From Aphrocallistes beatrix (lineage: Eukaryota; Porifera; Hexactinellida; Sceptrulophora; Aphrocallistidae), in NCBI GenBank assembly GCA_963281255.1, contig OY725504.1:434001-498000 (forward strand): DNA of 64,000 bases. The letters are read 5' to 3'. The notes under the pieces were generated by a model. The model was not told the DNA's origin, ran no database searches, and was given only the letters and a program-made list of their open reading frames with translations. Shown here one piece after another: positions 1-64,000 of this stretch (its first letter is position 1; each line of letters begins with the position of its first letter). The position numbers and the translations under genes are program-made.

Positions 1-1
1 T

Positions 2-1756
2 GATAATGCACCCATATTTAACGACACAATCCAGACAACACTCTCCATCCGTGAAGACACGATCATTGGTCAGGTGTTGGTTCGTGTTGAAGCTAGTGAT
101 CTAGATCTTGGCATGAACCAAGAAGTTAGTTTTAGGTTAGTGGATAGCAACCCAATCACTGGATTGGATACTTTTGGGATTGATGCCACTTCTGGTGACA
201 TATTTGTGGCTATAAATAACACGGACAGAGAGTGTATTGGTCAATATGTTCTAAAGATAGAAGCATTGGACGGTGGGGTTCCAGTATTGTCTGCTAATCT
301 GTCTATTTATGTAACTATAACTGATTTCAACGATAATCCACCGGTTTTCACACAAAGTGTTTTTGATTTGAGTATTCCTGAGTCAACTGTGCCACTTTCT
401 GCCATTCACACATTTTCCTCGACTGATAATGATGAAGGTGTGAACAGTGAGGTGTCATATACGATCAGTGGCAGAGATGTCGCTAACTTCTCTGTTAACA
501 CTTCTACTGGAGTTCTTTCAACGCGAGATAAGTTTGATTTCGAAACTAACACCTTTTACACCTTTCTAATTATAGCTACAGACAGAGGAGTGCCACCTCT
601 TTCAAGTGTGGAAACTGTCACTGTGTCGATTCTGGATTCTAACGATAACGCGCCAGTATTATCTGATACTAAATATAGCAAGGGGCTCCTGGATAGTTTC
701 AGTTCTGGTGCAACGGTATTCGTGTTCAATGCTACTGACAGGGATTCTAACAATTTCGGTTTGGTTCGATTCGAACTGGTTGGGAGGTCTTCAGGGTTTG
801 AGGTGGATCGGGAAAAAGGTGTTTTGGTGTCGACTGGCCTTTTCACTGGACAAGTTGGTCGCACGTTCGATTTTGAAATAAAAGCTTTTGATAATGAAGG
901 CGATTCTCCCACACTTTTCGACATAGAAAGCGTACACATTGTCGTTATCTCACAGAATCACGTCGTTGAGTTAGTGTTAGATCGATCCCCCGAGTTTGTA
1001 TCCACCACTCAGCACTCAATCGAAGATATCCTAACGCGAGAAACGGAATTAGTTGTCATAATCGACACAATCTCACCTTTTTATGATAGTTCTAATTTTA
1101 TCGACCTTGATAAATCTGTAGTTACCATCCACGCGACACATCCTACCACCAGCGGCCTGATAGAGACAGACGCCCTTGTCAGAGCGCTTGATGAAAGAGA
1201 GGCGTTTATTAATGAGCTATTATTAGCAATTCGTGTCCAGTTAGCTGCGCCAATTGTCCCTAGAGACACTACTCTTGTTACAGCTGAGTTAGCGCTAATA
1301 ATAGTATCAGCTGCTCTGTTTCTATTTATACTTTTCTGTGGTTGCATGTTGTGCCTGCTTATATGTCAGATATTTAGGATTAGAAGGAGGAAACGTGAAT
1401 ACGCGAAGTCCTATGCTAGCTTATCTACCTACATTCCTTCTCAAAGTGTTCTAACCTCTCCCACTGAACTAATGTCCTCCACCAATCCTCTGTATACTCA
1501 AACTTATCTTGAAAAAGAATCCTATCTCGAGAAGGCTTCTCTCCGTTACGAATCTCAGGAATTGACAATGGAAATGTTTGGAGATGACTTTAGTTTGGGG
1601 GAAACTACAGTAGTGGATTTGTTTGATGATGATTCTGTGATGAATGGACGTTTTCGGGATGCGATAGATTCGGTCGTTGAGTCCATCGATGATGAAGATC
1701 TACAGGTGTTAGTGGATTACGGAAGTGAGGATGGGTCTGGAATTTCTATAATTTGA
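2..1756 (+). CDS. Cadherin/protocadherin-like transmembrane protein, 3' part (5' end outside window)
   Basis: The reading frame is open from base 2, so this is the C-terminal 584 residues of a longer protein. It starts at a calcium-binding inter-repeat linker (DNAPIF, residues 1-6). Further linkers are DFNDNPPVF (about 108-116) and DSNDNAPVL (about 212-220), marking tandem extracellular cadherin repeats. A membrane helix lies at about 431-456 and is followed by a basic stop-transfer cluster (RIRRRKR). The cytoplasmic tail of about 120 residues is Ser/Thr-rich, then acidic, and ends SII, which fits a class I PDZ-binding tail. I see no clear beta-catenin-binding segment. Known role of the family: calcium-dependent cell adhesion or signalling at the plasma membrane. 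No intron is visible in this part. The subfamily cannot be assigned without the 5' end. Confidence 0.9.
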   Translation, partial: DNAPIFNDTIQTTLSIREDTIIGQVLVRVEASDLDLGMNQEVSFRLVDSNPITGLDTFGIDATSGDIFVAINNTDRECIGQYVLKIEALDGGVPVLSANLSIYVTITDFNDNPPVFTQSVFDLSIPESTVPLSAIHTFSSTDNDEGVNSEVSYTISGRDVANFSVNTSTGVLSTRDKFDFETNTFYTFLIIATDRGVPPLSSVETVTVSILDSNDNAPVLSDTKYSKGLLDSFSSGATVFVFNATDRDSNNFGLVRFELVGRSSGFEVDREKGVLVSTGLFTGQVGRTFDFEIKAFDNEGDSPTLFDIESVHIVVISQNHVVELVLDRSPEFVSTTQHSIEDILTRETELVVIIDTISPFYDSSNFIDLDKSVVTIHATHPTTSGLIETDALVRALDEREAFINELLLAIRVQLAAPIVPRDTTLVTAELALIIVSAALFLFILFCGCMLCLLICQIFRIRRRKREYAKSYASLSTYIPSQSVLTSPTELMSSTNPLYTQTYLEKESYLEKASLRYESQELTMEMFGDDFSLGETTVVDLFDDDSVMNGRFRDAIDSVVESIDDEDLQVLVDYGSEDGSGISII

Positions 1757-1939
1757 TTTTTGTTATTATTTGGGTTCTATTGATTTTGTATTGGTCAATT
1801 TTCTAATTTTTCCTTTGGCTTACTAAAATTATTATTTTCCTTTCAAGGTTTCTAAAATCGGAACTATTTAGAGTTTCAGTTCAATTAGCAACGGAAATAA
1901 TTCCATCAGCGTACGGGGCTAGAAAATATTTCGAGGAGA

Positions 1940-2130
1940 GGGCATGCCTAATTTCCGGGACGGACAGGACCGTCCCGGAAATTAGGTACATTTTCTGTCC
2001 CGTCCCGGAAATTAGGCGTCTTGACTCATCCCGTCCCGGAAATTAGGTATCTTAACCCGTCCCGTCCCGGAAATTAGGTACCTAGATTTTCTGGGATGGT
2101 TCTGTCCCGTCCCGGAAATTAGGCATGCCC
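1940..2130. mobile_element. Inverted-repeat element with internal tandem units, GGGCATGCC family, copy 1
   Basis: The left end GGGCATGCCTAATTTCCGGG is mirrored at the right end. Between them are about five units of a roughly 30-bp repeat containing GTCCCGGAAATTAGG. The 8 bp CGAGGAGA flanks it on both sides (1932-1939 and 2131-2138), as expected of a target-site duplication. A second copy lies at 6977-7126. No coding capacity. An 8-bp duplication suggests hAT-type mobilisation, but this is inference. Confidence 0.75.
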
Positions 2131-3338
2131 CGAGGAGAGTAGATCTGAAAAATATTTCATGGAAATATATTAGGATAGAAGTTATGGTTGAGTTATGGAT
2201 TGCATGGAGAAGGTCGAACTGGCTTCATGCATGCTAAATATTACAGAAACTTCTATGTTGTCTGCTGCAGTAACTTTTGTTTTATTCTTAACTAGTTTCA
2301 CGGTGCACAATGAGCACAAACAAGGATACTGGTATGGTAGATAAGAATGCAATAATCACTCTTAAAATATAACAGTTTAGAATAAGTTTGTTTACACATG
2401 GTAATACGTACAATAATAAATCAAAATTAAAAGGATTAAAAGTGGAAATTAGAAGATCCACAAATATACCATTTTATTCAATGTTCATCAAAATATGAAT
2501 TCCAACAAAGCCCCTGCGATGCCAACTAATCTGTCTATGAAAGTTCTTATTCACTGAAGCATTTGAAATGTCTAGACTTTCATGGCGTCTCTGTGGGCAG
2601 TTAGAAGAGTATAAGTAAGATTGGAGAGAATCGCTATATCTTCAACATTTTTCTTAAAATCGCAATGTCATTGTTATTTTTTCCACGAATCTTTTCCAGA
2701 TAGAATTGCTACATGTAAACTGATAATTTTCACTAAATTATCTCAAAGATTATTTGTTACTGTAAGCTTCTACCACTTTTTACACCTTCACCACTTGCAA
2801 TCACTTTGAATTACCCGAAAAATACTATCGAAATCCTAACAAAATATTATGCATAAATCTTGATTTCAATAATCAAATCAACGCATTAGAATGGCTCTAC
2901 CAATACTATTATATTTACCTCATTACTGTGTTATGGACGAAATGGAAATTTCTACACATCATCTTTTATTGTGTTGTTGCTCATGAACCATACGCATGCT
3001 AAACTACAGTGCGATAGGCTAACATGTGTACTATAAATAGTATTAGATTTGGTATCAAAATGATCGTGTGCCTATAAATAACTCTAATTTGGAGCAAATC
3101 AATTTTGTTATATCGAATTGAATGGGATTGACTTTCCTTTTGTTTTACTCGATCGTATCGGAGCTATCCTATTTCCATCCACAGCGAAATTTGAGACTCT
3201 CTCTCTGGGAAATCTCTCTTCAATGGAGATGATTCATATGAAATTATTTTAATTAGGTACTCGACGCTCGAATTACATTTGTTTTGTGAAGAAATTTAGT
3301 GTTAGAATTTACCTATTTATAGCCTCTGAACTAAATTA

Positions 3339-3496
3339 CAGTAGACTCCGCTTAATAGGGTCACATCGGTCAGAGGAGCCAGTCAGAGCCCCGACTAAGC
3401 GGAGAACCCTATTAACCGAAAATATTTTTGTATTTGCTTCTATGTGTGAGAGCTATTCCGGTCCTGCCAAGTGTCCCGATTAAGCGGAGTCGACTG
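3339..3496. mobile_element. Pogo/Tigger-like miniature inverted-repeat element
   Basis: Ends CAGTAGACTCCGCTTAATAG and its mirror ending GGAGTCGACTG, flanked by TA on both sides. TA duplication and CAGT ends fit the Tc1/mariner superfamily, pogo branch. The same element family recurs at 5856, 8215, 9639, 13284 and 18208. Confidence 0.7.
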
Positions 3497-4025
3497 TATA
3501 TAATATATCTGCAAGGGAAACAGAATCAGTTGTAAATGAATATATGCCAACCTCTGCAAGGAAAAAAGCGAGACATAACTCACAGAAGTAGCATTTTAGT
3601 GAGACATAGTATATCTGTATTAGTCCTATACACTGAAAAGTGGGACAATTCCACTTTTTGGAACGTTTTCGCGGGACATTACTTTCAACAATGTCTGAAA
3701 AAGCGGGACAGTTGGCAAGTATGTAGCTGGCATACCAGTGTACATGATATGCCTCGTCAACATCTCATGTATTCCGTATTGAATTCGGCGACTAAGCTAA
3801 AGTTCGTCATTATTAGTCGTGGTTGTTGACAATATCAATGATATGAATACTGAGTATATCCAGTGAGGGCCTATAGTGAATATGAATTTTGATGTTCAGT
3901 TTTGGATAAATACTTTTGAATTGTGCCACTGACAGGACACTATTTCACACTTACCTTGCCTGGTAACGGTGTTGTGTCGTAGTTATTTTCTGATTTATTT
4001 ATAAACTTAGCCTTGAGAGTTCATC

Positions 4026-15384
<11,359 letters not shown>

Positions 15385-17493
15385 GCATTCCAATCTAGCC
15401 TAACAGTTGCTATGCATCTTATCTAACGTCTCCCAATATATGTTTGTTTTAAGCTTTTGAGACTGTTTGACATTAATATTAATATCATTGTATTGTATTT
15501 GGATGTCTGACTGTCGTCTTTTAGTCTAATATTTATCTTCATAACTATTAATATACTTAAATGCCATGAATGTTGTAATGCTTTTACTGTCAATTTAGGG
15601 GAAAGTTGCATTTGTCCGAATTGTCAAGTCGTTTGTCCGAATTCTCGAGTTGTTTGTCTGAATAAACTTTGTGAGTTCTGCATTTGTCAAATTGAACATT
15701 TCCTTAGTAACACACTAAGCTAATAAGAATTCCGAAAAGAATCAGAAAATTGATTCAGACAAATGTAGAACTTAGAAAATTTGATAAATTGATTCGAAAT
15801 TAGGACAAGCGCATGGGCATTTGTCCCGAGTTTGATTTTGTGGCCTCAATTGAATGGACAGTTACATTCAATTCAATTTCGAATGTTTACAGATTATTGA
15901 AGAAGTTATCAGAACAGGCGGCATTTGAGTGGCACAGGCGACATAGTGTCCGCATGAGATGCCCTAAGGACGCCTTATTTGATTGCTTAACTAAACCATG
16001 GATGTATAATAGATAAGGTGACAGTGACGTCATAATACATTATGAGTAGTCCCTGATACGCTATACAGAGTCCAGGTTGAATCTCTGCTATAGACTGAAT
16101 CAATCTCCCATTAAATCGTTTGTTTATCAGCTACAAGTATTATCTAATAAATCTTAGATCACTCAAGTATAATACATCAAAGAACTGAAATAAAAACTAT
16201 TAATAAAATCAAAGTTCTCGAGATTGCCTAATACAAGAGTCATTCTAAAAAATGGCACAACTATTTCGAAAGTTTGTAAACAATTATAATCAACTTCTGT
16301 TATAATATTCAAACTCTGTAATTTCATTGGTCTTTTGAAGCAAGACATGAAAATATGAATAATCGTTACATCCGGTACAAATAAAATATAAAGAAATACT
16401 CGACGCTGATTGGTCGAATAAGTGCCATTTTATGTGTAAATGTTGAAATATCGCTTCAAAACCTAAAAATTGTTACTCAACGCATGTAAATTTAATTGAT
16501 TCTATTGACAAAGATAATTAGGGAATTATTGTATGATCATTTTCCTGCCGAAATGGAACAATCGTTCCAACATCATTCAAACTTTGTAAAATTTTGCACA
16601 GTGTTTTTATTTATTTCAATATTTTTAGAGATATGCATTGCTGTCAAATAACTAGTATCCACTTTTTGTGTTAGGTAATTCACAGCAGAATAGGAAATAA
16701 CGAGATTATCTAATCCACTTAATGCAATAACAATCCTACATCATACAACCACCAATGACACACGAGTATAAGTAATCCACTGCAGCTGCTATATCAACTC
16801 TACGTGGAAGCTAACTCGTCTATCTCGTTGCTACGATACCACCTCAATTATTCAGATAAGTGGTGTAGACTTTATGGGTTGTGTTGTAGGATTTGAAAGT
16901 TCTTGTATGCACTTATTGCTCTGTTATTGCTCGTCTTTGTGGACCATAGAGTAGCGTTGAATCTTTCCTTGGGATGGAGGTATCTGGTGCACATATTATG
17001 AGCTTCCTGTCAACCTCCAAGTGAAGAGCTGATATCCAAACTAATTCTCCTAGCGAAGAAACTGAAAACAGAGACTTGAGTCACAATTATGTGCAGCTCA
17101 TCCCAAGTACAGTAGAACTCGGTTAGTACGTACCCCTCCGGGAAGCGGAAAAAAGTACGTACTATCCGTAAGTACGTACAAACCGAGTTGATATTACATA
17201 GGAATCTGTATAATAAGTGAATTCTGGTTCAGAGAAACGAGTACGACTAAACGGAAGTACGTTGTATCCCGAGTACGTACTAACCGAGTTCTACCGTATC
17301 AAATATCATCATCACTACACTAGACTTTGCAGTGGTTAAACTTCCTAGTTAATCGGCATAAATGCTTAGCTGTGATTTATTGGATGAACTTTGGCTGAGG
17401 ATAAATAGACAAACGTGTTCCATTGCATAGATATTAACGTCTGTCCAACTAAACTTTTTTCTCTCAAAGCTCTTCACTACTAAAACTATTAAT
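15385..17493. other. Intergenic DNA between NEDD4-like and ferritin genes
   Basis: No gene is supported. It holds the NEDD4-like 3' flank, a worn foldback relative of 12184-12497 at about 15598-15840 (GCATTTGTCCGAATTGTC at the left, worn at the right), and a pogo-like element at 17110-17296. The rest is plain AT-rich DNA. Confidence 0.65.
17110..17296. mobile_element. Pogo-like element (CAGTAGAACTCGG type)
   Basis: TA-CAGTAGAACTCGGTTAGTAC at the left and CGAGTTCTACCG-TA at the right, with repeated GTACGTAC inside. Related partial copies lie near 30168-30306 and 51335-51480. Confidence 0.65.
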
Positions 17494-18003
17494 ATGTCCA
17501 TACGGCAGAACTTCACAGAGGAAGCTGAGGGTGGGATCAACAAACAGATTAATTTGGAGCTCTATGCCTTCTACAGCTACCTCTCCATGTCCTACCACTT
17601 CGATAGACACGATGTGGGGTTGAAAGGATTCCATGAATTCTTCAAGAAAAGAGCGCACGTAGAGTTGGAGCATGCAAAGAAGTTCATGGAATATCAAAAT
17701 AAGCGTGGCGGTACAATCGTGCTAGCTCAGATCCAGAAACCGAATAGAGACAGCTGGAGCTATTGCCTAGAAGCAATGGAAGCAGCGCTTAATCTAGAAA
17801 AAACCATCAACCAATCTCTCCTAGATCTACACGCAGTAGCTTCAAAGGCAGGCGACGATCAAATGACGGACTTCATTGAGTCTAACTATCTAGCCGAACA
17901 AGTTGAGGATATCAAATTGCTGGGTGAGCATGTCACCAACCTCAAGCGTGTTGGTCCAGGTGTCGGTGAATTCCTGTTTGACAAGAAAACTCTCAAACAT
18001 TAG
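17494..18003 (+). CDS. Ferritin, H-type, cytosolic, intronless
   Basis: 169 aa, close to the 170-180 usual for animal ferritin heavy chains, with no signal peptide. Family role: 24-subunit shell that oxidises Fe(II) and stores iron. Aligned by motif to human H ferritin (offset about 5), ferroxidase-centre residues are present at E22, Y29, E57, H60, E102 and Q136. The residue at the human Glu61 position is Val56 (HVELEH instead of HEEREH). Glu61 is an alternative ligand at the second iron site, so activity is probably kept but site geometry may differ. The end matches the family (EFLFDKKTL). A 5' untranslated intron is possible because AAAG precedes CTCTTCACTAC just upstream, but is not proven. 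Confidence 0.95.
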   Translation: MSIRQNFTEEAEGGINKQINLELYAFYSYLSMSYHFDRHDVGLKGFHEFFKKRAHVELEHAKKFMEYQNKRGGTIVLAQIQKPNRDSWSYCLEAMEAALNLEKTINQSLLDLHAVASKAGDDQMTDFIESNYLAEQVEDIKLLGEHVTNLKRVGPGVGEFLFDKKTLKH

Positions 18004-18107
18004 GCCTAACTCTTGCGGTTTTGTCTCAAAAAGTATGTGTCTGATTAATGTTTTATGGCTTTGACAAGGATTGGGCCTGTTATTGAACTGTGTGGATTAA
18101 ATTATCA

Positions 18108-18113
18108 AATAAA
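18108..18113 (+). promoter_or_regulatory. Polyadenylation signal AATAAA of ferritin
   Basis: AATAAA 105 bases after the ferritin stop codon, a usual 3' UTR length. Confidence 0.6.
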
Positions 18114-18207
18114 CATGAGTATTTGAACCCCAGAATCAAGAATTAATGAAGTGATTGATATTTTGAATGGTTATCCTGTAGTATTCAAAATATTGGGTTT
18201 TCAAATA

Positions 18208-18360
18208 CAGGTGACTCCGCTTAATTGGGACACTTTGGTCCCGGATATTTTGTTCCGATTAAGCGGAGTTCCCAATTAACCGATGAAATTTACTATTAGC
18301 TTCTATGTAAGGGAACCATTCCGTTCCTGGAGACTTATCCCAATTAAGCGGAGTTGACTG
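18208..18360. mobile_element. Pogo-like element between ferritin and LOX1
   Basis: TA-CAGGTGACTCCGCTTAATTG and mirror GCGGAGTTGACTG-TA. Confidence 0.7.
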
Positions 18361-18704
18361 TATTTATAAATTTTATTTGTAAAAATTCTTAGAAATACAT
18401 CCTGAAACTTTCAAAGCTACAGTTCTCCCACAGAGTTAGTACAAATGGCTACACAATCTACAATAAGATTATCCTCCCACAAAATAGTATATTATCAGCA
18501 ATTATTTAATAACACAGAAACATTTGAATAAATAATTCAGAGAAATAATAAATATTAGCTTTGTTTACTAGCAGCTCAAGTTTCTAAATCTCTAAGTTCC
18601 AAATTGTCTACAGAAGATAATCTAAAGTTATAAGCAAGATAATTAAGTTTCTGAAGAGAGTAACTACTAACTATAAGCACACGCACACACGTCACTATAA
18701 AGTC

Positions 18705-21700
18705 CTATATAGTAATACTGTTGGGACAGTTGCTGGAAAGTAGGTAGGTGTATGGCATATCCAAGGTCTTGTTCCTCTCCTTAATCCTTTCATTGAGTGT
18801 CTTCAACTGATCCAGGAATTTGGTAACGCAGTCTTTCGCTTTTTGTTCTGTATACCACATCGTCGGATAACCGCCGAGGTAAATCTAAAATTGTTAAATT
18901 CAAATGATTCGGTCAAGTTATTTACAATGAGGATCTAAAGAAGAATTCTCTACACTATTAATGAATGAAATCAAAATGCTATTTATTATTGACGATGATG
19001 TATCGTTTTCTCGTCTTCTCGAGATAATTTTGAGATCAACTAATAGTATGTACATGATTTATGAAATAAGATCAGGGTCTAACTACCCTCACAGGGCATT
19101 TGATACGTACACGAACCGCCTGTTGGATTACTTAGCTTGCTGCTATCTATCACTTGTTAATAAGAGTTCGTTCAAACGTTACTTAATGCAAATTCTCTGA
19201 TTTTAGACATCCTCCTTCCTGTCTCGCTTTTACCATCATGTGAAAGTTGTAATACAACAATGGTAGGACAGTCACACTTTGTACCCCGTACCCCCTAGGA
19301 AGCATTACATAACGTTTGAACTATGATGATTAAAACAGCTTACTTCATCTGGACTGAATCGTGATAGAGCCCAGGTTACAGTAACAGCTAATGCAGTTGA
19401 CATCGTAGTTGGTAGTGTGTTGAGTAGATCCGTATGACTCCTCTCTCCTTTCTTGGACGGAAGAGGCATCCTCATGCTCATTGGAGCATTTGGTACGTAG
19501 CCGTAAGTTTGAAACTGTCCAAAGTTGACTGCAGAGTGCTGAACAGACCCAGTGAACATGATCAGTGTGCAGTACTCGCTTAGCATCTTCTTAGTAGTGA
19601 TTTTATCTGGAAAACCACGGCCGCTTTTGTTTCCTTTGAATTCAGGGAATGCGTTTTGATGAATATCTTCAACCCAGTTTTTCAGCTCACTGTCATCTTC
19701 TACAGATTTGTCGTTTGTGTAAAATATATCAAGAATTGAGGCTACAAACGTTTCGATTGCATCCCAAAGTCTCACTCCATCATCTCTGTAGAAGTAGTTG
19801 GGAAGTTTCTTACTGTTATCTGGAGAAATTCCTCGTGCATCTAAATCTTTTCTTATGTTAGTCCAGTGCACATCATAGGCAGCGTTAGTCCTTCTCACTA
19901 ACTCAGCTTTTCCTGATGAACTATCTTCGCCTCCGATTGAGAATAACTGGTCTATCTTTCCTCCGTCATTAACGAGGGTCTCACGTGCTGCCTTATTTAT
20001 AGCCATCGTGTAACGGAAATGAGGTCGTAGTAGTTTGTACACTGGATGTGCATCAGGGAGATTCCTCATTGTAGCCACACCATATGCTTCCATGACTGCA
20101 TGACAGGATATGAAGTGAGTGGATAGTTGATGATGCTGTAATGGATATAATTTTATAACATGGATTTATGTCAGTGTTACATTAAGAGGTAATAACTCCA
20201 TAGTATGCACCATGTCTACTGGCTGTCCGGTTTCAACCTAACCTATTTTGACCAATTTATCCTCAAAAAGAACCATTTTGTACGATCGGATTGGTTTCAA
20301 CCTGACAACATTTTAGTCTTAGCCGGACCACTTTACACCTGTAACTACGGACTTGAGAAGTGGCTAGTTGCAATTCAATCCAAATACTTTGCATTTAATC
20401 AACATCTTGCTTGTACAATGTTATATCTACTAATTAGTAACATACCTGTCCATGAGCGGATAAATAGTACATCTTTGCTAACAGCCAATCAATCCTATCG
20501 TCTGATGGTAAGAATATGGGATTGTCTGCTGCTATGTCTCTCTTCAACTGTATCGCTATGGGAACTAACTGATTGCTCCCGTTGACGTAAAGGAGGCAGA
20601 GTGGAGCAGCACAGTATTGGTTTTCTTTGCTGGGAAGTCCATGCATAATTTGGCTCAGGTCACATATGTAGATACGATCATCCTATATGAAGATATGACA
20701 GATGACGCTATAGTTATTAGTAATATATAATCAATATAAACCACAAAGGTCCATGATAATTTATCTTGATATAACCCTTCATGCAGTAGCAGCTTCACAG
20801 GAGAGAGTGGCTCTCTACCTTTTGTCTTGATTTTTATGCATCAAAAGAATGAATATAAAGGTAAATTAGATCAAAATTATCGCCCAATAGATGTTCAGAA
20901 TATCTGTAAATTGATATTTCTGCGTCTAAGATTTGAAAGAAAATTTTTTTGGGGGGGGGGACCCCAGACCCCCTATTTGCTCGCTTCGCTCCCTCAATGC
21001 TCCTGCTTAACGCTGGTATTCTAAATTATAGGACAGTTGAATTTAAGTTCTCCCCCTAAATTAAAATTTCTGGAGGTGCCACTGCCTTCACGCAGAAAAA
21101 GTACAAACTACACTTTATCAATTGTGATCAATAATTTCCTCGACCAAGTATTAGCAAGTACAATGAATTACCTGCATTGCTTGCTCTAATGAATGTCCGT
21201 TGTTAAGAAACTGCTGTACCATCTCATTGGTCACAGGGAAATTGTCTGGTAGAGCATTGCATTTCTTCACGACAACACAATTAACTCCGTTCAGGATCTG
21301 CTCTCCAAAGTGCACATCACTAGCGAATCGATACGTTTCATAAGCAACGAGCATTTCCTGACTACTCAATTCTGCTTCTGTATTTGCAGATTCGTCAACA
21401 AGGCCTTTTGCAACTTTATAGAAATTATGGAGACTATGCATTGAGTCTACGCCTAGCGCTTCATGAGACCCGAATTTCTTCTCAATGAGTTGCTCAATTT
21501 TAATAAAAATACTTTTCCCAGTAGTTAGAAGGCCGGTTTTTTTGAGATTATCAATGAAATTCATATCTTTCACACGTTCAAATACTTCATCCAATGGATG
21601 TTTCTCATGCATAGTCATGGACGATGGAAACCCAACATCTGGAAAGAATTCCCAGATATACTGATTCTTTCTCTCCTGGACCTGTTTGAATCTCTGTTCC

Positions 21701-22621
21701 TCGATGATGCGATTACCTTCAACAGATCTCAGAATTCCTAAAAATGAGAGAGATTAAAGTGATTATTTTCAGATGTTAATATCCATATTATATAGTTGTA
21801 GCTTCAAATGTTTGCATCATATTAATATAAACACACGAATATGATGTTATAGTATAGAAGTGGCTTTTAAAACATTAAGCAGTCTCATTTCAAAGAGTCG
21901 AATGATAACATAAAACCTGTTTAAATATCCATTTACCTGTGCTAGCAGAATTAGTTTGTTCTTCTCCATCTCCAAGCCAGTGGTAGCAAGGAAAGTTCTG
22001 TTCCAACTTGCTCTTAAGGTTGATCACATAAGTAAAATCTACGAACCAATTCGCACTACTCTCATAGAATCTTGCACTATCGTTTGAAACTGTCACAAGT
22101 TGTATCTCTCCCAAATCTGCTTCGCACTCAATGATGTAATCGTCGTAGGTATCTTCAGACGAATGAAGCCAGTTGAAGAAACTACCGATCCAAATCTTTC
22201 CAGTTTTCGCGACATTTCCGATTAGTTCCACAGATACAGTGTTGTCACGATCACTTCCTAACTGACTTCCTGTTACTATGCGGACTCCATAGTAATGGCG
22301 ATCTGGATATGTATCTATAATTGAGTCTTAGTCAAAATTATCTGATAGTAACTCCTCTATGTGTAATCTATCTGGCTTATTACAGTTAGAATTGTCCAAT
22401 CATTTTATAATAGGGATTAATCTGAGTTAAATAAAATAAATACTTCCTAAAATGGCTACGAATCTTCCGATTTTAAATGTTAACTCACTGTAGGGTTGGA
22501 GGTTGAATGGAGGCAATTCCAAAACTACCACTTGTGTCATTGGGTCCTTATTGGTGTCTTCGTATTTCTTGAATTTACCATGCTTGTTGATTGAACACTT
22601 TGCAGTGGGAACTGATGACAT
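18705..22621 (-). CDS. LOX1: arachidonate-type lipoxygenase (type A), 761 aa
   Basis: Exons in gene order: 22489-22621, 21937-22314, 21172-21737, 20446-20682, 19344-20135, 18705-18884; phases agree. Exons 1-2 encode the PLAT/C2-like membrane-binding domain ending FPCYHWLGDG. Exons 3-6 encode the catalytic domain. Non-haem iron ligands seen: His440 and His445 (HQLSTH), His638 and Asn642 (QHSAVN), and the C-terminal Ile761 (NSITI). Ala483 (YTMAIN) sits at the Coffa-Brash position, which in the family predicts S-stereospecific oxygenation. Role: dioxygenation of polyunsaturated fatty acids to hydroperoxides. Positional specificity cannot be read safely. At 761 aa it is longer than human 5-LOX (673). 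It is divergent from LOX2. Exon 5 shares the RETLVNDGGKID segment with LOX4, although LOX4 is type B. Confidence 0.92.
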
Positions 22622-23696
22622 TTCAACTAAATTGTATTACCAGATAAATATATAAATATTGTGATATATTTGTATATAATTAAGTAATTAATATTTAGAT
22701 GCGTAGTCTATAACCTAATTAGTACTTTCAATGATTAATAAAACTTTCAATCATTCTCAATGAGTCTAGCCTTAAATTTCTGCTAAAATTATCAAATGGC
22801 AATTTATTAAAATTTGTGATATTCAATCAGTGGATATCTGTATCACAGAAGACGAATGAATAAATTCCACATTGTGCAAACTTGGAATGTTTTTATACAT
22901 CTGAATTATAGTGGTTAGTAGCGTAGTGACTCATTGTAAAAATTTTAAATAATACCTACAAATTTCACGCGTTATAGCTATGTAAAGAGGATGAATAGAA
23001 TAACAGAGTGCGTTGAAACAAAAGAAATATTGCTTCCAGATTGGGCTGGAATTTAAATCTAAATTCATAGAAATAACCAATTTTAGACTTGGAAAGATAT
23101 TTTAGTATTTGAAACGTAATTTTTACACCTCGCTAGGAAAGGTGTTAATCAACATGGTTGTCCTTGGAATGTGTCGCGTCATTTCCGGTTTAAGCCATTT
23201 TGGGCGGGGAAGCCATAAAAATTTGGGGTATTTACTATAAATAGGAAAATCCCAAGGGCAACCGTGGGTTTATACCAATCAGATTGTACCATTTTATAAT
23301 ACATAGCTCAAATTATGCTCAAAATATGACTGGAAATTAATACATTATGTTCAAACATTTTATGACGGGAAATTAACACATTATGTTCAAACATTTTGGA
23401 ATGTATGTATGGTATATTAACTAGTCTCCTCCAAAACTTGACCTTCAAAAAATATATTTGTCCCCAGAACAGAAAACTCAGATATTCTATTATAGCACAA
23501 TATAATGCTCTATTATATATAGTATATAATAGCATCAGGATGTTCTATTATTTCAATATTGCTCTATTAACAACCAATCTTCAGGTCCCAGGTGAAGATT
23601 TTGTGTTAATTATGTTCTCTTATTAGCAACTTCGCGTATTAGCAACCATTTATGAGCAAAACTGTTGAGTTGCTAATAGGCGAATTCCATTGTAAT

Positions 23697-23933
23697 AGCA
23701 TCAGGGTGTTCTATTATTTTATACAATAGCATAAGGATGTTCTAATTATAGTATATAATATCATCAGGATGTTCCATTATAGTATATAATATAATCAGGA
23801 TGTTCTAATTATAGTATATAATATCGTCAGGATGTTCCATTATAGTATATAATATCATCAGGATGTTCTAATTATAGTATATAATATCATCAGGATGTTC
23901 TAATTATAGTATATAATATCATCAGGATGTTCA
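23697..23933. repeat. Minisatellite, about 32-33 bp units, about seven copies
   Basis: The core unit contains ATCAGGATGTTC and ATTATAGTATATAATATC, alternating TTCTAAT and TTCCATT variants. Scattered single units occur just upstream, from about 23525. Confidence 0.85.
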
Positions 23934-24503
23934 TCGAACCGACCCTCCTCCAATACCTTCTCTCGTGGCCATTCATCCAATAGAACTCGATAATAATTAT
24001 AATATGTATGTACATTTCTAGCTAAGTAATTAACTACAAATTATTGCTCTTGATTGTGTCTAAATATCCAATTACAGTACTTGGTGGTTTAATAGCCTTC
24101 CAATATTCAAATATTAAAACTTGAGAGAAGAGTGAACGAAGTAACATAGTGAAACGAATACAAAGCATTTAGTTAATATACAACCAATTCCGTGGTTACT
24201 ATTAGACAACCCATTCTAGTCATACTATCTATCATATATGCTCTCGATAAAAGGCATTGATGTCATCATGATACAGATTGCATTTTCTAATGTTATAGTG
24301 CTAGCATCATGCTTTCATAGATTTACTATATGATAGACGCCATATATCAAATATCCAAGCATTATTATAACACGTGTGCAAATAGGTAATGCTCTGGTAA
24401 AATGATCTGATCCGCTTAGAATTAAGCATCTCCTGTACTGGGAGCTGCACTAAAAATTGCAACGTGCAATCGCATTGTGTTAAAAATGCATGCACTTTTT
24501 CCA

Positions 24504-24510
24504 TATAAAT
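24504..24510 (+). promoter_or_regulatory. Candidate TATA box of LOX2
   Basis: TATAAAT 54 bases before the ATG, inside TTTTTCCATATAAATAATG, which is repeated before LOX3 and LOX4 at 53 bases. It defines a type B promoter. Confidence 0.5.
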
Positions 24511-24557
24511 AATGTTTGAAATGTGTATAATGTGTATAGTAATAAAAACTACTTGAA

Positions 24558-27500
24558 ATGTCAATATACAACTCAATTCCCATTGCAGACTGCTCTATCA
24601 ACAAGTATGAGGGATTCAAGAAATATAAAGACACCAATAAGGAGCCACTAACGCAAGAGGTAGTTTTAGAATTGCCTCCGTTCAACCTCCAACCCAAAAG
24701 TGAGTTAACAATTAAAATCGGAGTCGTAATTATTAACCCATTCATATAAAATAATGTTTATTATAATATATAATCTTTACTAAGACTTGTCATTTTAGAT
24801 GAAAATCCAGATCACCATTACTATGGAGTCCGCATAGTAACAGGAAGTCAGTTAGGAAGCTCACATGACAGCACTGTATCTGTGGAACTAATCGGAGATG
24901 TCGGAAAAACTGGAAAGATTTGGATCGGTAGCTACTTCAACTGGCTTCATTCGTCTGAAGATACCTACGACGATTACATCATTGAGTGTGAAACAGATTT
25001 GGGAGAGGTACAACTTGTAACAATTTCAAACGATAGTGCAAGATTCTATGAGAGTAGTGCGAATTGGTTCGTAGACTTTACTTATGTGATCAACCTTAAG
25101 AGCAAGTTGGAACAGAACTTTCCTTGCTACCACTGGCTTGGAGATGGAGATGAACAAACTAATTCTGCTAGCACAGGTAAATATTGGATCATACTTCTTT
25201 AAGCAAGATTTATTAGTTCTATTTCACTCAAAAATAAGAATTCGTGCTGGTATAAAGCCATAAATTTGCAATTACACCTCATTCGTGTGCCATTAATTGT
25301 CTATTAACACTTTCAAACGCGCTTCGCTTGCTTGCGCTGCGCGGCTGGATAATATCCCCAAATTCGTCAGTCTTACTGTTACAATCGATATCACTTTTTT
25401 ATTTTTGATGCATAATGATGACGTCATAACAGTGATAACTCTTCATTTTTTATGATAGTTGTATTATATGAGAGAGATATTAATGTACTCATTTTATCAA
25501 AATTTCAGGCTTTGATCACCTAAAATGGCTGAGTTATAGTCTAAATACAGTAAGGGTCGCTTATTATGAACCCACTTAATATGAACATTCTTTTATTATG
25601 AACTATTCTCCTGGTCCCAACTTCATTTTTTAGATAGAATTTGTATTGTATTTCTATTATGAACAGATTTTTTGGTCCCCTGGTGGTTCACAATAAGCGA
25701 CCCTGACTGTATATATAAATACGAGTATATATCAATCGAGTTATAATAGTAAGGATGAATAAATACAGTATTCCAATCTTTCTCATTTTTAGGAATTCTG
25801 AGATCTGCTGAAAGTAATCGTATAATCGAGGAACAGAGATTCAATCAGGTCCAGGAGAGAAGAAATCAGTATATCTGGGAATTCTTTCCAGATGTTGGGT
25901 ATCCATCAGCCATGACTATGCATGAGAAACATCCATTGGATGAAGCATTTGAACGTGTGAAGCAGATTAATTTCATTGATAATCTAGCAACAAGCGGTAT
26001 TTTGGCCAATGGGAGAAGTATTTGGTTGAAAATTAATCACCTAATTGAAAATGCCTTTGGTTCTTATGAAGCACTAGGGACTCAATCAATGCATAGTCTC
26101 CATAATTTCTACACAATTGCGAAAGGCCTTGTAGATAAATCTTCCTCAGGAGTGGAAATGAATAATCAGGAAATGCTCGTTGCTTATGAAACGTATCGAT
26201 TCGCTAGTGATGTGCACTTTGGAGAGCAGATCCTGAACGGAGTTAATTGTGTTGTCGTGAAGAAATGCAATACTCTACCAGACAACTTCCCTGTGACCAA
26301 TGAGATGGTACAGCCGTTTCTTAACAATCAACAAACATTGGAGCGGGCAATAAAGGTAAATTTTCTTATACTCATTACTACAAGTGGAAAATACATAATG
26401 TAAAGAATGCCAAATTTTTCCATTTGTCCTAAAATCCACTATTTCTAAAAAGCCATTTTTAAAAGTGAAAACATCCTATACGCTTCCTTATCGCAGGATT
26501 AATTATTCCAGTAGGAAAATTTGTCAAGACTAATCCTATCCGCATAAGTGTATTACAGTTTACCATTATCTGCAATTTCGTGACTATTTCTATGAGTATA
26601 TATGTTGCAGTGTAAATGCGAAACTGGTGTATTCGCGAATACACCGGTGGATTCGCGAATACACTGACTATAGTTGGTGGATTCGCGAATACACCGGTGC
26701 AAATGCGAAACCTTTTTATCTTAAATCTTAAGGTTGATTTATATTTCTCATAAGAACAACTAGATTACAACAAAACTTTTAATCAAGATCAATGAATGTA
26801 AAACCTTATTCTAAATCGTTTTCATGTAATCTTCAAGCATGATAAATTATTCTTACATTACATACATCACTCCTCATGCTATGCTACGTATATTATTTGC
26901 TTTTTGGTATGTTTTTGAAACTTTACTTTCTCGTGCCAAAAATGTAGTTGTATAGTAGCTTTGAAAACATGTTGTTTACATCATCTTACTGTCAAATTTT
27001 TAGTTATGAAACAGCTGAGTATTACTACTAATAGTGTAAATACTACGTATTTCCTTTGAGTTATATATTAACCTACCATAAGATTTAAGATAAAAAGGTT
27101 TCGCATTTGCACCGGAGTTTTCGCGAATCCACCAACTATTCAGTGTATTCGCGAATCCACCAGTTTCGCATTTACACTGCAACATATATAAGCGAAATAC
27201 AAGTAGAGATGTACCATGGAAATTTGTATAACACAGTAATCGAGTCAATAATCCATTCAAATTATTCCGCATTCAGCAGCATCCTATTTTATCTGTCATA
27301 AATTATTTTCTTCTAGGATGATCGTATTTACATATGTGACCTGAGTCAAATTATGCACGGAGTTCCCTGCAAAGAAAACCATTACTGTGCTGCTCCACTC
27401 TGCCTCCTTTACGTCAACGGGAGCAATCAGTTAGTTCCTATAGCGATACAGTTGAAGAGAGACATAGCAGCAGACAATCCCATATTCTTACCATCAGACG

Positions 27501-29097
27501 ATAGGATGGATTGGCTGTTAGCAAAGATGTACTATTCCTCTGCTAGTGCGCAGGTATGTTACTAATTAGTACTATATTGATTGTATAAGAATAGCTAAAA
27601 AACTTGATTAGATGCAAGTTTTGAGCAATAATGTATACATATACTCGTATATAATGATACATTCCATTTCTCCATTACAGCATCATCAGCTATCCACTCA
27701 CTTCATATCCTGTCATGCAGTCATGGAAGCATATGGTGTGGCTACAATGAGGAATCTCCCTGATGCACATCCAGTGTACAAACTACTACGACCTCATTTC
27801 CGTTACACGATGGCTATAAATCAGGCAGCACGTAGTAGCCTCATTAATGACGACGGAATTATAGACCAGTTATTCTCAATCGGAGGTGAAGATAGCTCAT
27901 CAGGAAAAGCTGAGTTAGTGAGAAGGACCAACGCTATCTATGATGTGCACTGGACTAACATAAGAAAAGATTTAGATGCACGAGGAATTTCTCCAGATGA
28001 CAGTAAGAAACTTCCCAACTACTTCTACAGAGATGATGGAGTGAGACTTTGGGATGCAATCGAAACGTTTGTAGCTTCAATTCTAGATATATTTTACACA
28101 AACGACAAATCCGTAGAAGATGACAGTGAGCTGAAAAACTGGGTTGAAGACATTCATCAAAATGCATTCCCTGAATTCAAAGGAAACAAAAGCGGCCGTG
28201 GTTTTCCAGATAAAATCACTACTAAGAAGATGCTAAGCGAGTACTGCACACTGATCATGTTCACTGGGTCTGTTCAGCACTCTGCAGTCAACTTTGGACA
28301 GTTCCAGACTTACGGCTACGTACCAAATGCTCCAATGAGCATGAGGATGCCTCCTCCGTCCAAGAAAGGAGAGAGGACTCATACAGATCTACTCAACACA
28401 CTACCAACTACTTTATCAACTGGATTAGCTGTTACTGTAACCTGGACTCTATCACAATTCAGTCCAGACGAAGTAAGTTATTTATTGAATATTCGCCTCA
28501 TTTGAAATAATTTTAAGGTAGTGGCTAGAGTGCAAGCAAAATATTTGAGACTATCATGTTTTTTTTATGGCAAGATGCGTCAGGTCCACAAATTTTACCA
28601 ATAGAAAGGAAGATTAAAAATAAGTGATTAAGAATCCTAATTAATAATATTAGGAAACTCAATTCTGAACAGTTTCTAGCGTTTGAATTTAGAATGGAAA
28701 ATTTAGGAATTTTCCGCTTCAGAATAGTCTGACTATTTACAAATTTTTGCCTCGTCAAGTACCTTTTGGTATCTTTTTCCATGATATATCTTTCATATTT
28801 AAAACAACGTCTGCTTCCAGCACTTTCGATAACTGTATCTATTATTCCGTTGCTGGCACTTGGTTTATTTCTCATATATCTCTTTGATCTCCATTTTATC
28901 TCCATATATCTATATAGATATATCTCGGTGGTTACCCGACTATGTGGTATACAGAACAGAAAGCAAAGGACTGCGTCACTAACTTCCTAGATCAGCTGAA
29001 ACTCCTGAATGAGGATATTGAGAAGAGAAATGAGATGCTTGATATCCCCTATAGGTATCTGTTATCAACTCAATGCCCAAACAGTATTACCATTTAG
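24558..29097 (+). CDS. LOX2: arachidonate-type lipoxygenase (type B), 763 aa
   Basis: Exons: 24558-24699, 24799-25176, 25793-26355, 27317-27553, 27681-28472, 28918-29097; phases agree. PLAT domain in exons 1-2, LOX catalytic domain in exons 3-6. Iron ligands: His442, His447 (HQLSTH), His640, Asn644 (QHSAVN) and terminal Ile763. Ala is at the Coffa-Brash position (YTMAIN). The type B hallmarks are an exon 1 of 142 nt (133 in type A), an exon 3 of 563 nt (566 in type A) and the tail YLLSTQCPNSITI. Intron 2 carries a pogo-like insertion (25548-25709) and intron 3 a large inverted-repeat element (26601-27188). LOX4 lacks both, so LOX4 is close to the pre-insertion state. Biochemical role as for LOX1. 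Confidence 0.92.
25548..25709. mobile_element. Pogo-like element in LOX2 intron 2, with empty site in LOX4
   Basis: CAGTAAGGGTCGCTTATTAT at the left and AATAAGCGACCCTGACTG at the right, TA on both sides. LOX4 intron 2 has the same flanks joined at a single TA (about 42617), so the TA duplication is read directly. Confidence 0.85.
26601..27188. mobile_element. Large inverted-repeat element in LOX2 intron 3
   Basis: Arms of about 120 bp start TATGTTGCAGTGTAAATGCG and are mirrored at the right. Each arm contains repeated ATTCGCGAATACACC-type units and ends in a shared AAGATAAAAAGGTTTCGCA segment. LOX4 intron 3 lacks it. The target duplication is TA or TATA; the palindromic flank makes it ambiguous. 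No coding capacity. Confidence 0.75.
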
Positions 29098-30367
29098 GAT
29101 TTTGAGTGCCTGTGTGTGTTTGTGTGTGTGATTTTATCTTTTATTGACTATACACTTGCATGAGATTTAAAATATTTTACTTTCTCTCATATTGTTCAAT
29201 ATTTCAATCATTCAGTTCTGTATAATGAAATCAAACATTTTCATGAATATGTCAAAGTGAATTCATATACGTACATATCTTCACACAATTTGAAGAATTT
29301 TGAAAAATATCCTAGAGACTAGCTTCCAACGGTTGACATGGGGTTTTCAGGGGTATAGATTTCGAACATCATATTTTTGAGTAAATTTGATAATTCATTT
29401 GTTTACCTTTGTTTAAATGGAATTAAAGTATGGAACAAAAAGATAATCTAACATGATAGTTCAATTTACAATATTAAATTATTGAGTAACATAATTAATG
29501 AGCAATTTTCGGGTAACCCCAGGCGCCCGCAGGGCGACTCTGCGGACACGCAAAGTGTAGTCATTTATTTTGTATAGAAAAGGTGTGAAAAATTGTTTTC
29601 CATTTTCTTTTGCAGAGGTGTGAAAATTTCGCTTAGATCTTAGAACTGAATCGTAGTCATATCATTTGACACCTACATGCCAATTTTCACATCTCTATGA
29701 CTTCCCAATTCTTCAATCCTAGCATTTTAATATATAAGATACTCTCAAAAAAAGGCTTTGATGTCATGATACAAATTGCATCAACGTTATCGTGCTAGAA
29801 TCATGCATTGGTAGACTTTCTATATGAATAAAGCTTACAAATATCCAACCATATTATAACATGTAAGTAAATGCAATCTGCTGATTTGCTTATAAATATA
29901 TATCTCGTTGTTTGACTACGTGATATTATATAATCAATCAGAACATGCAGTTTTTTTGTATCGTACGAGATGGTGAAATTTTCATACCACAATTATAGTC
30001 ATATGTATTAATGCTAAATCCCTGGATTCTGATTGACTCATATATTTTGAAACCTTTTGTGAGAAAGTGTGATTTTTTTGAGAATTTGGACCCAAATTAT
30101 TTATGACGGGAAATTAACATAATGCTCAAATCATTTATGACGGGAAATTATATCGTTACAAAACTCGACTAGTATGTACCCCTCAGGAAGCGGAAAAAAG
30201 TGCTTACCATCCGTAAGTACGTGCTAACCGAGTTGATATTAGCAATCTATATAATCAATGAATTATGCTTCAGAGAAACGAGTACATACTAACCGAGTTC
30301 TACTGTAATAAACATTATTTTCTATGAATACTAATCACGGCTCGTCTGATTTTAATTGTTAACTCAC

Positions 30368-30480
30368 TTTTGGGTTGGAGATTGAACGGAGGCAATTCTA
30401 AAACTACCGCTTGCGTTAATATATCCTTATTGGTGTCTTTATATTTCTTGAATCCCTCATACTTGTTGATAGAGCAGTTT
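30368..30480 (-). pseudogene. Orphan LOX exon 1 relic (type B)
   Basis: On the minus strand it reads as exon 1 of the type B genes (CSINKYEGFKKYKDTNKD, then VVLELPPFNLQPK) up to an intact GTGAGTT donor, and the intron 1 start is also recognisable. The first about 29 nt with the start codon are missing and replaced by unrelated sequence. No exon 2 follows, so it is a leftover of a lost or rearranged copy. Confidence 0.8.
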
Positions 30481-30527
30481 ATTACTCCATAGATGGGTAG
30501 AATTGCTGTAGATCGATATTTCAGCGT

Positions 30528-31055
30528 CTAAGATTTTAAAAGACGAAATCTATGGAGCCGCCATTGGTCACCCGCTCTCACTTCCATTCTCTCCTCGAAA
30601 CACAAAGCGTTTCTCAAAACACTTTCTCCAGCCTCTTTTACAACTGTAATGAATATGCCTTTTCCTCGTCCTTTCAATGTTCTTGTGACAGCCGCACGCA
30701 GGGCATCCTTACCAGTAGTTCTCGTTTCCTCCTCAAATGCTTGTTTACTAATCTCTTTGATTGTACCTTTGGCAATATCTTTCGATAGCTTTTTCCCAAC
30801 TTCCTTCCCCACGGCCTTCCCTGCTGCTTCCCCTCCTTCTTTTGCCGCAGTCTTTGTTGTCTCTTTAGCAGCCTGAAACGCACCAGCTTTGCCTACAATC
30901 TTTGTTACTTCCTTACCAGTAGATACAAGACCAAAGGTTAAAAGATCGAGCACTATAAATCCAGCACCTATTCCAGCTGAAGTCGTATCTCCGTTTCGAC
31001 AAGCATTACCTACTTCGAAGGCATCTACTATAATAGAGGAACCTGGAAGTGCCAT
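30528..31055 (-). CDS. Uncharacterised Ala/Gly/Lys-rich protein, 175 aa, single open frame
   Basis: Starts at ATG 31053-31055 (MALPGSS); the frame stays open about 11 codons upstream to a stop, so it may instead be part of a spliced exon. Seen in the sequence: a short N-terminal part, one hydrophobic segment at about residues 27-47 (AGIGAGFIVLDLLTFGLV), then a long Ala/Lys/Glu helix-prone stretch with many GK and GKE repeats, and a Trp/Arg-rich end. It is visibly more GC-rich than its surroundings. It is not related to LOX. I do not recognise the family and propose no function. It could be a degenerate exon or a gene brought in with the orphan LOX exon beside it. Confidence 0.5.
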   Translation of the reverse strand: MALPGSSIIVDAFEVGNACRNGDTTSAGIGAGFIVLDLLTFGLVSTGKEVTKIVGKAGAFQAAKETTKTAAKEGGEAAGKAVGKEVGKKLSKDIAKGTIKEISKQAFEEETRTTGKDALRAAVTRTLKGRGKGIFITVVKEAGESVLRNALCFEERMEVRAGDQWRLHRFRLLKS

Positions 31056-31535
31056 GTTAATTGCTACCTCCAACCCAAGCCCAGGATTCCCAGCTCATTT
31101 GATTTGTTGTTGGATGTTCAGATGTTTTCGTTAGACAGAATTGATTAATTCAATAAATCGTGAGAATAAATTCGTATATCTACAAGTATGAGAATTTTGA
31201 AGTAAGGATCCAGAAATAAGTCCTCTGAAACTTGATGTAATGGAACAGTGTATCCCTCCTCCCTCCATCAGTGCAGTCAGAAGCACTGTAAAAGTGGTGC
31301 AGCCATGGCCCCCATGCATACCCACTAGCTGCTCCAGGCCTAGACACTAAATCGATGGATTTCTAAACTTGTTCATGCAAGTTTAATAAATAACTAGAAA
31401 TGCAAATTTTTATAGAGTACCCGGAATCCCTCTTAACGCGAGACAGTTAGTGACATAATGAGATTATTTACTATCTACTTGTACTTGTACATAATATTAT
31501 TCTCCCATAAAATTTAAAAATTTTCTTTATCTACT

Positions 31536-31541
31536 TTTATT
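31536..31541 (-). promoter_or_regulatory. Candidate polyadenylation signal of LOX3
   Basis: AATAAA on the minus strand about 170 bases after the LOX3 stop, in a 3' UTR shared with LOX5 and LOX6, where the same signal is found. Confidence 0.5.
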
Positions 31542-31711
31542 TACAAGTAATACATACAATAAACACTCAATACATATCTAAAAAGGCTAAACTAAACTAT
31601 CAGCACACTCCAAAGTCCCTAAAGGTTCTAACAAGATAGTCTAAGCTACCTACTACAATTATTAACTAAATATAGAAGCACACACACACACACACACGTC
31701 ACTATAAAGTC

Positions 31712-34700
31712 CTATATAGTAATACTGTTGGGACAGTTGCTGGATATTAGGTACCCATAGGGAATATCCAATTTCTCGTTTCTCTCCTTAATCCTTTCAT
31801 TGAGTATCTTCAACTGATCTAGGAAGTTAGTGACGCAGTCCTTTGCTTTCTGTTCTGTATACCACATCATCGGATAGCCACCGAGATATATCTATATAGA
31901 TATATGGAGATAAAATGGAGATCAAAGAGATATATGAGAAATAAACCAAGTGCCAGCAACGGAATAATATATACATTTATCTAAAGTGCTGGCAGCAGAC
32001 TTTTGTTCTAAAAATGAAAGGTATATCATTAGAAAAAGATTTGGAAAAACATTCATTTTCTCGTAGAAAATAATTTAGTTACTACGTACCAAAAATATCA
32101 AAAGGTACTTGACGAGGCTTTTTCAGGTAAAGATTTGTAAATAATCTATTCTGAAGTTGAAACTATCTAAATCCTTCAAACGCTAGAAACTGTTCAGAAT
32201 TGAGTTGCCTAATATTATTACTTAAGCTTCTTAAATACTTATTTTTAATCTTTCTTCCTATTGGTCCAGAAGTATTGTAAATGATGAATTTAGGTGTGCT
32301 TAAAGGCAAAGTCAAATTTGTGGACCTTACGTATCATGCCTTCAAAATAACATTATAGTCTGAAATCTTAAAGTACTGCTACGGCACTTCATGGCAATAA
32401 CAGAGCGTCGTACTCTAGCTACTCCCTTAAAATTATTTCAAATGAAGCGAATATTCGATAAATAACTCACTTCATCTGGACTGAATTGCGATAGAGACCA
32501 GGTTACAGCAACAGCTAATCCAGTTGACATCGTAGTTGGAAGAGTGTTGAGTAGATCTGTATGAGTCCTCTCTCCTTTCTTGGACGGAGGAGGCATCCTC
32601 ATGCTCATTGGAGCATTTGGTACGTAACCGTAAGCCTCGAATTGTCCAAAGTTGACTGCAGAGTGCTGAACAGACCCAGTGAACATGATCAGTGTGCAGT
32701 ACTCGCTTAGCATCTTCTTAGTAGTGATTTTATCTGGAAAACCACGGCCGGTTTTATTTCCTTTGAATTCAGGGAATGCGTTTTGATGAATATCTTCAAC
32801 CCAGTTTTTCAGCTCACTGTCATCTTCTACAGCTTCGTCGTCTGTGTAAAATATATCAAGAATTGAAGCTACAAACGTTTCAATTGCATCCCAAAGTCTC
32901 ACTCCATCATCTCTGTAGAAGTAGTTAGGAAGTTTCTCATTGTCATCTGGAGAAATTCCTCGTGCATCTAAATCCCTTCTTATGTTAGTCCAGTGCACAT
33001 CATAGATAGCGTTAGTCCTTCTAACAAACTCAGATTTTCGTGATGAGTCACCTTCACCACCGATTGAGAGTAGCTTGTCTATAATTCCGCCGTCATTAAT
33101 GAGGCGACTACGAGCAGCAGAGTTTATAGCCATCGTGTAACGAAAATGAGGTCGTAGTAGTTTGTACACTGGATGTGCATCAGGGAGATTCCTCATTGTA
33201 GCCACACCATATGCTTCCATAGCTGCATGACAGGATATGAAGTGAGTGGATAGCTGATGATGCTGTAATGGAGAAATAGAATGTATCATTATATATACAA
33301 TATGTATTGCTATTCTTATACAATCAATATAGTACTAATTAGTAACATACCTGTGCACTAGCAGAGGAATAGTACATCTTTGCCAACATCCAATCAATCC
33401 TATTGTCTGATGGTAAGAATATGGGATTATCAGCCGTTATGTCTCTCTTCAACTGTATCGCTATGGGAACTAACTGATTGCTCCCGTTGACGTAAAGAAG
33501 GCAGAGTGGAGCAGCACAGACTTGTTTTTCTCTGCAGGGAATTCCATGCATAATTTGGCTCAGGTCGCATATGTAAATTCGATCATCCTAGAGGAAAATA
33601 ATTTATAACATATAAAATAGGATGCTACTGAATACGGGTAAATTTGAATGGATTATTGACCCGATTATTGTATTACGTCTCTATTTCGCTTATAATTATT
33701 TGTAGAAATTGCAATGAAATTGCAGATCACGGTGAACTGTAATACATTTATGCAAATAGAATAAGCACTGACAAATGTTCCTACTGTGGAATAACTAATC
33801 CTGCGATAAGGAAGCGTATAGGACGTGTTTACTTTTTAAAATGGCTTTTTAGAAGTATTGGATTTTAGGACAAAGGCAAAATTTGGCATATCTTTACATT
33901 ATGTATTTTCCACTTGTAGAAATGAGTATAAGAAAATTTACCTGCATTGCCTGCTCTAATGTTTGTTGGTTGTTAAGAAACGGCTGTACCATCTCATTGG
34001 TTACAGGGAAATTGTCTGGTAGAGCATTGCATTTCTTCACGACAACACAATTAACTCCGTTCAGGATCTGCTCTCCAAAGTGCACATCACTAGCGAATCG
34101 ATACGTTTCATAAGCAACGAGCATTTTCTTATTATTCATTTCTGCTCCTGAAGAAGATTTATCTACGAGGCCTTTCGCCATTGTGTAGAAATTATGTAGA
34201 CTATGCATTGATTTAGTTCCTAGTGAATCATTGGAAGCGAAGACCTTTCCAATTTGGTGATTAATTTTCACCCAAATTCCTCCCCTCTTGGCCCAAGTAC
34301 CGCCTGTTTCTAGATTATTAGTGAAATTAATCTGCTTCACACGTTCAAATGCTTCATCCAACGGAAGATGCTCATGCATAGTCATGGCTGATGGATACCC
34401 AACGTCTGGAAAGAATTCCCAGATATACTGATTCCTTCTCTCCTGGACCTGATTGAATCTCTGTTCCTCGATTATACGATTACATTCAACAGATCTCAGA
34501 ATTCCTAAAAATGAATAAGATTGGAATACTGTATTTATTCCTCCTTACTATTAAAACTCGATTGATATATACTAGTATTTATATGTATCTAGACTATAAC
34601 TCAGCCATTTTAGGTAATCAAAGCCTGAAATTTTGATAAATGTGTACATTAATATATCTCTCTTATAATACAACTATCATAAAAAATGATGACTCATCAC

Positions 34701-35726
34701 TGTTATGACGTCATCATCATGCATCAAAAATAAAAAAGTGATATCGATTGTAGTAATAGTAAGACAGACGTACCTTATAATTAATTAATGTGAGCCTAGG
34801 CGCCCAAAGGGCGCCTCGGGCGGACACTTTATGTCCGCCAGCTGCGCAGCGCAAGCAAGCGAGGCGCGTTTGAAAGTGTTAATAGACAATTAACGACAAA
34901 CAAATAAGGTATTTATGGTATACTAGCATGAATTCTTATTTTTGAGTGAAATAGAACTAATAAATCTTGTTTAAAGAAGTATGATCCAATATTTACCTGT
35001 GCTAGCAGAATTAGTTTGTTCTTCTCCATCTCCAAGCCAGTGGTAGCAAGGAAAGTTCTGTTCCAACTTGCTCTTAAGGTTGATCACATAAGTAAAGTCT
35101 ACGAACCAATTCGCATTCCTCTGATAGAATCTTGCACTATCGTTTGAAACTGTCACAAGTTGTACCTCTCCCAAATCTGTTTCACACTCAATGATGAAAT
35201 CATCGTAGGTATCTTTGGACGAATAAATCCAGTTGAAGTAGCTACCGATCCAAATCTTTCCAGTTTTTCCGACATCTCCGATTAGTTCCACAGATATAGT
35301 GCTGTTATGTGAACTTCCTAACTGACTTCCTGTTACTATGCGGACTCCATAGTAATGGTGATCTGGATTTTCATCTAAAATGACGAGTCATATCAAAGAT
35401 TATCTTATAGTGACCAGTATTCCTTCATTCTATTCTTGTGCCTTAAATTCAAAGTAAAATTCACTGCACTTTATTCAAGATAGTTTCGTTACTCTCACTT
35501 AATGGGATTTGTAACAAATATACTAAACATTATTTTCTAGGAATGGGTTATTAATTTCGACTCCGATTTTAATTGTTAACTCACTTTTGGGTTGGAGTTC
35601 GAACGGAGGTAATTCTAAAACTATCTCTTGCGTTAGTGGATCCTTATTGGTGTCGTTATATTTCTTGAATACCTCATACTTGTTGATAGAGCAGTTTGCA
35701 ATCGGAATTGAGTTGTATACTGACAT
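31712..35726 (-). CDS. LOX3: arachidonate-type lipoxygenase (type B body, type A-like tail), 763 aa
   Basis: Exons in gene order: 35585-35726, 34997-35374, 33942-34504, 33351-33587, 32471-33262, 31712-31891; phases agree. PLAT then LOX catalytic domain; iron ligands His442, His447, His640, Asn644 and terminal Ile763; Ala at the Coffa-Brash position. Exons 1-5, intron 5 and the start of exon 6 are type B. The end of exon 6 reads YLISSNCPNSITI and the 3' UTR matches LOX5 and LOX6, not LOX2 or LOX4 (YLLSTQC). The switch lies inside exon 6, near its DQLK codons. This is best explained by unequal recombination or gene conversion. Exon 5 shows QFEAYGYV where most copies have QFQTYGYV. Confidence 0.92.
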
Positions 35727-35772
35727 TTCAAGTAGTTTTTATCACTTGTGAATTATACACATTTCAAACATT

Positions 35773-35779
35773 ATTTATA
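35773..35779 (-). promoter_or_regulatory. Candidate TATA box of LOX3
   Basis: TATAAAT on the minus strand, 53 bases before the ATG, in the same context as for LOX2 and LOX4. Confidence 0.5.
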
Positions 35780-35936
35780 TGGAAAAAGTGCATGCATCCA
35801 TAAGCCCATACTCGATGTAATAGTTGTTCGTAACTTGTGCAATAATTCAACATACATGATGCAACTGGTTTCATGTAACGATGTTGCATGCAATAACTTT
35901 GTGCAACAATGTTGCATGCTAACTATTTTAGTGCAG

Positions 35937-36715
35937 CGGGTCGCTGCATTAGTGCGAATTTGGAGAGTTGGCATTAGTTCTACTCGATTTAAGGAGAGTT
36001 GGCATTAGTTCTACTCGATTTAAGGAGAGTTGGCATTAGTTCTACTCGATTTAAGGAGAGTTGGCATTAGTTCTCCTCGAGTTTTTAGAGAGTTGGCATT
36101 AGTTCTACTCGAGTTTTAGAGAGTTGGCAATAGTTCTACTCGATTTGAGGAAATAAGAAATTAAATGAATAAAGAATAATGAAGTAAAGATTTGAATAAA
36201 TATAGAATGATGAAATAATAAATGATTAATAAAAAATAATTAATAAAATAACTGGATGAATAAAAATAATGAAAAGAATGGACTGCGTAAAGTTAATGGT
36301 TAATTATATATTTGGAACCTATCCACGATTGAAGAACGGCATGTTGGTTATTAACATAATAGATTAAATTATAATTCCAACTCTCTAAAGTCGAGTAGAA
36401 CTAATGCCAACTCTCTAAAAAATCGAGTAGAACTAATGCCAACTCTCTAAAGTCGAGTAGAACTAATGCCAACTCTCCATAAATCGAGTAGAACTAATGC
36501 CAACTCTCCATAAATCGAGTAGAACTAATGCCAACTCTCTAAAAAATCGAGTAGAACTAATGCCAACTCTCTAAAGTCGAGTAGAACTAATGCCAACTCT
36601 CCATAAATCGAGTAGAACTAATGCCAACTCTCTAAAAAATCGAGTAGAACTAATGCCAACTCTCCAAATTCGCACTAATGCCAACTCTAGAAATTCGCAC
36701 TAATGCATGCACCTC
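35937..36715. mobile_element. Foldback element with minisatellite arms upstream of LOX3
   Basis: Left arm: about six tandem units of a roughly 31-bp repeat with GAGTTGGCATTAGTTCTACT (about 35960-36145). Right arm: about nine units in reverse (about 36380-36665). A unique AT-rich core of about 230 bp lies between. Outer ends CTGCATTAGTGCGAATTTGG and its mirror. AGTGCAG flanks both sides (35930-35936 and 36716-36722). The LOX4 upstream region has the same flanks with one AGTGCAG (about 41250), the empty site. Confidence 0.8.
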
Positions 36716-37462
36716 AGTGCAGCTCCTAGTATAGGAGTTGCTTTATGTCATGATCGGCGTCGAACATCCGTACGTCTGCTCTCTCTCCTGGAAATTATAT
36801 TGAACCAAATTGCACCAAATTTGAACCATATATTCCTTATATGGAAGAAATTTGACCTTGGGTCCAAACTCAAAAAATATCCACACCTTGACTATACACT
36901 TGCATGACATTTAAAATATTTTACTTTCCCTCATATTGCTCAATATTTCAATAATTCAGTTCTGTATTATGAAATCAAACATTTTTCTGAATATGTCAAA
37001 GTGAATTTATATACACTATGAGGACAAATCATATTGAAAAAAAACCTCTACGGCGAAGAAAAACAACTACATATGGAAAAAAGTGTGCGTCTACAGGATT
37101 GGTGGATAGCTGTCGACGTGTGTCAATTCCTCAACTTTTTCAAGGTTGCAATTAACTAGGTTTATTTAGTAGAGACATACAAGTTCAGATCTTCAAAAAC
37201 GATGAATTACAGACCCAAAAGAGTCGATGAATTGCAACCGTAAGAAGTCAATGACTAGTATATATCCCTGATAGCTACAAGTAGTACTTCATGCTGTATT
37301 CTCAATAAATAATGCTGAAACACACTCCCATCCAGTATGTAAGGAGCTTTTTGTTATAAACTAAGTATAGTCGTATTTACTTGTTCATGTCCTTCTAGTT
37401 CTAGTTGTGCAGTCGCATTTATTGTATCAATGAGTTCTCGGTTATTACGTCAATTCATAATA

Positions 37463-37566
37463 CAGTCGAAATCGGGTTATTTTGACACTGGGTTATTTTG
37501 TCTATCGGGTTATTTTGTCGTTTTGGCAGTGCAATCAAATGGACAAAATAACCCGATTTCGACTGT
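37463..37566. mobile_element. Pogo-like element (CAGTCGAAATCGGG type)
   Basis: TA-CAGTCGAAATCGGGTTATTT at the left and AACCCGATTTCGACTG-TA at the right; 104 bp. Confidence 0.7.
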
Positions 37567-38295
37567 ATGTAGATACCCATTTCGTACTTCCAAAGTTACA
37601 GGTTGAATATTAGAATGATATTTGTGCCTATATGCAGAGTTGGGATCGATTCTAGAAAGTGGCCAGATTCCAAGTCTGAACGTGTTTGTATATTTCTTGT
37701 TTTATTACAATATCAGCAGGGGCTTTTTTTTTCTTTTTTTAAAATTTTTTTTGAATAATTCTATTAAAACCTCATTAAGCGTGGTCAACTTCATTAAGCG
37801 TGGTCTTTTGATGGCAAACCGATCTACAATCTCAGAATACGTGAGATTAATGTCTTTGTGGACATAAAGAAGAATTAAATAAATCATTTAATCGTTCTTC
37901 ACCCATTGAGCGTCTTTACATATGCCAGGGCAGAATTGGCCCTCTCAACAGTAGCAGATGTCACTGGTGCTATTAACAAAAGGTCGATGTTTTTCTAGAT
38001 TGCCTTTCTAGATTGGCCTAAAGAAAATGGGGCCCCCAAATATGTAACAAGGAATATACTACTACGAGAACGAGTGCATTAGGCTAGTCCTCGAAGGGGG
38101 GGGCCAGGCCCCCTGGGCCCCCCCTGGATCCGCCTATGATCAGTACGTACTAACCTTATTGTAATAGAGTTAGTTCATCAGTAAAGTTATAATCGTTCAT
38201 TATAGAATTGTCCAAAAGCACCTTTTGGTGAGGTTACTATTAAATATTTAATTATTATTACTTTTCGGAACTTTACAGTGGAATTATCAGTACCA

Positions 38296-38640
38296 TAACG
38301 TTGCATCAAACTTGTAAAAGTTAGCATATTTTATGTAGAAAACGGCTACTGATTCCACAGTCAAATTTGATTGAATAAATAATTAGTTAGCATATTTCTA
38401 GAACTGCACCATATCATTTTCATTGAATATGTAATTGTTAGCATATTTTGAAACTATACAATGGAATCAACAGTAAATTACATTGAGTTTAAAACCATCA
38501 ATTCATTTTGGAAATGTGTAGTCTATAACGTTTATAACGTTGCATTTAATTCATAAAAGTTAGCATATTTTATGTAGAAAACGGCTACTGATTCCACAGT
38601 CAAATTTGATTGAATAAATACAAGTAATTAGCATATTTCT
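38296..38640. repeat. Direct duplication of about 100 bp
   Basis: The segment with AGTTAGCATATTTTATGTAG and CGGCTACTGATTCCACAGTC appears at about 38318-38382 and again at about 38558-38622 in the same orientation, with short near-identical flanks. Confidence 0.75.
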
Positions 38641-39958
38641 AGGACTGCACCATATAATCAATCAGTACACAAGATTGAGTCTATAATCGTCATTTAGTAT
38701 TAAGCTGATGTAAGCCCGTTTTGTGTTCCCCGTTCCTAAAACGCAGGGTTTTAGGAATGGGGTCCGTCACGAAAAAATTGGTCCCCTCAGACCAATCTTA
38801 GCAGGCCAAAAGTGATCCCTCCAGTCAAAATTGGTCCCGAATTATTGATTTCAAAACGCACTTTCGAGCAGAAATCTGCTTTCCTTGCAAATCCATTAAT
38901 CTGATAGTTACGAGCTGCCCAAGTTCATTTATTCAGCTCAAGTTATTCATTAGGTCTTTATGGTCTGACATTTGTAAACAGAGACCATTCAATTTGCTTC
39001 TAAATAGTATCAAAATTCAGGAAATATACACTTATTTGGACGAATGACCAAGGATATAACAAAATTTTGATTGAAATAATTATTTTATAGCTTACATAGT
39101 GACCTTAAAAAATTGGGGCCTATCAATAATTGGGTGGGGGGCAGATTCCCCCGGGCTCTCCCAAATAACGCCCATGAGTATGACCAGGATCCCCTCATCC
39201 CTGTTAGAAATAAAAACTGTCCGTCGGCAGACTGATAGTGCAGCTCCATTAAGTGACTTGACACGTGAGAAATGAATATCGTAATACTTCGGGATTACTC
39301 AATCCATGCAAACTCATAATATATTCACATCCTTACATTCGAATTACGAAAATGGATTCTATACATTAAAATACCCTATATTAGCTGTTTAGTCGTCGCT
39401 TCTAATTTAAAATATAAATTTATTTAAAGGTGTGAAAATATGTATACTACTTAGTATACACATATGTTAATAACACAAAAAATAAAAATATTACTTTCAA
39501 ATTGCGGAAATCAGATTCTGCATAGTGAAATACCTTGGATTATTCATTGAGCTATGTCAACTACGTAGTAATGAACTCCAGAATTCCAAAAAGTGGAGGG
39601 GCCAGAGGCCCCCACAGATCCCCTGTTTCGATGCTCTTAGAAGTGGCTACGAGCTAACGGCTGGATTATTAACACTCATTTCAACAGTAGCCATCATATA
39701 CAAATTACAATTAGTATTGCAGCTTAGTTAGACTAACTAGGTTCAGTCAGGTTTATAATTCCGAGAGCCAGGCCAGCTTGGTATATTTGCCAAAACTTGG
39801 CGGTTATATTAGGAATTATTCGCAGCGGAGATGTGAGTTACTAAGATATTTTATGATAAAGATATATATTGTCTATGTTGTTACGCGAACTCGATCACTT
39901 CAGGTTTTTAAGCATATATTTACATTTCAACTCCTTCACTGCAAAACTTTGTTTAAAG

Positions 39959-40077
39959 CAAGGTTGCAACTGAATAGTTGAATATTCGGATAGAGTAACC
40001 GAATATTATCAGTATTTGTATTCGGTTAGGGAACTTTTCATGAATACTGATATTTGGTTCAATCGGTTTCAACCTTG
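39959..40077. mobile_element. Foldback element with CAAGGTTGCAAC ends, copy 2
   Basis: CAAGGTTGCAACTGAATAG at the left, CGGTTTCAACCTTG at the right, with GAATATTCGG inside. Same family as 11526-11677. Confidence 0.55.
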
Positions 40078-41408
40078 GTTTAAAGGTATAAATCAAATCT
40101 CATTTAACTATGTAGGATCTGACTTTTGTACTTAGTAGATGGCAATAACATGAACATTTAATGTTACTACAATATATGTATACATAGTATCATCATTGTA
40201 AGCATAATTTTGGTATCTCCGGGTGATGTTCCAGTGGAGCAACACTATTGGTCTGTAGACCATGTTTTCTTTTAAATTCCTGGCCTGTGAATTCAGGAAT
40301 CAGTATAATCTTAAAGTGTTACATCAGCTAACGCACTTCACAAACCTAAAGAGTGAATTTGGTACAGTGAAATGACTCTGACCATTAATGAAGAAAATAA
40401 CTGAACTTGATTTATGTGACTAGTTTGTTGGAGGCCCAGATTTCCGTCAATAAATATTTTAAAATTTGTGTTCAATGATTTGGTTTGCTGAGGTAGATTC
40501 GTGCCCCCACGGATTTGAAGAACCCATAGACTCTACAAGAATTAGGTCTAATTCGTCGAAAAGAAAATTAGGGGGTTTAATAGCAGTTTACAGCGGAGTG
40601 TCAAGTTATTTAGACAATAGTTTATGAGTTAAATATTGCTATTTCTGGGATAAGATTTAAGAATTCTGTTTGATAAGGAGGCATTTGTGGTATAGATTTG
40701 ATTGTAAACTGGAATTTTCAGATATCAGAGAGCTATGCATTTTATTCATATCTATTGAAGGATCAAGCAGGATCGACCATAGTAATATTAATTATTAGCA
40801 TATTTTGAAACTATACAATGAAATCAACAGTAAATTACATTGAGTTTAATTTCACACCTTTATATACATATTTTCACACCATTTGACGAATTTTGAAAAA
40901 TATGCTAGAGACTAGCTTCCAACGGGTGACATGGGTTTTTCAGGGGTGTAGATTTTGAATATCATCTTTTCAGATCGATATGATAAATTATTTGTTTACT
41001 TTTGTTTACAATAGATACATAAAGTAAACAAATTACAATAATAGGCTAGAGACTAGCTTCCAACGGGTGACATGGGGTTATCAGGGGTCTAGATTTCGAA
41101 TATCACATTTTCAGATCGATATGATAAATAATTGTTTACTTTTGGTCCAAATTTGGTGCAATTTGGTTCAATTTAATTATCCAGGAGAGAGAACAGACGT
41201 ACGGATGTTCAATGCTGATCATGACATAAAGCATCTCCTATACTAGGAGCTGCACTAAAAATAGTTTGCATGCAACATTGTTGCACAAAGGTTATTGTGT
41301 GCAACATCGCTGCATGAAACCGGTTGCATCATGTATGTTGAATTATTGCACAAGTTACGAACAACAATTACATCGAGTATGGGCTTATGGATGCATGCAC
41401 TTTTTCCA

Positions 41409-41415
41409 TATAAAT
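41409..41415 (+). promoter_or_regulatory. Candidate TATA box of LOX4
   Basis: TATAAAT 53 bases before the ATG, in the shared type B context. Confidence 0.5.
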
Positions 41416-41461
41416 AATGTTTGAAATGTGTATAATTCACAAGTGATAAAAACTACTTGAA

Positions 41462-44400
41462 ATGTCAGTATACAACTCAATTCCGATTGCAAACTGCAAT
41501 ATCAACAAGTATGAGGGATTCAAGAAATACAACGACACCAATAAGGATCCACTAACGCAAGAGGTAGTTTTAGAATTGCCTCCGTTCAATCTCCAACCCA
41601 AAAGTGAGTTAACAATTAAATTCGGAGTCTTAATTATTAACCTATTGATATAAAATAATGTTTAATATATTTGTTACAAATCTCATTAAGTGAGAATAAC
41701 GAAACTATCTTGAATAAAGTGCAGTGAATTTTACTTTAGAATTTAAGGCACAAGAATAGAATGAAGGAATACTGGTCACTATAAGATAATCTTTATTATG
41801 ACTCGTCATTTTAGATGAAAATCCAGATCACCATTACTATGGAGTCCGCATAGTAACAGGAAGTCAGTTAGGAAGCTCACATGACAGCACTGTATCTGTG
41901 GAACTAATCGGAAATGTCAGAAAAACTGGAAAGATTTGGATCGGTAGCTACTTCAACTGGCTATATTCGTCCAAAGATACCTACGACGATTACATCATTG
42001 AGTGTGAAACAGATTTAGGAGAGGTACAACTTGTGACAGTTTCAAATGATAGTGCAAGATTCTATGAGAGTAGTGCGAATTGGTTCGTAGACTTTACTTA
42101 TGTGATCAACCTTAAGAGCAAGTTGGAACAGAACTTTCCTTGCTACCACTGGCTTGGAGATGGAGAAGAACAAACTAATTCTGCTAGCACAGGTAAATAT
42201 TGGATCATACTTCTTTAAGCAAGATTTATTAGCTCTATTTCACTCACAAATAAGAATTCGTATCGTTTTAAAAGCCATAAATTTGCAACTACACCTTATT
42301 CGTGTGTCAATAATTGTCTATTAACACTTTCAAACGCGCTTCGCTTACTTGCGCAGCGCGGCTGGCGGACACAAAGTGCCTGCCAGAAGCCCAGGCTTAC
42401 ATTAATTAATTATAAGGTAGATAACATCTTCAAATTCGTCTGTCTTACTGTTACAATCAATATCACTTTTTTATTTTTGATGATAATGATGACGTCATAA
42501 CAGTGATGAGTCATCATTTTTTATGATAGTTGTATTATATGAGAGAGATATTAATGTACACATTTTATCAAAATTTCAAGCTTTGATCACCTAAAATGGC
42601 TGAGTTATAGTCTAAATATATATAAATACGAGTATATATCAATCGAGTTATAATAGTAAGGATGAATAAATACAGTTTTCCAATATTTCTCATTTTAGGA
42701 ATTCTGAGATCTGCTGAAATTAATCGTATAATCGAAGAACAGAGATTCAATCAGGTCCAGGAGAGAAGAAATCAATATATCTGGGAATTCTTTCCAGATG
42801 TTGGGTATCCATCAGCCATGACTATGCATGAGAAACATCCATTGGATGAAGTATTTGAACGTGTGAAGCAGATTAATTTCATTGATAATCTAGAAACAGG
42901 CGGTATTTTGGCCGCTGGGGGAAGTATTTGTTTGAAAATTAATTATCGAATTGAAAAGATCTTTGGTTCTTATGAAGCACTAGGGACTCAATCAATGCAT
43001 AGTCTCCATAACTTCTACACAATTGCGAAAGGCTTTGTAGATAAATCTTCCCCAGAAGAGGAAAATAGTAGTCAGGAAATGCTCGTTGCTTATGAAACGT
43101 ATCGATTCGCTAGTGATGTGCACTTTGGAGAGCAGATCCTGAACGGAGTTAATTGTGTTGTCGTGAAGAAATGCAATACTCTACCAGACAATTTCCCTGT
43201 TACCAATGAGATGGTACAGCCGTTTCTTAACAATCAACAAACATTAGAGCAGACAATAAAGGTAAAATTATACTCATTACTACAAGTGGAAAATACATAA
43301 TGTAAGGATATGCCAAATTTTACCTTTGTCCTAAATCCAATACTTCTAAAAGTCATTTTTATAGTGAAAACGTCCTATACGCTTCCTTATCGCAGGATTA
43401 ATTATTCCACAGTAGGAAAATTTGTCAGTGCTTATTCTATTTGCATAAATGTATTACAGCTCACCGTGATCTGCAATTTCATTGCAATTTCTACAAATAA
43501 TTATAAGCGAAATAGAGACGTAATACAATAATCGGGTCAATAATCCATTCAAATTTACCCGCATTCAGTAGCATCCTATTTTATCTGTTATAAATTATTT
43601 TCCTCTAGGATGATCGTATTTACATATGTGACCTGAGCCAAATTATGCATGGAATTCCCTGCAAAGAAAACCAATACTGTGCTGCTCCACTCTGCCTTCT
43701 TTACGTCAACGGGAGCAATCAGTTAGTTCCCATAGCGATACAGTTGAAGAGAGACATAGCAGCAGACAATCCCATATTCTTACCATCAGACGATAGGATT
43801 GATTGGCTGTTAGCAAAGATGTACTATTCCTCTGCTAGTGCACAGGTATGTTACTAAATTAGTACTATATTGATTGTATAAGAATAGCCAAATAACTCGA
43901 TTAAATGCAACTAGCTTTCGAGAAATAATATAGACATATTGTATATATAATGATACATTCTATTTCTCCATTACAGCATCATCAGCTATCCACTCACTTC
44001 ATATCCTGTCATGCAGTCATGGAAGCATATGGTGTGGCTACAATGAGGAATCTCCCTGATGCACATCCAGTGTACAAACTACTACGACCTCATTTCCGTT
44101 ACACGATGGCTATAAATCAGGCAGCACGTGAGACCCTCGTTAATGACGGAGGAAAGATAGACCAGTTATTCTCAATCGGAGGTGAAGATAGCTCATCAGG
44201 AAAAGCTGAGTTAGTGAGAAGGACTAACGCTATCTATGATGTGCACTGGACTAACATAAGAAAAGATTTAGATGCACGAGGAATTTCTCCAGATGACAGT
44301 AAGAAACTTCCCAACTACTTCTACAGAGATGATGGAGTGAAACTTTGGGATGCAATCGAAACGTTTGTAGCTTCAATTCTTGATATATTTTACACAAACG

Positions 44401-45530
44401 ACAAAGCTGTAGCAGATGACAGTGAGCTGAAAAACTGGGTTGAAGACATTCATCAAAACGCATTCCCTGAATTTAACGGAAATAAAAGCGGCCGTGGTTT
44501 TCCAGATAAAATCACTACTAAGAAGATGCTAAGCGAGTACTGCACACTGATCATGTTCACTGGGTCTGTTCAGCACTCTGCAGTCAACTTTGGACAGTTC
44601 CAAACTTACGCCTACGTACCAAATGCTCCAATGAACATGAGGATGCCTCCTCCGCCCAAGAAAGGAGAGAGGACTCATACAGACTTACTCAGCACACTTC
44701 CAACTACTTTGTCAACTGGGTTAGCTGTTAGTGTAGCCTGGACTCTATCGCAATTCAGTCCAGACGAAGTAAGTTAATTCTTAAATATTTCCTTCATTTG
44801 AAATAATTTTAACGTAGTGGCTAGAGTACGGCGCTCTGTTATTGCCATGAAGTGCCGTAGCAGTACTTTAAGATTTGATACTATTAAGTTATTATGAAGG
44901 CATGATACGTAAGGCCTGCAAATTTGACTTTTCTTTTAAACACACCTAAATTTATCCTTTACAATACTTCTGGACCAATAGGAAGGAAGATTAAAAATAA
45001 GTAATTCCAAAATCTATTAATAATATTAGGCAACTCAATTCTGAACAGTTTCTAGCGTTATAATTTAGAATGGAAAATTTGGGAAGTTTAAACTTCAGAA
45101 TAGTCTGTCTATTTAAAAATTTATAGCTGAAAATGCCTCGTCAAGTGCCTGTGGAACGTATTAACTAAATTGTTTTCTACGAGAAAATGAATCTTTTTAC
45201 AAATCTTTTTCCATTATATATATTTCATATTTAAAACAAAAGTCCGTTGCCAGCACTTTAGATAAATGCATATATTGTTCTGTTGCTGGCATTTGGTTTA
45301 TTTCTCATATATCTCTTTGATCTCCATTTTATCTCCATATATCTATATAGATATATCTCGGTGGTTACCCGACTATGTGGTATACAGAACAGAAAGCAAA
45401 GGACTGCGTCACTAACTTCCTAGATCAGCTGAAACTCCTGAATGAGGATATTGAGAAGAGAAATGAGATGCTTGATATCCCCTATAGGTATCTGTTATCA
45501 ACTCAATGCCCAAACAGTATTACCATTTAG
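41462..45530 (+). CDS. LOX4: arachidonate-type lipoxygenase (type B), 763 aa
   Basis: Exons: 41462-41603, 41815-42192, 42699-43261, 43609-43845, 43977-44768, 45351-45530; phases agree. PLAT domain, then LOX domain with His442, His447, His640, Asn644 and terminal Ile763; Ala at the Coffa-Brash position. Exon 6 encodes the same protein segment as that of LOX2, and the 3' flank is shared with LOX2. Exon 5 carries RETLVNDGGKID, as in type A LOX1 rather than the SSLINDDGIID of LOX2, a likely conversion tract. Its introns 2 and 3 are free of the insertions found in LOX2, so they serve as empty sites. Small copy-specific changes include ADDSEL and PPPPKK. Confidence 0.92.
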
Positions 45531-46491
45531 GATTTTGAGTGCATGTATATGTTTGTGTGTGTTTGTGTGTGTGATTATTATCTTTTATTGACTATAAATT
45601 TGCATGAAATTTAAAATATATTCTTTCTCTCATATTGCTCAATATTTCAATAATTCAGTTCTGTCTAATGAAATTAAACATTTTTCATGATTATGTCAAA
45701 GTGAATTCATATATGGTTCGAAGGAGTGTTGAGAAGGACTCCTTTACATGTGCTGCTTCTATTTGCATGGAATTAATTAAATAAACAAGATTCCTTTATT
45801 TCCACCCACGTAAAGTTGATAGCTTGTTTCTACCTGTTTAAACACTCAGTTAATTTGCTGAAGTGACTTGTTTTTGAATCAAATTGGAATCTAATCCAAA
45901 TTTTCAGACTTCTAAAGGATAGAATGTTGTCTCTAAGGCATGTGATATCTCAAATGTCTCAGAAGACTTGGAGAATTACTTGGTCGCCTCAGCAAATTCT
46001 ATTAATTAGCATAGCAAATGGAGATAAGTAAATTTATTCAAAAAGACAGAAATATTAAAAACTGTTCCTGTAAGCATTTAATAATTAAATGTGAAGGCGG
46101 ACCTAACATAAAGTGGTTGAAAGTATTATTAGCTGATTATAAGATTGAAATCAAGTGACCGGTTCAGGTTAGTAATAAGGTTCATTCATACCAACCTGAG
46201 CAATGACAAAAGCGAGACGCGGCGTTGAACTTCATGGGACCTGACAGGACACAATTTGAAAAGTATTATACATGGAATCAAAAAAAGCGGAGCATAATGG
46301 GAAAATATATGTTGTACGGGACATTTGTCAAAATCAGCTCAACAATAAAAAATAAACTGAAAACTCTCAAAATTGGGGTCATTGCAAAGATAAACCAACG
46401 ATGAAAGTTAAAGAGAACTAGATTATTTAAACTTGTAATGTAATAGCATATGAATTGTCCCCTAATGGCATTTTGCTCTAGTATATAAGCC
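45531..46491. other. Intergenic region LOX4 to LOX5
   Basis: Holds the LOX4 3' flank, part of which (about 45560-46030) recurs at 53560-54460, and the start of the LOX5 upstream region (about 46380-46500), which matches LOX6 upstream (about 55505-55620). No gene is supported. Confidence 0.65.
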
Positions 46492-46499
46492 TGTGGTAT
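46492..46499 (+). promoter_or_regulatory. Candidate TATA box of LOX5 (type A promoter)
   Basis: TATATAAG preceded by GCTCTAG, in a block of about 110 bp that is clearly homologous to the region before LOX6. Confidence 0.45.
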
Positions 46500-46670
46500 T
46501 TCTTTATAACAAAATAGACATATTCCCTTACAATAATTCAAGGTTATAAATGATTTAGCCTATTTTGTTAATGACTAGTAATTTGGGCAATTTATCACCG
46601 ATGTGTCAGGTATTTTTATATATTTTCTATCGTTATAGGTTGATTTAAAGATAATACAGAATAAGAAGTG

Positions 46671-46814
46671 ATGGCAACAAAAAATCCATTTCCTACCACA
46701 AAAGGTCATATTAAGAAAAATCAAAGGTTCAAAAGCTACGAAGGTGATACAAAAAAGATAAATTGACGCAAACTGTGAACACAGATTTGCCAAAATTCAA
46801 TCTCGATGTACACA
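46671..46814 (+). pseudogene. LOX5 exon 1 with a one-base frameshift
   Basis: Starts ATGGCAACAAAA. The encoded pattern is that of exon 1 of the other genes: an FKSYEGDTKK part in one frame and LTQTVNTDLPKFNLDVH in the next. The frame breaks at a run of six A (about 46751-46756), where seven would keep it open; as it stands a TGA follows. The donor is GTCAGT. With one base added the length would fit the phase of the other copies. Sequencing error is a possible alternative. Confidence 0.65.
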
Positions 46815-47158
46815 GTCAGTTAAATATTCAATTAAGAAATATAATTTGTATTATTAAAATTGTAGATCTATAGACCGATAGTAGAAGCTCCAGTAAGTGA
46901 CTGGAAGAGTGCAAAGAATAAATATAGTAAAAATTGAGAAATATTTCGATGAGAGCTAACTAAGTGGGTAATTTGGACACGAAATGTAAATATTCTAAAA
47001 CATCGGCAAATATTCATTTTAGAGTTTTCTATCTTTAAACAAAGTGATGAGATTTTGCGGAAAAATGTTGACGGTGCACATCTGCACCATAAAGAGTTCC
47101 TATATGCGAAATTTGGTAAAAATCGGACTGTTGGATTTCACAGTAGCGTGCGTACGGA

Positions 47159-47466
47159 CATATATACATACATACATACATACATACATACATACATACA
47201 TACATACATACATACATACATACATACATACATACATACATACATACATACATACATACATACATACATACATACATACATACATACATACATACATACA
47301 TACATACATACATACATACATACATACATACATACATACATACATACATACATACATACATACATACATACATACATACATACATACATACATACATACA
47401 TACATACATACATACATACATACATACATACATACATACATACATACATACATACATACATACATA
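47159..47466. repeat. (TACA)n microsatellite, about 300 bp
   Basis: About 76 near-perfect tetranucleotide units, within what would be LOX5 intron 1. It ends about 28 bases before the exon 2 homology. The long open frames across it in several phases are artefacts of the repeat. Confidence 0.98.
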
Positions 47467-47493
47467 AAATTTTATGAGCTATTTTTTAATTAT

Positions 47494-50400
47494 ATGGAAA
47501 TCAGATCGCTCTTACTATGGAGTCCGTATTGTCACTGGAAGTCAGTTATGTGCCGATGCTCTAACTGATGTGGGATTGATCGGCATATATGTGGAGCTAA
47601 TCGGAGATAAAGCAAGAACTGAAAAGATTGGAATTGCAAGTTTCTTCGATTGGCTAACTCATACTACAGATGTCCACGATGACTTTATCATTGAGTGCGA
47701 GATAGATCTAGGAGAGATACAGCTTGTTACAATCTCAAACGATACTGCAAAACTCCCACTCACTACTGCTAATTGGTTTATTAACTATACATATGTGGTA
47801 AACTTTAAAACCAGGTTAGAACAGAATTTTCCTTGCTATCACTGGATCGGGAGTGGAGACTCCTACACCAATTCTGCTCACATTGGTAAGTACAGTCGAA
47901 ACCGTTTGTTTCTTACATCGGGCTCTTCTTACTAATTTGTCCTGCACATATTATTTATTTCAGTTTCCATCAATTTTAGTGAAGCTCCTAGCATAGGATA
48001 TGCCTTATGTCATGATCGGCGTTGAACGTCCGTCTGTCTGTCCGTCTGCTCGCGTATGGAAATTCTATTGGACCAAATTGCATCATATTTGGGTCATATA
48101 TTCCTTAGAGGGTGGATATTTGAACCTGGGTGCAAATCCTGAAAAAAATCACGCCTTTTCAAAAAATGTCGGTCGATAGACCGATAGTGCTGCTCCAGGA
48201 AGTAACTCAGCAACATGAAATGAGATTATCAGAATACATTGGGAAATACTCATTATAGAACATTCTAAGTGTGAAAATCGGAATCTACATATTAACCGTA
48301 GAATGCCCAGAGGGGACACAGTGTCCCGATATTGCGGATGTCTCCCAGCCATTTTCTATGGCATTGAAGCCATATAAATGCTGGGCATTCTGCAGTTAAA
48401 ATACCCTATATTAGCCGTTGAGAGCTCGCTTTTAGCTTAAAATAAAAAAATTCCAAAAAGGTGTGAAAATATGTACTATATATCAATATTTAATTACTCA
48501 TAAAATATTCATATTATTACATTCAAAGTGCAAAAATCGGATCCTACATAGTGAAATACCCTACATTATCCGTTGAGATATTACTTCTTGAAATTTGATT
48601 GGCTGAAATGGAAAAAATATCTATAAAACATAACTCCGCTAGCTAATAAAATTACAGGGTTTTAATGTTACAGTAAACACCGCCCATGCCATAACGCATC
48701 AATGCAATAGCATGAACTCCATTAAAATTTATTTCCATACAGGAACACTGAAATCGTTGAAGGGTAACACTATGCTAGAGGAACAGAGAGTAATACAAGT
48801 TCAACAGAAAAAAGATGAATATCATTGGTATGCTTTTCCAGATCTTGGATACCCATCAGCCCTGGATCCTAAACATTCAATTCCATTGGATCAGAGATTT
48901 GATCGCGTAAAAAATATAGATTTCATTGAAAATCTGGTAGAAGGAGGAGTAGAGGCTGATGGAAACAGTATATGGATGAAAATGAAGAATATTTTTGAGC
49001 GATCTTCCGTGTCCCATGAAGAACTAGAGACTGATTCGATGTATAGTCTCCATAATTTCTATACAATCGCAAAAGGCCTTATAGACAAATCTTCAAAACA
49101 TCTAATGGAAAAGAATAATCAGGAAATGCTAATAATGTATGAAACGTATCGATTTGTTAGCAACGCAGACTTTGGAATACAGATCCTGAACGGAGTTAAT
49201 TGTGTAGTCGTGAAGAAATGCATGAAACTACCTGACAATTTCCCTGTTACCAATGAAATGGTAATACCATTTCTTAACTTTGGACAAACGTTAGATACAG
49301 CGATGAAGGCAAGTTTGCTTATACATACTTACAATTCCTGCATAAATGTTAGAGCACATTCCCATTCCATATACTGCGTTATTGCTTTGAAGTATCAATT
49401 ATACGAAATAAGACTTTTTCTTTTGAAGAGGGCACGAAATTTTCCTTAGATATCCTTAACTTGTTTGAAGATTCACCATTCCTAATTTCTTTTAGGTTTT
49501 AGAATAATCGAATCCATTCAAGTGGAGTATAATGTGAATTTATTTTTCTCTAAAGCCACGATCTATTTATATTCCATTATTTCCTCTAGGATGATCGCAT
49601 TTACATATGTGACTTGAGCCAAATTATGCATGGACTTACTTGCAAAAAAAACCATTACTGTGCTGCCCCACTTTGTCTCCTTTACGTCACCGGGAGCAAT
49701 CAGCTAGTCCCCATAGCGATACAGTTGAAGAGAGACAAGGGAGAAAGCAATCCCATATTCTTACCATCAGACAATAGGATTGATTGGATGTTAGCAAAGA
49801 TGTTCTATTTATCCGCTCATGCACAGGTATGTTTGCTATTCCGGTTTTAATAAGAACAAGCTGGCTTCGCTTACTTGCGCTGCGAGGTTGGCGAACACAA
49901 AGTGTCCGCCGGAGGCGCTCTGCGGGCACCTGGGGTCACATTGATTAATTATAAGGGAGATAACATATTGCAAGAAAAATCACCAAATTTGTCAATTTTT
50001 AATTTTTTTAAATTCGTAATGATGACGTTATAGCAGAGTGATAAGTCGTCATTTTTTGATGATAGTTGTATCACATGTGAAAAATATGAATATACACATT
50101 CTATTAAAATTTCAGCCTTATATCACCAAAAATGGCTGAGTTATAGTCTAAAAACTGACATTTATAATTATAAAAAAGGTGATAATGACGTCATAATTCC
50201 ATGACGAGTAAACTTTTTCATCTGAACTAAGAACTTAGTGGAGCTGTTGCGTGATATCTTGAGATCGTTATATTTTGAGATATCGTAGCATTCTGAGATC
50301 TTGTTTGGCTTACTCAAATGGCCTTGTGGTTCAATCGGTTTCATTGTGGCACTAAACTGTGGCACATGACAAAATTTGATGGCACACGACACAATTTAGT

Positions 50401-52875
50401 GGCACGCGGCACAATTCACTATGGTAAACCCCCATATGGACCATAAATTATTAAAATATAATTGACCCATGGATATTCATGCGATATCAAATCGAATGAA
50501 TATAGAAAATTAATGTTTCCTGGAAAACCGGATCAAATAACCAAACCGGGTCACCGGGAAATCTTGACCCGGTTCAAGCCTGATAAGAACCATTTATTTG
50601 GGAACGGATTATTTTCTATTTATTACTATTTAAACAGAACCGGTTATAAGAACATTCTATCAATAATTTCTAGAATTATTAGTAGTCAAGTTCTCATTTT
50701 TTCACTCGTACACAACCAATTTTGTAATTTCTGACTCCTGTATCTTCTACCTTGCTCACTTTTTCGAGCTTACTACTATTTATTAGGTTAGGGACCAATC
50801 TTCTTATAGCCGATGAAAAGAACAAAATATGTTCTTATAACCGACAATAGATGTTCTTATAACCAATAAAAAGAACAAAATATGTTCTTATAACCGACAT
50901 ATCTGATCTCTTATGTCGTAAAAAGAACAAAATATGTTCTTATAACCGACATATCTGATCTCTTATGTCGGTTATAAGAACATTTTTTCAACTCCCAACG
51001 ATGTTCTTTTATCAAAATTTGAGTTCCGGATAAGAGAGGTGATTGTAAAATAGATATTCTATAAAGGAAAAGAAACTATTCCATTGCGATTGATTAATAC
51101 ATTTTAAGCAGTATTTACCCCTGAATATATTAGATGTCGCAATTATCTTCCAAATTCATTATCAAAGTTCATTAAATAATATTACATGATAATGATTGCT
51201 GGAATTGTGGTTAATAATTGACTTGAAAATAGGACAAAGCATATTGACTAAATGTCGAAAGGGCTGCCCGGTTGAGAGAGGTGCCCGGATATCGGAGGTC
51301 CGGATAAGAGAGGTTCGAGTGTATGTGTATATACAGTAGAACTCGGTTAGTACGTACCCCCCCAGGAAGCGGAAAAAAGTACGTACTAACCGAGTTGATA
51401 TTACATAGGTATCTATATAATAAATGAATTTTTGTTCAGAGAAATGAGTACGTACTAAGCCGAAGTACGTCTTATCCCTACACTATTAACCGATAAAAGC
51501 TACAAAATACTTTATATTACGTTTATGTGCCGAAAAGTGTTTTAACTTCGTCATTACAACCAGTCACACGTATCGAAATAGAACAAATACAGCTGACTTA
51601 TCCGAAATTATTTGCATAATCGATAAAACGGTAAAGGTTTACAACATTTTTCCATTACAGCATCATCAGCTATCTACTCACTACATATCCTGCCATGCAG
51701 TCATGGAAGCATATGGTGTGGCTACAATGAGGAATCTCCCTGATGCACATCCAGTGTACAAACTACTACGACCTCATTTCCGTTACACGATGGCTATAAA
51801 TCATGCTGCACGTAAGGCCCTCATTAATAACGACGGAATTATAGACCAGTTATTCTCAATCGGAGGTAAAGATAACACATCAGGAAAAGCTGAGTTTATT
51901 AGAAGGACTAACGCTATCTATGATGTGCACTGGACTAACATAAGAAAAGATTTGACTGCACGAGGAATTTCTCCAGATGACAATAAGAAACTTCCCAACT
52001 ACTTCTACAGAGATGATGGAGTGAGACTTTGGGATGCAATCGGAACGTTTGTAGCTTCAATTCTAGATATATTTTACACAAACGACAAATCTGTAGAAGA
52101 TGACAGTGAGCTGAAAAACTGGGTTGAAGATATTCATCAAAACGCATTCCCTAAATTCAGAGGAAATAAAAGCGGCCGTGGTTTTCCAAATAAAATCACT
52201 ACTAAGAAGATGCTAAGCGAGTACTGCACACTGATCATGTTCACTGGGTCTGTTCAGCACTCTGCAGTCAACTTTGGACAGTTCCAAACTTACGGCTACG
52301 TACCAAATGCTCCAATGAGCTTGAGGATGCCTCCTCCGTCCAAGAAAGGAGTGAGGACTCATACGGATCTACTCAACACACTACCTACTACGATGTCAAC
52401 TGGATTAGCTGTTACTGTGGCATGGGCTCTATCACAGTTCAGTCCAGACGAAGTAATTTGATTTAATAAACATATTTATGAAATATTGATACTTGTTTAT
52501 CTATAATAAAATCCTATCACTTCCGGTTTTCAAAGCATATAATCATCTTTATTACATATCTTTTAAAGATATAATGAAATCTGAACGACTACTAATGTAG
52601 GTTATTGAATTTTGTAAAATCCGATTATCGCATTTGATTTTAGACAAAAGCATTATTCTCATTGATCGATTACAAGATACCTTCATTAAATTTAGATTTA
52701 TCTCGGTGGGTATCAGACGATGTGGTATACAGAACAGAAAGCGAAAGACTGCGTTACGAAATTCCTGGATCAGTTGAAGACACTCAATGAAAGAATTAAG
52801 GAGAGAAACGAGAAATTGGATGTTCCCTATAGGTACCTGATATCCAGCAACTGTCCCAACAGTATTACTATATAG
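47494..52875 (+). CDS. LOX5: divergent lipoxygenase, exons 2-6 (5' end decayed)
   Basis: Exons: 47494-47885 (homology start), 48743-49308, 49590-49826, 51661-52452, 52696-52875. Exon 2 encodes the PLAT end (FPCYHWIGSG). It has five extra residues after GSQL and lacks one base near its start. No AG acceptor in the right phase is seen before it. Exons 3-6 are fully open and in phase. All iron ligands are present (HQLSTH, QHSAVN, terminal NSITI). Exon 3 is the most divergent of the cluster (LDQRFDRVKNIDF) and ends ATGAAG with a GC donor (GCAAGT). The conserved catalytic part argues for recent function; the 5' damage argues for a pseudogene or a different first exon. Tail and 3' UTR are type A-like. 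Confidence 0.7.
50750..51010. repeat. Short inverted/tandem repeat cluster in LOX5 intron 4
   Basis: AATATGTTCTTATAACCGAC and TTCTTATAACCGACATATC recur several times, with reverse complements (GTCGGTTATAAGAACA) at the right. A gradient of pattern in both directions suggests a foldback element. Confidence 0.65.
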
Positions 52876-53449
52876 GACTTTATAGTGACGTGTGTGTGTG
52901 CTATATTTAGTTAATAGTTGTAGTAGGTAGCTTAGACTATCTTGTTAGAACCTTTAGGAACTTAGAACTGCAGTGGAGTGTGCTGATAGTTTAGTTCAGT
53001 CTTTGAAATATTTATTGAGTGTTTATAGGATTTATTAAATAAAAGTTGATAAACATAAATTTTAAATTTAATGGGAGAATAGTCTTGATGGAGATAATGC
53101 AAATAATCTCATTATTTGCACTAACTCTGTGGTAGCCCACAAATTTGACTTGACTATAGTAACTAAACTGTTTTCTACGTGAAAATGAATCTTTTTCCAA
53201 ATCTTTTCCGTGATATATCTTTCATATTTGAAACAAAAGTACCAGCACTTTAGATAAATGTGTCTATTATTCCGTTGCTGGCACTTGGTTTATTTCACAT
53301 ATATCTCTTTGATCTCCATTTTATCTCCATATATATATCCTTACTATTAAAACTCGATTAATGTGTGTGTATATATGTATATATATATCTCTCTCTGTAA
53401 CGAATTGATTGAAGAAACTACCAGGCGCAGAAAGCTGATTTTTCTTTTA

Positions 53450-53500
53450 CCCTATAGGTATCTGTTATCAACTCAATGCCCAAACAGTATTACCATTTAG
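53450..53500 (+). pseudogene. Relic of a type B LOX exon 6 (last 16 codons and stop)
   Basis: Reads CCCTATAGGTATCTG to the stop as in LOX2 and LOX4 (PYRYLLSTQC then NSITI). Upstream, 53160-53335 matches the 3' end of intron 5 of the type B genes, but the first part of exon 6 has been replaced by a repeat containing CCAGGCGCAGAAAGCTGAT, which also occurs at about 54767. This is what is left of a further type B copy. Confidence 0.85.
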
Positions 53501-53716
53501 GATTTTGAGTGCATGTGTATGTTTGTGTGTGCGTGATTATTTTTATTGACTATATACATTGGAAAAGTTTAAAATATTTTACTTTCTCTCATATTGTTCA
53601 ATATTTCAATAATTCAGTTCTGTATAATGAAATTAAACATTTCATGAATATGTCAAAGTGAATTCATATATGGTTCGGAGGAGTGTTGAGAAGGACTCCT
53701 TTACATGTGCTGCTTC

Positions 53717-54201
53717 CATAGGTGGCGATTTGAGCAAACAATTGGGGGCGAGATTTTTTTTCATCATCAGAGATTAGCATAATTAATTAACTATCATTAT
53801 AGTATATCAAGTAACATATGAGTTTATTAATGTATAATGGTAACTAGAAATATAGCAAATATCCAGATATGAAGTATTTTAACTCGATATCGAAGTTTCA
53901 AATATATTTTGTCTCACTTCATTTCGACTTATAAATTCCTTCAATAATTTCTTCATATTAAGGAGATCAAGTATAAAATCAACAGCGATTATTTTTTTGA
54001 AATCATACTACGTAGTATAATAAATGTTTATAGTGGACACCAATAATATAATGATAGTGTGCATTACTTAACATTACTTCACTTTTCCTAAGTAGTTGGT
54101 GTAGATATTAAATATTGGGGGCAAAATACTCTCCTACTTTAGATATTATTGGGGGGGGGGGGGCAATCGCCCTCCTTGCCCCTCCAGGATCGCCGCCTAT
54201 G
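53717..54201. mobile_element. hAT-like element, CATAGG ends, with empty site after LOX4
   Basis: Left end CATAGGTGGCGAT, right end ATCGCCGCCTATG. GCTGCTTC flanks it on both sides (53709-53716, 54202-54209). The paralogous LOX4 flank has a single GCTGCTTC (about 45759-45766). 485 bp, with a long G run near the right end. No coding capacity seen. Confidence 0.85.
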
Positions 54202-55606
54202 GCTGCTTCTATTTGTATTGAATTAGTTAAATAAACAAGATTCCTTAATTTCCACCCACGTGAAGTTGATAGCTTGTCTCAACCTGTTTAAACACAGTAT
54301 AATTTGCTGAAGTGACTTGTTTTTGAATCAAATTGAAATCTAATCCAAATTTTCAGACTTCTAGAAGATAGAATGTTGCTCTAAGACATATGATATCTCC
54401 AATATCTCTAGCAACTTGTTGAATTACTTTATCTACTACGTAAATTATATTGACTATCATAGCAGGTGGCCAAGCAATTAAATTGAGTCAAAATAGAAAG
54501 ATTGTATACTGTCCAAATAAGCATTTACGTGATGAAAATAAATTAAGAGTGGACTTAATATCAAATGACTGGAAGTATTATGTGCTGATCGTAAGATCCA
54601 AATCAAGTGACCAGTTGCATGATTTTAACTCCACGATTCGGTAGATTTTGAAATTGTTTAACACATGCGTGTAAAAATGCCTGCTTATTAAATCAGAAAC
54701 ATTCCATTATATATATACCGGTATATACATATATATATATCTGTAACGAATTAATTGAAGAAACTGCCAGGCGCAGAAAGCTGATATCTCTTTCGGCTCC
54801 AGTAAGTTCTGACCTCAGGCCGACTCATCATGGGATTATGACGTCATTGTCACCTTTTTTATAATTATAAATTTCAGTTTTTCGACCATAACTCAGCCAT
54901 TTTAGGTGATAGAAGGCTGGAATTTTAATAGAATATGTATATTAATATACCTCATATATGATGTAACTATCATCAAAAAATGATGACTCATCACTTTATT
55001 ATGACGTCATCATTACGCATCAAAATTTCAAAAATTGACAAATTTGGTGATTTTTCATACGATATCGAATATAACAGTAGGACAGACGTATTTAGAAATG
55101 TTGTCTCCCTTATAATTAATCAATGTGACCCCAGGCGACCGAAGGGAATTTACATCATGATGACGTCATTGTAGAAATTCTTTTATTTATTTGCAATGTC
55201 CACATGAGTTAGAATTTGCTAATAAAACACTCTAGCAATCAATTTCAGATATAGCATCTCTATCAGTGAAAAACTAGCGTTACAGAGAATGATGATTAAT
55301 CTGTTTATACTTTTGAATTTATATAAATCAGAAATTCATGCACGATGAGCCAATCAACAATAAAGTTAATCACCATTCAATCAGGTCTCATGAGATCTAA
55401 TAGGAGCTGCACAAATTAGAATGGAAGGAAATGATGTATATTACAAATAAAAAAATTGAGCCATAATTTTTAAAGGGCTACTTCAAATGTGTTTGAGGTA
55501 AGTTTTTGCAAAGATAATCAAACGATGAAATATCAAAGAACACTAGATGTATTTAAACTTGTAATGTAATATCACATGAATTGTCTACTAATTGATCTTG
55601 CTCTAG

Positions 55607-55614
55607 TATATAAG
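55607..55614 (+). promoter_or_regulatory. Candidate TATA box of LOX6
   Basis: TATATAAG in GCTCTAGTATATAAGCATG, about 275 bases before the ATG. An AG (TCTTACAG, 55866) before GTAATACAATTTAG suggests a 5' untranslated intron between this site and exon 1. Confidence 0.45.
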
Positions 55615-55886
55615 CATGTTATTACTTTCAAACAAAATTCTAGACAAATTCTAAAATGGTTCTCCAGCTCATTAGTCTTCTGTGATACGATATTCACTGA
55701 TTGAATATCACAATGCCAACAAATTTGTAAATAAATCGAGACTGAACAGAAGTTTTATTAATCTGAAAGTACTAATTAGGATATTATATACTGAGTATTC
55801 TAAATATTAATTCAGTAATTAATTATATGAATATATATATACGTATATCACAATTTCTATCTTACAGGTAATACAATTTAGTTGAA

Positions 55887-58800
55887 ATGTCATCAGTTCC
55901 CAATGCAAAGTGTTCCATCAACAAGCATGATAAATTCAAGAAATACGAAGACACCAATAAGGACCCAATGACACAAGTGGTAGTTTTGGAATTGCCTCCA
56001 TTCAACCTCCAACCCTACAGTGAGTTAACATTTAAAATCGGAAGATTCGTAGCCATTTTGGAAAGTATGATTTTATTAAACTATTATTATAAAATGATAG
56101 ACCAAAATTATTATAAAATGATAGGCTAATTCTAACTGTGATTTTAATTAAGTCTGAAAGATCACATATATACTATTAAATAATTTTGACTAAGACTCAA
56201 TTATAGATACAAATCCAGATGGCCATTACTATGGAGTCCGCATAGTAACAGGAAGTCAGTTAGGAAGTGACCGTGACAACACTGTATCTGTGGAACTAAT
56301 CGGAAATGTCGCCAAAACTGGAAAGATCGAAATCGGTAATTTCTTCAACTGGCATATATCATCCGAAGATACCTACGACGATTACATCATTGAGTGCGAA
56401 ACAGATTTGGGAGAGGTACAACTTGTGACAGTTTCAAACGATAGTGCAAGATTCTATCAGAGTAGTGCGAATTGGTTCGTAGACTTTACTTATGTGATCA
56501 ACCTTAAGAGCAAGTTGGAACAGAACTTTCCTTGCTACCACTGGCTTGGAGACGGAGAAGAACAAACTAATTCTGCTAGCACAGGTAAATGGATATTTAA
56601 ACAGGTTTTATGTTATCATTTGATTCTTTGAAATGAGACTGCTTAATGTTTAAAAAAGTCACTTCTATACTATAACACCATATTCGTGTGTTTATATTAA
56701 TATGATGCAAACATTTGAAGCTACAGCTATATAATATGGATATTAACATCTGAAAATAATCACTTTAATCTTTCCCATTTTTAGGAATTCTGAGATCTGT
56801 TGAAGGTAATCGTATCATCGAGGAACAGAGATTCAATCAAGTCCAGGAGAGAAGAAAAACATATATCTGGGAAATCTTTCCAGATGTTGGGTTTCCATCG
56901 TCCATGACTATGCATGAAAAACATCCATTGGATGAAAAATTTGAACGTGTGAAAAATGTTGATTTCCTTACTAACCAAGCAACAGGCGTTATTTCGTCCA
57001 CTGGGAGGAGTATTTGGGTTCTAATTACTCGACTAATTGGAAAGGTCTTTGGTTCTGAAGAAGCAGTGGCCGATGGCGCAATGAATAGTCTCCATGGTTT
57101 TTATAGAGTTGCAAAAGGTCTTGTAGATAAAACTGCAAAAGCAGAAGAGGAAATTAGCAGTCAGGAAATGCTCGTTGCTTATGAAACGTATCGATTCGCT
57201 AGTGATGTGCACTTTGGAGAACAGATCCTGAGCGGAGTTAATTGTGTTGTCGTGAAGAAATGCAATGCTCTACCAGACAATTTCCCTGTGACCAATGAGA
57301 TGGTACAGCCGTTTCTTAACAACGGACATACATTAGAGCAAGCAATGCAGGTAACTTTACTGTACTAGCTACAAATGGTCGATGAAATTATTGATCACAC
57401 TACCACGTGATAAAGTGTAGTTTGTACTTATTTCTGCATGAAGGGTTATATTAAAATGAATCATCATGGAGCCTTGTGGTTTATATTGATTCTACATTAG
57501 ACCATACTAATAACCATATATCTCCATATAGGGTGACCATATCTACATATGTGACCTGAGCCAAATTATGTATGGACTTCCTTGCAAGGAAAATGAATAC
57601 TGTGCTGCTCCACTCTGCCTTCTTTACGTCAACGGGAGCCATCAACTAGTTCCCATAGCGATACAGTTGAAGAGAGACAAAGGGAAAGACAATCCCATAT
57701 TCTTACCATCAGACAACAGGATTGATTGGATGTTAGCAAAGATGTACTATTCCTCTGCTAGTGGGCAGGTATGTTACTACTAATTAGTACATATAATATC
57801 TTATATATTAAAACGCAATGGGTTTTTTTGTGTTTTTGTTTGTGCAAATTGATTGAGGAATTGGGAAGTGCTAGAATCGTGAAATTTGGCTCACAGGTAA
57901 TTAATAATGAAACTAGGTAGGGAGTTCGAAGATCTAAGCGAAATGTTCACACCTCGCTGAGATAGGTGACAGATTGTGCTGACCATTTAAATTCGATTAT
58001 TTTATAATGCAAATACTTAGAATCAAACAGTAGTGACTAATGCATACAATTAAAGGGACTATTTCATTGGTTCATGTGAAAACTATAGTTATTTTATGAT
58101 TGAATTGATTGATCATAGCATGTAACACACTTTAATTGTTGTTAACGACATGGACTGAAATTGGTTGAAAGTATAATAATCTTTAGTAATGTGAACTTTC
58201 AAATTGACCTTACATTCAGGATTAGTTGATTTAGTACGAAGTAAATTCTATTTATCACGAACCTAAATCTTCTGCTACAGTTCAAAATTCGTCAAATGGT
58301 GTGAAAATATATACATAACCTTTTTTGTTGCTATACACTATTAAAAAATTAAGATATCTACTAGTACTATATAAGTTACGACGTATTGCTTTGAAGTTAA
58401 AATACAATGACAGTATATTGGAGTGTCTACAATGATTTCTATTGTGAGAGTGAAGCCATATATATTGTATAGAAAAGGTGCGAAAAATGGTTTCCATTCT
58501 TTCTGTCGAGATTTGAAAATTTCGCTTTTACTTTTAGCATGAACATAGCAAAATACTTCTTTGATTTGGCATGAATATGCCCATAGGCACCGAATCGGGG
58601 GGCTGGGGGGGCTCGAGACCCCCTGGATTCGAAGATGACCCATTGATGTAATACAAATTTTAGAGCTGAGCCCCCCTAGAACCACAAATTTTCCCATAAA
58701 TTTCGAAAAGTTCGGCGCCCCTGAATATGCCACCTACTTGGCATCAACATTCGGGTTTTGGCAAGAACTTGGCATGAACATTTCAAGGCAACACTAAACT

Positions 58801-61038
58801 TAATCCCTATCGGTCAATAAAATCAAGGCATAACATCTGTATATATAATTACTTTCAGGCCCGGCAGGAGGGTGGTTTGGCAAAAATCATATTTGAAAAA
58901 GTGCTAGGCAAAATTGTGGTTTTGCAATATCTGTAATAAAATATTCTACGAAAAATTGTTAAATGCTGTATCTGCCATACCGCTTCCTCCGACCCTGCAT
59001 TTAATGGCTGAACTAATATATTTGACTGAACCGGCCGAATATATTGGTCCGGTCATGGTTGTACCAATATTTATCACCGAATCGGTTGGTACGGCTTATA
59101 TATTAACCCATTGTCCTATTAAACAGGATTCATTGTATCTTTCTAATATCCAAATACCACCAGAGCTTCTGGGAAAAAATTGATAGATCTGTCGATCCCG
59201 GTTGCTGGACTAATAAAAATGTTCTTCCGCCGGGTCTGTGTATAATTATTGACAGGGGGTGGCAGAGTAGGACACTCCATAAGTTGGGATATATGTTTAT
59301 ATCTGGATGAAGCCCTTAATGTAACACTGATATAAATCTATATCTTTATTTTTTAATCCATCACAGCATCATCAACTATCCACTCACTACATATCCTGTC
59401 ATGCAGCCATGGAAGCATATGGTGTGGCAACAATGAGGAATCTCCCTGATGCACATCCAGTGTATAAACTACTACGACCTCATTTCCGTTACACGATGGC
59501 TATAAACTCAGCTGCTCGTAGGAGCCTCATTAATAACGGCGGAATTATAGACCAGTTATTCTCAACCGGAGGTGAAGATAACTCATCAGGAAAAGCTGAG
59601 TTAGTGAGAAGGAGTAACGCTGTCTATGATGTGCACTGGACTAACATAAGAAAAGATTTGACTGCACGAGGAATTTCTCCAGATGACAATAAGAAACTTC
59701 CCAACTACTTCTACAGAGATGATGGAGTGAGACTTTGGGATGCAATCGAAACGTTTATAGCTTCAATTCTAGATATATTTTACACAAACGACAAAGCTGT
59801 AGAAGATGACAGTGAGCTGAAAAACTGGGTTGAAGATATTCATCAAAATGCATTTCCTGCATTCAAAGAAAATAAAAGCGGCCGTGGTTTTCCAAATAAA
59901 ATCACTACTAAGAAGATGCTAAGCGAGTACTGCACACTGATCATGTTCACTGGGTCTGTTCAGCACTCTGCAGTCAACTTTGGACAGTTCCAGACTTACG
60001 GCTACGTACCAAATGCTCCAATGAGCATGAGGATGCCTCCTCCGTCCAAGAAAGGAGAGAGGACTCATGCAGACTTACTCAGCACTCTTCCAAATATGAA
60101 GTCAACTGGATTAGCTGCTGCTGTATCCTGGTCTCTATCACGATTCAGTCCAGACGAAGTAAGCTGTTTTAATCAATATTATATTAATAAGAAATACAAG
60201 TAGTTACTTCAACTGGGACTTTGTGTCAGCATCAAATGCCCTGCGAGCGTTTATAACCCTGAGCCATAGGCCCATAGCCCTCTGTACATAAGGCTTGCCA
60301 TCTAAATCTCAAAAATGGGCTAGGGATGCGGCCGAAGTTGGTTGAACTAATACATGATCTTCCTAAAGTCATTAACGACGCAGAATACAGCTTAGGAATG
60401 TATTACCAGCATATATAAATATGGTGTCAAAGTACCCATATCCGTTATTAAAATTGAGATTAGTCATCACATGATTGCGCAATAGGTTATATTTGAGACA
60501 AATTTAGTGATTTTCAGAGGCCGTTTAAGGGCACTTATAAGTGTTTTTACCATAATTTCTTTCGCATAGACCTGAGCTATGAATGGATTGATGCGATAAA
60601 TTTGAAATTTTCGCATCAATCCATTCACAGCTCAGTTTAATGCGAAAAAAATAATGATTTTAGGCAGATCATGTATTAGTTAGAAAACATGTATACATTA
60701 GTGAATTTCACATTTATTTTGAGAAGACGATGAAAACGATCCATGCTAAATAGTACACATTTTGAATTCATCTGTTAATAGAAGTGTAGAGAATTCTTCT
60801 TTAAATAGTCATTGTAATATAACTCGACCGAATCAGTTTAATTATAATTATTTTACAGATTTTTCTCGGTGGCTATCAGACGATGTGGTATACAGAACAG
60901 AAAGCAAAAGACTGCGTTAAAAAATTCCTGGAGCAGTTGAAAACACTCAATGAAAGGATTGAAAAGAGAAACGAGACATTGGACATCCCATACACCTACC
61001 TGATATCCAGCAACTGTCCCAACAGTATTACTATATAG
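55887..61038 (+). CDS. LOX6: arachidonate-type lipoxygenase (type A), 761 aa
   Basis: Exons: 55887-56019, 56207-56584, 56785-57350, 57532-57768, 59367-60158, 60859-61038; phases agree. PLAT domain, then LOX domain with His440, His445 (HQLSTH), His638, Asn642 (QHSAVN) and terminal Ile761; Ala at the Coffa-Brash position. Exon 1 begins MSSVPNAKC and, as in LOX1 and LOX7, follows GTAATACAATTTAGTTGAAATG, probably the end of a 5' untranslated exon. Exon 4 starts GDHIYICD instead of DDRIYICD. Intron 4 is long (1.6 kb) and holds an hAT-like element. The exon 3 variable region is closest to LOX7 (KTAKAEEE), so these two are probably the youngest tandem pair. Function as for LOX1. Confidence 0.92.
58582..58723. 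mobile_element. hAT-like element with CATAGG end, LOX6 intron 4
   Basis: Left end CATAGGCACCGAA and right end TTCGGCGCCCCTG. AATATGCC flanks both sides (58574-58581, 58724-58731). 142 bp, with C and G runs as in the other two members. Confidence 0.75.
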
Positions 61039-61048
61039 GACTTTATAG

Positions 61049-61052
<4 letters not shown>

Positions 61053-61117
<65 letters not shown>
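61053..61117. repeat. (GT)n microsatellite in LOX6 3' UTR
   Basis: About 32 uninterrupted GT units 15 bases after the stop. LOX1, LOX3 and LOX5 carry much shorter GT or CA tracts at the same place, so this is a copy-specific expansion. Confidence 0.95.
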
Positions 61118-61119
<2 letters not shown>

Positions 61120-61252
61120 ATATTTAGTTAATAGTTGTAGTAGGTAGCTTAGACTATCTTGTTAGAACCTTTAGGGACTTGGAACTGCAGTGGAGTGTGC
61201 TGATAGTTTAGTTCAGTCTTTTATATGTATTGAGTGTTTATAGGATTTATCA

Positions 61253-61258
61253 AATAAA
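61253..61258 (+). promoter_or_regulatory. Polyadenylation signal of LOX6
   Basis: AATAAA 215 bases after the stop in a 3' UTR shared with LOX5. Confidence 0.55.
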
Positions 61259-62014
61259 AGTAGATGAAGAAAATTTTTAAATTTTATGGGAGAATAATCT
61301 TATGTACAAGTACCAGTAGATAGTAAATAATCTCATTATGTCACTAACTCTGTGGTAGAACAGGAGCATTATAAGGGATTCCGGGTGGTCTATAAAAATT
61401 GCATTTCTAGTTATTAATTAAAACTTGTATAAAAAAGTTTAGAAATCCATCGATTTAGTGTCTAGGCCTGGGCGGCTAGTGGGCATGCATGGGGACCATG
61501 GCTGCACCACTTTAAAGTACTTCTGACAGCCCTGATGGAGAGAGGAGGGTGCAATGTTCCCTTACACCAAATTTCAAAGAGAACGCAAAGGCACTTCTAT
61601 TATATTTCTTCCTAGACATTTTGTGAAATAACTTCAGTTTCTGAGTTCGATTTGATGAATAAGCGTACATATTCGCTCCAAATGTTTTTGAAAACCAGGA
61701 TACCAATGTACTCAGATCAAGAGACATAGTAATTCAGTGTTCCCTTACTTTAGATTTAGAAATACATCATGCATATAATGATACAAGTATTTAGTTGGGA
61801 TGTGATTGTAAAATCGTTTTAACCTAAAATCTTCACGGCGATTAGGGCATATCTTCCTGTACATATGAGACTACAACAACTCTCTATAGCCATACTTCCT
61901 TACATGCCACACAAATGGAACTAAGATTATTAGTTCCATGCATGACGAATGAATCATGATGGGTGGGCTGATAATATGTTCTCAACTTCTCACCTAACTA
62001 ATCTACTTCTATTC

Positions 62015-62022
62015 TATATAAG
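62015..62022 (+). promoter_or_regulatory. Candidate TATA box of LOX7
   Basis: TATATAAG about 160 bases before the ATG. TTATTAG before GTAATACAATTTAG again suggests a 5' untranslated intron. Confidence 0.45.
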
Positions 62023-62173
62023 AACTTGTTACTGATAGAATTCTCACTAGTTGCTATCTGAAAGGAGTAATTAGGATATTACAGATTACGCATTTTAAAT
62101 ATTAGTTAATTACTTAATTATAAACAAATGTATCACTATATTTATATTTATTAGGTAATACAATTTAGTTGAA

Positions 62174-63828
62174 ATGTCATCAGTTCCCATTGCAAGATGC
62201 TCTATCAACAAGCATGATAAATTCAAGAAAAATAAAGACACCAATAAGGACCCAATGACACAAGTGGTAGTTTTGGAATTGCCTCCATTCAACCTCCAAC
62301 CCAACCGTGAGTTAACATTTAAAATCGAAAGATTTGTAGCCATTTTAGAAATTATATATTTTATTTAACTCAGATTAATGAGCTCAAATGACAAATCATT
62401 ATAAAATGATTGATAAATTACAACTGTTCTTTTAAGCCAGAAGGATCACACATAGGATATACTATATATGTCCGGTTTAATCGTGTCCCCATTAAAGAAT
62501 TTCGACTTACTATTATCTTTAAATAATCGCAGATATCATATTATTATCTGTTTAATTTTATTTACAATACTATATACATAAAGTAAACAAATCTCAAAAA
62601 TATGTCAGAAACTAGCTTAAACTTTGACATGAGGTTTTTAGGTGTGTAGCAGGAGTTACTATCAGATAATTTTGACTAAGACTCAATTTTAGATAAAAAT
62701 CCAGATCGCCATTACTATGGAGTCCGCATAGTAACAGGAAGTCAGTTAGGAAGTAACCGTGACAGCACCGTATCTATGGAACTAATCGGAAATGTCGCCA
62801 AAACTGGAAAGATTGGGATCGGTAATTTCTTCAACTGGCTTATATCGTCTGGAGATACCTACGACGATTACATCATTGAGTGTGAAACAGATTTGGGAGA
62901 GATACAACTTGTAACAATTTCAAACGATAGTGCAAGATTATATGAGAGGAATGCGAATTGGTTCGTAGACTTTACTTATGTGATCAACCTTAAGAGCAAG
63001 TTGGAACAGAACTTTCCTTGCTACCACTGGCTTGGAGATGGAGAAGAACAAACTAATTCTGCTAGCACAGGTAAATGGATATTTAAACAGGTTTTATGTT
63101 ATCATCTGATTCTTTGAAATGATACTGCTTAATGTTTAAAAGTCACTTCTATACTATAACACCATATTCGTGTGTTTATATTAATATGATGCAATCATTT
63201 GAAGCTACAACTATATAATATGGATATTAACATCTGAAAATAATCATTTCTCTCATTTTTAGGAATTCTGAGATCTGTTGAAGGTAATGGTATCATCGAG
63301 AAACAGAGATTCAAACAAGTCCAGGAGAGAAGGAATCAATACATCTGGGAAATCTTTCCAGATCTTGGGTATCCATCGGCCATGACTATGCATGCTAAAC
63401 ATCCATTGGATGAAGCATTTGAACGAGTGAAAAATATGAATTTTATTAATAACCAAGCAACAAGCGGTGCTTTGGCCGCTGGGAGGAGTGTTTGGGTTGT
63501 AATTGGTCAAATGGTTGGAAAGGTCTTTGGTTCTGAAGAACCAATAGCCGGTGACGCGATGCACAGTCTCCATGGTTTCTTTAAAGTTGCAAAAGGTCTT
63601 GTAAACAAAACTGCAAAAGCAGAAGAGGAAGTTAGTAGTCAGGAAATGCTCGTTGCTTATGAAACGTATCGATTCGCTAGTGATGTGCACTTTGGAGAGC
63701 AGATCCTGAACGGAGTTAACTGTGTTGTCGTGAAGAAATGCAATACTCTACCAGACAACTTCCCTGTGACCAATGAGATGGTACAGCCGTTTCTTAACAA
63801 CGGACATTCATTAAAGCGAGCAATGCAG
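62174..63828 (+). CDS. LOX7: arachidonate-type lipoxygenase (type A), exons 1-3 only; window ends in intron 3
   Basis: Exons: 62174-62306, 62693-63070, 63263-63828; phases agree with the other type A copies (133, 378 and 566 nt). It encodes the PLAT domain (ending FPCYHWLGDGEE) and the first part of the catalytic domain to the end of exon 3 (FPVTNEMVQ segment). The iron-ligand exons lie beyond the window, so activity cannot be judged. Exon 1 begins MSSVPIARC. The intron 1 acceptor gives HKNPDRHYYG where other copies give NENPD, NTYPD or NTNPD. Closest to LOX6 in exons 2 and 3. Confidence 0.88.
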
Positions 63829-64000
63829 GTAATTCATTGTACTTGCTACAAATGGTTTAGGAAATTATTGACCCACGTGATAAAGTATAGTTTGCACTTA
63901 TTTCTGCATGAAGGGTTAAATGCAATATATTATCATGGAACCTTGTTGTTTCGATTGATAATAGTATATTACTAATAATAGTAACTAGAGTTTTTATTTG

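Follow-up and report, generated by a model that had tools for sequence, protein, structure and literature searches.

Probable exon-by-exon gene conversion in a lipoxygenase gene array of the sponge Aphrocallistes beatrix

The window, i.e., the whole stretch of 64,000 nucleotides of Aphrocallistes beatrix DNA that was analyzed, carries seven PLAT-lipoxygenase genes (LOX1–LOX7) between positions 18705 and 63828, as found by tblastn/blastn with the LOX2 exons and by their spliced frames. The strands are −, +, −, +, +, +, +, that is, two divergent pairs followed by a head-to-tail run. Both the copy number and this mixed orientation had been read from the sequence in a first-pass annotation and agree with our gene models, LOX7 being truncated by the window edge. 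The genes and two stray pieces are listed here, with exons in the order 1 to 6.

18705..22621, minus strand: LOX1, clade B, intact, 761 aa; exons 22489–22621, 21937–22314, 21172–21737, 20446–20682, 19344–20135, 18705–18884; located by tblastn/blastn of LOX2 exons, open spliced frame, GT-AG borders.
24558..29097, plus strand: LOX2, clade A, intact, 763 aa, alpha-type exon 6; exons 24558–24699, 24799–25176, 25793–26355, 27317–27553, 27681–28472, 28918–29097; Pfam PLAT and Lipoxygenase matches, PDB relatives 8R-LOX and human 5-LOX.
31712..35726, minus strand: LOX3, clade A, intact, 763 aa; exons 35585–35726, 34997–35374, 33942–34504, 33351–33587, 32471–33262, 31712–31891.
41462..45530, plus strand: LOX4, clade A, intact, 763 aa; exons 41462–41603, 41815–42192, 42699–43261, 43609–43845, 43977–44768, 45351–45530.
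46671..52875, plus strand: LOX5, clade C, broken; exons 46671–46814, 47505–47885, 48743–49308, 49590–49826, 51661–52452, 52696–52875.
55887..61038, plus strand: LOX6, clade B, intact, 761 aa; exons 55887–56019, 56207–56584, 56785–57350, 57532–57768, 59367–60158, 60859–61038.
62174..63828 in the window, plus strand: LOX7, clade B, intact, 761 aa; exons 1–3 62174–62306, 62693–63070, 63263–63828; exons 4–6 on contig C18 at 498017–498253, 502141–502932, 503187–503366.
30368..30478, minus strand: stray exon 1 with the start of intron 1, nearest to clade A; 94.6% identical to LOX2 exon 1 over 111 nt, homology extending over ~175 nt.
53157..53720, plus strand: relic of an alpha-type 3′ end, comprising the end of intron 5, an exon 6 tail (53450–53500), and 3′ flank; 78% identical to LOX4 over 616 nt, with 51/51 nt equal to the LOX2 exon 6 tail.

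The whole array consists of ten neighboring genes (LOX1–LOX10) spread over 72 kb of a single contig (C18), with LOX8, LOX9, and LOX10 lying downstream of the window and reaching C18:524977. Three relatives are located elsewhere, on contigs C2, C14, and C13. Seven of the ten array frames read through; the frames of LOX5, LOX9, and LOX10 are broken, as is exon 6 of the C13 gene (4/13 copies). The exon plan of 133 or 142/378/563 or 566/237/792/180 nt with GT-AG borders is kept in five of the six copies that are complete in the window (LOX1, 2, 3, 4, and 6), and LOX7 exons 4–6 beyond the window (C18:498017–503366) keep it as well. Hence, the earlier claim that exon lengths are fixed in every complete copy holds for these five genes, while LOX5 departs from it in exons 1 and 2. 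LOX5 exon 1 is 144 nt (145 nt in its relatives) with the frame broken by a one-base shift, exon 2 is 381 nt through an acceptor displaced by 9 nt (390 nt in intact relatives), and exon 3 ends with a GC donor. Exon 5 is alike throughout the window; the five other copies are 93.6–96.0% identical to that of LOX2 over 792–793 nt, far beyond chance.

A Pfam scan of three LOX2 exon frames identified exon 2 as PLAT (PF01477, E 2.1e-11) and exon 5 as Lipoxygenase (PF00305, E 1.7e-58), with no Pfam match for exon 3; the PLAT domain in the remaining copies is assigned by exon homology to LOX2. The Lipoxygenase domain has 16 matches above the cut-off in the genome. The best PDB sequence matches are 2fnq (E 2.5e-125) and 3o8y (E 3.7e-124), in which the iron-ligand positions and the C-terminal Ile correspond. 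The array genes share the combination of PLAT and lipoxygenase domain with the 8R-lipoxygenase domain of coral allene oxide synthase-lipoxygenase (PDB 2fnq, 3dy5, 3fg1) and with human 5-lipoxygenase (PDB 3o8y, 3v92). The array proteins differ from both in that they are ~763 aa long with an N-terminal extension ahead of the PLAT domain and, unlike the coral enzyme, the gene models carry no fused peroxidase domain.

The HxxxxHxxxxH motif is present in all 12 copies examined and the QHxxxN motif in 10 of the 12, the LOX9 and LOX10 frames breaking upstream of the latter. The C-terminal PNSITI is found in 8/9 intact genes and reads PNSITV in the C14 gene, where Val replaces Ile. On the basis of the 5-LOX alignment, we take the His residues of the first motif, the His and Asn of the second, and the C-terminal Ile to be the iron ligands. 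The stereo-control position falls in an IN..AR stretch (12/12 copies), whose Ala aligns with what is presumably Ala410 in human 5-LOX and Gly427 in coral 8R-LOX. This residue, Ala or Gly, bears on the stereochemistry of oxygenation and, following the Coffa–Brash rule, Ala marks an S-type lipoxygenase; in this respect the array genes differ from coral 8R-LOX. Wherever the frame is readable, the copies agree at the positions matching the 5-LOX iron ligands and the stereo-control Ala, except for the final Val in the C14 gene. Of the six residues that align to the metal site or flank it, five lie in exon 5, and variation among the copies is concentrated in exon 3. The first-pass annotation took such an expansion to suggest diversified oxylipin production; the uniformity of these residues and the homogenization of the exon holding most of them lend this no support. 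Collectively, these features suggest that the product of each gene is likely an iron-dependent, S-type fatty-acid lipoxygenase that binds membranes, its catalytic core almost constant and its front variable. As to positional specificity (5-, 8-, 12-, or 15-lipoxygenase), the pocket residues aligned to 5-LOX positions 359/424/425/603 (Ala or Gly, Leu, Phe or Leu, Val or Ser) fit no combination familiar to us, and a product prediction from them was set aside.

The introns divide the genes into three clades (A, B, and C) that are hardly alignable with one another. Intron pairs scoring >60 amount to 78/95 within clades vs 12/235 between them (score cut 60, 15 shuffles; for introns >1200 nt, the comparison was limited to the two ends). 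Among the between-clade introns that do align are LOX10/LOX6 intron 4 and, in four comparisons of A genes with the C2 gene, intron 2. Same-clade pairs with similar exon 5 dS have alignable introns, e.g., LOX5 and the C2 gene, with intron 4 84% alike at an exon 5 dS of 0.20. Clade C comprises LOX5, LOX8, LOX9, and the genes on C2 and C14. The first-pass annotation had distinguished two subfamilies and one outlier; subfamilies do exist, but LOX5 is not a lone outlier and belongs to this third one. Moreover, they cannot be taken as whole-gene units: exon 5 is not structured by subfamily, and the exon 6 types run across the subfamilies.

The silent divergence (dS) between A/B and the array C genes changes markedly along the gene: 1.00 (0.63–1.82) in exon 2, 0.90 (0.64–1.25) in exon 3, 0.39 (0.27–0.55) in exon 4, and 0.146 (0.11–0.18) in exon 5. 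Inside the clades, exon 5 dS is 0.150 (A), 0.151 (B), and 0.201 (C), which is like the 0.09–0.22 seen for exons 2 and 3, and relative to the distant gene on C13 it has reached saturation. Therefore, exon 5 does not evolve slowly in itself. Silent identity in exons 2 and 3 follows the clades (≤2/2000 label permutations as large), exon 4 keeps a weak clade signal (21/2000 and 0/2000), and exon 5 has none (1193/2000 for A|B|C; 159/2000 for AB|C). With LOX9 and LOX10 excluded, exon 6 follows A|B|C (10/2000) but not AB|C. Exon length by itself is no predictor of homogenization, since exon 3 (566 nt) is not homogenized and the shorter exons 4 and 6 are more so; thus identity or selection must matter too.

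Exon 6 occurs in two types, alpha in LOX2, LOX4 (both A), and LOX9 (C), and beta in the other 9 of 12 genes. The LOX2 and LOX4 copies are identical over 180 nt, while LOX3 exon 6 is a mosaic with an alpha-like start, a beta-like second half, and a beta-type 3′ flank. A 3′ flank of 497–856 nt is common to LOX3, 6, 8, and 10, across clades, and passes an AATAAA located ~170–200 nt after the stop. Exon-by-exon phylogeny, which the earlier annotation had proposed as a check, spoke against congruence for exon 6, where the AU test rejected both a single clade C (3.5e-7) and a single clade A (1.6e-5). For exon 5, neither a single clade C (p 0.26) nor a single clade A+B (p 0.25) was rejected. With so little resolution in the tree of exon 5, the argument is built on levels of divergence and not on topology. 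In addition, a silent-site run test on the 55 pairs of 11 genes (LOX9 left out) gave four fragments at global p < 0.05: LOX10/LOX8 from exon 5 codon 180 into exon 6 (0.0004), LOX2/LOX5 (0.0026) and LOX4/LOX5 (0.0034) within exon 5 codons 21–89, and LOX7/LOX2 in exons 2–3 (0.029). The LOX10/LOX8 exchange takes in intron 5 (87%).

Between-lineage dS is thus lowered in part of the gene to the within-lineage level, and significant silent-site fragments are shared (four among 55 pairs), both of which are hallmarks of interlocus gene conversion. We consider it likely that recurrent interlocus gene conversion, together with some unequal exchange, has acted exon by exon in an old and much rearranged array, and conversion, occurring repeatedly, is the most likely cause of the pattern. 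According to this model, the introns of the three lineages would have diverged until they could hardly be aligned. Exchange between lineages would then have been restricted to the exons as the remaining islands of homology, because the introns are no longer homologous, and conversion tracts would end at splice sites or shortly past them. In the C-terminal half, exchange may have wiped out the lineage differences, leaving exon 5 uniform and exon 4 nearly so, and may have moved two old types of exon 6 between lineages. Exons 1–3, coding for the PLAT domain and for the N-terminal portion of the catalytic domain, would retain the old split between A+B and C.

Other explanations have to be weighed against this model. 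The copies might be alleles or assembly duplicates of fewer genes, and the broken frames could hint at sequencing or assembly error. This is extremely improbable and was rejected because of the mixed orientation, the unlike introns (intron 4 ranges from 88 to 3887 nt), and the relatives dispersed over three further contigs; moreover, the closest exon pairs are mostly just 94–97% alike and seven array genes are open. The array is therefore supported as a genuine local expansion, as the first-pass annotation had claimed, and its view that growth was not by simple tandem duplication alone is borne out. It could also be argued that exchange is unnecessary, if the synonymous sites of exon 5 were constrained (by splicing, RNA structure, or codon use) or slow to mutate, and amino-acid divergence between clades is indeed also lower in exon 5 (dN 0.061) than in exons 2–3 (0.28–0.31). 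We regard this as very unlikely and rejected it on the within-clade dS and the saturation relative to C13: only the between-clade excess is missing, and a slow exon would retain the clade structure that exon 5 lacks.

Alternatively, one ancestral crossover or fusion could have placed the 3′ half of a C gene into the A/B ancestor, followed by radiation without later exchange. The break between old and young divergence falls between exons 3 and 4, and exon 5 dS is of the same order as within-clade dS in both radiations, as such an event would predict. However, it also predicts alignable, C-derived introns 4 and 5, and between A/B and C the pairs scoring >60 number 0/35 for intron 4 and 7/35 for intron 5, all seven with LOX9 or LOX10. 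Moreover, introns 1–5 are unlike between A and B although exons 2–5 are at dS 0.12–0.26. A single 3′ crossover is thus improbable and was rejected on the intron comparison. We likewise give a low probability to conversion of exons 4–6 templated by spliced cDNA (reverse transcripts from the 3′ end of lipoxygenase messages), with DNA-templated exchange beside it for the exon 6 flanks and LOX10. It would account for the limitation of A/B–C homogenization to the 3′ end of the message with introns 4 and 5 untouched and, if true, would provide RNA-templated concerted evolution with a natural example in an animal. Against it, the shared 3′ flanks extend beyond AATAAA, the LOX10/LOX8 exchange comprises an intron, and no intronless copy is present among the genome LOX matches. 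Homology also enters intron 1 by ~21–23 nt between A and B, where it stops, and precedes exon 5 by ~10–15 nt.

Clustered lipoxygenase genes with a common exon plan are also known from the mammalian ALOX cluster, whose products are known. Exon-limited conversion has been found before in other gene families; in our literature search, in which most papers were judged by title and abstract alone, no title or abstract reported gene conversion in an animal lipoxygenase array. As outlined in PMC3728101, the paralogues GOT1Sd and GOT1Sr in the copepod Tigriopus californicus undergo conversion that is largely limited to exons, beside one unalignable intron, and one copy is decaying. The sponge array resembles this case, but the copepod account concerns one gene pair and one intron, whereas the sponge case takes in ten linked genes and two unlinked ones, extends to all five introns, and shows 5′ and 3′ exons in strong contrast. 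Similarly, in the mammalian TLR1/TLR6 pair, conversion is described as keeping the C-terminal part alike while the N-terminal part diverges (PMC2077338). That description covers two genes in nine species, whereas the array offers many genes in one genome, with non-homologous introns between the converted exons.

The genes of the array thus have one catalytic exon in common, whereas their introns and front halves diverge. As homogenized and non-homogenized exons lie side by side in one gene set, it is useful for asking what limits gene conversion, be it identity, exon length, or selection. Moreover, in lipoxygenase clusters of this kind, trees of whole genes and predictions of products are misleading because the histories of exons 5 and 6 differ from those of exons 1–3. 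Exon 3, which stays divergent, corresponds in the alignment to the helix located at the entrance of the 5-LOX active site. If its differences alter substrate entry, the array would be a test bed for oxylipin enzyme diversification around a fixed active site. In exon 3 codons 71–90, dN exceeds dS both in A+B (0.40 vs 0.30) and in C (0.20 vs 0.08). Over codons 61–115, dN/dS is 0.72 (0.44–1.15) in A+B and 0.68 (0.40–1.25) in C, which does not support above-neutral selection on exon 3.

As to the stray pieces, exons 2–6 are absent after the exon 1 at 30368..30478 (minus strand), and the beta-type 3′ end of LOX5 is followed, further downstream, by the alpha-type relic at 53157..53720.

A genome-wide Lipoxygenase search of the assembly carrying the window (100.5 Mb in 28 contigs; the window is C18:434001-498000) gave 16 matches, on contigs C18, C2, C14, and C13. 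The seven lipoxygenase genes that the first-pass annotation had placed between 18705 and 63828 are present there. With fetched flanks included, the full array comprises ten genes and spans C18:452705 to 524977 (72,273 nt), in the following order:

LOX1, first in the array, minus strand
LOX2, second, plus strand
LOX3, third, minus strand
LOX4, fourth, plus strand
LOX5 to LOX10, fifth to tenth, all plus strand

The spliced models of LOX1, 2, 3, 4, and 6 have open frames and GT-AG borders, as does LOX7 once exons beyond the window are added. The fixed six-exon plan proposed in the earlier annotation (133 or 142, 378, 563 or 566, 237, 792, and 180 nt) thus holds for six genes, namely LOX7 and all but one of the six copies lying wholly within the window; the exception is LOX5. 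Its exon 1 is out of frame, with one base missing in a run of A; the original acceptor of its exon 2 is gone and the exon begins 9 nt further on; and its exon 3 ends at GC. A perfect-looking (ACAT) microsatellite of ~77 units (window 47158-47466) ends ~40 nt upstream of LOX5 exon 2, the exon with the shifted acceptor. LOX8 is intact. In LOX9, exon 2 is broken and exons 5 and 6 are truncated; in LOX10, the frame is interrupted in exon 5. Seven of the ten array genes read through, as do those on C2 and C14. The gene on C13 is much more distant and carries a frame change in exon 6; its exon 1 was looked for and not found. Of 13 copies, 4 carry frame breaks, some of which could be errors of the assembly. 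In LOX2, Pfam identifies PLAT on exon 2 and Lipoxygenase on exon 5, and exon 3 gave no Pfam match.

For the intron comparisons, the first 6 nt (donor side) and the last 15 nt (acceptor side) were trimmed, each comparison used 15 shuffles, and introns >1200 nt were represented by their ends only. The introns define three clades: A (LOX2, 3, 4, and 10), B (LOX1, 6, and 7), and C (LOX5, 8, 9, and the C2 and C14 genes). Scores >60 were obtained in 78 of 95 within-clade but only 12 of 235 between-clade comparisons. Seven of these 12 involve intron 5 of LOX9 or LOX10, the genes whose 3′ ends switched clade, one is LOX10 versus LOX6 (intron 4), and four are intron 2 of A genes versus the C2 gene. The latter (LOX2, 3, 4, and 10; scores 140-296) is the sole strong between-clade intron similarity without a 3′ swap as explanation, and may reflect a shared repeat or intron exchange. 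The GC donor after exon 3, giving a GC-AG intron, occurs in each of the five clade C genes and in no A or B gene, a neat lineage marker. Homology also reveals stray pieces:

inside the window, a stray exon 1
behind LOX5, a stray 3′ end of alpha type (one of the two exon 6 types, alpha and beta)
C18:504876-505131, behind LOX7, exon 6 pieces like those behind LOX5
C2:1574557-1575000, an A-type exon 5 end plus following intron sequence, 82-90% to LOX2, 3, and 4

The C2 remnant precedes the clade C gene there by ~1.2 kb or more, so at this site as well an A-type gene once lay next to a C-type gene.

Divergence differs from exon to exon. Between A/B and the C genes of the array, pooled Nei-Gojobori dS (95% bootstrap intervals) is 1.00 (0.63-1.82) in exon 2, 0.90 (0.64-1.25) in exon 3, 0.39 (0.27-0.55) in exon 4, and 0.146 (0.11-0.18) in exon 5; against C2 and C14, the values are 1.07, 0.88, 0.52, and 0.24. 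Inside clades, exon 5 dS (A 0.150, B 0.151, C 0.201) is comparable to that of exons 2 and 3 (0.09-0.22). Exon 5 is therefore not slow-evolving: what it lacks is the between-clade component alone. dN is 0.28-0.31 in exons 2-3 versus 0.06 in exon 5. When clade labels were permuted, silent identity followed the clades in exons 2 and 3 (0-2 of 2000 as large), retained a weak clade signal in exon 4 (21 and 0 of 2000), and was not explained by clade in exon 5 (1193 and 159 of 2000). For exon 6, the full set of 12 genes gave no clade signal (594 and 1854 of 2000); once LOX9 and LOX10 were removed, silent identity followed the three-way split A|B|C (10 of 2000) but not the two-way split AB|C (1132 of 2000).

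The sequence trees agree with these permutations. Exons 2+3 support clade C fully (100/99), A moderately (94/94), and B weakly (54/38). The clades dissolve in the exon 5 tree, yet forcing C (p 0.26) or A+B (p 0.25) together is not rejected; for exon 6, forcing C (3.5e-7) or A (1.6e-5) together is rejected. A silent-site run test (137 silent codons, 11 genes, 55 pairs, 5000 permutations, LOX9 omitted) found four fragments with global significance; three of these link an A gene with a C gene and lie in exons 5-6.

Interlocus gene conversion, with tracts stopped by non-homologous introns, is the simplest account of these data. Tracts would be unable to cross introns that share no homology between clades. 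Their edges extend slightly into introns in several places: A/B homology reaches ~21-23 nt into intron 1, and cross-clade homology takes in ~10-15 nt upstream of exon 5, where splice-site constraint may in part be responsible. In LOX3, intron 5 is A-type, exon 6 is alpha-like to about its middle and then beta-like, and the 3′ flank is beta-type, which places one breakpoint inside the exon. Conversion of exons 4-5 from a cDNA template is an unlikely alternative. LOX3, 6, 8, and 10 have 497-856 nt of 3′ flank in common (80-90%), extending past AATAAA, so DNA was transferred in these cases, and intron 5 of LOX10 is of clade C type (87% to LOX8); a cDNA template is therefore unnecessary. Exon length is no explanation for the escape of exons 2-3 from homogenisation by gene conversion; the higher protein divergence of these exons may have ended exchange at an early stage, or selection may act against it.

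Tigriopus GOT1 is likewise reported to show conversion limited to exons beside an unalignable intron (PMC3728101), and TLR1/TLR6 conversion is likewise limited to part of the gene, a domain (PMC2077338). No report of such conversion in lipoxygenases was found in the listed titles and abstracts of open-licence literature. Exon-limited conversion is thus already known, and the lipoxygenase array is a new, rich example.

In the PDB, the sequences that match best are the coral 8R-lipoxygenase domain and human 5-lipoxygenase (5-LOX). All 12 copies carry the motif that includes the first iron-binding histidines, and in all 12 an Ala aligns to 5-LOX Ala410. QHSAVNFG occurs in 10/12 (the other two are broken upstream of it). 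Of the nine intact genes, eight have the C-terminal Ile and one, C14, has Val. By the Coffa-Brash rule, the enzymes are predicted to be S-type. The fastest-changing protein stretch, exon 3 codons 61-110, aligns to the helix of 5-LOX that carries Phe177 and Tyr181 and covers the entrance to the active site; the Phe is conserved, and the Tyr is replaced by Leu or Gln, and by Phe in C13. In codons 71-90, dN exceeds dS in both gene sets, but over a wider stretch of exon 3 dN/dS does not exceed one, and selection is hence not demonstrated.

Between LOX2 and LOX3 lies an open frame of 188 aa with a high content of Ala, Gly, and Lys, and a genome search found two further copies:

window 30528-31094, minus strand, the 188-aa frame
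C18:526360-526827, copy
C18:528365-528835, copy

The three copies found by the search are 60-67% alike, and C18 carries all of them, within the array or immediately next to it. Pfam gave no match and NCBIfam one weak match, far below cut-off. Possibly this is a second family co-amplified with the lipoxygenase array. A ferritin open frame (PF00210, E 2.2e-38; window 17431-18003, plus strand) adjoins the array. Interspersed tandem arrays with units of ~31-32 nt occur at window 1970-2080, 7008-7122, 35962-36151, and 36372-36668, the last two close together and oppositely oriented in the interval from LOX3 to LOX4.
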